Shown here: positions 1-64,000 of the stretch, in pieces
Position numbering within the stretch: position 1 is the first letter of the stretch
How the letters are laid out: the number at the start of each line of letters is the position of its first letter
Assembly (NCBI GenBank): GCA_037042915.1
Contig: CM073198.1
Span: 3,472,001 to 3,536,000, forward strand
Length of the DNA stretch: 64,000 nucleotides
Source of the DNA: Auricularia sp. M13
Lineage: Eukaryota > Basidiomycota > Agaricomycetes > Auriculariales > Auriculariaceae
Direction of reading: 5' to 3'
The notes under the pieces: model-generated
Databases searched by the model: none
What the model saw: the letters and a program-made list of their open reading frames with translations, nothing else
Told to the model about the DNA's origin: nothing
Position numbers and translations under genes: made by a program

Positions 1-28
1 CAAGCACCGTCTCCTCAACGCCGTCGTC

Positions 29-901
29 ATGTCCCTCTCTTACGCCCCCGCCCATCATCATCATGCCCCGGCGCCCCTTGGGATCCCCTCCATGGGACAC
101 CGTCAATGCGACAACTGCGGATTTGTCGAGTCCACCTTAAATGGTCGCGCGCTCAGCATATGCGCAGGCTGCAAGTTCGTCGCATATTGTGTGCGTGTCG
201 CAGTTCGGGTGGCGTCCAGTTTGCTGAGATTTCGCGCGCAGTCCAAGGAGTGCCAGCGTGCACATTGGGACTCCCACAAAGGCGTCTGCCGGCTCACGGC
301 CGCCACCATTGGCGCTTCTCGCGCGCAGGGGAGCCAGGGGACCGGCCAGTACCCAACGCCCAACATGGCCAAGGTGCGCTGTCGATCGTTCCCAAAAAGG
401 CAGGCTTTGTTCTCTGATGCCCGCACCCCATCACGTTCACAGTACCTGCGCAAGTTCTGCTCCACGCACGCGTCGCTGCTCGCGTGGGTCGCGTACCAGG
501 CGCTCGACCTCAAGCACGTGCCGGGCAACATCCGCACGAAGAGCGTGCTCATCGAGATCGCGTACGAGCCCTCTGCCCCGCTGCGCTTCGCGCTGCGCGG
601 CACGCACTTCGTGCCGCGCTCCTACCTCGCGCAGTACGCGGACCCGCTCATCGTCGAGGACGTGCACCGGCGCGAGGACCGCTCGCGGCGCGCGGGCGGC
701 ATCGGCTGTGCCGTCGTCCTCCTCCAGTGCGGCAACATGGCCGAGGTCATGCCCGTCGAGATCGACCACCCGGCCAAGCTGGCCGCGTGGGAGGATCGGG
801 AAGACTGGGAGGAGGTCCTCGAGTGGTACGTCGACTCCGGCCGCGGCGACTTCACGCCGCCGCTCGTCACTGGCATCAGCGTGCGGAATTACCACTACTG
901 A
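29..901 (+). CDS. MYND-type zinc finger protein
   Basis: An N-terminal MYND zinc finger is visible: CDNCG, then CAGC, then YCSKECQ, W and HKGVC. MYND fingers usually mediate protein-protein contacts. The rest of the protein matches no catalytic family I know; it has an acidic end with DWEEVLEWYVD. Two introns are inferred at 191-241 (joins YC to SKECQ) and 374-442 (joins NMAK to YLRKF). Spliced length is 250 residues. Both introns are multiples of three without in-frame stops, so the unspliced frame also stays open. The start is the first ATG in the window; a missing upstream exon cannot be excluded because the window edge is 28 bases away. Confidence 0.8.
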   Translation: MSLSYAPAHHHHAPAPLGIPSMGHRQCDNCGFVESTLNGRALSICAGCKFVAYCVRVAVRVASSLLRFRAQSKECQRAHWDSHKGVCRLTAATIGASRAQGSQGTGQYPTPNMAKVRCRSFPKRQALFSDARTPSRSQYLRKFCSTHASLLAWVAYQALDLKHVPGNIRTKSVLIEIAYEPSAPLRFALRGTHFVPRSYLAQYADPLIVEDVHRREDRSRRAGGIGCAVVLLQCGNMAEVMPVEIDHPAKLAAWEDREDWEEVLEWYVDSGRGDFTPPLVTGISVRNYHY

Positions 902-1407
902 GCCGCTGCGCCGTGTTGGACGCTTTCTGGGGTGTGCGGCTGCGCCGTGCTTGGGACTACAAAAGCCACTACATACTAACTTCGACCTTCGTCTTCGATT
1001 TCGCCTTATTGCGGCCTTTTTACTCGACTACCCTTATTCGCCTGGATGTACCACCTACCCGCTGTGTCACTACTTTGTTCATGTGTAGAGATACTACGCT
1101 TCGCGCATATTCCTAAACCCGCATATCCCAACGCGTGCCTCAAGCTGTCACTCAGCTGCAACGCACTCGTATCGACCCTTCGACAAGACACCGGCAAGCC
1201 ATCAGATCAAGGGCACGACAAGAACAGGGTGCAATGAAGGTGAGACAAGGGCATGTTGATGTGAGACATTGGAAGCATAGCAAGGGAACAAGGCATGTCG
1301 AGTCGTCAGCGGTATACAGGGTTCGTGACAGGAGATAGGAATAATCCGGAGTTAGATGTGCAGAGCAAGAAAGTGAAGACACAGCAAAACGTAGCATGCA
1401 CAAACGA
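902..1407. other. Intergenic, convergent 3' ends
   Basis: This stretch lies between the MYND gene (+) and the kinesin gene (-), which converge. I see no coding exon, repeat or RNA gene; it presumably holds both 3' UTRs. Confidence 0.6.
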
Positions 1408-4380
1408 TCAGAATGCGATGTTTTCTTTGTCGCCCAGCGCACGAGCGTCAAGCGTCCGCGCCGCAAAAGGACTTTCGGACGCCTCGTCGATCTCCTCCAG
1501 TCGTTCGCCCAGAAGGTTGTTCTTAAACTTGCCGACTTCCATCTTCATGGGTGACGGCGAATTTGTAGAGTCATTGAGCGTGCTTGGGGTGGTCCGTTTG
1601 CGGCCATTGTCGGCAAACATGGCAGCGGCACCTCCGAAGGATGGACGCGGTAGCTGAGAACGCGAACTAAACTGAATGCGTTCGATGTCGGCAACGAAGA
1701 GCTGCAGAGCACGCTTTTCGTCCTCGAGCTTCTGGCGCATCTACACAGATGTCAATGTTGGAACCGTCAATACGAGCCCGCAGCGCCACATACCTGCCGC
1801 TCTTTCTCGAGCTGGCGGACGAGCTCTTCCGCCCAGGCCTCTTTCTCTTCGCGAGCCCTGCGTTGTTCTTCGACCTTGTCCATCCACTCGCGCTCAACGT
1901 CCTCGCGCACTGCACGCAGGGGCTCGCCGAGGTTGTCCTCGTATCCACGCACTACAATTTCCAGTTCGCGGATGGTACGGCCCTGGTCGGCGATGAGCTT
2001 GTCTTTTTCGTCCTCCGGCGCATCGGTAGGTAAAGGAGGACGAGCAGATAGCGCAGCTTCCAGAGAGAGAATCTGGTTGGCCTGTGTTTCGATTTCGCGG
2101 CGGGCAAGCAGCAGCTCCTGCTGCAATTCATACTGCGAGAGGTCGAAATTGAGCTTGGTGGGGCTCTCGTCGCCCTTATTCTCGTCCACACTCTGACTGG
2201 TGAGGATAAGTTTGGTGAGCTGGTTGATGCGCGCCTGCAAATCGTGCATCGCGCGAGACTCGTCCACTTGCTGTAAATCGGGACGTGTTAGCTGTTATGC
2301 ATTATCATTGCCTTTAGAGGTAGAGATTACCTCGCGCGCGCTCAACCGGCGATTCTTGACTGGAGCATCCTTCTCCCGTTCATCGAGGCGACGCTTCAGA
2401 TCCTCGATCTCCTTGCGGTAGCGCTCGATCAGCGCCTCAGTATCCACCACCTCCTTCTTCGTCGCGCATATCTATAGCGGGGGCCGGCGGCATCAGCACA
2501 GGGATAGCCTATGATGAAGAGACAGCCCATACCTGGACTTTCTTGACACGCTGCGCAAAGAGCAGTGTGCTGGTGGACTCTGTCACGGCGCTCGACGTGG
2601 GATTGAGGGTGCAAATAACTGAAACTCGTGCATTGCCCGATAGGCACGGTTGGAGCATCCGCGTCAACTTGCTATTGCGGTACGGTACGTGATCGTTCTT
2701 TCCTTTGGCCGCATTCTCGGCCAGAGTGCCAATGACAGTTCCCAAGGTCAACAAGCTGTCCCACGTATTAGCTCGGGGTGCCGCCTCAGATGCAAAGTAT
2801 TTACCTCGTGTTGATATACCGTCCTTCCCGCGTGCGATCCTTATCCGAGGTTGCTTTCTCGGAGCCGGCAAGGTCAATGAGGCTCTGCAGGATATTGTCA
2901 ACCAGGTAACGGAGCCATTCACAGCCATGGTACTGACGAGTACGGAAGTGCGAACTGATCGGCCATTCTTTGCTTGCAGCAGTGGACCCCCTGGCGTCTG
3001 GGGCACGTTGCCAGATGATGTGCTCGATGGGAAGATTGAGGCGACCGGGGACGTGCGTTCGCGCGACTCAATGACAAGTCGGAACACGCTATGGCTACGG
3101 GAGCTACGCTCGTTCCAGTCCGTACTGGCCGTGCGTCGGTTGCCGTTCCCTCGCTCGATGACATCGCGCACGCTCTTCAAGCTCGTGACAACTTCCTCGC
3201 GGAGTGGGGTAATGATAACATTATTACCGACCCCTTGCAGTCCTACGGGCTGTGAAAGTGAAGCCGGAGATAGCAGGTCGTGAATCTGTTCGTTGTAGAT
3301 TTCCAGATAGGATGCCCGCAGCAAAAACTCTCGAGACGGCGTCTGCCATGTCAGTCAGTACCCGAAGGTAGGAACATGGTGCTGCGGCAACTCAACTCGT
3401 CTGATGTACGCAAATACGTCCTTCATGGCACGTGGGATGATACCAGGTTGCTCGTCATCGCCAGACAGGGCATAGGTCTTCCCACTGCAGGTTTGACCAT
3501 ATGCAAAGATGACAGCATTGAAGCCGTCCATAGCAGCTCGTACGTGAGATTTGGCTGTGACGTTGTAGAGCGCCTTGTTATCGGAGCCCGTTAAAACCTC
3601 ATCTGTATGTATAGGTCAGTCGCAGCGTCATGCCGAACTTCTTGGATAAGTCACCGAATTGGAATTCAGGCGGTACGCTCCCAGCATTACGCGCGTATTG
3701 CTCCTGAACCTTCAGCGTGTGTTGTGTCGGGTCGACAGTCCAGCAGTCTGGTTCGCCGGTAGTAGTGGGACGAATGCTGCGGAATCAGTGTCAGGCGAAT
3801 GACAATGTACGACAGCCGTGTCCACACACCGAATGGAAACCAAAACTTTGTCCTGAGAGCCATGGTCAGACGCGTGAGCTGCTTCCAGGTCATTAGGGTC
3901 GATTTCGCCGGACAAGTCAACATCCACGTTCTGAAAATCGACAAGACCGTCCTCCGGGTCGATGGGAACTTCGCCTGGGCCGGTAAGCCCTATAAAACCG
4001 CTCTTGGTGGGACTAGCTGGCGCAGGACTGTCTGTTCCAGGCTTCCGTGGCGAAGACGGAGTGCCAGAGCGTTTCGGCGTGCCCGGTGTGCGCGGGCGAG
4101 TCACTGGAGTCTTTGCGCGTGGTGGTGGTGGTGCCAGGGTGCTCGACTTCAGCTTCGAGTTGGACCGCGTCCTAGACTCAATGCTAACTGAAGCAGTAAT
4201 CTTGCGCGTCTGCATGGAAGGCGTCGGTGCGCGCATCTGGCCGCTCGGCTTGACTGTTGTCGGCGGCGGCGCAGTCGGCGGCGGCGCCGGAACGTTCTCG
4301 GGGTCAGGCGTCGTGGACAGGCTCCTTGGCCTGCGAGGCGTAAAAGGCGGCGGGCGCGGCTTGCTGGTCGTTGCGGCCAT
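1408..4380 (-). CDS. Kinesin motor protein, kinesin-7 (CENP-E)-like
   Basis: A microtubule motor with an N-terminal motor domain. A low-complexity Pro/Ser/Thr/Arg head of about 140 residues comes first. Then come DKVLVSIR, the P-loop GQTCSGKT (about 3475-3500), switch I NERSSRSH (about 3090-3115), switch II DLAGSE (2858-2875) and the neck-side motif LLFAQRVKK. A long coiled coil follows (1767-2440, rich in E, R, L, Q), then a basic tail containing KMEVGKFKNN. The GSDNKALYN, EQPGIIPRA and SKLTRMLQ stretches resemble kinesin-7, but the subfamily is my inference. About ten short introns give roughly 750-800 residues. ATG 4380 was chosen because it opens the Pro-rich head; another in-frame ATG lies 44 codons upstream at 4512. 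Confidence 0.9.
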
Positions 4381-5961
4381 GAAGTCGGTTCGTACAGCAA
4401 CGGTTGGGTCGTGCGGCCGGCCATCTCCGATGTTGAATGTCGGCAACCGCGTCCAGGTCACGTGCCTCCGTCCAGGTGCACCTCGAAGGGAATGTTTTCT
4501 CTCACCAATCAACGCATTCAGTGTATGTTATCACTTATGCGTCCCTGGGAGTACGAAGATAGGTAGGTCGAGCGTGTTTAACAAGTGTAAGCTGGTGCAA
4601 ATTGTTTGCAACAGTTGTGTCCTCCGCGACAGATGTCTCGGACGTCACGGACTGTAGGCTGGTCCAAGGTGTATAATTGAGAGTCCCCTCTCACTCTTTG
4701 AACACTTTCAGAGACGTTAGGGCACCGAGAACCAATTGCAAGCGCTTTATTCGCAATTTTCTCCGGATTTGGTCGAAGTGACGAGTGTCATATCCCCTTA
4801 CGGAACATTGATTCAGTACACAGAGAGTACCTACATACCAAATTGACTATTCATTGACTATTGTTTGCCGCAGCCAAGGAATGCGGGTTCTTTGTGTCTC
4901 CACTTCCCTTTGGAATCTAGAAATAGACTGTCGGGCGCCTGGGAAGATCAGGCTCTCTATGTATCATAGACGGGGCCCGGGCTCCCCAATTTGGTGCGAT
5001 GATAATTCAAAGGCCCCGTGCAAACAGTTGTTATTTCCGGGAAGAAGCAGACGGCTCGGTGGGCAGGACGGATAACAGAGCCTATCTGTCCGTTCTCTCC
5101 GAACGTTTGTCTCATCATCTCCGATGATTTTCAAGTGCAATTCGTACGGAACAGGACTCCTCTGCTGCGGAAAGCGATGTTCTCCGATCCTTCAGTGCAA
5201 CATTATCTGGAGGTGCATCGGCTGGCTTGCGGCTAGCATTTCTCTCCGCCCTCAACGTATGGCTCGCGGTCGTACGCACAATTCCGAATCATAGTGTTGC
5301 TAGATCCTCTCCTTGTTTCAACCAGTGCCTATGAATCTAGCGCATGCAGGAGACGCAATGCTCGGCACGCCACTTCTCCGAAACGCCGTATGCGATTCAG
5401 AGACGCCCTGAGGAATCTCATACGTCTCATATCGATTCGAAGCTGCACTGTATCGGACCAATTATAGACAGTTGTTACACTTCCTCTTCAAGTAACAGCG
5501 CGCCGAAGGTGCCTGCCGCTGCAGGAGGAATAATTCCGACGTAGCTCGAGGACTCCTCATGATAGTTGACGCCATATTCTCATTGACGCCATATTCTTGC
5601 TAAGCAGATGCATTGCCCAACGACAACGTCAAAGACTGTTCGAAGGGGAGAGAGATGGCAGTTAGACAGCGTGCCTGCTTTCGAGGATACCCTTCACTGC
5701 TCGTTCCGGCTTCTGCGATTCGTCCGGCGCCAAGCCCAAAAGGTTCAGCCGTTCCTCGCTGAAATCATGATTGACAAGTCGCGTGGGATGCAAACATCCG
5801 GCGGCAGCGCAGTTCTTGTCCGTTGATTGGCTAGCCGCACTGCGGATCGGCGTCACTTCGACCACTTGGTCACGTACAGTATATAAGGCTAGCACGCCAG
5901 ATCCCTTCTCAGCGATCGCTCGTATCGCCCGTACTCAGAGCACGAATTGTAGCCGCGAATC
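4381..5961. other. Intergenic, divergent promoters
   Basis: This lies between the kinesin (-) and the C2H2 gene (+). No ORF here has family motifs or codon continuity. A 15-base direct repeat, ttgacgccatattct, occurs twice at 5566-5580 and 5583-5597. A TATA-like motif ends the region. Confidence 0.55.
5878..5886 (+). promoter_or_regulatory. TATA-like element upstream of the C2H2 gene
   Basis: The sequence tatataagg lies about 80 bases before the ATG at 5962. This is a plausible TATA-box distance for a fungal core promoter. It is called from sequence only. Confidence 0.5.
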
Positions 5962-6786
5962 ATGGGCTCGCGCTCCCTCGTCCACTCCGAGCCCGATGAC
6001 AACGAGTGCATGTCAGCACGAACACCCGATGAGCACGACGATCAGCGGATCCCGACGCTGCCGTCCATTCGCGAGATGTTCCCGCACTGTACGTCCCCAA
6101 GCCTGCGCAGTCCCCGGCACATCGCGCACTGAGCTGACCCAGCATACAGTCGACGATCTTATGAGATCGGGTCCCTCGTCCCCTCAAGCGTCGGGCTACC
6201 GCCTAAGCCCTGTGAGCTCCTCGTCCTCTCCCGGCGTCGAATCCTGCATGTCCTCCGCGGACTCTTCCATTATCATCTCGGAGCCAGTGTCGCCGCACGC
6301 ACAACCCACCTTCGCTGTCATGTCCATGTCGACGGGCGGCCGCCTCAACACCGTGCAAACGTCTCCAGCGACCCCTCTCAGTCGTTCGAACATCCGTTTA
6401 TTGACCGATCGTGCGGCAACGCAGCTTGCGACGACCTCACCGCCTTACTCCACGATGCCCGTACTGCGTTCAACTCAGGTGCGAAGCCACATTATGCTGC
6501 TTCTGTAGCCGATTAGGCTGACCATTGTGTCCAGACTACGAACCACCTCACAGCCCCACCGAATATTGTCGCGCCTGTCGGCCCTCACCCTAACTCTGGG
6601 AAACGTACGTCCGCGGGCTCGTATTCCCACCGCTATCCGTTGTTTATAACGAAGCCGACAGGATACCACTGTCCTCGATGCGGCCGCGGGTTCTCCACAC
6701 AAAGCAATGTGTGGAGACATCGACGTGCGGCTCATCCTGAGGAAGAGATACCCCTGCGCTCGATGCGCGGACATTCATCCATATGA
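5962..6786 (+). CDS. Single C2H2 zinc finger protein, probable transcription factor
   Basis: The spliced product is 235 residues, with introns at 6089-6149 and 6479-6534. The body is a Ser/Pro-rich, probably disordered region (SSSSSPGVES, STGGRLNTVQTSP). Near the C terminus is one C2H2 finger: CPRC, then GFSTQSNVWRH, then RRAAH, giving C-x2-C-x12-H-x4-H. It ends about 20 residues later. The layout of a long low-complexity region plus one terminal finger is common among basidiomycete regulators, but no target can be inferred. The finger itself is clear. Confidence 0.8.
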
Positions 6787-7608
6787 TGGGATACGAAAAC
6801 GGACTCCCCTCGTCGCGGATAGGCTGCCTCGTCCTGGGTGTGCATACGGTCACACGCTGTCTTGCTGAGAATATTTTGCTTTCGTGGACATTTGCCTCGC
6901 CTGTCGCTTACTATGGACCTTTGTGTAATCCTAGTCATTTCCACCGTGACGGACTAAGTAGTATACACGATATGTGATGATCATAGGACTCGAACATGAG
7001 GAAGTCCCACAGGCCAGCGAGAGTTTGCAGACCTCTCCACGCAGTTAACGAAATGGCATCAAATGAATTATACTTGCCTGATACCTAATGAAAACCTGGA
7101 TAAGCTTCTTTCACCCCTTCTGGACCGCGTGAGGCATCAGGACCTGCTGCGGCGTGTCGATCATTCCAAACCGCGAGGTTAGCGGGGAAAGCTCCCGTGA
7201 GCATATGGGTTTCCTCAGATAAATTTGGGGCTTGAGTAATAAGGATGCACGTAGCCATACCCGCGCTTACCTTCGGTCACGGGTGGAACATTGCCACAGA
7301 CTTTCTCCGGAGACTGGCAGTCCTCAGTGCTCATGCATCGTCGAAGGAAAACCGATTCAAATTCGAGCTGAAAATCTCGTACGCTGCATGTGTGTTTCTT
7401 TGCTGTGCGTCCAGATATTTTACTTGGTAGGTATTTCGAGTGTTGACACGGACAAGACGTTTCAAACACCGCACGAGCGCTTCGGCACCGCCTTCAGAAT
7501 CGGAAGCCGCGCAAGCCAGACAGTCCGAGCCGCAGCTCGCTCTGCGCAACACGTCGACTCCGCACGACCGTGCTTCACCGTTCTACGCTGCAAACACACG
7601 TTGGTTAG
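6787..7608. other. Intergenic
   Basis: I see no convincing coding exon. The stretch at 7440-7608 could hold a 5' exon of the next gene: it encodes a Ser/Thr/Pro-rich peptide ending in RASPFYAAN. However, it is in a different frame from the exon at 7609, and I could not find a splice joining them. Confidence 0.4.
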
Positions 7609-8891
7609 ATGGCCATGGGGTTGATGGACCTACTGTTCGCTGTCTTGCTACTGGGCATATCAACGGGACTGGTACGCGTCATGTCCAGGCTCCAACGTGT
7701 GCCAGTCGACTGACTGGCTGTAGTCGTTGCTCATCACTGTACCTCTATATGGCACGCTCGTGCGATTCCGGGCGAACTACACGCCCAAAGGCCTGGCCTT
7801 GGACGGCGAGGGCGGCGTCCAGCCACATGTTGGCCCCGTCGTCACCAGGTACGCGTACCATTACAGTCGTCGTGTCGCACTCTGATTGTCTCGCGGCCGC
7901 CGTTAGCTATTTCCAGATGTTCTTCCGCGTTAGGAGAATAGAGGTCCGCAGCCCTTCAGGACTTGGTATTGTCGACAACTGACCATGTGCACAGGGTACA
8001 GCTGGCCTCTTCAAGGGGATCAGTAAGTGCTCGCTCTAGTATCTTATGAAGGGCCATTCATAATGCATATGCGTAGTGCCCATGGCCATTTCGACCGTGC
8101 TCATTACACTATTTGCTGCGCTTTGGGTTGGCGCGTCGCTCGCGAACCCGAGAGGCAAATACTCCATTCCCGCTGGCGGCTCCCTGCAACTCCTCGTCTA
8201 CACCGTTGTTATCGCAATTTTGAGTTTGCCATTGACCGTTATCATCAACCGGTATGCAGGAACGTAGAGCGCGATTCTGATCTGATCTCATTCACACAGA
8301 GCCATCACCACGCCGCACAAGCTGCCTGCATTCAGCCCTATGCATTCTCTCAGCGTTCTGCTGACCCCGTACGAGCGTGCGCGGCCTTGGGCGCTCTTCT
8401 TGACTCCGGGTCTCATGGCCGCGGAGGTGCTTCACATTTGCTATGTGCTCGTGGTCATGCATTCCTTCCGCCGTCTCCTCCTGCCCTCATCTTTCCTGGT
8501 CGACGAGTGGGCCGATCCTGAGACTGGCAAGCCCATCTGGCCGAAGGACTTCACCTTCATCCGCTTCTTCCTGTACTTCCTCGTCACGGCGCTGAGCACG
8601 CCTATCCTCTGCCCCTTGGAAGTCATCGCGACCCGGCTGTCGCTGCAGCGCAACCATTCACCGGAGGGCGGGTTTGACCCCATTCCTCAGGACGACGCGA
8701 CCATGGTCGTAGACGATGACCACGAGTATGCCGGAAGTGACGAGGATGTGATCGGTCTTCGCAGTGAAGAGGACCCCTACGTTGGCCTCGTGGACTGCGC
8801 GCGGCGCATCCTCGCTGAGGAGGGTATCAGAACCCTCTTGCGCGGATGGTGGATCACTTTGCTCGGCGGCATTTTCAGCGCGCTGGGTTAA
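7609..8891 (+). CDS. Mitochondrial-carrier-like integral membrane protein
   Basis: Six exons join in frame to 339 residues, with introns at 7672-7723, 7849-7906, 7944-7994, 8023-8076 and 8252-8299. Hydrophobic segments repeat along the chain (LLFAVLLLGISTGLSLLI, LLVYTVVIAILSLPL, FFLYFLVTALSTPI). Fragments recall the carrier repeat: a Px(E) element in LCPLEVIATRLSLQR, and amphipathic RxxGxxGLFKGI and EEGIRTLLRGWW loops. An acidic insert (DDDHEYAGSDEDV) lies late in the chain. The canonical PxD/ExxK/R signatures are weak, so this is a divergent SLC25-like protein and its substrate cannot be guessed. The true N terminus may lie further upstream. Confidence 0.65.
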
Positions 8892-9263
8892 CGGACGAAG
8901 ATCATTCAGTACCGTAGCACGGATATCCACGAGCTACAAGACACCATCTCCATTGCTATCTCTACCCAGGAATTTGTACACAAGTAATGAGAATCATTTC
9001 TTCTGAAGTAAGGTCCGGATTGCGTCTGCTATGACGCCGCCTGGACAGGCTGGATGAAGGAATCCAGAGCCATTACTGAATGTTGAAGACCTCTCCGAGA
9101 GCTTACCTGGAGACTATTTAGCGGTCTTACTAGATCTTACTGGCAGAGGTTGACATTGTGATCAGTCACACATAGATGACGACCAGTGAAGCACGGTCGA
9201 TGTTGTTTTTGGGTTGCTACGGTATTTGTTGAAGTTCAGAATTACAATGTCCGGGACCACCAC

Positions 9264-9301
<38 letters not shown>

Positions 9302-9861
9302 AATGTCCGGGACTGGCTCCCAGATTTCACACTCCGCTCCGACACTTCGATCATCGCGTCGTTCTACGTATTCCGGAATCCCGGCGATATTTCACAGTAT
9401 TACCCTGGCATGCAGGATGCAGCGTAACAGCCACTCAATCCCCACAATACCATTTATCTCGTCCACCACGGCCGTACCACGCACCTATTGAGATACAGTC
9501 GCCTCAGCCAGCACCTGCCATAATCCTACATCACTTCCATCCGACTATTGCTAATAAGCAGTATGAGTCAGTGCTGGCGTCTCGTGGATATCGATGGGCG
9601 CGTTGAGTGCTACCTACCTAGCCCGTTGGAGCAAGAAATCTGGAGTGTCAACCTGCATGGACTTCTTCTTTCTCGTGGATCATCTCCTCTATCAAGATAC
9701 TTGCTACCACTCAAAGAAGTCTGCCGCGAACGCTCCAAGTCCGAGTTTGGGTGAGCCAAAGTCTAGTTTATATACAGCCGCACGGCGCACGAGACTGATC
9801 ATGCCAATGTTGTACTCTCGGCAGGCCGCTTCCACCTCTTCATGACCAGAAGTAATCGCGT
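8892..9861. other. Intergenic with poly(A) insertion
   Basis: No gene is supported. The stretch holds the poly(A) insertion with flanking direct repeats annotated separately. The sequence 3' of it has no usable coding signal. Confidence 0.5.
9244..9313 (+). mobile_element. Poly(A) micro-insertion flanked by a 13-14 bp duplication
   Basis: The sequence (a)caatgtccgggac occurs at 9244-9257 and again at 9301-9313 (9300-9313 if the last A is counted). Between the copies are only caccacc and an uninterrupted run of 36 A (9265-9300). A tail-only insert between direct repeats is what target-primed reverse transcription leaves when an element is truncated almost to its tail. The source element cannot be identified. 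Confidence 0.55.
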
Positions 9862-9864
9862 CTG

Positions 9865-10608
9865 TTGACACTCCTTCCTGTGGACGTCCTGCGCCTCATT
9901 TTCGAGAGCTTCGGCTCTCCGGACCCGCACGACATGTCTGCGGGCATCGCTGCCGCCTGCTTCGCGCTCACCTGCCAACTGTGCCTCGAGGTGGGGCACC
10001 CCGTGCTCAGAAGACACCAGGCCGCCAAGGAGGAGGCATGGTGGGGACACCGTATCATCATCGCGGGCTACTACCAGAACGGCGATGACCTCCCGAAGGG
10101 CCTCGAAGTCGATCCAGCGTGGCAAATGCCAGAAAAGAACATCTACACCGAAACCGAGGGCTGGCCCAACAGATACTTCGACCTGCACGATGCGGTCGGC
10201 AACAGCGGTATCTTCTCCACCAGTGCAGCGAAGAGCAGGAAGGAGGCTCGCAAGGCGGTCGCGCTCAAGAACCTGTGGTGCAGCATGTTCCGCGTTCACC
10301 CCCGCCCGCGCATCGCCCAGCCGATTCTGCGAAATCTGACCACCAGGGAGTACGCACGCGCGGACATCCTGGACAAGATGCAGCGCGACCCCGACGTCTT
10401 GGACACGTTCAGGAAACTGCGCGTAGGCGACCTCGCCCTGTTTCGCATCTGCTGGTCCAGCCGCGACGACGTGGATATGAACGCTGACGATATTGTTCGG
10501 GGTTCGTGGGCGGGTCATCGCTTCGACGTTATCGATTTTTCGAAAGTCGACCTGAACGGGTGGCAAGACATTAGCAAAGATCTTGTGAGAGAGGTAGCTG
10601 GGATTTGA
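9865..10608 (+). CDS. F-box-like protein, start codon unresolved
   Basis: The open frame runs 247 codons to the TGA at 10608. Near its beginning, LPVDVLRLIFESF followed by an Ala/Cys-rich helix resembles an F-box (SKP1-binding) motif. The remaining 200 residues have no domain I recognise; they include DILDKMQRDPDVLDTFRK and a Trp-rich patch. The odd point is the start: a TAA lies at 9853-9855 in frame and no ATG precedes the F-box-like helix. The first in-frame ATG, at about 9931, would cut the motif. Options are a CTG/TTG start, a lost start (pseudogene) or an error. No upstream splice acceptor avoids the TAA. Confidence 0.45.
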   Translation: MTLLPVDVLRLIFESFGSPDPHDMSAGIAAACFALTCQLCLEVGHPVLRRHQAAKEEAWWGHRIIIAGYYQNGDDLPKGLEVDPAWQMPEKNIYTETEGWPNRYFDLHDAVGNSGIFSTSAAKSRKEARKAVALKNLWCSMFRVHPRPRIAQPILRNLTTREYARADILDKMQRDPDVLDTFRKLRVGDLALFRICWSSRDDVDMNADDIVRGSWAGHRFDVIDFSKVDLNGWQDISKDLVREVAGI

Positions 10609-10806
10609 GTGGAAGAGTACCCGTGTCCGACAGAGTACTTCTAGGAGTTTCCTGAATTTGCTTCTCTACCCGGGCGCTGTACAGAACCGCACGGCGCAAT
10701 GTATTCTCTCCGCGGCCAAAGCGCGCGCAAGGATGACCCCAAAGATGAAGTGATACATTCGCCCAGAGCAACCAACAGAAGATAATGCTACAGCAAGACA
10801 CGATAT

Positions 10807-13800
10807 CTACGAAGGCTTAATCCACCTCCCGCCGCACAAGCAGCGCGTATTCCACTGCTTGAGCCACGCCTCCAGCCGCACCGACTTGTCCGCATTCTTC
10901 GGCCCGCCGGCAGGCATGACGAGCGCATGCGCGAACGGCTCCGCGCGCTCGCCGCAGCGCGTGCACACCCGGTGCAGCTTCGCGGGCTCGTCGAGCGGCG
11001 TGTGCGTCAGGACGCTCGTCGCGCCCGTCCGGCGCGGGGCGGCGGAGGCGGACTCGTAGAACAGCCGCGGCTTGTCGACCAGGTTGGGCGACGTCAGGCG
11101 CGACGAGATCGCGGGCAGCTGCGCGTGCAGCTCCGGCGCGGGCGCCAGCATGCAGAGCGTGCTCCGGCGGTGGTCCGCTGCGCAAATGAAATTTCAGTTG
11201 TCAGCCATGCAACACGAAGATAGTCGATCGATGGGGCGGCCGTACCGTTCATGCCCTCGACCTCCGCGAGCAGGCTCTCCGTCGCAGTTTTCAGCTCGCC
11301 GAGGTTGAGCGGCGAGAGCTGCACGCAGTCGACGACGGACTGCCGCGCAATGTACGCGTTCTCGCTCTTCGTCCTGCTGTTCTCCACGAACAGCCGGAAG
11401 CTCTCGATGTGCTTCAGCACGCGGAGCAGCGTCGACACTGGCAGCGGATGCAGCAGCAGAAACAGCGACGGGTGCGGGTTGGCCGGGGACGCTGCGTCGC
11501 AATGTGAGCCGATCATGCGTGCGAGAGAGGGGCCGGAGGAGGCACGTACGCGGTGGAGCATCCGGGTCCGGCTTGACTGGACTCTCGCCCCCGCCAGCAC
11601 GGTGCGACATCGCGAGCAACATCTCGCCCTCCAAGTACACGCACTCGCGCGCCAACCGCTCCACCAAACTAATCGTCCACTTCATCCCCGCGATCAACTG
11701 CCAGACAGCCTCTGTCAAAACCCAAGCACACATCCCAGTCAGCGCTTCTTCTTCTCCTACTCCCCAAACACAAACTCAGGAAAGTACGCACTAAGGTCCC
11801 ACGCGCCGTCCTCCTCGCACGCCTCGAACATGCCCGCGCACCCGATCAAATAGCACAAGTCCGCGCCGGCGCGCCACCGCGCCGAGTCGTCGCGGCGCCG
11901 GTACACCGCGACGGCGAGGCGCGCGAGCTCGCCCTGCAGCGCGAGCGCGTCGAGCCCCGCGGCGGCGGCGTGCGCGTCCAGCAGGCGCGCGACGTCCCGC
12001 AGCAGGTCGTGCAGCGCGGGCAGCGGCTGCGTGCGCACGGCGTGCACGATGTCGGCGCTCGAGCGGCGCGCGAGGATCGCGCATGCGAGTTTCTCTGCGA
12101 GCGTGGCTGGACATGGGCAGCGGCGTTAGCTGTGTGATTTATTCAGGAAAATAAAACGAAGGGAGGGTGCGCACTTGTGTTCACGGGAAATGGGTGTATC
12201 GTCGGCGGATGGTGCGTCATGCCCGGCGACCAGGGCGGGACGGATGCCAGTAGCACCTCGTTCATCGAAAGCTCCGTCGCCAGAGGTACTGCGCTCCTTC
12301 AGTCGACAATTCAACCAAGAGTTGTAGGCGGGATGCTCACACGTAATCAACGAATGTTGCACCGCGCCATACAATGGCGTCGGTTTCCGCTGCGGGTCCA
12401 TCTCAAGATTCGGGCTTCCCGCAAGGTAATCAGCATCCACAGCAACCTCCACACAAAAAAAAACCCGCGAACGCAAACGCACATCTTCAACACGACCATC
12501 TCGCCCACCGCCACGCCGCGTGGCCCGCTCGCCCGATATCTCGCGTCGGGGTTGACCGTCGCGACGCACAAGTTGTGGAAATCGCACACCGCGAGCGAGA
12601 CGGCGACGCCCCTGACGTCCTCGTTCGGGAAGTCGACGCCGGCGACGAGCGCGTGCACCCACAGCGGCGCCTTCATCGACGCGGCCTCGTGCGAGTGCTG
12701 CTGCTGCTGAGGCGGGCCCTTGAAGTAGCCGAAGCGGTTGCCCTGAGGGTTCTGCTTGATCGCGTACAGCGATACGTGTGACTTCATCCCCGAGGAATCT
12801 GTACGTGCGTGAGAAAGCGAAGCGGCGCTGGTGGAAAATGGAAAAAAGGGGGTGAAACGTACAGTCGCCATAGTCCAAGGACGAGACGCCGAGGAACATC
12901 CTAGTGTCGGGGAACGCGTCGGCGAGCGCGGGCGGGCGCGGGACGAACGCCATTCCCGTCAACCGCGCGTCTTGGACGACGTTCGCGATGGGCATGGCGG
13001 GGAACGTCTGGACGAGCTGCAGCGCCAGCGGGGGCGGGTGATGGGGGTCTTCGGGGATTCAGCTACGAAGGGGCGCGGGCGGTGGGCGCGCACCGATGAT
13101 GGGCGTCGCCGGCTGGCGCTGCACGAGGAGGCGCACCTCGCTGAGCTCGACGGACGGCTCGTCGCCGTACGTCTCGTTCTCCGCGACGGAGTGCGGCTCG
13201 AGCATTTGTGTTGGCGGCGCGGAGAGGCCGAGGCTGGCTGCGGTCGAGCTTGAAGGTGGGCAGGAGGGCACGAGCTCGGAGTGCATGGCGACGATTATGG
13301 AGTCTTCTGCAGAGAGTGCAGTGCAGGATTTCAGCCAGAAGAAGGGAGAGAAAGTGTGTGCGAACCAGAATATCCCAGGCCGACTGCAGCGTGCTTGCAC
13401 AAGCGAAGCCCAGTGCCCTTGTCGACGGCCGTCTGCGGCGCAGGTGGCTTGTTCTCCTCGCGGTGGTCCATGGTCTTGAGCGAGGCGGCCAGCATCCGCC
13501 ATGTCAGGTTCGCGCCGCGCGGCACGGCAGTGTGGGAGCGGTAGTATATGCAGAGCGTGTGCGACTGCGTGACGAGCGCGAGTGTGGGATTCGTCAGCGG
13601 CGTCGGCGGGCCCAGGCGCGGCATGCGCGAGAACTGGCCGTCCTGACACGTCCACTGGATGCATGCACACAATACAGTGAGTACGCAAGACGAGGGTGGC
13701 AAATGGCAAGGGCGTACCTCGCGCTCGCTGCCAATCCAGCGTGCGGCCACCGCGCCGCCGTTGCGCTGGTAATGCCAGTGCTGGGAGATGATCCAGACGT

Positions 13801-14265
13801 TCGCGTGGCAAGTCTGGTTGTAGTACATGCAGCCGACGCCGCCGGCCTCTGCGTCGTTCGCCAGCGGCATGCCGCCTGCGCGCGGGGGGAAGTACGCGAA
13901 GAGACATTCGTATTCGTCTCTGAGCGGCGACGTCGTCGTGATGATGGTCGGGGGCGCGTAGGACAGCGGGGCGTTGAGGATCGGCTGCGGGATGGGCAGC
14001 GCGAAGGTGTGTTGGGACGGGAAGACGCAGCCGATGACCTGCGCCTGCGAGTCGTGCGCCGAGAACTGGACGCAGCTGCGCGACCAGGCTACGGGGCTGC
14101 GTGTATGCCGCGTAAGTGGGCGAATGCACAGAGCATATATTATACTGACCGGCGCGCGCTGTCTGACTCGAAATCCCACCAGTCGAGCGCGACCGTCCTG
14201 CCAGTGCGCGCGTCGTCGCGTGTTTTGTGGGAGCTGGTGCTGGCGCTGGCCTGGTTGGACGCCAT
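10807..14265 (-). CDS. MED16: Mediator complex subunit 16 (MED16/SIN4)
   Basis: MED16 belongs to the Mediator tail module, which links activators to RNA polymerase II. Exons joined by eye give a continuous protein. The N-terminal half has beta-propeller-like stretches: CVQFSAHDSQAQVIGCVFP, CMYYNQTCHANVWII, then GLGYSEDSIIVAMHSEL and GMAFVPRPPALADAFP. A helical middle follows (LCYLIGCAGMFEACE, DLSAYFPEF, LIAGMKWTISLVERL). The end is cysteine-rich: HRVCTRCGERAEPF, then WNTRCLCGGRWIKPS. The C-x2-C plus CLCGG(R)W tail is typical of fungal MED16. Introns include 13049-13093 and 13655-13717. ATG 14265 begins MASNQ. The gene is head to head with a CDK8 kinase, 108 bp away. Confidence 0.85.
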
Positions 14266-14373
14266 GGACGCGTGCTGGGGGGCTCAAGGGCGAGCTGCAA
14301 GGGAAGGTCGGCAAAGTCCTCAGCGGCTCTGTCGCGTCAACCGTCATGCGCCAGTAGCCATTGCCCACCCACC
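14266..14373. promoter_or_regulatory. 108-bp bidirectional intergenic region MED16/CDK8-A
   Basis: Both start codons point outward from this short stretch, so core promoters and 5' UTRs of two Mediator genes must overlap here or extend into each other's coding sequence. No TATA box is obvious. Shared control is inferred from the layout only. Confidence 0.5.
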
Positions 14374-15748
14374 ATGCTGCACCAAGCAACACTAGACCCC
14401 ATGCGGGCGTACCGCGCCCGCAAGGACGCTGCCCGTCGCTCTGTCGTGTCCAAGTACACGATTATGGGCTTCATCTCGTCCGGCACGTACGGGCGCGTGT
14501 ACAAGGCCACTGGCAAGGACGACGGGCGCGCATATGCGATCAAGAAGTTCAAGCCGGACAAGGAGGGCGACGTGACGACGTACACTGGCATCAGCCAGAG
14601 CGCCATCCGCGAGATTGCAGTCAGTCCCTGTGTCGCGCCCGCTGCCGCCTTCGCTGCTGACGACGGCCGACGGGCAGCTCAACCGGGAAATCAACCACGA
14701 GAACGTGGCTGCGCTGCGGGAGGTGATACTGGAGGACAAGTCGATCTACATGGTGTTCGAGTACGCGGAGCACGAGTTCCTCCAGGTCATCCACCACCAC
14801 TCGCACACCCTGCGCTCCGCCATCCCCATCGCCATGCTCAAGTCGCTCACCTACCAGCTGCTCAACGGCCTGCTCTACCTCCACAACGCCCACATCCTCC
14901 ACCGCGACCTCAAGCCCGCCAACATCCTCCTCACCTCCGCCGGCGTCGTCAAGATCGGCGACCTGGGCCTCGCACGCCTCGCACACCAGCCGCTGCAGCC
15001 GCTCACACAGGGCGACAAAATCGTCGTCACCATCTGGTACCGCGCGCCCGAGCTGCTCCTCGGCGCGAAGCACTACAACAAGGCCGTCGACTGCTGGGCC
15101 GTCGGCTGCGTGCTCGCCGAGCTCGTCAGCCTGCGCCCCATCTTCAAGGGCGACGAGGCCAAGATGGACTCCAAGAAGACCGTGCCGTTCCAGCGCGACC
15201 AGATCCTCAAGATCGTCGAGGTCCTCGGCACCCCCGATGTCCGCGAGTGGCCCGGCATCGTCCACATGCCCGAGTACCGCAGCATGGCCCAGCTCGACGT
15301 CTACCCCAAGCAGCTCACCGTCTGGTGCCACAACCATAACCGCTTCCGCTCCCAGTCCGGCATCGACCTGCTCAAGCGCTTGTTCGAGTACGACCCCGAT
15401 GTGCGCATCACGGCGGAGGAGGCGCTCAGACACAAGTGGTTCACCGAGGACCCGAAGCCCAGTCGCAAGTGAGCCCTCTTTGCTTCCTCCCACGTTATGA
15501 ATCGCCCATTGACCGTTACCTGCAGCGTTTTCCAGTCCGTCCCGCAATCCCAGTGCCCTCCGCCGCGGCGCCTGTCGCCGGACGACGCACCCTCCATGGT
15601 CGCGCCGACACGAGGAGGCGTGGACTCGTCGAGGCCGGCAAGCGGAATCCCGCATTCCAAGCTCGAGGCCAACCGCGTCGGGCCGTCTGTACCGCCCACT
15701 GTCGGCGCCATCGAGCAGCCTCGGAGGAAGAAAGCGAGATTGGAGTGA
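14374..15748 (+). CDS. CDK8: Mediator kinase CDK8/SSN3, copy A
   Basis: The spliced protein has 419 residues, with introns at 14620-14677 and 15469-15525. The start LDPMRAYRARKDAARR and the kinase core are CDK8-like. Visible features are the glycine loop SSGTYGRVYK, catalytic lysine in YAIKKFKPDKEG, cyclin-facing helix SQSAIREIA, catalytic loop HRDLKPANIL, DLG in place of DFG, and WYRAPELLLG. The C terminus SQCPPPRRLSPDDAPSM and basic end PRRKKARLE are typical of basidiomycete SSN3. The kinase, with cyclin C, MED12 and MED13, forms the detachable Mediator kinase module. The second intron is needed to reach the C-terminal tail; without it the frame stops at 15472. A paralogue lies at 61088-62393. 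Confidence 0.93.
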
Positions 15749-16699
15749 AACTCCCATCGACGTTTGAGATTATGGGCGCACTGCGCAATCTGCCGCTCCA
15801 GCTGCACGTGACGCGCACTATATGCGAGGACATCGCGGCTCTTGGGACGGCCCTTCACCCGACTTAGTCGCATGGCGTACAGGTGCCAAGCGTTATCCGC
15901 TAACATTCGCGAAGCAACCGTGTTCGCGGTTGTTCATCTTCCTGACTCAACTTAAGCCGGCACACATATCTCAGCATGCCCCCTCCTATTGCTTCATTCT
16001 GTATGTCCAGGCTCCTTTCAATGTGTCGGTGCGCATACAAGACGAAATTCTCGTCGTCGTTGTACGGGATTACGCGGTCTGCGGTTTTATTCTCGTACCT
16101 CTTCCCCGATCTCACAGACGTTCTCCCATACTTAGCTGGATTCGCCTGGGACATACAGTAGCAACGCTGTGCAATCGCCATATGCATCCTACAGTACTTC
16201 GCAACGCGCGTTCAAACAACTGCGACGCAAGCCTCCGACATCGGCATGGAGCTCGCCATTACAAGGGCGGCCTCGTTAGATCATGGTTGCGGCTCTGCTT
16301 TCGTGCACCATCTCGCATTTCCGATCTTGCGCTCTGAGCTCCACACCCCACAGCCAGTCCTTTTCGACTTGTTTTCCTAGCTGGAAAACAAGTTGAAAAT
16401 CCTTCGGACGGATTTTCAACCCATATCCAAGGCATTTTCCGCTTTGATTTTCAACTGATTTTCCACAGTGGAAAACAGGTTGAGAAGGACTTGCTGCAGC
16501 GTGTGAGCTTGTTGTCACGAATCTTTTATTTATTTTTTCCCCTACCGACGGCACGTCAAAAGCTGGCACGCAAACAACAATGGTACAAAGCCACTTGATC
16601 GTCCAGCGAGTTCATATTTAATTCTGAGGATTCGTGCACTGGCCTAGCAGCGGAGTTTGATCTCGCGTTGTGGCGTTGTCCTTCAAGTTTTCCGCCATC
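15749..16699. other. Intergenic with nested hairpins
   Basis: No coding exon is visible between CDK8-A and TPR gene A. The notable content is the hairpin cluster at 16351-16496, annotated separately. Just before the TPR gene is an A/T-rich stretch (ttttatttattttttcccc, about 16520-16540). Confidence 0.5.
16351..16496. repeat. Nested inverted repeats (three hairpins inside an outer stem)
   Basis: Outer arms 16351-16377 and 16470-16496 pair over 27 positions with four mismatches by my count. Inside are acttgttttcc/ggaaaacaagt (16367-16377 with 16383-16393) and gttgaaaatcc/ggattttcaac (16392-16402 with 16410-16420). The third hairpin is ttttccac/gtggaaaa (16459-16466 with 16468-16475). The whole could fold as a multi-branched structure. 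It may be a small foldback element or a structured RNA; nothing decides. Confidence 0.7.
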
Positions 16700-19567
16700 A
16701 TGAGCACCGATTCGGCCGCCCTGAAAGACGCGGGAAACGCGCTGTTCCGCGAGCAAAAATTCGAAGACGCCTACGCCAAGTACGGAGAGGCTCTGGACGC
16801 GACCACGGACGCTGCAGCGCGCGCTGTGCTCTTCTCCAACAGAGCCCAGTGCGGCATCTCGTTGAAACGGTACTCTATGCATGCGCAGCTACTCTACTCC
16901 GACGACAGCAGCACGGCTGACGCGAGTTCCTCACTGTCACTGTAGATGGCAGGAAGCTAAAGTGGACGCGGCGGAGGCGCTGTGTGCGGACCAGAGTAAC
17001 CACAAGGCGTGAGCACCGAGCAAGATGTGGCTTTAATGAAATCGGGCACGCTGACTTGTGACTTGTGCGCATCACGATGAAGATGGCTCCGTCTCGGACG
17101 CACCTACGTCGTGAGTGCATTTGCGGGACAATGACGGCTTTGACATCGAATGCCTGCCAGGGCCTGCGCAACTTCGCGGAAGCCATCCAGATCTGCGAGT
17201 TCGCCGCGCACGCCACGCAAGACGCCGCGCTCGCCTCGGCGCTGTGGGCCGCTTCGCGCGATGCCAGGAAGGAGCAGAAGAATGCCGAGTCCGATGGCGC
17301 CAACCCGGACTTTCCGCGGCCGTCGCCTGCGCCGGAAGCGGTCTCCCGCGCCGTTCAGCTGAAGGAGGAAGGAAACGCTCTGGTCGGCGCGACGCCGCCC
17401 GACTTCAACGCCGCCTATGCCAAATTCTCGCTGGCGATCGCATTCGACCCGACATCTGCCATACTCTACTGCAATCGAGCATATGCAGCGAACAATCTGA
17501 AGCTGTAGGTTCCTTCGTGTGATCGCAGTCTTCCTTCTGAAATTGATTACTTATGTAGATGGGATACTGCGATTCTCAATGCGCGCAAGTCTATTTCCTT
17601 CGATGAAGCATACGTCAAGGCGTGGGCTAGGCTTGGAGCGGCGCATCTGGCAAGTCCAACTACCAAACTATGTAGATGGTGTGCTGATGTGGGCCATTCA
17701 GGGCAAGCGTGAGCTGCGCCAAAGCGAAGATGCATTCAAGCACGGCCTCCAACTCCTCGGAAGCAAGCCCCAACCCCTCTCGCCTGCCGATTCACGGTTG
17801 AAAGCAAGCATCGAACAGTCTATGCAGGAACTACGCCGCGAGACGCGCGTGGTCACAGGCAACAGAGCCGATTCAAACAACTTGCCTTGGGTTTTGGCCA
17901 ACCAAATCATCAGCCTGGCATTTAATCCGTCGGACCCTACGACGTGGTACTCCAGCGCCTGGGTCATTGTGTCGGCTGCCTCGGTATGAGGCGTTCTTGC
18001 ACTTAGTCCGCATGCTGAGGCCTGTTGCAAAGGACTTCGCGCAAGGCGTCCAGCACCTATACCAACTCCAAACGGCCGGGCCAGCTGTTGCAGGTTCGAC
18101 GGCGGTGCGTGTTCAATTCTTGGTGGTCCAGATCACCTCATATTATCCTTCAGACGTTGCAATTTTTGACAAATGCCATCACATGCGACGCGCGCGCTTT
18201 TTTCGTGGGCCGAGAAGACTTCTTCGAGAAGTACAAGCTGCAAGGTTCTATACCTTCTGTCGTACACAAGAACATCAAATGACTGACTCGTTGCAGTTAT
18301 GCACGAAGTGGGGGCCAGCAATGCATTCAGCGCAAAAGGGGCCCGGCCTCTTCTTGTAGCCGTAAAGGCGCGTCTACGAGCCGATGGTGGTTGGGGCGAC
18401 ATCTCCACTCGTACCGCACCGCGCAAAGCCCTCGCAACAACGATTAGGTTGGCAGTATTCGTGGCAAGTGACTTGGCGGTATTGTAGGCTAATTGCACGC
18501 AGGTCGTGGTTTTTAAACGCTTTCTTGCGCGAAAAGCTTGGTACAGTGGGATTGTCTCCGAATGCGGACGTTGTACTGACACGGTCGGACAGTTCAAGAC
18601 TATGACGAGGCGCTAAAACTATACAAACATACCGTCGAATTCATTGAGCTTGGAAGGCAAGAATGGGCAACGACCCCCAAGGCTGAGCGTGGTGTCATCT
18701 TCGTATGTGGTCCTTCTTCCCCGCAGGCTTACTCCTAGGATATTGATGGAGCGGCAGGAGCTCACCTTCCTGCTGGGTATCGAGCGCAACTAGTAAGCAC
18801 CGCATTCGCTTTGTCCAGCTGTACATCTCCTCATTAACCCGCTATAAGTGCTGAGTGTTTGCGGGCGAGGTACCTTGCCAACCTGCGTATGGGCCTACCA
18901 GACACTGCCGGTCTGCTCGAACAGATCAAGTCGCTTTCCGACAAGATGCTAGCACAATGCGCGACATTCTCGGCGGCTGACAGGGTACCCGATCATGGGA
19001 ACAGGAAACCCTCCTTCATCCTTCCTTTCATCATCTATCCTGAGGCAACGGCGCACGAGTTCGTACAGTCCTTTCTACTGTTGATGCTTCACCAATGATG
19101 TCTTGCACTTAGGAGCCTAGGCTTCTACTATTACCGAAAGGCTAAACTGTCAGGGAGATTCGATATGACAGCCATCACGGCCACTTTGCGCCAGAGTGCC
19201 GACCATTACGCGAAAGCGGCTGCGTTGTACCCAAAAGACGAAGAGATGCGCACAGGTAAGCTTGCAATAGCGTGCATCGCAACTTGGTGCTGATCGCTTT
19301 GCAGAGGTGCTATTCCAGCAGCTCACGTCGATGTTCCGCAGCGGACGACCTTTGCGCGAGACCCTGCCTATCTGCGACGAACTCGCCCAGAGCATCAAGG
19401 ACAAACAGCCCATTTGGCGAGCGTCTGCCAACTCCGATAACGGCAGGACGGACGAGCGGTACATGCGCTTCGTGACGTTCGCGCAGGACGTGAAGAAGGC
19501 GAACGCGAAAGGCGAGCTCACGCTGGATCAGCCTATCATCCCGGAAGTGCTGGAACAGATGGATTAG
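16700..19567 (+). CDS. TPR-repeat protein A
   Basis: The N-terminal TPR unit is clear: LKDAGNALFREQKFEDAYAKYGEAL, SNRAQ, W..A..DA.EAL. A second TPR cluster contains LKEEGNALV, YAKFSLAIAFDP, LYCNRAYAANNLKLW and KAWARLGAAHL. A long C-terminal region shared with TPR genes B and C has no known domain (DDR/WYSS, KARLRADGGWGD, FIELGRQEWA, YPKDEEMR, SMFRSGRPLRETLP). TPRs of this kind often bind chaperone C termini, but no partner is implied here. About a dozen introns; the one after AAHL starts with GC (gcaagt) where paralogue B has GT. The start follows the B gene and opens the first TPR helix. It lies tandem to CDK8-A and TPR gene B. Confidence 0.8.
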
Positions 19568-19839
19568 ACCAAATTGCCAGTGCAGCAACTGGCGTTGCGC
19601 ACAGAACGCGGCCGTGAATGTCTCCCGTCCGCGCGCAAAACACCTAGAGCTGGCCCCATCTTGATTGTCTATATACCTGCCGTGTTTATACCATTCAGAA
19701 TCGACGCAGATGCTTAGAAGATGGATTGATCATTTCGGGTCAAGCTGTTAGCTCCCGCGTTCACCTGCGCGTCAGTTAGATCGGGAGGATCGATTCGGAT
19801 GGAGTTTGAAATCGTGTTGATCCTCTCCCTCTTTTCATC

Positions 19840-22648
19840 ATGTCAGAGGATCCAATCGCACTGAAAGAACAAGGCAACGCGCATTTCGCTCAGAAACAGT
19901 TCGAAGCTGCATATGAAAAATATTCGGAGGCCATCGAGGCCATGAGTGACGCTACAGGGCGATCGGTTCTGTATTCCAACAGGGCGCAATGTTGCCTGCT
20001 GATGGAGAGGTACAGTGTGCCTCTTCTATGCTGTCATATCTTAAATTATCCTTTACAGATGGAAAGACGCGAAATTGGACGCAGCAGAGGCTTTGCAAAT
20101 CGACATTAAAAATGCTAAAGCGTGCGTTGGGAATGTGGCATGACAAGCTTGTTAAAGACGAGACAGATGGCACCGACTTGGAAAATCCTACGTTGTGAGT
20201 TTCATGCCATCGGCTTTCACCAGCTCACGGGGTCCAGGGTGCAGGACAGCTTGGCTCGGGTGTTCGAGTATTTCAGGTTGCGTCTCATCTTCTGCAAGGA
20301 GACAAGGCCGTTGTGGCCCAGTTCGAACATGCCATTCGCGATACAGAAAAGCTTGAAAGCTCTCTCGAAACTCCCCCGCCCCAACCTCTGCCGGAAGCAC
20401 CCTCTTCGGAAGCGGAGGCGCGAGCGACGCGTCTGAAGGATGAGGGCAACTCGCTCGTCAATTCCAATCCAAGTCCCACAAGCTATCAAACCGCATCTGC
20501 TAAATTCACGCTCGCGCTCGTATATGACCCGTCATCTGCCATCATCTTCAGTAACCGGGCTTATTGTGCTAATAACCTCAAGCAGTGAGCACATCTGACC
20601 GCTTGTCTGTTTCTGTAACGCTAAGCCGCGCATAGCTGGGATGAAGCCTTAGTGGATGCCCGGCATGCAATATCGCTTGACGAGAAGTTTCCCAAGGCAT
20701 GGACACGTCTTGGTGCGGCTTTACTGGTAAGACGATGCAGCCGGTGCCTGGACTTCTTGGGGTCTGATCCATCTTGATAGGGACAGCAAATATTCCATGA
20801 CGCTGAAGACGCGTTCAATCGCGGCCTTCAACTCCTGAATGACAAGCCGGGACCACTTTCTCCTGCGGACGAAAGACTAAAGTCCAGCATCGAACGCTCA
20901 ATCGCCGAACTTCGTCGGGGAACGCGAACAGTGAAAGGCGAAGTTGCAGATCCGTCTTCTGCGCCATGGGTCCTCGCCGACGCGGTCATTAACGACAACT
21001 TCGTGCCAGCAGATCCTACAACATGGTATTCGAGCTCATGGGTCATTTGCGCTGCTTACCGGGTATAAATCATTACCACTCAGCTGCGTACACACTCACA
21101 TTTATGATAGGATTTCGCACAGGGAGTTCAGCACATGTATCAGGCTCGTGTCGTTGGTGGACTCAGTTACGGATCGCTGGCAGTATGCACTCTGTCCTTC
21201 AACGGCGTCAGTGTTGATGATCTGTAGGTACTCGAGCGCATGTCGAACGGCTTGGTTACCGACAACCGTGCTTTCTTCGTCAATAAGCCAGACTTCTTTG
21301 AACGATACAAAGATCAAAGTAATTATCGACATCCCGCAATCGTACTAAGCAATTTTGATGCCTTTACAGTACTACACGAGCTGAACACGAGTCAAGGGTT
21401 CAGGCAAGATAGCCCTCAAGACCTACTTTCGGCCGTCAAAGCTCGTCTGCAAGCCGATGGAGGCTGGGGAACCTCACGCAACAACACATCAGCCCTCAAC
21501 GCGCTCTCTGTTACGATCCGGCAAGTACCTACTTGATATTATGTCTTGAGACTGGGAGGAATAACCGACGTGCAGGACGTGGTTCCTGAACGCATTTGTT
21601 GCGGAAAAATTGGGTATGGCGCTTAAGAGTAGTGTCTACTTTTCGGTAATCTCATTCTCTTCCAGCGCAAGACTTGGACAAGTCCTTGCTGCTCTACAAG
21701 AGTGTGATCGAATTTATCGAACTCGGACGACAGGAATGGGCAACTGTTCCGAGAGAGCAGAGAGGAAGTATCTTTGTACGCTCATCAGAGTTTCTCGGAC
21801 ATCTGCAGGCTTCTGACCACTTCAGGAACTTACCTGGCTGTTGGGTGTCGAGCGGAACTAGTGAGTACTGTTTATCGTAGCTTATACGATATGAGATTTA
21901 CATGGACGTAGCTCCGAGGCACTCAGAATTAGGTACAAGGCAAACCTGCGGATGAAAATACCCGATAGCAGCGGTCTTCTGGGGGAAATCAAAGCACTCG
22001 GAGAAAAGATGCTGGCACAAATAGCTACTTTCACAGAGGCCGACAGAGTCCCCGACCGTGAAGATCGCTTGCCTAGTTTCACACTCGCTTTCATGGCATA
22101 TCCTGAAGCTGCTGCTTATTCGTGAGCTCGACGAAAAATCCCTCAGCTTATCCCGTCTACAGTTACTGACCCGCTTCCTTCTTTCTGTAGGTGTCTCGGA
22201 TTTTACTATCATCACTTGGCTTGGATCAACAAGGATCCCAGTATCGCAATGCCGTTATTGGAGAAGGCTGCACAGTACTACGGTAGGGTTGCTGCAATTT
22301 ACCCGAAGGATGAAGAATTACGCACTGGTGCGTCTGGAAGTATGCCTGTCGGCAGGAATTGACAATGACTGGTCGGAAACAGATGCCCTCTTTCTCCAAT
22401 TGACATCGATGTTCCGCTGCGGCCGTCCCGTGCGCGAGTCTCTCCCGGTCAGCGATGAGCTCAAGCAGAGCATGGAGGACAAAAAGCGTATATGGCGCGG
22501 GTCTGCCAACCAGATCGGTGGCCAACTCGACAAGATGTACCAACAGTATGTCTGGTGGGCGGAGGATGTCAGAAAAGGTCTCGCAGAGGGGCAGTTCACG
22601 ATGAACGATCCTATAATCTCTGACTTAGTCCATCGTATGGACTGGTAG
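19840..22648 (+). CDS. TPR-repeat protein B
   Basis: A paralogue of TPR gene A, 272 bp downstream and with the same exon plan. It begins with LKEQGNAHFAQKQFEAAYEK and SNRAQCCLLMERW. The second TPR set follows (LKDEGNSLV, AKFTLALVYDPSSAIIFSNRAY), then the shared C-terminal region: WVLADAVINDNFVPADPTTW, DFAQGVQHMY, KARLQADGGWGT, FIELGRQEWATVP, YPKDEELRT, SMFRCGRPVRESLP. The stop follows HRMDW. The intron after LSVTIR has a GC donor (gcaagt), while the equivalent intron in gene A has GT. The copies are clearly diverged at the protein level, so the duplication is not recent. The function of the C-terminal region is unknown. Confidence 0.8.
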
Positions 22649-25347
22649 AGTGCGGACCTCCCGACGTGTTACACGATGTTCTAGCGGCACGTGATCTTTC
22701 GAAATTGCCGATGTTGCTTTTCGCTGGTGAAGTTGTAGGAGCAGCACGCACGTCGGTATCAATATGTCCGAGCTCGATGACGGCCCTCCTGGATGCAGAC
22801 TGCGCATTGTTTGCTTGTCTCGGGCGGCGATGACGGAAGGCAATTTCTGGTTTCTGACTGGTGTGAGCAATATGCTGTTCTCCTGCTTAAGGAAGATTAG
22901 GTTGCAGGGGACGAGGTTGATTCCCCACACGCCTGCAATGCCTTAGCTTGCGAATATTCCTGGCGGGAGAGCAGAACAGAGGAATCGAAGCAGAATAATC
23001 CGAGATAGGCTGGACATGTCATCTCCAGCCATCAACTCATGTTGAAACGAGGCAGCTTTACTCAGTGGCAGAAACGCAGCGGTAAAGGCACCTTAACATG
23101 CCAAAATTGCAGCACACACAAGTCAGCAAGAAGATTATACCTTAGATCGAGATCCTTGCGCTCGTGATGCTGCGTCAAGGGCAGGTGCCAGGGCCGTGAG
23201 GGCTCGCACCAGTATTGGTGATAACAGAGCGCCATGCAAGCTGCACGATAGGCCCGGAGTAAGCAATTGAAAGGGGTGCCAGCATTGCTCGCGCAATGTC
23301 TTCGGCTCGCAAAGCAGCCGGCACCGGGAGGAGATATATGCAGCCCTCTCCAGCACGAACCCAGCAATGTTTACTCCTTACCGTGGTCGCGACAACCGCG
23401 CAAGTGTTAGCCGCCAGGAGACATGACTCTCAGCCAGTCCGTTCAGTGCCTCAGAGCTGGACTGATCGATCACTGCGTGGCTTAGGCCTGCTGAGTGAGG
23501 AAGAGAGCGCGCGAAGGGAAGCTACGGCTGCTGATCTCAGATCGCTGTCTACGGTTTGTTCACCTCCGCATCAGCGTGCTGTATTGGCTGAAGGTCAGTT
23601 GGCTTGGTGCGGGGAACCCCATCCTCTGCCAACGTCAGGGAGGCCTAGAGCTAAATCGGGGTAAATTAGCTAGCCCCTCGGGCACCGTGCTCTTGAATTA
23701 CGAGCAGACAGAGCTGGACATCAACCAGCGCACAATCAAGCTCTCTTCCCCTCTGCGTCCGACTCCCGCCGAGGGTGGTGGCTCGTGATGTCAAATGTCC
23801 GCGGCTCCCTGCCTTTCGCGGGTTGATCACGATAACCGTCAGTAGCAGGCGTCTCTGCACGTATTGGTGGCATCCAAGCTGAGAGGCGGGAAGATCTATC
23901 CGGCGAAAAGGAGGAGCAGTCGCAACAGTGCGCCGAGGCCGCGGCACAGCAGCGTTTCGTTCGGTCCCTATAGTCTCAGAGAGGAACTTCGTCAGACGAC
24001 ACATACAGCAGCCGCGGCACGCGGGAAGGCAAAGGACTGCGCTTCCGGCGAGTGTTGGCCGCAGGCGACTGGTATCCAGTCGGCGAAGCGCACACTGGCA
24101 GGAGAACTCCAGGCAGGCTGGTGCGCGGCGCGCGAGAAGGGGCCCTCCCTCGATCTAGCGGCCCCGGAGAACAATCCTGTCACGTAGCGTAGGAAAAGAC
24201 GTCCGAATTTGGCCACGGACGCTGCAGCACAGGGTCTTCTTCGCGCAGAGCGGAGCAGTGGGCGCGCGATCCCCCGCTCACTATGGAAATTGCCGGCGTG
24301 TCTTGCTTTTGTTCCGCGCGAGTTCCGCTACGACGAATGATGTGGAGTTGTTGACCATAAACACGAACGCTGCATAGAGGAACAGACAAAAGGTGATACC
24401 CAACAGGAGGCCGAGCCGAGGCCTTGTGGTCTGCTCACTTCATGGTGTTAGGTTGGTCTCTGCCTGCGAGTAAACATAGAGCCTGCCGGAGCACTGTGCG
24501 GCGAAGAGCGAGATCTACGTATGCACTCAGAATGTCCACCGGCTATACCAGAATAAGGAATTCATGAAAGCAGGCCACCATGTTCGACGGGTCCCGGTGA
24601 GATTGCTGCGTCTGGCCCGTGTGACCATTCGACTTGAAGCCTATCATGGTACGAGTCGGACAACACAGGCACGATGTTTCCCTATTACGACACTGGCCAC
24701 TACAGCACGAACGCCGGTCGTCGACGGGAAATGAAAGCCGAGGGCTTGAGTTCATCATAGGTGCCGGCGCGCTTCTTCTCATCAAGAGCATCCGAGGGAT
24801 ACAGCGACGCAGCAGGGTCGCGGCCATGCCCACAGTACGGACAATTGCGGGATATTGCAAGAATAGATGAGCTTTTGGACATTGCAACAATCCCGCAGAA
24901 AGATCGGCCAAGGCAAAATCGTGTTGTCTGCGCACTCCACTCAGACAGTGGTGTTTATCCAAAGCAACGCCACTTGCACAGAATGTCATAGCATGACCAG
25001 CAGCGCCATATTTCTCCAGTGTGCCGTCTGAGGGGGCCCAAACAAGCGTCTAGATTGGCAGGATGCACAATGAGGCATTTAGCAAGTCGACGATAGTGAA
25101 ATCAGCGAAATACTGTGGGCAGCAGGGCAGGGACCGATCCAGTCGAGCGATGAATAGGATTGACCAGGCCTGTCAATGGGATACATAATCTAGGTCCAAT
25201 CGGCCGCTGACCGCGGGCGGTCGGGCAGCCCGGGACAGGCGGGGTCGGGGCGCGCACGCTGCGCGACTTGCGCTGCACATCGAAGCACGACAAGGTCGAA
25301 GTCCTGACCCTAGCGCATCGAAGAATGGCTTGTTCGTACCCCGCAAT
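22649..25347. other. Gene-poor stretch
   Basis: About 2.7 kb in which short ORFs on both strands show no family motif, no hydrophobic core and no plausible spliced continuation. I saw no transposase or reverse-transcriptase motif, poly(A) tail or long repeat. It may be degraded repeats or a long 3' region of TPR gene B. Confidence 0.45.
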
Positions 25348-25830
25348 CTAGGACGACGAACCCGGTTTTGTCGCGTTATCACCTGGTGCAACTGAATGGC
25401 TGTCTTCGCTTCCCTGTGCGAGCGACTGCTCAGCCGGCGAGAGGGACCAGAACGCTCGTCGTTGACGGTCCATCCAGCGGCGTGGCTACAGACGCGTAAA
25501 CAGTTGGTTCGGATATAACAGACTACAAAGTATGGCTTACCGGGCTGAACACATGCTCGTGGTCGCCGAAATCCACGAAGAACACGCAGTAGAATATTAC
25601 CGCTGCAGATTACCACGTGAATAAATTCACACGCTGACAAGCTGGGTGTACGCACAAGGAATGATGATCCAGTTGGCTGCGCGCGAGTACTTGGCCGCGC
25701 GCGGTGTTGGGTACATGGACGCCGGCTCGTTTTGGAACATGCGCCGGTTGAAGGCCGCGCGCGGGTCGAGCTCGCGCGGGTTGGTCGGATCCGCGCTAGG
25801 CGTCAGACGGCGCGGCGCGTCGTTCGGCAT
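25348..25830 (-). CDS. Small single-pass membrane protein, unknown function
   Basis: Three exons (25656-25830, 25541-25602, 25348-25485) join in frame to 124 residues; each intron is 53-55 bp with clean GT..AG. The N terminus is hydrophilic (NPRELDPRAAFNRRMFQNEP, then MYPTPRAAKYSRAANW). One membrane segment follows, IIIPSVIFYCVFFV, then DFGDHEHVFSP, a basic stretch PPRRWMDRQRRAFW and a polar tail. The frame continuity through two introns supports a real gene. The small size with one membrane span recalls accessory subunits of mitochondrial inner-membrane proteins, but I do not recognise it. No single unspliced ORF covers it. Confidence 0.6.
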
Positions 25831-26621
25831 TTTTGTTGGTCGACGTGCAAAGCAGCGAGCGAGTCCGTTCGGAAAACGCCGACGTTGCGTTCTACCTTGT
25901 CCTCATCGCCATGTCGGTTGCTCAACGTTCCCGAACAAGGGAATCTCTTCCTATCTTACTCTCAGCGCGGACGACAAATATTTCTTTCTTGTCTTATCCA
26001 GCGCGTCCAAGGATGCGCTAAGGCTCTTGAGTGCCGTTGTGCGTTCGCGCTAGTTCTACTGATTTATTCCTACTATGGAATATAGGCCGACATATAGGAG
26101 CGCTCATGTGCACAAGCCGTCAAGTTGTGTCTTGGATAGCGATGTCAGAGGCCCTAGAGGGACCCTTGAATGTGCGCCCCGACGTGTTAGCTGCCGCCCA
26201 AGCCGTGGTGTCAGAAACAGTGCAAACTTCCACGATGTCGATGTCAACTCGTTGTGTTCGCAGAGTCCAGAGCCTTCGGAAGCTCAGTTGAAATGCCTAA
26301 TAGACTGTTCACCGACGCAACTGGGCTGAGAAGGGGCCCGAGCCGAGCTCCAGGTCCTTGTTCTGACGCGTCGCTAATGAGAACAAGACGAGTTCCCTAG
26401 TCCTAGATGTTTTTCGCAGTCGAACAAGTGAATTTTGGGCTCGAGGAGGGTTCAATTTGAAATTGGGACTCGGCCTGTCGGAAATTGCCCCGGACAAACA
26501 CAGCGTCGCGCCTGCATCCGACGTTTAGCAGGTCGAGGCGTTTGCACAAGAGGCCAGCGCGCACGCCCATCCGCTCACGACTTACGACCACCCGAGTGCG
26601 CGCGCGAGCTCGAGCGCCAGA
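25831..26621. other. Intergenic, divergent promoters
   Basis: This lies between the small membrane-protein gene (-) and the kelch gene (+). I see nothing coding in it. A 5' non-coding exon of the kelch gene is possible but not visible. Confidence 0.5.
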
Positions 26622-29600
26622 ATGCATTCTGTATCAGACCTGACCACCTTCGCCCGCAAGACCTTGGGCGATGTCCCGCCGCGTCTCGTCGTACGCCCGC
26701 TCGCCTCGGACTGGGCATCTGACAGTCAATTCTGACGGGCTCTGCAGGGTGCGTCCACCGCTGTGGTCGGCGACAAGATGTATCTCTTCGTGCGTGCTGC
26801 GTAGTCTGCGGCGTGCGGTGTATCTGATGCGAACCGTGCGCAGGGTGGAAGGCTGGTCACCGAGCGCAGAATGGTCTCGGACATGTACGTGTTCGACCTC
26901 AAGACCTACATATGGGCCAAGGTCGACAACGCCGACGACCCCAACCTGCCTGGCCCGCGATACTTTCATTCTATGGATCTCTGTGCGTTTTGTGCGTCCG
27001 CGCGACCTGCAGTGTCTTATCATTATACCAGGGAACAACCATCTTGTCATATTCGGAGGCATGGGTTACAAGGCCGGCGCCCTTTCCGTCGACGACTACT
27101 GTGTGCTCGACGACGTTCGCTACTATGATATCGCCCGCACCCGCTGGCTTCCTGCGACACCAACCTCAGACGCTTCCATCCCGTTCATCCCTCGCGCACG
27201 CTACGCCCACCTTTCCTCAGTTTCTGGATCACGACTCTTTATCATTGGCGGTCAGGACCTCAGCAATGTCTGGCTCGACGATATCCATGTTTTCGACTTG
27301 ACAATCCAGCAATGGGTCCACCGCCGCGCCTACCCAAGACATTGCGGTACCTACCGCAGCGTTGCCGTCTCCTCCCCCTGGAGAGTGCGCCAACCCCAGA
27401 CCGAGCAGGGTATCCATCTGCCTGGACAGGCTGGCACGCGATTCAGGGACCCGAACGCGCCTGTGTCACAGGACCAGCCGCAATGTACCTCCCCGGAGCA
27501 GCTCAACCACCTCTCTTACTCTGCTGCACCCACGCCCGAGTTCCCGAGCGAAGTTCTGTTGTACAGCAATTACAATGTAAGTGGCACTTGCGAAGCGTTC
27601 GTGGAGCATCTTCCCCTGATGACTTCCTTAGTTCACAGATGTCAAGCGCGAGCTTGAGATCTTCACGCCCATACCCGACGAAGATGAATTCGCCATTAAC
27701 GACCGCTCCGCCTCCATGGGCGGAAACGCTCTCCCGCCCGGCCTGCGCTTCCCCACTGGTGCTGTGCTTGGCAACCACCTCATCCTCGCAGGGACCTACC
27801 TTGCTTCCTCCTACCAGTCCTTTTCTATCTGGGCACTTGACCTGACCACCATGGCCTGGTCGCGTATCGATCCAGGCTCGACGCTTGCCACGGGCTCTTG
27901 GTGCCGCGCTCTCCTATGGCAAAATTCCAACAAGTTCCTCATCTTTGGCAACCGCAACGGCTCGCTCGTCGACGACTACAACCGCCGACTCTTGACGTGG
28001 GACCATGTCGCCTACATCGACCTCGAAGCTTTTGGCATTTACCAGGCGCCGCAGCTTGTGCTCGAAATCCCTGCGCAGGAGCTCGGCCTCGCGGCGTTCG
28101 AAGAGCGCGTCTTCGCAGACTTCGAGATTGTGTGCGACGACGAGCGGCGGATACCGTGCTCGCGGAAGGTGCTCGAAGAGCGCTGGCCGTGGTTCCGCGA
28201 GCAACGGAGGCTATACCTCCAAGCCGCAACCGAAGCTGTGAAGATCGTCTCTGCACCCAGCGCCAGCATCCCGTTGCCGGAAGCAGCAGCGGGCCCGCCG
28301 GACGCGGAGGCGCGCCCGGACCCGCGTTTGACGCCGCGCATGCTGCGTATGGCTGAGCCGTACCCAATCGTGCTGGCTTTCGTGCAGTATTTCTACACAC
28401 AGGCCTTGATCACGCCGCTGCAACATGCTCCGGCGGTCCTGAGCGCCCTGCTGGTCTTATCGAGTACGTACGAGCTGCCGCATCTGCAGAGTCTGGTGGT
28501 CCACGCGATGCACCGCGCCCTGTCGGCCGCGACGTCCGTCGGCGTGTACGAAGTCGCGACCCTGTGCAACTGCCAGAGCCTCCAAATTCGCGCACTCAAG
28601 GTCGTCATGGTGAGTGACCGCCCACCCCACTTTTCGTTCCTCGGCGTCGAAGGGATTCTGCCGTCCCGTGTTTGGACCTGTGCTGACTTGGGGAACGCTT
28701 GCAGTCTTCGAGCAGACGACCCGGCGGCCGCTCGCGGCAGGACCGCAGCGACCCTTCGGGGCGCGGCTCGAGTCGTCTGCAGGACAGCAACGGGTCTGCG
28801 CGCCCGCGCGGTATGTCCGAGAGCGTACGGCCGCTCGGCGGAGGGAGCAGCTTGGGACAGTCTGCGCGTGTGGTGAACGGAGGTTAGAGCAATTGCCTTT
28901 TCTTCCCCTTCCCCCAAACAATACATTGTTAAGCTATTTTATACTGAGACGGCGTTTTCGGGTTGGAATTTTGTAGGCGCGAACGGGACGTACCGGGCGA
29001 CCACCACCCCGCCGGCGCCATCGGAGCCCAGGGGGCGTTCGCATTCGTCGCCGCAGTTCGTGTACGCCGCGACGCGCTCGGCGGCCGCGTCGCTTCGCGC
29101 CAGCCCTGCCTGTGAGTTGTTCTGCACTCTTTGATGACGTTTGAGTCGCCTTGTTTATGCGGAGGCCCGTTAGCACCGCCGCCGTTGCGCCAGGTCGATC
29201 TTCCGCCGTCCCCAGGGTCGGCCGGGGGACGGGCAGCGCTGCTCTCGCGGCCTGTCTCCCGGAAGTCAAGTCGTCCGACGGCGCCTATGGTGGAACACGC
29301 GCTGCCGAGCGTACCCGAAGGCAGCGACCTTCCGATGCCGCCAGCTCGAGAAACATCGACCCCGCGGCCTGAGCTCGCCATCGACATGCCGCCGCACAGG
29401 GAGCCGATTCGTGCGAGCCATCCGTATGCGCACAGCGGCAGCGGGAGCGAGCCCGCGTCGGCCGTATCGTCGCCGCTTTCCTCGCCTCAGAATGAGTACG
29501 AGGACTTGTTCTACAACGGCCCACCCGAGCTGCCGCCCGCTGTGAAGAGCACGCCGTTCCACCTGCCCTTCCGCGCGTCATCGGGGCAAAGTGTCCTTTC

Positions 29601-30254
29601 TATCTCAACGCCCGCGCGTTCGTCGTCAGCGCATCAGCGGACTGACAGCCACGCGCGCTCGGACTCGACGGGCCCGCCCAGTCGACCTGTGACAGGCTCG
29701 TCGACAATATCGAGCGACGCGAGCCTGAGCCCGGGAACTGTGTCGACCGCGAGCAGCCTCGAGTCGATGGTGGACGAGGTCGTCACGCCAGACGACTCGC
29801 CACGACACGAGTACCCGTCCATGAACTTTGGTGCCCTCGGCTCGTCGTCGCCTTCAGGCTCGAGCACGCCCACGCTCGTCCGCGCCAGCTTCGAGTCCGG
29901 CCAGACAGACGTCACCATGAAGGGCGATGTCAGTCTGAACGCTCTGCAGCTGCGCGACGAGACAAATAGCGGCGGCGGAGGTGCCAGCAGCAAGCCGCTC
30001 AGCCGGTTTGTCTCGTTGTCCAAGTCAGATGGCGCCACCAAGAGCAGGAAGCTGGATAAGAAGGTGAGCCTGTTCACGGCTCCCTTCAGCGGCCATCCGA
30101 CCCTCCTGTGATAACTCAGCCACACGAGGAGAAGCGGGCGGAAAAGAACCGGCTGGAGCGCATCCTGGCAGAGGCTAAGTCGCAAGCCAACGCTCTCGGG
30201 CTCACGTCTTCAGGCCCGCATGTCGAGCACCGTCATCCCTTTTCCGCCGGCTGA
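26622..30254 (+). CDS. Kelch-repeat and BTB protein, MDS3/PMD1/RAL2-like
   Basis: Nine exons give 1,036 residues (introns 26691-26747, 26790-26843, 26983-27031, 27577-27631, 28610-28704, 28883-28976, 29112-29173, 30064-30119). The N-terminal half has kelch blades: VGDKMYLFGGR, MYVFDLKTYIWAKVDN, HLVIFGGMGYK, RLFIIGGQ and DIHVFDLTIQQWV. A BTB-like segment follows (DFEIVCDDERRIPCSRKVLEERWPWF, YPIVLAFVQYFYTQ). The second half is Ser/Pro-rich and probably disordered, ending with a charged helix EEKRAEKNRLERILAEAK. This order matches fungal MDS3/PMD1 and fission-yeast RAL2, which act in pH, sporulation and Ras-linked signalling. The assignment is by domain order. ATG 26622 begins MHSVSDL; an earlier exon is possible. 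Confidence 0.82.
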
Positions 30255-30904
30255 GCTTCGTCTCGTGGCTTGCAGTGTGGCTAATTATTTCATTTCCGTG
30301 TACCGCGGTTGTAGGAGCTTTCTTTGCCCTTTCTTTGTTCCCCCCTCCTTTGCTGAGCCTCCGTTCTGCCCTATCCTCACTTCGCCCCCCGGTCGGTTGT
30401 CTGTGCTGTTATCTTTGGATGTCTCCTATCACGAGCTGGAATGAAATGATTTGTAGCCTCACTGTCAGCGCAATGCGGGAAAACGGCGTGAACCAGTTGT
30501 CCTTGCCTCGTACAGAAATAAACGCGACAATCGAGTGATCGGGAGGCACACAAACAATGTGCAAAAGAAACGCGCGCGGATGAAATCAAAGACAATGACA
30601 TTCGATTGCTTAGTGAAGCTCATTCGTTGAAAACAGACTGTGTGGAGCAGGAAGCCAGTATGGAATGGGGCGGGAAGTTCAAGTCTTCTGTCAGAGTAGC
30701 ATCTACGAGGACAAATTTCCGTGAGCAAGGCGCATCTCTTCGATGGCGAGACATTCGGGGAGCAATAAGTCATTGCGACGTAAATAGTGGCGGGAAACTG
30801 GCGGGACGGTAGCATATCAGCAAACGCGTAAAAGCACAGTGGGTACAACAATCCGCTCGTACCTGACGGTAGCGGGGAACCCCAACATCACAATGCTCTC
30901 GTGG
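30255..30904. other. Intergenic, convergent 3' ends
   Basis: The kelch gene (+) and the CHFR-like gene (-) converge here. No coding exon or repeat is supported. Confidence 0.55.
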
Positions 30905-33177
30905 TCAAATGGTCACCTGTAGGGGGTGGGGAGCGGCCGCAGCCAACAACTGGCCGTTATCCGACGACTGAGGGCGCGCCACGAGCCTGCCCTCGTTGTT
31001 TCCCTCCGCCGTGCTCTGATGAGCAGCGCCATCAGCACCCGAACTAGATCCTGCTGGTGCCCCGTGCGCTCCTGCTCCTCCCACAACCTCGGGACGGTCC
31101 GCTGGCTGTGCTGCAGTGGTCGCACCAGCGCTGACGGCGGGCGCAATGGACGGGTCGTACGGATTCGCCACCTCCGGTTGGGCCGTCGTGTTTGGGTCGC
31201 CCAACGCGATGATGTGATTAACTGCTCAGAAACAGGGCGGGAGCGCAAGTAGAGGGGAAGATTAATCAGTCGCCAGCCAGGTACGGTCAGGGGCCAACGC
31301 GAGCGCACATTCTTTGGCATGTTCTAAAAGAACCAGCACGGACGATAGGCAAGCACGCAGGCGTGTACGACATCCCTCCAGTCAGCAAAACAGCACGGGC
31401 ACATCCGGTGTGGGGAACAACAAACTGACCAAGGTTGCTTTGCATTTCGCAGTGCGGGCCGTTCCCGCAATCAGGCCGGGCCGTTATGTGCGCGTCGAGC
31501 TGCACCTTCCTCCTCTCCATGATCCACCACAGCATGAGGGAAGATATGAAGATCTCTCCAGCGCAGTCTCTGCACACTTTACGGCGAGGAGCCGTGGGAT
31601 CGGGGTTTGGGACACCGGGACCATGCATATCGTTGAATACGCCCGAGGCGACCATGACGGCGAATCCTTGAGGCAACTTGGAATAGTACTCTATCATCTG
31701 TAGGTAGTTGATACCAATAGTCACGACACTTTCTTTAAGCAGCGCAGAGGATCTTACCTCAGAGTAAATGGCCTGAGGCGTTATCTGTCGATCACGCAGG
31801 TACTCGATGAGGAGGTCGGCCTCGTAGGAGTTGTTCTCAAAGACATCATAGAGCTCAGGTGCCTGCGAATTTCGTGAGCAATGGTCGGATAATATGCCAC
31901 AATAAATCGAGATACCTGAATTAGATCAGATAGATCGGCAAAGCCCTGTGGGTGTTGTGCAGCCAGATTGACTGCGCAACATCTCCCTTGAACGCCGATT
32001 CCACAGAAGGATGCACTGCAGAAGTCGCATCGGGATGAGGTGGGTGCCTCAATCGCATGAAGCAGATCGCTGTTTCCGTGAATACATGCATCGTCGGTAA
32101 AAAGCGGTGGCGCGTCAGATGCTCACCAGTTGCCGCAATATGCGTGTCCTACAGGCACGCCGTCGTCCAAGGATATCGCATTATCTGGGTCGGCCACAGG
32201 GTCGGGTATTGGGACTCGGCAACGCCAGCCATATTGGTTATTCGCTGCACAATGGTGGCATGGACGCGCATACGATCCCGAACGTGAGACATTGGGTTCC
32301 GGCGACGGCTGCTTGGGGCTGGGAAGCTTGAGGCGCGTCAAAAAGCGCGTAATTCAGTGCAAGGGTGGATAGCTTACGCGGATGTTGCTTCCAGCTCGAT
32401 AAACCTCGTCAGCCTGAGCCTTCTCGCTTTCCGTTCGAGCTCTGTTAGGCGCGTGTTTGACCAAAATCTCAATGATCTTCTGCAAAGGACGAGCTGGAGT
32501 GACCGAGGTGGAGACTGTGCGGCACGCGGGGCAGTTGCTCCCGCCGTTCTGCACCGACGTCAGAACCAGTTCGGCAACGCGCGGAGCGCGAGGCGTGGCG
32601 TGCGCACCTGAATCCAGAGGGTGAAGCAGCTGCAGAAGGGCATGAGCCACAATATTTGACGCGAAATTGAAAATGGATCGACTTGCCTTCCGCAAAACGT
32701 GTGCTGACACGGTGCTACAAGAACGGGCTGGCACAATGGTAAGCCGCCACCGCGCGCGCCAGGCCGTACACGCACGTTGTAGCATATCTCGGTGCAGCAT
32801 CCACAGTTGAGCTCGAGCGCCAGCTCGTCCTCGAGGGACAGCTTTCCATCGGCCGGCGTGGGTTCCGCGTGGTCGGTGCAGTCATCAGCTCCAGTGGTGG
32901 CGGCGGCCCCGCTCGTCGCCATTGTGACCTGGTCGTCCGTCACGACGGGCACAGGGCCAGCGTCGTCGTTGCAGGTGCAGTACTCGTCGCAGTCTTCGCC
33001 GTCCGAGTCAGCAGACTCGCGCAGGCGCTTGCGGCGCTCCTCTGGACCAGATTCGAAGCTGGTAGACGCCGCACGCTTCAGCGTCGCCGCTGCAGACGGT
33101 CCTGGCTCGTCGATATCCATGGAGCTCGGGATGAAGTCTATCTCGGGCGGGTCAGAGCTGAGTAGCGTGCGCGACAT
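30905..33177 (-). CDS. RING-type E3 ubiquitin ligase, CHFR-like
   Basis: The N-terminal region is acidic and disordered. A RING finger follows: CGCCTEICYNPV, APCQHTFCGSC, LWIQNGGSNCPACR. Downstream is a cysteine-rich part: RPCHHCAANNQYGWRC, YCGNCDLLHAIEAP, CDFCSASFCGIG, then VCRDCAGEIFI. Near the end, RPDCGNGPHC followed by EHAKEFNH matches the CHFR C-terminal zinc-finger pattern (C-x5-C, then H-x5-H). RING plus this region defines CHFR-type checkpoint ligases; the FHA domain of animal CHFR is absent. About eight introns; the one after the RING histidine loop starts with GC (gcaagt). The tail is Ala/Gly/Pro-rich. Substrates are unknown. Confidence 0.82.
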
Positions 33178-34895
33178 CGTGTCAGGCTGGAGTGCGCCGG
33201 TGTGGAACGCGAGCAGAAGACCTCAGCCGCGGCTTCATCCGGAGTCCGCTCCCCGACTGCACAACAGCTTGGTCCTCATTCTGCGATCGGCCGGTCTCAA
33301 CGCGTAATTCGTGAACGGTAGTGACGAAGTTGCCAATCTCAATGTGCTATCGACTTTATTTTGTGCAGAGCATGGACTGGGCCAGCCGAGACACGCAGGT
33401 ACCACTTCGGATCGATGCAGCGCCGTTCATTTCCCACGCTTCCGACGTGCGTGGCGTTCCTGCATCGTTCAACACATCACTATATCGATGGAGGATAGAG
33501 TGCGCGTTTCTTACCATCACTGTAGCTTGCACAACAGGCTCAGCTCCAGCTCCGAGGCCATATCTTCTGCAATGCAGCGTCCCTGAGCCATTGGCACAAT
33601 GCCCAGGCAACGCGAATCAATCGTCTCGCTTTCTGGCCGGCGTACACTCCACTAAAACTTCTGGCAACCAGGAAAGGACCAGGGTGTCCATGATGCTCAA
33701 CAAGTGTCATGACAAGAGGACCCTTCGGGCCATCCTCCCTTACGCCCAATTTTGCTCCCGTTCAGCACTCCCGCTAACAAACAAACTCAAAGAATTCGCG
33801 GGTGCAGGCCCCAAGGGCGCTCGCGCGCTCCGGCAAACATCCACAGGCAGGGAGTATGTATCTTGTACGTTTCTGACGTTGTGTGCGATGCCGATCGCAG
33901 GTCTCGGGCTCCGCTGCCGTTGAGCGAAGATGACAAGCCCGGCGCTGGTTTGCTTCTCGCTCCGCGCCCCGGCAACCTCACCCGCGGTGACGCTGTGTCC
34001 CGGAGGTCGGTGGCACCAGTGCGGATATCCGTACAGAGCTAGGCTGCCTAGATAGCTGCGTTCCATCCAAGCACGCGGGCATGGAAGGCGGTTTGAATGC
34101 ACGCCCCATCGTCCCGCTCTGATGTCTGCAAAAGCCACAGCATTCAATCACGAGAATCTCTTCTGGATCCTTGATGAGGATAGCCATCCAATTGCGCTGT
34201 GACGCAGGCCATGACCAACCTTTTAGTGTAGGCACACCAGGCTTCCGGCGAGTCGCAGTGATTCCATGTTCGCGCTTGACCGAGATAACTTAGCCACAGC
34301 ATACAGCCGGCGTAAGAGTCGCACATGTAGGCAGGGTCGGGTACTGCTACAGCCTAAACAACGCGACGCGGCGCGCAAATGCAATTGAGGGCCACGCGGC
34401 AAGCGGCCGTTACAAATACACGCGAACAAGAAAACAGAAAACCATGAACAATGACACACAGGTGAGCGGCAAGGGGGGTGAGCGGGCGAGTACACAGAGG
34501 GGGGGGGGGAGTTCTAAGTCCGCAAGGGAGAGAGAGATAGGGGAAGGTAAAGAAATATAGATGAGGGCAGTGAGATCCAACAGGGCGGACTGACACATTC
34601 AGCAGGCAGCACGACAACGAGCGGGAAACGAGACGACACCAGAGAGATTCCGGAAAGCGAGCACAAAGCGAGGACACAAGAAGAGAGGTGGTGGTGAAGG
34701 GGAGAGGAGAATAAGGATCCTATGCGACAGGCAGCAAGCAAGTTGGTGTGTGTGTGCAAAAAGAAAAGTTGCGGGGTCCGAGTCGATGCGTGTGTCGATG
34801 TTTATACAATTGGAAGGGACGACGACGAGGGGTTGACGATGTTGATGGGAGGTGGGGGTGCGAGTCCCGCAGCGAGACAGGCGCGGTTGAGGCGG
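33178..34895. other. Intergenic
   Basis: Upstream region of the CHFR-like gene and downstream region of the Zn2Cys6 gene (both on the minus strand). A purine-rich stretch with an 11-G run lies near 34499-34509. Short ORFs here show no motif. Confidence 0.5.
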
Positions 34896-37800
34896 TCATG
34901 CAACAACACGTATTTTGTTCTCTGAGCTAAAAAGCGGACTTGAGGTCAGAACCATCGAGTCGCAAGACGGTGCACAGGCAGACACACATGGACAAGGCCA
35001 CAGGCCTGATAAATATTCGATGGGCGGGAGAAACTCCTTCGCGACCTCGAGTGCAAGTCCGAGTGTATCATCGCACTGCCAGATAAGGAGCGAGCTGCCA
35101 CCGGAGATGTCTAAGCTGCCATGCTTGCCTAACCCTAAAGCGGACTCACCGGGCGACTTGGCTCATGAACCACCAAACAAAGAACGGTCGTCGCGAGAGC
35201 ACATTCTCCTGCTGTCCAGTGACCGTGTGCAGGCCCTGCATCACGCGACGCGCGACAGCCGCTTGGTGCGTAACTGCGGATGTGCGGCGTCCCGTCAGTT
35301 CCCAATTTCACCGGAGGCGGGGGCTCCGAGGAGCAAAGCATGGACGTACGCCACTCCTGCGACTTCCCGCGATGAAAGAGCAAGTTCATGTCCGCGTCCG
35401 CCGGCGGGACGAAGCGGCGAAATTCGTACGCGATGCAACTTCGAGTGCTGCAAAAGCGTCGCGGGATCAGAATTAACACGTGAGTATACAAGGACAAACA
35501 ATACATACTTGAAGATGTACTCCCTGCCGGCGAACAGGAAAGCGCGCTCTGAGGAGCAAGAGTGGGCGTCCAACGCTTTTTCAATTGCGCTGGCTTCGCG
35601 CCACGCGTCGATGGCAAATTGCGCCTTCTCGACGTCTGTCGCTTCGTCGCTTCGCATGCGCAAGCAGCTGTTCCAGAGGAGCATGGAGCGGGCATTGAGC
35701 GCCCAAATGCTCTCTTTAGCATCGTGTGTGTGCGCAACGTGGTCGAATTGATGCGACTTGGCCAGAGATTCTCCAGGGAAGAGGAGCGCGTACTGGGGAG
35801 GTGGCGTCCGATCAGCTCCCACACGGGGTAAAGAACTGAGGCTCAGAGCCCACACACACATTGGACGGCTGAATGAGATAGAAGTCGAGCGGCGCCTGCG
35901 AGAATGCAGCAGAGTGCGAAGTGTGTGCGGTGGCGAGGCAGAGAGAACTCCAGCACAGCCTGCGCGACTCTTCCTTGCGAATTTCCGCTTCGCTCCAGGT
36001 CTGATCCCACGCAGCGGTGTGCAGCCACAGCGGCGTGAAGTTGTTCGCCATCGGCCAGTTCTGTCCGAGCGAGAGTTTTTCGCACGAGCAGCCCTGGTGC
36101 TGCGTGTCGCCGAGGCGCGCCCCGATCGCAGGAACCGCACGGGGAGCAAACACCGACGCGGTCGAGTCCGCCGCGTCGATGGCGGTGAGCGCGAGTGCGC
36201 GAATGATCGAATCGAGCATGATCATCGCAGACGTTGCGCGCTCCGTCGAGTGGTTCGGGTGGGCCGAAACTTCAAACAAGGCAAGAAGCTGATGGGTTTA
36301 CGTGACAAACCAGACGGACGGCCTATCAGCTTCGAGCGGAGAACGCGATAGGAAAGAGCTGACCCAGGCGGCCTGCGCGAGCATGGGGTCGATCCATTGT
36401 GCATTGAATGACTGCTCAAGGGACGCCTGGGCGAGATCGCGTAACCACAGTGCCCGGCTGCGCCCTGCGCCGCCGGAGTCCAGCTCACTGGACTGGATGA
36501 AACTTGATACCGCGAGGGCTGCGAGCACTAGGCTCGGCTGCATGCGGTCGCGCCTCTCGGCGTTGAGGAAGACGTTGAAGAAAAGAGGGACGTTGATGAA
36601 GGAGAGCCAGTAGTTGCTCGCCTTGAACCTGTCAAACACGGAGCCGGCCAGGGTTAGAACCACGCGGCAGAAACGGGCGGCGGACTTACAGGAACTTGAG
36701 ATCGGACGTCACCCGCTCGAACCTGGGGCACAAACAAGCCGGGGTGTCAGCAGAACAATATCGGGAAATCGGCCGCCCAACACTCACGAAGACTCTCTAC
36801 TGGGCGAGTAGATGCCGAGCAGATTGTCCCACCAGGTCTTGCGAGGGAAGTCGAGCGAGGGTTCTTGGGCGATTGAGTAGCCCGTGACGTCTCCGTTCGC
36901 GGGAGAGGGTTTGAGGGTGGGGTCGTCGTCCCCGCGGTCGTCGATGGATGTGATAAAAGCGCTGGAGCCGGGGGTTGGGAAGGTAAAGTCAAATGAGGGA
37001 AGTTGCTGCTGCTGTTCATGGGATCCAAATGGCAGATACAAGGGCGGCGCGGAGGGGGTCACTCCATGTAGTACTGGCTGCTGGGGTACTGGTAGCGAGA
37101 AACCCTATCCTGGATGAATTTGAATCGTGCTATACGCGCTGCTCAGGTCGGAAACGGACCTGCCGGGGGTCCATCTCTGCGAGAGGCGGGATGGGTGGCG
37201 TGATGTACGCCGGGCGGTTCAGGTCGACGCCACCGGGGCCTGGGAGGCCGGGGCGCAGCGCGGAGGGCCCGGCGAGGTCGCCGAGGGAGGGCGAGAGCAT
37301 GCCGGCGTCGGCGGCGAGCTCTGGCTTGATGGCGACGTTGACGTCTGCCTCTGACTTGCGGCGCTTCTTCTTGGCCGCTGGCTGGGGCGGGGCGTTGGGG
37401 TCCTCGGGGTCCTTTTTCTTGACGGTGCGCTGGCGGGCGCCGGGCTTCTTGTCTGGGCCGCGGCGCTTGGGGACAGCGTCGTACTTGCACTCGCTCGAGC
37501 GGCGGGTGCAGTTATGGCACGTGGGCTTTGCACCGTCGCACCGGATTTTGCGGCTGCGACTGGGGCCGGGTCAGCGCACTCCGCGGCGCGCGCAGAAAAT
37601 AAAGCAGAATGCGCGCACCACTGCAGGCAGGCGACATACACGCGCGTCCGCGCCTTGCCCTGCGTCGTCGGCGGCTGGTCAGGTGCTAGCGGCATACTTG
37701 CATGGCCTGAGCTCACGGGCCCGCCTAGCGACGCGGGCGTGGAGATCTCTGGCGATTGCGACTGGGCGTGGACGTGGGCCGAGCCGGGCTCGGACGAGAT

Positions 37801-38247
37801 GCGCGAGTCCGGGATGGACAGCGGGGTCAGATAGTGCTGCTGCTGCAGGTGCGCGTCGCTCTGGAGATAGTTCGGGTTCGCCAGCGTGTGCAGCTTCGAG
37901 GGGTCCAGATGGTGGTCGGGAAAGGAGGTGTATGAGGTGCGGAAAGGGCCGGTGGGATACGATTGATGCGCTCCGGGGTACCCGTGCATCCCCATCCCTC
38001 CTCCCAGCGCTGAGAACGCGTGCGATGCGCTGGACTGGTGTTGGAAAGGACCCAGGTCCTGTGGGAGCTCCTCGTAGCGCACTGCGAACGCAAGTCTCAG
38101 CCGGCTGCCACTCCGCTCACTGCTCAGTGGCTAACACGCACTGCGCTCGCCAGCACGCCGGTGGTACGTCTCAGCTTCGTCCTGCATCTCGTCGAGGTGT
38201 CTCGGGGCGGCGTAGAGGCTGTAGTCCGTGCGGTGGACAGACAGCAT
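34896..38247 (-). CDS. Zn2Cys6 fungal-specific transcription factor
   Basis: A binuclear cluster is spliced together across a 60-base intron: CLQC joined to RSRKIRCDGAKPTC, then HNCTRRSSEC. This is the C-x2-C-x6-C-x6-C-x2-C-x6-C plan of GAL4-type regulators. Basic stretches KRRGPDKKPGARQ and KKKRRKSE follow. The middle contains KTWWDNLLGIYSP and the fungal-specific transcription-factor homology region: LVLAALAVSSFIQ, TSAMIMLDSIIRALAL, RRLCWSSL, AYEFRRFVPP. The end is QGLHTVTGQQENVLSRRPFF. Some nine introns. ATG 38247 is the first in the exon that splices into MRYEELPQD; an upstream in-frame ATG exists at 38439. Targets cannot be deduced. Confidence 0.85.
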
Positions 38248-41200
38248 CGTCTGGCGGCAATCCAGCAGCAACTGGCGGCAGGCTGGACGTCTTTTTGTGG
38301 ACGGGGACGCGGATCGCTTGAGTGACCGGTGCAAGCTCCTCTCCCATACAATTCGCGCGTCACATGGCCTATCCCAGTGCGCAGCCCAGATGCACCCAAC
38401 AAGCGTACGCCCACCAGTCTTCTCCGTTGGAACTTCCAAGCCACAGCATCTGTCCGTGAGCTCGGCCGCCCCGGATTACCCGACCGGGCGACGCCAGAGT
38501 TTATTTTGTCACTCAGATGCGTGCCTCGATCGCCGGAGTGCAGGTCACACATCACGCTCGGCAGAATATGCGCCCGGCCCTCCGCTCCTCCTTCCCTCAA
38601 CCCTGCTTGCTCCTTCGCAGCGGGGGATCACGGCTCCTGGGGAATCGCACTCGCAGACGTCACCGTTTCCGCGGCAAGCCTCCATCATCTCGACCCCTCC
38701 GTCGACGCTCAGAGTCAGACTGTCCGTGCACGTCTGCCACGCCACTCCCTGTCTCCCAACGCCTTTTCCCTTCATGATCCATCACGTAACCCCGCTGCTC
38801 ACCCAGAGAGCGCATCCCCTGCCTATTTGCGCGCGGCCCCCAACAGGCCCAAACCAAACATGTCTATGCCACCCATCCACACGGCTTCCGCACCCAGAAG
38901 CAATCGCTCAGGGCCCAGCGTCGTCCGTCTGCTGCGCATGCATGACACAACAGGCATCTGCTACCTCCTCTGCCCCTGGAACGTTCGGGATTGCGAGTGC
39001 CGTCTCCGTCTCGTATATATCCTCATCCGGGAGCGCCTTGTGCCGCCCGCCCGGCGTCTAGTGTACATCTGCAGACAATGAATTACCGGGTCCGCGGTGC
39101 ACGTGCCAGCCGAGCCTACATCCACTGAAAACCTCCTCAGCCAATGCCCATGCTATCGTCTCTATCGCTGGCCCATGCACGACTGTCTTTTTGAGGAGCC
39201 TTAACTCCACGCAACACTCTAACATCAGGGCAGTCCCAGCAACTTGCAAGCAACCTCCCGCTCCTTCGAGGAAGTATGATGGATCAAGCACCCGCGAACG
39301 AGAGAACAAAGTGTCTGCCTGATGACAGGCTATATGCGTCTCTGAAGAACGACAACACAGCCCTGTGCCCCCTCCAAGATGCCCGCTCTACTCACCACGC
39401 CCTTCCTGACCGGGGAGACAGCCCGCCGCTGTTGTTCGGGCGTGCGAACTTTGGGCTGTATCCCGCAAACGAGCGAGATCACTGGCAGAAGAATGAATGC
39501 TGCCGCGTTCCCACAGCGAATCGGTGCATCGAGGCCATCGCCACCAGGGCAAAACTCAACAAAGATCACCATCCGAGCAACAGCGGCCGGCGTGACGGGT
39601 GCCTGAGCTGATACGATCCAGCAAGTATGCACGACTGCGCCCGAGCATCCCGCGCCGCTAACGCCCCGACGCCCGCGCGCTTCCATCGCGCCGCCGCGTG
39701 CGCCCGGTTCTCGGAACCGACGCGCGTGCGCGCCGCGTTTTCGCGCGAAAATCAGGAACGCGCGTCGCACGCGTCTGCCGGTGCAAACCACGCGCGATCG
39801 CCACGCCGCCGGCGCCCGCGGCCCGGGCTCGCCGTCGGGGGGCGGCTCGTGCGCGCATCGTCGTCGTGCGTCTGCGGGCTCGGCGACGCGGACGCCACCC
39901 ACGGCCTTCTCGGCCAGCAGGGCTGGCCTCCCCGGCACGATGGCCGGTGTTTGCTCAGCCCGCGTCGCGTCGCGATCGTCGAGAATGAAATAGTGATGCG
40001 AATTAATAGTCTGGCCTGTTGCTCCGCCGCCGTTTGCGCTGAGTTAGCAGGCGACGGCTATGATTCTGAAGCAGCATCGGCAGGCCGCAGATAGAAGTAA
40101 GAGAAAGGAGCTGTGCGAACCGTCAGAGCCTGAGGCTCGGTTCGTGGAGAACTCACGAACCTCAGCACAGGGTCTAAGTGTGATGCACGCCCGTTCGCGA
40201 TTTGCGTCGCGGAGAGGAGGCTTGCGACGGCCCCTCTGCACGTGTTGTCCATGAGCGCCAGAAGACTGCGAAGTCGCGAGATTTCCACCAACAACCCCAA
40301 TCGTGCAGCGGCATGTCAGATACCGTCTGCCGCTATTGTGCCTATGATTCAGCTGTTAGACAATCCGAGTCACTGACGTACAGTATGACCACTGCAGAGC
40401 CGTGCGTGGTGTCTGTCTGTCTGTCTCGAGAGAGACAAGCTGTGTTACTGAAAGCCAGCCTCGAGTCGCCGACAAACCCCTCACAGCATGCATCTGGCGC
40501 TCAATTGGATTCGCATGATAGCAAAATCAAATACTGAGCGAGAAGGTCGGCAGCCAGACACCATTCAGGACGACGCCAGGGTTGCATGTTTGAGATGAAT
40601 TTCACTGTAATTGGGGGTTTGAGGTCTCGAATCCCTATCTGACGTCCGACCTTCCAGGCAAACGGAAATGCACGTGAGAGGCAGGAGGACCAAACAGACA
40701 AGAGAAGAGGCGGAGATGGCGTGAGGCGCCCGTGCACGAGCAGTGCCAATATCGAAAGGAAGATGCCGGACAGTGAACAGCTTGAGTAGCCCTGAAGATC
40801 CCGGGAACCATGTCCCCCGTTAGTCATGCTTCCTAAAGTCCGTTCAGTCCAGCTGAGGGCCTATAGTGGCCTTCACTCCACACCAGTGCAAGCTGAGCCT
40901 TGTGGTCACAGACGCCCAAGAAGCCCCCGCGATGACCGCGAGAGCGCACCGGCAGTCTCCCCAATGTGGTCATATGTGCCCCGCAAGTTCTGGACCTCAG
41001 CTCACAAGTTCTGCAAAGCGCCGTCCATTGAGTTGCACCTGAAATAGCAGAGCGTTGTTGTGGGCGGTGGGAAGTTGGACATGGCGCTGCACGATGAGCG
41101 GCGCCGACATTATGCCGGGAGAGGACGTTCGCACGCAAGACTCGAACACGAAGGACGGGTCTGATAGGCAGACAAGTCAGGGATATAATCAATAGCACGT

Positions 41201-42266
41201 TGTGTAGACAGCTTCGCGCTTGTTGTTGAGAATGACAGCACACGACGCCCACCTGCGCATCTGCCACGCCACCGGAGCAGCGATGTGGAGGATCCCACGC
41301 GGGCCTAGCCTCGTCACCAGGCACTGAAGGAGAGGTTCGAGAGCGAGAGGGTGAGTCGGGAGTGGGAAGCATCCGTTGTTTGTGCATTGTGTTTTCGGTG
41401 TTTGTAAGTATTTGTCGCGCGCTCGGAACCTCTCCTTAGAGCCTGGTGAATTTTGTAGAGGCGAGCACCGCAGGGAGCCTTCGCGACACAACTTCCCTCA
41501 ATCGCCTCAAAATCAAACATATGTGCTATTAGGAGTATTTAAAAAAAATTTGCAGGACTACATGATGAGTATGAAAAGCACAATTGGCCGAATGAGGTGT
41601 TCCGGCAGTACATTGAGCGGCCACAGTGCATTGCACTGTGGGGTTCAAAAGCGGCCCAAATGGCCTTTTAGATCATATTATTGAGGTATAACACGATTTG
41701 GTCACTTGAAATGAACTGTAACCTTTGCATTGGCAAGAGGAAGTGGAAGACGGTGTAAACCGGTCCACCAAGCCACACCACATTTTGGATCATTCCGATA
41801 GTCTATACCTCTACAAACTATCTCAGAGCGTAGTAATAGGCTTAATATAGCACCTCAAATTTTTCAAAGATTTGTGGTATGACGAAGCCTCCCTGCGGTG
41901 CTCCTCTCTACAAGATTCACCAGACCTCTAGGAGAAGTCCGAGCCGCGACCAAACACTAACCAAACAACGAAAAGCCGGAGCGGCCGGACCGACTAGAGG
42001 TCTGGTTACGAGACTAACGCGGAGAGGTTCCGAGCGCGCGACAAATACTTACAAACACCGAAAACACAATGCACAAACAACGGATGCTTCCCACTCCCGA
42101 CTCACCCTCTCGCTCTCGAACCTCTCCTTCAGTGCCTGGTGACGAGGCTAAAGCAGGTCTGGGAACGAGTGACGAGCTGCACGCGATGATCCAGCTTTCA
42201 TGCCCGGGATCCACAGTGCGCCAACACGCCACGGCGTCCCAGCGCTAGCTAGGCCACGAGACCAGC
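38248..42266. other. Gene-poor region with inverted-repeat element
   Basis: About 4 kb without a supported gene. The longest open frames (250 codons at 38329-39081 and 202 codons at 39330-39938) are GC-driven and contain no recognisable motif. The only structure found is the inverted-repeat element at 41306-42150. Confidence 0.5.
41306..42150. mobile_element. 845-bp element with 130-bp perfect inverted terminal repeats
   Basis: Positions 41306-41435 and the reverse complement of 42021-42150 are identical over 130 bases, starting tagcctcgtcaccaggc. Beyond this the arms stay similar (the pair tccctgcggtgctc and gagcaccgcaggga), but the right arm has an extra block of roughly 100 bases containing a degenerate copy of the arm. 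The AT-rich centre (41520-41880) differs in base composition from its surroundings. Short frames in both arms translate to the same 40-residue C terminus only because the arms are identical. It is most likely a non-autonomous foldback/MITE-type element; I could not identify a target duplication. Confidence 0.65.
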
Positions 42267-43003
42267 CTACGCTCGAGCACGCAGAGCGCGAAGAGCGGCT
42301 TTCCGCGCCGCCGCCTCTTGCTCCAGCTTCTTCTTCTGATTGGGAGGCATGATAGGACCGTGCATGGTCAGCTTGAGCTGCTCTTTCTTCGGCATCTGGT
42401 GTCGCCGCGAACGAAGCAGCTTCCCGTTCTGCACAGCGGGTCCCCAGCTGCGTTCAAAATTGTACAAGTTAGTCAGGCGCACAGGAATGGCATAGAGGCG
42501 GCACGTACCCGCGAACTTTCTTCTTTGGGGGGTCATGCTTGAACTCTGCTGGCTCTTTGCCCAGGCGGAATTGCTGCATCGCCCATAGAATGTATCTGGA
42601 TTACACACCAACCACGCTCAGAACACGCCATATTGAAGTAACAGCAATTATCACATACCTTCTATCGGCTGGCGCAACCCCAGCCTCCTTCAGATGGGCT
42701 GAGTCGAACAGGAAGAAACGATCCCACGACTCCTCGGCGCCCGCGCTGAACTTGTTTTTCGCATTGCGCCCAATGGCCTCGAGAAATTCAGCGGGCGTGC
42801 TAATGCCATCTAAACGCGAAACGGAGTGTTCAGAGGCATTTTTCGCGCAACAGCAAGTAGCGCGTACTACGTGGCCGAGGGACTTGTGGCACGTCCTTCG
42901 GGAGCTCCAGCCTCGTCAAGGGCCTCAGCTTCGGCTTCCCTGTTTGGCGGATGCCCGCCGACGCGACCGTAGCCAGACATCGTCGCGCCAAGAGAGAGTT
43001 CAT
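42267..43003 (-). CDS. FYV4: Mitochondrial small-subunit ribosomal protein mS41 (FYV4, IGR motif)
   Basis: Four exons (introns 42448-42508, 42596-42658, 42810-42870) give 183 residues. The N terminus MNSLLARRCLATVAS is Arg-rich without acidic residues, as in a mitochondrial presequence. The IGR motif that names the family is visible: TPAEFLEAIGRNAKNK, then W..FF..DSAHLKEAGV and RRYILWAMQQFRLG. The C terminus is strongly basic (KKLEQEAAARKAALRALRARA). In yeast, Fyv4/mS41 is a mitoribosomal small-subunit protein. The start is the only ATG giving a targeting-like N terminus. MON1 lies upstream in the same orientation. Confidence 0.85.
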
Positions 43004-43479
43004 CGTTTCGTGCGACGCACGGGCGTTTCCGACGCCCGTGTCAAAAACATCCGGCGCGTTTCGTGCACTGCTCAGACTCAAGTCAGAGTCAGACCACAAT
43101 GATCAGACGTCGATTGCTCTCACGTCGTCCAAACCAACAGGGGACCACGATGGTCACTCAAACAGCAATATCTGGTCTATCAGAGATGGTATACACTGGT
43201 AGGCTGGCTAAATTTACAAACGACGCCTCACCGTCCGTTCCGATGACCACGACGCGCGCTCAGCAGCTCTAATGCGCGCCCCCGGATCTGGAGATTCGGT
43301 GTTTAATGGCCCAGTGCGAGGGTATGGCGGCCCGGAAGTCCGCGTCTGCGCGTGGGCCGGCTCCGAGACGTTCCACTGGCAGCAAGCAGACCCCCAACAG
43401 TGCCACAGTTCCGCCCAGATAGAACCTCGTTCACCCCCCAGCCACACACGCAATGCCTGTATGCCGGTTCGGGATGGCC
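43004..43479. other. Intergenic between MON1 and mS41
   Basis: This holds the MON1 3' end and the mS41 promoter (both on the minus strand). Nothing else was recognised. Confidence 0.5.
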
Positions 43480-46386
43480 TCAGAACACTGGGGCATCGCG
43501 CAGGAAGAGGCGTGCTTCCTCGCGTTTCGCCCAGCGCGCAACTGCGTTCGCGGCGCCTACGACGGCACTCTTGGGCAGGCGCGGGGATAGGGTGATGTAC
43601 AGTTCGAACGGTTGTGTAATCTGTTGAAAGCACGGCGATCAGCGTCGCGCATATGCGTCTGGCAGGTGTACGTGTGTATGCGTGGGCAGTGAGCGAACCC
43701 GAAGAGAAGCGCGAAGCGCGACCGCCCGAGTGGGGAAGGACAAAAGCGGCACTGAATTGCGGGGATTGCGTCCTCCACTGGCCATTGCCGCGACACCCAC
43801 ACGCGCAACAACAGATCGTCAAACACGCCCGGGCTTTGCGCGACAAAGCAGCTGATGGACACAGGGGATGGGGAGTGTCATGGCGAGCATTGCCAAGCAG
43901 CACCAGCGACGACAAGCTGAAATTGAATGGGACGTCGACGCAGGAGCGCGTTCGATCCAGGAGCCGTGATCGGCCACGCCGGATTGGGAACCATGGAAGC
44001 AAGGGACGGACGGGAAAGGCGTGCGCACGTACCCAGCCCATCACGCTCTCGTGCTCCGTGCGAATGTACTGCAGCTTAAGGGGGCCTTCCTGACCAGACT
44101 TCGCGTGGATAGCGTCGTGTATGCGTTGGTACATGGTGATCAGTCTGCGGGGACATGACGTCCAGCGTCAGCGTCTATTTTCCGCATCGTGCTGCAAATC
44201 GCGCAAACGTACCGTCTGCGGGCTCCCGACCCCTCATAGGGCTCCTCCCAGCGCGGCACCGTGACCTGCACGTGCGCGCGACTTTTGTACACGAAATGCC
44301 GCAGCCCTGGCACGTTGAGTTCCGATACGCCGTATTCGCTCTCCTGCGCAGCACGCTCGAGCGCGTCTAGGGTGCCGTCATCTTCTAGTTTCTTTACACG
44401 GTTTAGAATTGGGGTGAACGCGCAAAAACAGACAGGGAGCTAACCTTCATGACCACGTCTGCCCATCCGCGCACGCGTTCGAACCCATCAGCCCCTCCGC
44501 CGCTTACGAGCACCAATGTAAGCTCTGCCGCAGGGCGGACCGACGCAACATAGGCGTGCAGGAATCCAGACGGATTGAACTTTGGCAAGCATATGGGCAG
44601 CCACGACGCGGGCGAGTCCCTCAAGCTCGGCGAGGTGACCGTGTTGAGCAGGACGTGCAAGTCTGTGCACCTGCATTAGAGTTTCATATCTGGCCAGCAA
44701 TGTTTGCGCGCACCTCCAGGGTGGATAGAGTGCTTGCGTGGTCTTGCCAGGGTGATCACGCGCGAGCCTGCGACCAAAACGACGTACAACATATCCTAAG
44801 GGTTGCGTCTGAATAACCGCAGCTTGCTCAGGTCGCACGGGTTATGCTGACCTTAATCTTTGACGTCGGCACAAGAGCGTCTGCAACCTTGTTTCGCAGT
44901 GCAGGGTCGATGCGTAGAGCGCCGAGCGACGCGGTTGTCATCGCGAGGTCGAGCTCTAGCCGCGTTATCAAGGAGCGAAGGAAACCTTCCGTCCCTGCAC
45001 ATCCCCAGTTATCAGGAATCCGTTTCAACATGTCAAGGGTAGGCATACCTTCAAGGAGCCGGCGAAGGTCGAAGTTGGTCCGTTTCTCAAAGATCTTCTG
45101 CAGCTGCCTCGCAGTGACCACCGACAATATCTGGAGGTGCAAATACTCCAGATGCAGGCGAGTCTACGCTCCCTTGCGCCCGGCGTTAGGTTATGTTATA
45201 CAAGACAGCAGGTTGACGCACGACGCTCTCGGGTTCGCCCCAAGACGAGACACAGACATAGTATAGCGGCGAGCGCGATACAAATGTGATGCGTGTGCGC
45301 CCGTCGGCACAGTTGATGCAGCGCAATTTGTCACCGTCGTCTGCGAAAACAGACATGATGGCTTGGACGACGCCCATTCCGCTCGACAGGTCGTCGGAGT
45401 CTGCGTCTGCTCGTCTGGTGTGGCTTCAATAATGACGAAAGTGCGACAGGGTGATGTACCAACGTCGTGAACACGGGCTTTCCGGCATTGGTGAGGATGT
45501 AGTATTGGCGAGGTATGTCGAAGTTGACTGGGCATTGTATCAGCCAAATGGACGGATTGCAGACGCGTAGATTCTGAGCCACAGATGAGGGAACGTAGAA
45601 CAGCGAGATTCTTGAGAATCGGACTTCGATAGCGCCTCAGACAGCGGCAGGGCACTTCTGACGATGTCGCAGCCTGAGTAACGCTCTATGGTCCGATAAT
45701 CAAGAATAGCCTAGCAAATCCCGCGAGATACTGGTGACGGGGATGGACTGGAAGCCAGTATTTTGGAGCAGTCATTGCGACCGCAGTAACACGCAGCCGA
45801 CTGATGATTTCCTGCTCACTATTTATTGGAGCTTGTAGCTCATGCACAGTATGATCTGTAACGGCACTAGCAGAGAGTGCATTGACGTCCGCAACTGCAG
45901 ACATGATTTAGCCTCCTCACACAATACGCATCCGTCATGCACACCTGCGTCCGCGCCAGTCCTCCGACTCAAACTCTTCCTAAGCTGCTCCCGCAGAACC
46001 TTCTGTACGTCCTCCTCGCCCGCAGGTCGGTCAATCGAATCGCCCTCCTCCGCATCGTCGTCCGTAGGCTGCACCAAAATCCCAGGCACGCCGGAATTGC
46101 CCTCATCGGCAGCAGCAGAGGCCGATATAGACGACGCCGACGAAGAAGTCGTCGTAGTATTCAAAGGACTGGGTACCGCAGCCGCACTCAGGTTGAACTC
46201 GGGCACGGACAGCTGCGCGGGCGCCGCGGTGGGCGGCAGCACGGGCGTGCCGGGCGCGGCGCCGGCGAGCGAGCGGATGGAGGCGCGCGAGAGCGAGCGC
46301 CGGATGCTGTGGCGGTGGCCGACGCTCAGCCGGGGAGACGTCGGCCGCGAGGACGCCGTCGAGGGCGGTTCCGTGCTGGTGCTCAT
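43480..46386 (-). CDS. MON1: Vacuolar fusion protein MON1
   Basis: MON1 pairs with CCZ1 as the guanine-nucleotide exchange factor for the late-endosomal Rab7/Ypt7. The N-terminal 150 residues are Ser/Thr/Pro-rich and acidic. Diagnostic blocks follow in order: RQYYILTNAGKPVF, GMGVVQAIMSVFADDGDKL, SPLYYVCVSSWGEPES, HLQILSVVTARQLQKIFEK, NFDLRRLLEG, RKHSIHP, DLHVLLNTVTSPSL, SWLPICLPKFNPSGF, HDAIHAKSGQEGPLKLQYI. The end is ITQPFELYITLSPRLPKSA and LFLRDAPVF. The exon structure at 45500-45720 is not fully resolved by eye. The last intron, 43621-44032, is 412 bp, far longer than the others. Confidence 0.88.
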
Positions 46387-48281
46387 GACGGCAGTGGGCA
46401 GACGCGGATTCGGGCTCCGCGCGCTCGTCTTGACCTCTTACACTGCCGTATGCGCCTCCAGAGCTACATAACTGCCGAGGCTCAACTGTTCTACGTCTGC
46501 GATTTTGTCTCGCTGCCTGTGGTCCGGTTCGAGCTGGACGCGGAGTGCTTTATTGTGTGTTGGTTGCTTGCTACTGCACTCATGAATGCGAACAGCACGG
46601 TCTTCGCTCGCGTAGCTCTTAGCCATATCCTGACGCGGGGAAATAGTCTCGTGTCCTCAGCTGGTCTTTCAGTCTGCCTGGAAACTCGTCAGAGCCGGCT
46701 CGACTGTACTCGTCGCTCTGAGCCAGCCGTCGAGATGTGCTGCAACTCCAGGCAGATTGCGAAGCCTACTTGCCGCTGCTCTGACCTAAACGTATGACCT
46801 CGTCTGCCGTTCAGGGTTTCCACGCGTTCATGCTTTTCCACGCACGTACATTATTCCAAGCATCCATACGAACGTCTGTAAAACGGCGTCAGCTGAGTGA
46901 CTTCCTCAATGCCACTGAACGGTACCCTCGTTATCTCCAGGCCGCTCTAAACTCGCGTCAGGACTGAGGACACATTCATAGGATAGCTATCACCGGTCGA
47001 GCCCCGGTGGCGTTACTGTATTCCTTCTGCAGCCCGTGTGCCATCTCTGGCCAAGCAACGCAGGTAGATCTCACAACGCTCAGCCCACAGGCTTCGCGAA
47101 CGAACAGCGCAGCGACTCACAGCCTATCGACCAGTGAGCATCGTCCGACGATTATCCCGCAGGCTGGTCGTGTGCGCACTAATCTCAGGCTGACAGTGCT
47201 TCAAGTTAACGCTTCGCGAATTCGAAGCAACGCGCACCCACCTGGCACAGCGCTGATAGACTCTAGACTCTGCACCGGGCCCCCTAATACCTCTATCTGC
47301 ATCTCCCCAGCGTCGATCTAGTTGGTACGGTATGCTTCGAATTCCTTACCGCGATGAGAACGGCGATAACAGCTCATGAGAGGCTTCGCGTTGGCAGGCA
47401 CGGTGTGTGGAAGCTACTATGGCGAGAGTCTACTAACCTGCGTCTGAAACTGAAACTGAAACTTCTAAATCGCGCCCCTCCGAATCTGCACGTGTGCAGG
47501 CCAGCTTCGGCGACCTGGCGAGAAGGCAGAGTCCAGTCGGTCTCTCCCATGACGCACTGTCCGCGGGCTGGCATTAATATCCCGGCACCGACAGTTCCAC
47601 AGTGATTTTTACATACTGTACCTGCATCTTCACTCGGCAAAGCAACGATGACACCCGTATTGCGTCAACTGACTCTGGAATAGGTCTTCGCTATTCGCAT
47701 CGATTAATCCGACGCCGAGTTACCGGGTGCGCGATGGACCATGATGCATGATCTGAACTTCGCGTTCAACGCGAATCGGAAATCCGGGGTGCATTCTCTC
47801 TCGAACGTCCATGGCCAGGTCCGACTCGGATGGTGGGCGGGAACGTTGCGGATCGATGTGCAAGTGGGTGGTGTCGATAGTTTGTGCTTGGAACTTGAAG
47901 GGGGCCAGTGCATTGGCGCTGGGCATATAATGCTCACATCCTGCGGTAATCAAGGTGGCTATTTCCCTCTTGAGTCTTGTGCGGAAATGAATTTTTGAAT
48001 GGCGGGCTTGAGCGCGAAAAGGCTTTATGCAGCTGGACTTCCTTGGATCTAATCAGGCGCGCGGTGTTCACGTTCTCGTTCGCTGTTGGCGTTCGCGTTC
48101 ATTTCCGGCTCATGCAATGTTCACGCGTTGATGCTCAGAAGGCACCAAAAGGAGGATGGCAAGCAAGCAAGAAGAAACTCAGGAGAAATGCATAAGACTA
48201 CACGAGACATGCAGCGGGAGCGGGAGCGGGAGCAGGACAGGGGAGGGCAGTTTACAACTTGAACACGGCGGGTGTGTGCTT
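46387..48281. other. Intergenic, about 1.9 kb
   Basis: MON1 promoter region and FKBP12 downstream region. A small tandem repeat (ctgaaa three times) lies near 47440-47460. No coding exon is supported. Confidence 0.5.
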
Positions 48282-48810
48282 TCACTTGCGGATGGAGAGC
48301 AGCTCGACCTCGAACTTGAGCGTCGAGTTGGGCGGGATGACGGGCGGGAAGCCGCGGTCGCCGTACGCGTAGTCGGGCGTGCACGTGAGCATGGCCTTCT
48401 CGCCGACCGACAATTGCGGGACGCCTGTGCGCGATGAGCACCAGGATATAGGTATATCAGAAGCGCGCACCCTCGTCCCAGCCCTTAATGACGCGCCCGA
48501 CGCCGATCTCGACGACAAACGGCTTGCCGCTGCGGGCTCAGGTCAATGTGGCGCGGCGGGCGGCAGCGTAGGGCGCGCACCGATCCCTGCTCGAGTCGAA
48601 CTTGGAGCCGTCCAGCAGCTTGCCGTCGTAGTGGATGACGACGGTCTCTGCGGGGCGCGTGAGACGGGGCGATGGGCGGGCGATGGGGACGCACCGCCCT
48701 TCTTGGGAAAGTTAATGCCGTCGCCGGGGGAGATCGTCTCGACCGTGACACCCTGCGGAGCGTCAGGTCAGGGCCGGGCTGTATGCGCCCCGGGCGGCGC
48801 CGCGCACCAT
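48282..48810 (-). CDS. FPR1: FKBP12-type peptidyl-prolyl isomerase
   Basis: Five exons (48808-48810, 48695-48752, 48581-48647, 48471-48529, 48282-48424) join in frame to 109 residues, the usual size of cytosolic FKBP12. Family motifs are intact: [79 protein letters not shown]. The Tyr, Asp, Phe, Trp and Tyr residues that line the FK506/rapamycin pocket in the family are present. In fungi this protein isomerises prolyl bonds and is the receptor for FK506 and rapamycin. The first coding exon contains only the ATG. A TATA-like box lies about 70 bases upstream. Confidence 0.93.
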
Positions 48811-49270
48811 TGGACTCTGAGATTTGCTGATGGGATGGAGAGGAGGGCCAATGTGGCTCGGGCGGGCGGCGAGCTGCTTATATAGGGGCCACGGAGCCCG
48901 GAGGCTTCCCTCCCGCCGCCCGGCGACCGTGTCCGGATTCCGAATTCGAACCTCAGTGAGAATTGAGAATAGACGACAGAGTCGTAGCAGAGCGCTGTTT
49001 GCTTATCGATCGCAATTTATCGATGCCCCCGGACAATGCATACATCGCATACATACAGGCTGCGCCCATCTCCGAGGCGGCCTATCCTCGCCGCGTCTGA
49101 CCAGAATGCAACGGAGGACTTGACTGAGGGCAGTCAGATGATCGATAAGATTGCGTCCCTTGCATCCGCCGGAGCCAACAAGGACCCCGGGAGCATCCTG
49201 TGTTGACGGCTCTGGGGTCCCTGTCCTCGAGCACGGCAACTCACTTGCGCAAAACTGTGCAGTCCAGCGA
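48811..49270. other. Divergent promoter region FKBP12 / linker-histone-domain gene
   Basis: This lies between two outward-facing start codons. It contains the TATA-like motif for FKBP12; nothing coding is seen. Confidence 0.55.
48877..48884 (-). promoter_or_regulatory. TATA-like element of the FKBP12 gene
   Basis: On the minus strand the sequence reads tatataag, 67-74 bases before the ATG at 48810. This fits a core-promoter position. Confidence 0.55.
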
Positions 49271-50575
49271 ATGGCCGTCAGTCCCAGCCTCTTTGCCTGC
49301 TGCCCCGCTCACCATGCACCCAGCAGCCAGACGCGCCCGCGACGTCGCCCGCGCCCCCAGCAGCGCCCGCCCGCGCCCAGCCAGCCGAGGCGACGCTCAA
49401 GCGCGACTACCTCTCGCTGCTCACCAAGGACAAGCTCGTCGACCTGCTCCTCGCGCTCGACAATGACTGCACCTTTGCCGTCTTCCCGGACGACCTCGCC
49501 GGCGCCGTCCAGGCGCTGCGCGACGCCAAGCCCGCGACGCCCCCGCCGGCGCCCCCACCGCCAGCCGCTCCCGCACCTGCACCCGCACCTGTGCCAGCCC
49601 CCGCCGCACTGCCAGCACCAACACCAGCAGCACCAGCGTCGGATGCAGCTGCCAGCCCCGACGCGCCCGTCGCGGGCTCGTCGCTGTACACGTCTGAGCC
49701 GCTCGCGCCCGGGCGGCGGATGAAGAACGAGAACGGCGAGCCGACTGAGATGCCCAGCTACGAGGAGATGATCGCCCAGGCCATCGCGGAGCTCGCGGAC
49801 CCCGAGGGCACCGCGCCCAAGGTCCTGTTCCAGTGGATGGACCAGTGAGTCTCGCTTTCAGCTGTCCATACCCTCTCTGTCGCGTGACGCGTCTTCCCAC
49901 GCGAGAATGGCAGCCTGGCGACGTCGCTGACCTGTCGTCCGAGCTTCTCCCTGCTGCCATTCCCATTGCTCACGTGTCCCCCCCATTCACTCTGACTATC
50001 GCCAACTCTATCACTCGCAGGAACTACCCCCTCCAAGCCAACTTCCGCCCGAGCGCGTCGCAGGCGCTCCAACGCGCCTACAAGCGCGGCCGGCTCGACA
50101 AGCTGCCCAGCGGCCGCTACATCCTCAACCCGAACTGGGACGGCGCACCGGTGCGTGTTGCGCTGATCACCGGCCGGTTACTCACGCTCACTGCTTTTTT
50201 GCCGTTCAGACCTCCAAGCGCGCGACACGCCGCCCAAAGCAAGTCAAGGCAGAGCCGGTGGTGCCGCTGTTCAAGCCGCCTCCGCCGCCAGCCGGCGGAC
50301 AGCCCGCGTCAAAGCCGTACCCCTATGCGGCCGTGGCGGCCGCACGGGCGGCTGCGAGACCCGTCACGCCCGCGGCGGACGATGTAGCCATGGACGACGC
50401 GTCGCCGTCGCCTGGGAGAAAGTCGGTGCCTGTGGTGAAGAAGGAGGAGGTCGACACGGCCATGGAGCTCGACCCCGCGCCTGCTCCGGTCGTCCACACC
50501 GTCCACGCGCTCTTTGCGACGCTCGCGAGGCAGTTGACGGATCTGCAGGCCGAGCGACGCAAGAAACCAAGGTGA
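49271..50575 (+). CDS. Linker-histone (H1/H5) domain protein
   Basis: Four exons (introns 49277-49323, 49845-50020, 50151-50209) give 340 residues. The first exon holds only Met-Ala. An N-terminal helical segment (LKRDYLSLLTKDKLVDLLLAL) is followed by a long Pro/Ala linker. The globular H15-like winged helix then reads MPSYEEMIAQAIAEL, KVLFQWMDQNYPL, FRPSASQALQRAYKRGRLDK and SGRYILNP. The C-terminal part carries basic patches (TSKRATRRPKQVK, VVKKEE) and ends ERRKKPR. Linker histones bind nucleosome entry DNA. The Pro/Ala region and the acidic bits differ from a compact H1, so it may be a specialised chromatin factor. The intron placement was chosen because it alone keeps the frame from the ATG. 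Confidence 0.78.
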
Positions 50576-51045
50576 TCCCGATGACCATGACATCGGACTC
50601 CTGTTGAGCGCGGCACGATCGTTTTAGCCCTTGTTGTTTTCACTGTTTCTCCGTCCAGCCTCAGGGTTCCCGTGCGCAGCGACTGCGCCGCCAGTGTACA
50701 CTGTATCGTTATTGTATTTTCCTACAGTACTCTGACTGTCTTGTAATGCCACTAGACTCTAGTGCCATGCTGTACAACGTCACTCTTAGATCTCGGCGCC
50801 TGGCCTGATTGTTGTCTCCGTCTCGGCGTGCTTGGGAAATAGTGGGCGATGCAGAGAAGACGACGGGCTGATGGGCGCGGCTTGGATCAATTCGATTTAC
50901 CTTGAGGCTGGTCATAAGGCCGGGGCAACAGCAACAGCCCGCGCGGTCGTCGCGCTGCTTCCCTCTGCCCATTCTCACCAGCGTCTCCGTCCTCCTCCTC
51001 CAGTCTCCGGTTCCCATCTCATCTCCTCTCTACTCTACTCTTGAA
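50576..51045. other. Intergenic
   Basis: 3' region of the linker-histone-domain gene and promoter of the protease gene. Pyrimidine-rich sequence (ctcctcctccag, then ctctctactctactc) lies just before the protease ATG. Confidence 0.55.
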
Positions 51046-52877
51046 ATGCTTTCGACGCGCGTGGCACAGGCCGCGGTGGTGCTGCTGCTCGCGCTGCAGC
51101 AGGCGCAGGCGCTCAGCTTGAAGCTGCACAAGCACCGCAAGGCCGCGACGACGCGCAAGCCCAGCCCGAGGCGGCACCTCGAGACGCGCGCAGCGCCCGA
51201 CCCGCTCGACCTCGACAACCTATACGACTTGTACTACTCCACGGACCTCACCGTCGGCGGACAGGGTGCGTTGCGTTGCTTTCCCGGAGCCGCGTCCCTG
51301 AGATTCCCCTCGCTGTTACATAGATGTCAGCTTGCAGCTGGATACGGGCTCGTCTGGTGCGTCCGAGTTGCAAATTGCGGGTACCGGTGCCGAGCTAATG
51401 GTCGTTGGCAGAGATGTGGGTTCGCCCGCCAAAGGCGTTCGCGCCGACTGCGGCGAGCACGTCCACGACGTCGCTGGGCATTCGTTATGGCATTGGTGAG
51501 CCGCTCGGTGTTGGGGATGGATGGTCACTGCGGCGGCGCAACTTTCGCTGCGCAGTGTTCATCCCTACCTCCTCAATCTCACTATCTCACGCGCTCTGCA
51601 GGCAGCTTTAATGGCACTATAACGACCGCAGACGTCGCAATGGGCGACATCACGATTCCCAACCAGGGCAAGTGATCGTTATATTGGATAATATGCTCAT
51701 AACTCTGACAAGCGCTGCAGCGTTCCTCACATACACCAGTGGCAGCATCGACAACGTGTTCCAGGCCGGCCTGGACGGCATGCTCGGCCTCGGCTTCGAC
51801 GACGGCTCGCACGTCCTCACGACGCTGCGCCGTCAGACGAATGACGACTCGGGCCGCACGCTGCTCACCAACTTCTTCCTCGACAACCCCGACCAGCCGC
51901 ACACCATGAGCTTCTTCATGAGCCGCAACAACGACCCGACGAACGACGACGACGGTCTTTTCATGATCGGCGAGCCCGAGCCCGAGTACGCCGCGGTGAA
52001 GCAGGCGCAGGCGCTGCCTGTGCACGTCAACACGGCCGCGAACGACTTCCAGCGCTGGTCGGCATACCTCGACGCCATCGAGGTCAACGGCGAGCGCATC
52101 ACGGGGCTCACGAGCGTCGTGCCCGGCGTGCCCGCCGGCAAGCTCGTCGCGAACCTCGACACGGGCACGAGCCTCGGCTGGATGCCCGCCGCGGCCGTCG
52201 ACGCGATCTACAAGAACATCCCCGGCGCGCAGTACTTCGCGGATACGGACCAGTACACGGTGCCGTGCATGTCCGCGCCGCGGCTCGCGTTCTGGTTCGG
52301 CGGCGTGCGGTACCCGATCCACCCGCTCGACGTGACGCGCACGCAGTCGCAGCTCGACGCGTCCGGCAACCGCACGTACTTCTGCACGAACGCGTTCATC
52401 CACACCGCCGCGCTCTCCAGCCAGTCGTCCACGCTCGACCTCCAGCTCGGCGACTCGTTCCTGCGCAACGTGCTTGTGCAGTACGATTTCGGCGACCTCG
52501 CCGACCACAGCACGGCGAACGTCCGCATGCTCAGCACCACCACCGACGAGCTCAAGGCGCTCAACGACTTCAACGCCGTGCGCTCCAAGCAGATCGGCGT
52601 CGCCGCGCCGCCGCTCGTCACGGAGCTGCCGGGCGGCTCGCAGACCGCCGCGCCCTCGACCTCCACCGCGGGCCCGACGGTCACCATCCCGCCGTCCGAC
52701 GCGCCGCACCCCACGCCGCCGCCCGGCACGGGAGACAACACGGACTCCGGCATCGACGACACGAACGACACAAACGCCGGCGGCGACAGCAAGCCCGACA
52801 GCGCCGCCAGCCGCTCATCAGGCCTCTCCGCCGTCGCCGCCCTGCTCGCGTCGTCGCTGCTGCTGCTCGCATTGTGA
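51046..52877 (+). CDS. Secreted, probably GPI-anchored, pepsin-type aspartic protease (family A1)
   Basis: Five exons (introns 51266-51323, 51357-51411, 51496-51601, 51668-51720) give 519 residues. A signal peptide is visible (VVLLLALQQAQA). The propeptide is basic. The two catalytic motifs are intact: LDTGSSEMWV and ANLDTGTSLGW. Pepsin-fold landmarks include IRYGIGSFNGT, GLDGMLGLGF and LGDSFLRNVLVQYDFG. A Ser/Thr/Pro linker is followed by a C-terminal hydrophobic stretch (SAVAALLASSLLLLAL) as in GPI-anchor signals. It probably acts at the cell surface or wall on proteins. The last intron uses a GC donor (gcaagt); reading through it would give a stop. Confidence 0.9.
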
Positions 52878-53471
52878 GCGTATCGATCTGCCTTTATCTC
52901 CTCTGCATGTGTTGTTGTGCTGTTGTCTCGGATCCGGACGTCTGGACGCTCGTGTCTGCCCTGCTGTCTCTGTCTCGCCCCTCTTGCATGGTATCGTTAT
53001 TGCTGCGCTACTCGCCCTCCACCTCGCCCTCGCCCTCTCACACTCACAAATTCCCCACGCTCTCTACTTCAGAAAACGCACTCCAAACGGACTGTATCTA
53101 CTCACGCTCCCCTGCCCCGATGCCTGCCTGCTGCCTGTTGCCACCCGCCACATTCTTTCACACCATCGCACGTGCGGACGCTTTTATTGCTTACCACCCT
53201 TTTTCTCCCGCATGTCTTTTCTTGTTACTACATTGCATTTTCTTGACTGCCGAATACCTGACCAATACATTTTTTTGGAGGAATCTGCTGCTCGAATTCC
53301 AGTCTGTATGCGGCCTGACGATCGAGGACGGCGCAGATCCGACGTGCGCGTCGCCCGTTTTGGCCAGCGTGTTGCAATTGCAGACTCCGATGCCCTCGCT
53401 CCTTGTCCCCTGACCCCTACATACTGTACCTTCCCGCCGCCGTTGATTCTCACCCGCAGCGACGTTGCAGG
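52878..53471. other. Intergenic
   Basis: Pyrimidine-rich sequence between the protease and the leucine-rich-repeat gene, with no coding exon seen. It contains the first gene's 3' UTR and the second gene's promoter. Confidence 0.55.
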
Positions 53472-55548
53472 ATGCCGGTGCCCACGGCGGCCATGCGCCC
53501 GATATTCGACGCGGACAACCCGATGTACTGCGCGCGCTCGCCACTGGCGGCGCGCGTGCGCCCGTCCAGCTTCATGCGCAAGCTGCTCAGGCTGCAGAGC
53601 GCGCAGGAGTCGCCGCTCAAGACACGCAGGCTGGCAGGCTTTGCGAGCAGCCTGAGCGAGACGCTCGCCTCGTCGCAGTCCTCGTCGGCCGCCACGGACG
53701 TCGCCCTGCCGCGCTTGGCTCGGTCGCCGTCACCTACGAAGCGGAAGCCTCACCGGGACTCGAAGACGGCTCCGGCGCCGGCGATCGTGCTCTCGAAGCC
53801 CATGCTCGGGCTCCTCAGTGGTGCTGGCAGTGGCAGCCCGCCGAAACTGCTCGTCGCTGCCCAGGGCCAATCGTCCCTCGGCGTCCCGGCCAACACGTTC
53901 TACGGATATGGCACGAAGCGCAAACGCACCGCGGACTCTCTGCCTCTCAGCGGCAGCAACAACAAACGCGCGCGCAAATCGAGCGGCAACTCGTCATTTC
54001 CCGTCTCGCGCTTGCCACCAGCTTTTGGTTTAGGTCGCATTCCTTCTACCTCATTCAACCCTCAGCCGCATTTCTCCGCCGCTCTTCCATCCCCGCCTTA
54101 CGCTCCCGCCAGTGGGTCCGTTCGCGGTCGCGAAGAGCACGTCCTCAGGCCGAAGAATACGACGTTCGAGCCGATCAAGCAGGACGTCAAGGCGTTGCAA
54201 TGTACCGATCCCGAACACCTGACGGCTCTGAACCGCGTTGTCGAACTTCAAGGTTTGTCTCGCTGCTTTATAGTAGCTAATTGGAGTTGGTGCTTACTTG
54301 GTTATAGCCGAGCTTTATGGCTTCGAGCCCGGCGCAGAATCGCAGCCCGACATCGAGGCCTTCGTTGACGAATTGGGTTGCCTCCTGCTCGATATCCGAC
54401 TGAAGCAGCAGCTCCAGCCACTTTCAACGCTGACACACCAAGATATGGCTAACTTCCTTGGGGAAAAGGGTGCGCTTCTCTCGGCGCATATACTGTATTC
54501 GTGACATCGTGACACTAAATGCATGATCACTGGCAGGCTACTTCAGCACCCCAATGACTCTCGCGATGTTTCGCAGGGCCAACGTCGAGAGCATCGACCT
54601 CCGCCTATCCCTCAATCCCGAAGATACAATGCTGACGCCTGACGTAGAAAATATCCTACAAGGTGAGCTTTCCCGATGCCCGGGCGCGAGCATAAAACTG
54701 ACCTTACTTACGGTCAGTATTCACGCACCCTGGAAGCTTTACTCGACTTTATGAACTGAACCTAAACGATGTCGCGCTGACCGAAGAATGCTTTATGCTG
54801 CTCCAACCCCTTCGATCGACGTTGCAGATTCTTTGGCTCAAACGTACAGGAACGACAGATGCCATGTTCGTCTCGACTCTCGACAAAGTCGTCGCAATTT
54901 CCTTCTTTGCTGATATGCGGCCAAGGCTCCCGCACCTCGTGTGCCACCGCAAGCTCACCAACCTCCGTCTCACCGGCAACAACGGCGTCACGGACGAGGG
55001 CGTGACCAACCTGCTGTACTTGACTGCGCTGAAGTATCTCGAACTGGACCACACGAGCTTGACGATGGACGGCCTTAGACGCCTCGCTGAGGGCATACTG
55101 AACCAGGAGCGCAAGATCACGCTCGAGATCCCGAGGGAATGTGACGATTATATGAACTGTGTGTCGTCCTGTCTCTCCTGGCAGTGCAAATTACTCGACC
55201 GCTGATGCTCCGGCGGAAGCCCTGCACACGCAGTATCTCGTCCACCCGTCCGCGCCTCTCATCACCGACCCCGGCGCGTGCGGGTTCCTCGCGCTGCCGG
55301 CGCTGAAGAAGAACCTTGCGGAGCATGCAAAGTTCAACGACGCAGTATTAGTCAAGGGGTCGAGGGGCGAGCTGTGCGAGGCGCTCCGGGCGCTTTTGGA
55401 GAGGCGGAGGAGGGATATGATGGTCAGGGCTGTAATGTGGCAGAGGGACGATGAAGAGACGGTGCAGAGCGGTGAGCCTATAGATGGAGAGCTTCAGGAG
55501 GACCAGAAGGACCAGGAGGACGGGGAAGATGACCTGTATTCTGCTTAG
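53472..55548 (+). CDS. Leucine-rich-repeat protein with basic N terminus
   Basis: At least four introns (54253-54307, 54470-54536, 54663-54717, and one near 55156-55210 whose exact border I could not fix). The N-terminal 230 residues are Ser/Pro/Lys-rich with nuclear-localisation-like patches (TKRKRTADS, NNKRARKSS). The second half has leucine-rich repeats: LYELNLNDVALTEE, LQILWLKRTG, LTNLRLTGNNGVTDEGV, LKYLELDHTSLT. The C-terminal helix is acidic (EDQKDQEDGEDD). This resembles the AMN1/RAD7-like LRR class but lacks a visible F-box. A nuclear adaptor role is only a guess. Confidence 0.72.
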
Positions 55549-55722
55549 TTGACCGGTGAGAGCTGTATGTTGTAGCTTGCTGTTGTAATCTGGCTGTATC
55601 AATATGCTGTTGTTCTTCTACTCCGCGGAGAACCGCCGGGCATACAACGCCGAACAGCCGAAGCGCGGTCCCGAATCGGTAAGACTCACTTGGGAGTGGA
55701 CCACCACCTTGAACGCTGGACA
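55549..55722. other. Short intergenic region
   Basis: 174 bp between two plus-strand genes, so promoter and terminator must be compact here. Confidence 0.5.
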
Positions 55723-56312
55723 ATGGCCAACGGCAAGCGAAAGAATGCGACGGAAGCGGTAGAGCCGCACTTCCAGAGGGAAGAAATCGCCTGGCCAGGG
55801 CCGCGCCCAGCGCCGTATCACAGAGAAGGGCAAGGACAGCTGAAATGGCGGCCGAACGTTAACTACTGCGCGAATGGCACAGGGTGGGCACACGGAACGT
55901 AGTGAGTGCAGAGCTTCAAGAGCCTCGATTGCTGATATTTTGCAGTTTGGAAGCCCTGAATCCGGAATCGCGCTACCGCTCGATCTGCCTGACATGTCGC
56001 GTCTGGCGGCGCGAGCCGTTGCTGGGGTGGCAGGAGCAGCGACGCCTCCACTGGCGCGCGTATCACCATCCGGACGGGTCGCGACGGTCGAGCGAGGAGG
56101 CGGCGGAGCTGGTGAAGCGCATTCCTGAGATCAGGCCGTCCGCGGCGTGCGCGACGTGTGGGCAGCGCTGGACTCTCGTAGATGCGCGATTTGAGGCGCC
56201 TCCGCAGGGCAAGCCGGAGAAGGAATGGAGGAGGCGGTATGAGGCGTGGTTGGAGCTCCCTGGAGCGCGTCAGTTGGCGGCCCAGTTTAACACTCATGAT
56301 GAGGCTGAATGA
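55723..56312 (+). CDS. Small CxxC protein, unknown function
   Basis: Two exons (intron 55899-55945) give 180 residues. The N terminus is MANGKRKNATE; a Trp/Pro-rich stretch (EEIAWPGPRPAPY) follows. Two cysteine pairs 70 residues apart (CLTC in YRSICLTCRVW and CATC in AACATCGQRW) could bind one zinc ion. The rest is rich in Trp, Arg and Glu (WRREPLLGWQEQRR). No known family was recognised. The frame is open through the splice and codon use looks like its neighbours. The start is the first ATG in the exon. Confidence 0.6.
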
Positions 56313-57056
56313 TGTTACGAAGAGAATATATCATCATGTTGCGTGTCTCCGAGGACTTTATAGGAAGCAGACGCGATACCAAACCCCGCTGAGTGTCACG
56401 CTGAGTCGGAAGTGTGTACACCACACACACTGAGACAGATCGCAACGAAGAAATGCACCTGGAGCAATTTGAAAACGGAAAAGCAATAATTACTGTACAG
56501 TACACTGTTGCCCGGAATCCGGTTCGTTAACAATGGTTGACGCATTGATGCTGTCCGGAGTGACCGGATCCTGCATCTTGAATTTCTTTTGCATGATACC
56601 TCGCCTTGCCGCTTTTGCGAAGGTTACGAGTGATTCCCATCGTCCGAAAGCACCTGTCGCAGCAAGCGCAGATGCTCGCCAAATGCCGCGAGCCGGACCA
56701 ATGGAATCCGCGAGTGAATCACATAGAGGTAGCGTCTTGGCTAACGGCTGAGAGGTCTTGAACATCACGTCGATGAGCTGATACAATGCCTCTGCAAGAT
56801 CGGCACTCCTCAAAAATAGTCGAGACACGGGATACTTCTGAGTTGACGTACCGCAGCGCATCTCCTCGTCCCTTGGGTAAAGCGCGATGGCCTTTTGAAA
56901 AGATTCAGTAGACTTCAGCAATAAGTCCTGCCTTGCAGAAGAGGACTCCTGGGCTTTAGTCTTGAAATAGAACGCAATCGCGCTATGCAAACGGCCAAGT
57001 GGTGATGAGTAATTTATCGCACGACCGGGATGAGAGGGCAGGAGGCATACCTGTGC

Positions 57057-57063
57057 GCTACGG
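57057..57063. repeat. Target-site duplication, copy 1
   Basis: The 7-mer gctacgg directly precedes the CCCAGTCG end of the inserted element and is repeated at 58303-58309. Confidence 0.8.
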
Positions 57064-58302
57064 CCCAGTCGAGGTCGGTCTGGCGGAAGACCTCACAAAC
57101 CGACGGTTTTTGCTGACAGACGACGTCTGCTGACGTTTGGCGAGAAGTGTTCAAGATGTTGCCTCTAGACATGTGATTGAAAGGACACTGTGCGTCATAA
57201 TTGGACTTTATTGGAACTTGTAAGTTATTTGGGAGTGTGACAGTTTCAAAAAGGACAAGTTAATTGTGTCGCAGTGCAAAGCCTACAAAAGCACGTGCAG
57301 GCGGTTTGTGACTCCGCTACGCGCTCTCTTCCTCTTCCCTCCACAATCTATCGCTCCGAGCGTCCGCTCAATATATGGTGCCTTGACTACTCGTAGCGCA
57401 GAGCTGCTGCTATCACAGCAACAGCTGTCCAGACGTACGCCCAGTTCAGCAGCAGTGCATTGGGCATCTGCTCATTGACTTCTGCTCGTTGTGTCGCGCA
57501 GCGCTCCCCCGCGGGAATCCAGCTTGATTACGTGCACGCAACCCGAGGCGCACGGTGCGTTCTCGCGTCGCCTTTATATCGCCACCGCTCATTGCTATCG
57601 TATCTAGGAAGCAGGCCGACGCCCTGACGGCGAACACCTGCAGACCGTGACAGCGCCCAGGCCCGTGTGCGTACGGCAGTTTCTTTCTGTGTCATACGCG
57701 GATTCAACTGATATTTGACTGGGTAGATCATATTCATCTTGACTCGCACATCGCTGTGAGTGTGCATTTGTGCATGCCACACGGCTGCAAAAACTGATTT
57801 CGACCAGTGTCTGCCAGTGTTCGCGCACCCAGGTCACCGTTATCACGCAGTGCGCACATCGCACGATTTGCCTCTTGTTTATATATTGTCCCGCGCGGGC
57901 TTTCCTACTGCTCGTGCCGTCGCTCCCGACTGGACCTATTTCCCCTCCCCCCCCCTTCACTTCCCTCTTCCCAACTGGATTTTTCCCTCTCTCGTGTACT
58001 CTGTTCCTGTGCAGTCCTCACACGGCAGTACATGTGTTCTTACTGCGTAATATATGCATTTGCTACTCCTGTCTTGGGCTGCCGGAAAGTGTCGAACCGG
58101 CAAACAACAGGAAGCAAGTAAGACCCCGCAGAATAAGGCAGTTTCTGGCGGTTGGACTATGTAGCTTTAAACGTCTGCAGCCGCCATCTTCTGCAAGAGT
58201 TATGGCTTGAAATCGGTACAAATCACGACGCTTTCCGACATTTTTTGCTGGGACTAAAACCGTCGGTTTGTGAGGTCTTCCGCCAGACCGACCTCGACTG
58301 GG
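57064..58302. mobile_element. 1,239-bp DNA transposon-like element with 47-bp perfect terminal inverted repeats
   Basis: The ends 57064-57110 and 58256-58302 are perfect inverted repeats of 47 bp, beginning CCCAGTCGAGGTCGGTC. Direct copies of gctacgg flank them at 57057-57063 and 58303-58309. The interior has no supported transposase ORF, so this is a non-autonomous (MITE-like) element. A 7-bp duplication and long inverted repeats do not match one superfamily cleanly; hAT usually makes 8 bp and Mutator about 9 bp. The element sits inside an exon of the third TPR gene. Confidence 0.85.
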
Positions 58303-58309
58303 GCTACGG
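58303..58309. repeat. Target-site duplication, copy 2
   Basis: The 7-mer gctacgg directly follows the inverted end of the inserted element and matches 57057-57063. Confidence 0.8.
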
Positions 58310-60829
58310 CTTCGGGATAGACGATGAACGTGATCACGTTTGGCTCCACCTTGCGTTGTAGCGGATTTTTCTCAGCTTGCGGGATGTTTCCCACTTCCAC
58401 CAAGATTTTGCTGGCAATCTCCCTGATCGTCTCGAGTAACGTTGGTGCGTTGGATATCTCTATGCGAGCGCGCATTGCATATCTTTCGACGCAACACTCC
58501 AAGCTGTATATGGACACGTCAGCTGAGATACATACCGCAGCGTAGTCACCTACTATGCCCGCAGAACAAGCAAGAAAAATGTGCGCTCCTGAGAGAGGGA
58601 GAGGAAACACTTTGTCACTGCAGTTTACAACTGGCTGCGACACACTAACCAGGATCGCGCCGCGGAATTCGCGAGAAACATTCGCCCATTCTTGGCGACC
58701 GAGCTCGAGGAATTCAACAGTCGCTTGGAAGAGGGAGCAAGCGCGGTCATAGTCTTCGTCTACACAGCAAGGTGGTCAATTTGCTGCGGAGTTTCCGCAT
58801 CGTCAGATTCTCACCGAATTTCCATAGGAGCGTGGCCTGCAGAATCCAAATTCTACAAGTTGTAAATTTATTAAACGAGCTGGGAAGCCGACAGACCCAT
58901 CGGCGTACCTAACAGTGATGGTCATGGACTTGCGCGCGGCCACGGGATGCGTCGCAGTGGCATCCCACCCATTCTGTTCCCGGAGTCGAGCTTTGACAGC
59001 TCGCATGAGCGCACGAGGCTCGGACTCATTGAAAGTGCGAGAGAGTCTTGACTCAATAGCCACTGCAGATAATGAGCATATACGCCCATTAGGAGGAAGG
59101 AGACTTACTGCCTTGCTCTATACGTTGCTTCAAGTCATCGTGTGGAGCATGGAAGACACGCATATCTGACACCAGCCCGTTGGTAATAGGAAGTATAGTC
59201 TGAACCGCTGTCAAAATACTACGCTGGTCGCTGGCAACATATTCGAGAGACCATACCTCTGAACCTGTCATCTGCGCTAACCCTGCGAGGGACTAATAGC
59301 CCGTTAGTGAGTAGGATGCATTGGACATGATAGCTATATGCGCTCACTCCACCCGGAGGGAGATTTCTAGCCATGCGCTGGAACATAGGACCAAACTGCG
59401 CCAATTAATACTGAAGGTCGGGATTAACGTTTGCCAGCGGTCCCGCACCTGTCCGAATGCCATTTCCTCGTTGCCGTGCACTCGAGTTTGGTATAGCAGC
59501 GCAACACCAGCTGAGAACTCCTGGAGTCGGGTCAGTAGCTAAGCTCTGAGCGTTCAAGCGATTCATGGATATCGCATGTCACCTTGTAGGCACCATTTAT
59601 GGGCCAGGCACTGGTATACCAAGAGTTTCTGACCCAAAGGTTAACGTGCTCGACATGTTGCGCGGCGAGCACCCAAGGGGCATCAGTTTTGTGGGCATGC
59701 AACCCAGACGCGCGTCGAAGGCTGTTTTCAACGTCGCTCTTTGCCTGATCGATATCCTTGTAAAGCCTCTCGTCCGCGGGCGACCATGGTTTGGGTTTGT
59801 CTCTCATACGAAGGAGTCCTTCATTCAGTATCTCGAAACTCTCCAAAAGCTTTTTTTCGCTCTATGAGTTATGTATGAGCTAGATGAAAGTCTACAAACG
59901 ATTGCGGAATCATATGACTGACCAGGTATGCCCTGCCCGTGAGCAAATATGCCTTGTGATAATCCTCGTCGATATGAATCGCCATTTTCCCGTCTTCGAT
60001 AGCTTCGCCCCACCTAATTGCTCTTCAACGGACCAGCGGAAAGCTGACGTATTGGCACTCACATTTCGCGGACCACGCACAGACGCGCGCGATTGAAATA
60101 CAGCACCGAAGAAGAGCGGTCGAAGGCCAGTGCGAGCGTGTACTTGGCATACGCAGCCCGCCAGCTGAGCTGATCAGTTGGGTTCTTGTTGACAATGTCG
60201 AGGAGCACGTCACCCTCCTGCTCGAGTCGCCGAGATAATGCTGCGCGGGCGGGATCGGACGGCGGGTCGCACGGGGGCAACGCGTATGGCGTGTCATTGA
60301 ATGCATGTCGCGATTCGCGCACGGCCGCGTCGAGTGCGCGCATGAGCGGCGGGTTGTCCTTCGATTCGTGACAGCCGATGCTGTAGGCCCGCCCGGACGC
60401 GCCGAAGTCTTTCATGCCCTTGCACAGTATCAATACTGGTCGAATACGCGTCGTTTTCGTGTCATGGTCGACTCACATCATATGCTCGACCCAGGCGAAG
60501 CCATCTGGTGTAAGTTCAGCCACAGTGGCGGAAGGGATTGTGGCGCCGGTGCTCACGCTTTGTGATAGCTGGGATCAGCGACGAGCGCGTCAGCCGCGTC
60601 GTACCGCGCGTCGTCCCATCTGCAGCCGTTAGACGTGAGCGTGCTATGCAGCTCACGCGCACCGCTTGAGAAGCAGGCATGTCTGTGCCCGGTTACAGTA
60701 CAAGACTGCAGTATCCTTTCCGCTCGCGACGCCGAGGGCTTCGGTGTACTTTGCGTGGGCCTCTACGTATTTTCCTTGCGCGAACAGGCGGTTGGCCTCC
60801 TCTTTCAGCTCGAGTGCATTAGCAGTCAT

Positions 60830-61087
60830 GGAAGAGTCGAAGTTTGAGCAAAGACACAAGAACAAACACGAATCAACTTCTCATAATCCCGCGTTTCGCG
60901 CTCGGTATCCCGCCTCTTAAGTTAAGTACATACATATGTATGTGATAAACGTATTTGCAAGGCGACGGCAGCAAAATGGTACACTGCGTGCCAGCGGAAT
61001 CCGGAACGCGCCTGGATGAGCTTCATTGCTCGAAGTGGTCAGTTCACTCTGATGTGACTGTGACGATCTCATGGGACAGTGGAATGC
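60830..61087. other. Intergenic CDK8-B to TPR gene C
   Basis: 258 bp between two minus-strand genes, with an AT-rich stretch (tacatacatatgtatgtgat) containing a short palindrome near 60930. Nothing coding is seen. Confidence 0.5.
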
Positions 61088-62393
61088 TCATATACGGTTT
61101 GCCTCTAGCTTGGAATGCGGAAGAACCCCGAATGGTGGTACGGAGAAGTCCAGGCGTTGCATCGACGCAGTCACGGATGGCATATCCTCCTGCTTCCAGC
61201 GTCGCGGTGGAGGGCACTGGGAGTCAGGCATCTCATGAAATACACTGCGGGGTTCTTTCGGTCAGCAAGCCCCAATATCCCGCATGAGCAATGCAAACTT
61301 ACTTGCGGCTGGGTTTCGGGTCGCTGGCGAACCACTCGTGTCTGAGCGCTGCGCCCGCCGTAATCCGCACGGCGGGGTCCCATTCCAGAAGGCGCTGCAA
61401 CAGGTCAACACCCAATGCTGAACGCAGGCGTTTGCCGTCCTGACACCACTGCACGAGCATCTTGGGGTAGCCATGGAGCTGCGCCGCGGCCATGCTAGGA
61501 TAATCGGGCATGTCGATGATGCCCGGCCAGTATCGCTCGTCCGGCGTGCCGAGGACCTCGACTATCTTCAGCATCTGGTCGACTTGGAACGGTTCGGGCT
61601 GCCCTGGGTCCTTCACCTCCTCGCCCTGGAAAATGACACGCAGGCCGGCGAGCTCGGCGAGCACGCAGCCGACGGCCCAGATATCAATGGCCTTATTGTA
61701 GTGATGTGCGCCGAGCAAGAGCTCGGGCGCACGGTACCAGATGGTCACGACAACCTTGTCGTACTTCGTCAGTCGCTGAAGCGGCTCGTGCGCTATACGC
61801 GCCAGGCCCAAATCGCCGATCTTGACGACGCCGCCAGAGGTCAAGAGGATATTTGCCGGCTTGAGATCACGATGCAGGATGTGGGCATTGTGCAGGTAGA
61901 GCAGACCGTTTAGAAGCTGGTAGGTAAGGGATCTGAGCATGATGGTGGGGATCCTAGTGCGCAATGTGGCCGAGTGGTGATGGATAAGCTGCAGCAAGTC
62001 GTGGTCCGCGTACTCAAAAACCATGTAGATCGATTTATCCTCTAGAATCACTGTTCTCAGAGCAACAACGTTCTCGTGGCCAATTTCCCTGTTAATCTGA
62101 AGACGAGGTCAACTCGGCGTGGCGAACGAACGGTGAGCCACACTGACTGCGATTTCTCGGATGGCGCTCTGAGTGAGGCCATTGTAGGTGTTGGGGTCCG
62201 TGTCCTTCTCCGGTTTGAACTTCTTGATGGCATACGCGAGGCCGTCATCGTTTCCTAAAGCCCTGTATACGCGTCCGTATGCGCCAGACGATATGAAGCC
62301 CAAGATCGTAAACTGCGAGACGACCGAGCGGCGAGCAGCGTCCTTGCGAGCGCGGTACGCCCGCATGGGATCCAGGGCATCCTGGGGCAGCAT
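61088..62393 (-). CDS. CDK8: Mediator kinase CDK8/SSN3, copy B
   Basis: The spliced protein has 398 residues (introns 61245-61302 and 62097-62147, at the same positions as in copy A). The start LDPMRAYRARKDAARR and the core are shared with copy A: SSGAYGRVYR, YAIKKFKPEKDT, TQSAIREIA, HRDLKPANIL, DLG, WYRAPELLLG. All catalytic residues are present. The divergence is spread over the C-terminal lobe and the loop after LRVIFQGEE. After SQCPPPRRWKQEDMPSV the tail ends at LPHSKLEANRI, while copy A continues about 20 residues to a basic PRRKKARLE. This is a second full-length Mediator kinase gene, in opposite orientation to copy A. Confidence 0.9.
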
Positions 62394-62550
62394 AGGAGGG
62401 GAGTCGTCAGTGGGGGCAAGCAGGAATTCATCATGACCGTCCTCTGAAATAAATAGCCCGGAGTCCGAGGCGTGGTTGGTGGTGGCACGTGGTCGACGCG
62501 TCTACGGTTTGCATCCGAGCCCGCCGCTTCTCTCTCTGCTCTCTTCCGCC
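62394..62550. promoter_or_regulatory. 157-bp divergent promoter CDK8-B / homeodomain gene
   Basis: Both start codons face outward. The sequence aaataaatag in the middle is TATA-like but weak. The layout parallels the short divergent promoter of copy A, though the partner gene differs. Confidence 0.45.
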
Positions 62551-63704
62551 ATGTCCGCGTTTCGCCATCCATTCCCAGAAGCCTACAACGCTCATACGGC
62601 CTCTTACGGCGCGCTGCCCTCCAGGCTCGAACCCCCGGCACCCGAGCCCAAGTCCAAGCCCAAGCCCGAGCCCGTCGCTCCGAAGAAACAGCAGCCAAAG
62701 GACACTGGCCGCGTCAAGAAGCGCAAGGCAGCCCCAGCTGCAGCCAACAAGACGAAACTCCTTACATGCCTTCTGCCCGCCCATTTTACCGAGCTCCAAG
62801 CCATCTGGAAGGCCTATCCGCGCATGCCCTCGGTGGAATCCAGGCGAGCGTGGGCGCATGCACGTAGCCTAGAGCCTGCAGTAGGCTATGATAACAGTCA
62901 CTGGCTATATTATAATATTGTACGCAGGTCGTTCACAAGTGGTTCTACCGCCAGAAGGGAGAAGATCACAGTTTACCCGACTACGAACTTGCTGTCGGCA
63001 CACCGCCCGACGTTGACGATGTCAAAGTCAAATTCGAAGAGCCTGTTGTGAAGCCCGAACCTTCGGACTCGCTCTTGCCCTGGGAACGATCTTTGTCTGC
63101 TGCTCCTACGCTCGTTAACCCGGTTCAGTCCCGGAAACCGAGTGGACGCTCCCAGCGCAGCGCTATCTTCGTAGCTGACGCCGACAGTGGGCCCATGGAT
63201 CCTTTCGCTTTCCTTCTTGACGAGTCTCCTGAAGCAACCAGCAAATGGCTGCAAGGACTGCAAGGACTGTCTGGTTTTGGTTCATTCGTCCCCGACAAGC
63301 CCTACCCGCCGACTCCCGTTGCCGCCGCGCCTGGCTCGAATACTCCACTTCTTTCGAGCGCTCCGAGCACGAATCAGCCCGCTGTCTCGTCTTTCTTTCA
63401 GAAACCGCAGATTCTTCATGCCCCTGTTCATGCTGCCGCCCCAAGACAACCAACTGCTCCCGCTCCTGCTGCTCCTGCCTTCTTCGCCGATCCTCTCCCG
63501 CCGCCTCTAGCTCATCCTCCCGCTCACCCACTGCAGACTGCCTTTCATACCGCAAACGACTTCGTTCCTCCATGGCTGCTCCCGCCTCCAGACTGTGTCA
63601 TGATTCCTCGCGCGTTGTATGCGGCACTGGCCAGGACGGCGCGCATGTATGCGCCTGAAATCTTCCAGCAGTTCCCGCTCTACGATTTCGTCAACCTGGC
63701 CTGA
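62551..63704 (+). CDS. Homeodomain protein, probable transcription factor
   Basis: Two exons (intron 62881-62927) give 368 residues. After a Pro/Lys-rich start (EPKSKPKPEPVAPKK, RVKKRKAAP) comes a homeodomain-like segment: HFTELQAIWKAYPRMPSVESR, then RAWAHARSLEPAV joined across the intron to VHKWFYRQKGE. The WFxxxK third helix is the DNA-binding signature, though the usual WFxNxR asparagine is replaced (Tyr-Arg-Gln). The rest is Pro/Ala/Ser-rich and probably disordered (QPAVSSFFQKP, APAPAAPAFF). It ends PEIFQQFPLYDFVNLA. It is not placed in a mating-type context here. ATG 62551 fits because the preceding sequence is non-coding. Confidence 0.75.
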
Positions 63705-64000
63705 CCTACCGTTCGCTCGCTTTGCTTGTCGTGCGTCTCGTTTTCGCAGAGCTTGATCGTACTGCTTCCATGATGACTCTGAACAAATTTACAGGGAACG
63801 GACTGACCCGACCCCGCATGTTACACTGCCCTCGCTCTCTGCTCTGACCGCTTGACCTCACCTCACCTATTTATCCACCACCTTTTTATTTTCACCGCTC
63901 ATCGACCATAGTCCCCATACAACATGCATTTGCTATAGACACCCCAAGCACGCCCTAGAACTATATCATTCCGACTGCATTGTACGCTTAAACCAGCCAT
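63705..64000. other. 3' flank to window end
   Basis: Downstream sequence of the homeodomain gene, with T-rich and CT-rich tracts. No further gene is visible before the window ends. Confidence 0.5.

What the first reader, a model, noticed from the sequence alone, without database searches (positions are those of the whole stretch)
14374..62393. Two full-length CDK8/SSN3 Mediator kinases in one window
Copies at 14374-15748 and 61088-62393 have identical intron positions and the same N-terminal LDPMRAYRARKDAARR, catalytic loop and SQCPPPRR tail. Fungi normally carry one CDK8; vertebrates have CDK8 and CDK19. Both copies keep all kinase residues, so a division of labour within the Mediator kinase module is possible.
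Basis: partly seen in the sequence, partly recalled or inferred. Interest (0 to 1): 0.78.

Follow-up and report, generated by a model that had tools for sequence, protein, structure and literature searches.

The report
Two old CDK8 Mediator kinase paralogues
This fungal genome carries two intact, anciently diverged copies of the Mediator kinase CDK8, duplicated together with a neighbouring gene, one slow-evolving and one fast-evolving, which resembles the vertebrate CDK8/CDK19 pair and could test how such pairs split their work.

Summary
Confirmed: the window holds two intact CDK8/Ssn3 genes at exactly the stated coordinates, in opposite orientation, with the same two introns. Both match yeast Ssn3 best. 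No third was found in the 52-Mb genome. They are not an assembly duplicate or alleles: 73% protein identity, synonymous sites saturated (dS about 2.3), omega about 0.07. An adjacent TPR gene was copied with them: two TPR genes follow CDK8-A, one follows CDK8-B; 17 of 19 genome matches of this TPR family lie here. So it is an old inverted duplication of a block. Both copies keep the residues for cyclin C binding and Med12 activation; cyclin C and Med13 gave one locus each and MED12 one full gene. Best reading: A is the standard Mediator kinase, B an alternative subunit kept by selection and competing for the same partners, as CDK19 does. Expression, binding and spread in relatives are untested.

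The parts
14374..15748 (+). CDK8-A: slow-evolving CDK8/Ssn3, 419 aa, 3 exons (14374-14619, 14678-15468, 15526-15748)
   Evidence: phmmer best hit yeast SSN3 389.6 bits, human CDK8 258.3, CDK2 218.3
61088..62393 (-). CDK8-B: faster-evolving CDK8/Ssn3 paralogue, 398 aa, 3 exons (62393-62148, 62096-61303, 61244-61088), lacks A's C-terminal 22 residues
   Evidence: phmmer best hit yeast SSN3 325.9 bits, human CDK8 235.3, CDK2 216.2
16700..19567 (+). TPR1: TPR-repeat gene directly downstream of CDK8-A (approximate model, 693 aa)
   Evidence: Pfam TPR_17 30.9 bits
19840..22648 (+). TPR2: tandem paralogue of TPR1 (approximate model)
   Evidence: Pfam TPR_1 28.3 bits
56544..60829 (-). TPR3: TPR paralogue directly downstream of CDK8-B; conserved blocks in the same order as in TPR1/2, interrupted by an insertion
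57064..58302 (.). 1239-bp element with perfect 47-bp terminal inverted repeats flanked by GCTACGG on both sides, inserted inside TPR3; two other full copies in the genome at 98-99%

Best explanation
An old DNA-level duplication of a block (CDK8 + TPR gene) put a second, inverted CDK8 45 kb away on the same chromosome. Shown: both genes are intact, share both introns, are the only CDK8 loci found in the genome, bear the mark of strong purifying selection while synonymous sites saturated, and keep the N-terminus that recognises cyclin C and the residues through which Med12 activates CDK8. One locus each was found for cyclin C and Med13, and one full-length MED12. Inferred: CDK8-A (slow, full tail, GC3 0.90) is the standard Mediator kinase. 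CDK8-B (faster, shorter tail, altered C-lobe loop, GC3 0.72) is an alternative kinase subunit that competes with A for the same cyclin C-Med12-Med13 scaffold, as CDK19 does with CDK8 in vertebrates, probably with a narrower or conditional role.
For: Gene models and shared introns. Two CDK8 loci: 5 of the 99 listed matches belong to these two genes; the next best scores 93.9 bits at 46% identity. omega 0.072, dS 2.26, lnL -2379.2 against -2511.6 for omega=1 over 395 codons. In 2000 neutral simulations per rate, 44 stayed stop-free at 0.1 substitutions per site, 5 at 0.2, 1 at 0.3 and 0 at 0.47. Counterparts of yeast R206, R285, R309, H341 and Y342, which PMC10666765 (passages) names as T-loop and Med12 contacts, are kept in A and B; T343 is N in both. 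Residues 7-22 are identical. TPR paralogues lie in mirror order. One locus for MED13 and cyclin C; one full MED12.
Against: No expression or binding data. B could act outside Mediator. B's faster change (29 against 10 unique sites with SSN3, chi-square 9.26; 18 against 9 with human CDK8, chi-square 3.0, not significant) also fits weaker constraint, and the last 45 aligned codons are much less constrained (omega 0.28). The searches for MED12, MED13 and cyclin C could miss diverged paralogues. No relative's genome could be searched, so age and retention are judged from one genome. The selection estimate is pairwise and does not separate the two branches.
Confidence: 0.6

Rival explanations
1. 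CDK8-B is a redundant duplicate in slow decline: it shed its C-terminal tail, evolves faster, has weaker codon bias, and its neighbour TPR3 has already been hit by a transposon-like element.
For: Branch 0.27 against 0.057 for A (kinase core only); 29 against 10 unique changes; missing 22 residues; element inside TPR3; GC3 0.72 against 0.90.
Against: Frame and splice sites are intact after saturation of synonymous sites; pairwise omega 0.051 for codons 1-240 and 0.054 for 241-350. If 83% of dN fell on B and dS were split evenly, omega for B would be about 0.12 (my arithmetic; about 0.32 with the NG86 values).
Confidence: 0.2
2. CDK8-B has left Mediator and gained a separate role, possibly cytoplasmic, since it lost the basic C-terminal cluster.
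For: Loss of RRKKAR and a changed C-lobe segment (DSKKTVPF in A and yeast, DPGQPEPF in B).
Against: The cyclin C and Med12 contact residues are kept; only one cyclin C locus was found to pair with. That the basic cluster is a nuclear signal is inference.
Confidence: 0.17
3. The two copies are an assembly duplicate or two haplotypes of one locus.
For: Other parts of this genome hold near-identical pairs: 99.8% between L039 and L040, and nearly equal-scoring matches on C9 and C12.
Against: 74.6% DNA identity, saturated synonymous sites, opposite orientation on one contig, no paralogous matches between the outer flanks within the window.
Confidence: 0.01

Closest known systems
Fungal Ssn3/Srb10 (CDK8)
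   Same: Best phmmer hit of both copies; same N-terminal YRARKD stretch, DLG motif, T-loop of equal length, HY of the Y-loop, and an NVF ending of the kinase domain.
   Different: Two copies instead of one; B lacks the end of A's tail and the DSKKTVPF loop.
Vertebrate CDK8/CDK19 pair
   Same: Two CDK8 paralogues and, as far as found here, one cyclin C; CDK8 and CDK19 enter the module mutually exclusively (PMC6340071, start of abstract) and no cyclin C paralogue has been identified (PMC8540245, passage).
   Different: A separate duplication (inference); mammals also have MED12L and MED13L (PMC8540245), whereas here one MED13 locus and one full MED12 were found. The fungal pair lies 45 kb apart in an inverted block with TPR genes.

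Membership tests
CDK8/Ssn3 Mediator kinase | Closer to Ssn3/CDK8 than to other CDKs | tested here: met
   A: SSN3 389.6, CDK8 258.3, CDK2 218.3 bits; B: 325.9, 235.3, 216.2. A 12-row tree joined A with B (99/98) but left their fork with SSN3, CDK8 and this genome's other CDK-like kinases open, so the tree itself does not decide.
CDK8/Ssn3 Mediator kinase | Catalytic Lys, Glu of the C-helix, HRD and DLG/DMG motifs, APE | tested here: met
   AIKK, SAIRE, HRDLKPAN, DLGLAR, YRAPE in both
CDK8/Ssn3 Mediator kinase | T-loop without the phosphorylated Thr, with Arg triad and Y-loop for activation by Med12 | tested here: met
   R79, R158, R182, H214, Y215 in both; 31 residues from DLG to APE as in yeast and human; roles from PMC10666765 passages. 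That the position of CDK2 T160 is Asp here uses the CDK2 sequence from recall.
CDK8/Ssn3 Mediator kinase | N-terminal helix that recognises cyclin C | tested here: met
   YRARKD..R.SV aligned with yeast 58-94 in both; function of the helix from PMC10666765
CDK8/Ssn3 Mediator kinase | Physical association with cyclin C, Med12, Med13 | not testable with these tools
   needs co-purification
CDK8/CDK19-type specialised pair | Both copies expressed with distinct targets | not testable with these tools
   no RNA or phenotype data
CDK8/CDK19-type specialised pair | Both copies under long-term selection | tested here: inconclusive
   Pairwise omega 0.072 over 395 codons at dS 2.26 and an intact frame point to selection on both, but the estimate is from one pair in one genome and does not separate the branches.

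The most novel reading that the evidence does not exclude
This lineage has rebuilt control of its Mediator kinase by copy number. Two CDK8 paralogues compete for one cyclin C, while a tandem array on another chromosome carries five extra 5' copies of MED12, each beginning with the Med12 N-terminus (the CDK8-activating end) and lacking the rest of the protein. Short Med12 fragments could switch on a CDK8 paralogue (perhaps B) away from Mediator. The array is seen; any product or effect of it is speculation.
Probability: 0.06. Interest if true: 0.85.

Novelty: new member of a known kind. Interest (0 to 1): 0.42.

Why it matters
CDK8 is single-copy in the few fungi I could check in print. A long-retained pair with otherwise single partners would be a natural experiment on whether Mediator kinase paralogues specialise by sequence, by expression or by competition for the scaffold, a question that is harder in mammals, where MED12 and MED13 have paralogues too (PMC8540245). 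I found no report of a fungal CDK8 pair in the searches, of an open-licence library that misses most subscription journals; of those results I saw listings and starts of abstracts, plus passages of a few papers.

Tried and rejected
Assembly duplicate or alleles: rejected (74.6% DNA identity, saturated dS). Another CDK family: rejected by bit scores; the small tree left the deeper forks open and had two long rows. Retrocopy: rejected, both introns are shared. Third CDK8: none among the matches (100 of 144 candidates scored). Duplication of the whole kinase module: not supported, since MED13 and cyclin C gave one locus each and MED12 one full gene plus truncated copies. Whole-genome duplication: not tested directly; some other kinases do exist in pairs. 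A hidden basic tail of B in another frame: not seen in 330 bp. Med15 family search: nothing, uninformative because the controls were silent too. Rfam on 4 of the 7 stretches of the MED12 array: no match. Pfam on 30 window ORFs found only kinesin, Kelch, zf-CRD (below cut-off) and a MON1-type longin match, nothing bearing on CDK8. Biopython YN00 failed with a math error, so I wrote a codon ML. My gene predictor, trained on the two CDK8 genes, recovered CDK8-A but missed the last exon of CDK8-B, so the TPR models are approximate. The literature on basidiomycete CDK8 copy number was thin.

Full report
Observation. Spliced models give 419 aa for copy A (+ strand) and 398 aa for copy B (- strand), each with two short GT-AG introns at the same alignment positions. 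289 of 395 aligned residues are identical. They behave as real genes: codon ML gives omega 0.072 with dS 2.26, and omega=1 is worse by 132 log units; the cruder NG86 gives dN 0.18 and dS 0.94. By segment omega is 0.051 (codons 1-240), 0.054 (241-350) and 0.28 (last 45). The dS values are near or past saturation, so they say 'old', not a date.

Identity. phmmer against PDB chains puts yeast SSN3 first for both, ahead of human CDK8 and CDK2 (A 389.6/258.3/218.3 bits; B 325.9/235.3/216.2 bits). The review PMC10666765 (passages) names yeast R206, R285, R309 and the Y-loop H341-Y342-T343 as the parts through which Med12 stabilises the T-loop. By alignment A and B both have R79, R158, R182, H214 and Y215, and both have N in place of T343. 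The T-loop has the same length as in yeast and human. I infer that both can be activated in the normal way. A 12-row tree of the kinase core joins A and B firmly but leaves their fork with SSN3, CDK8 and this genome's other CDK-like kinases open, so class membership rests on the bit scores and motifs.

Copy number. A whole-genome search with copy A (52.1 Mb, 14 contigs) listed 99 matches (100 of 144 candidates scored); 5 are exons of these two genes and the best of the rest scores 93.9 bits. MED13 gave one locus. Cyclin C: of 11 Cyclin_N matches eight were fetched and their exons read; the one at C1:2232342 matched yeast and human cyclin C best among PDB chains, and a search with it found only itself. 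I judged the other seven by eye, not by search, and two matches (C5:3017804, C4:2148211) were not examined. MED12: six PF09497 matches, of which only the last continues into a full model of 1449 aa. So within the kinase module only CDK8 has two intact copies, as far as these searches see.

Origin. A self-comparison of the window shows that CDK8-A is followed by two TPR genes and CDK8-B, in mirror orientation, by one. The models are approximate, but conserved blocks run in the same order. A genome search with TPR2 gave 19 matches, 17 of them in these three genes and 2 weak ones elsewhere. Hence CDK8 and TPR were most simply duplicated as one block, in inverted orientation, and the A side gained a second TPR copy (the order of the TPR events is inference). 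The self-comparison showed no further paralogous genes in the window, only a short repeat near TPR1 and inverted-repeat elements.

Asymmetry. With yeast SSN3 as outgroup (349 sites) B has 29 unique changes and A 10 (chi-square 9.26); with human CDK8 (330 sites) 18 and 9 (chi-square 3.0, not significant). Of 153 sites identical in SSN3 and human CDK8, 36 differ in A and 44 in B. On the kinase-core tree the end branches are 0.27 (B) and 0.057 (A). B replaces the DSKKTVPF segment shared by A and yeast and stops after KLEANRI, losing 22 residues that include RRKKAR. GC3 is 0.72 in B and 0.90 in A. The TPR gene next to B is interrupted by a 1239-bp inverted-repeat element with a 7-bp flanking repeat, and two near-identical copies lie elsewhere, so that insertion looks recent. 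B itself is intact: neutral simulation leaves 44 of 2000 sequences free of stops at 0.1 substitutions per site and 0 of 2000 at 0.47.

Mechanism. Most likely A is the standard Mediator kinase and B an alternative subunit using the same cyclin C, Med13 and full-length Med12, comparable to CDK8/CDK19, which enter the module one at a time (PMC6340071, start of abstract). Shown: intact genes, pairwise selection, conserved contact residues, single partner loci found. Inferred: competition for the module, difference of role. A slow decline of B or a role outside Mediator remain possible.

What is known. Passages seen: one CDK8 in A. nidulans, with one counterpart each in S. cerevisiae, S. pombe and N. 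crassa (PMC3591445); one kinase per conserved CMGC subfamily except ERK1 in Fusarium, CDK8 not named (PMC6001611); CNAG_06086 taken as CDK8 in the basidiomycete C. neoformans, no count stated (PMC6372802). I found no printed fungal CDK8 pair (listings and starts of abstracts). The duplicate is a new member of a known kind. Its interest is moderate: old retention with single partners is unusual, but function is untested.

An adjoining curiosity. MED12 has five truncated 5' copies in an array upstream of the full gene; the last four sit in units of about 9.7 kb, the first is set apart by 11.7 kb. Four of the five have a GA in place of a GT splice donor and a stop at codon 232 of the spliced reading; one (c5) has neither within the compared 379 codons. 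Units c2, c3 and c4 are 99.9% alike by BLAST, c5 98.8%. Each copy keeps the Med12 N-terminus. Whether any is transcribed is unknown; the array may also be partly an assembly effect.

Noticed in passing
genome contig C9:3038010-3090263 (L026, L022-L025, L027, L028-L034): Array with five truncated 5' copies of MED12 (about 1.6 kb each; four in units of about 9.7 kb); the full MED12 gene follows the last unit. Four of five carry a GA splice donor and a stop at codon 232, one is open over 379 codons.
   Followed up: partly
57064-58302: 1239-bp element with 47-bp perfect terminal inverted repeats and 7-bp flanking repeat GCTACGG inside TPR3; two further full copies on C7 and C11 at 98-99% and weak relatives on C4 and C5.
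   Followed up: yes
41306-42150: 845-bp element with perfect 130-bp inverted repeats at its ends, no obvious flanking repeat.
   Followed up: partly
L019/L020, L014/L018, L016/L017, L039/L040: Other kinase or cyclin gene pairs in this genome: CK2-like pair 504 kb apart on C5 (95.5%), GSK3-like pair (75%), PHO85-like pair (78%), cyclin-domain pair inverted on C1 (99.8%) (family names by my reading of the motifs).
   Followed up: partly
contigs C9 (0.55-0.84 Mb) and C12 (0.10-0.37 Mb); C11 0.41 and 2.06 Mb: Kinase matches of nearly equal score in mirrored order, suggesting retained haplotype sequence or large recent duplications in the assembly.
   Followed up: no
62552-63701: Gene divergent from CDK8-B whose product contains WFYRQKG, to my eye like the third helix of a homeodomain, but with no Pfam match.
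   Followed up: partly
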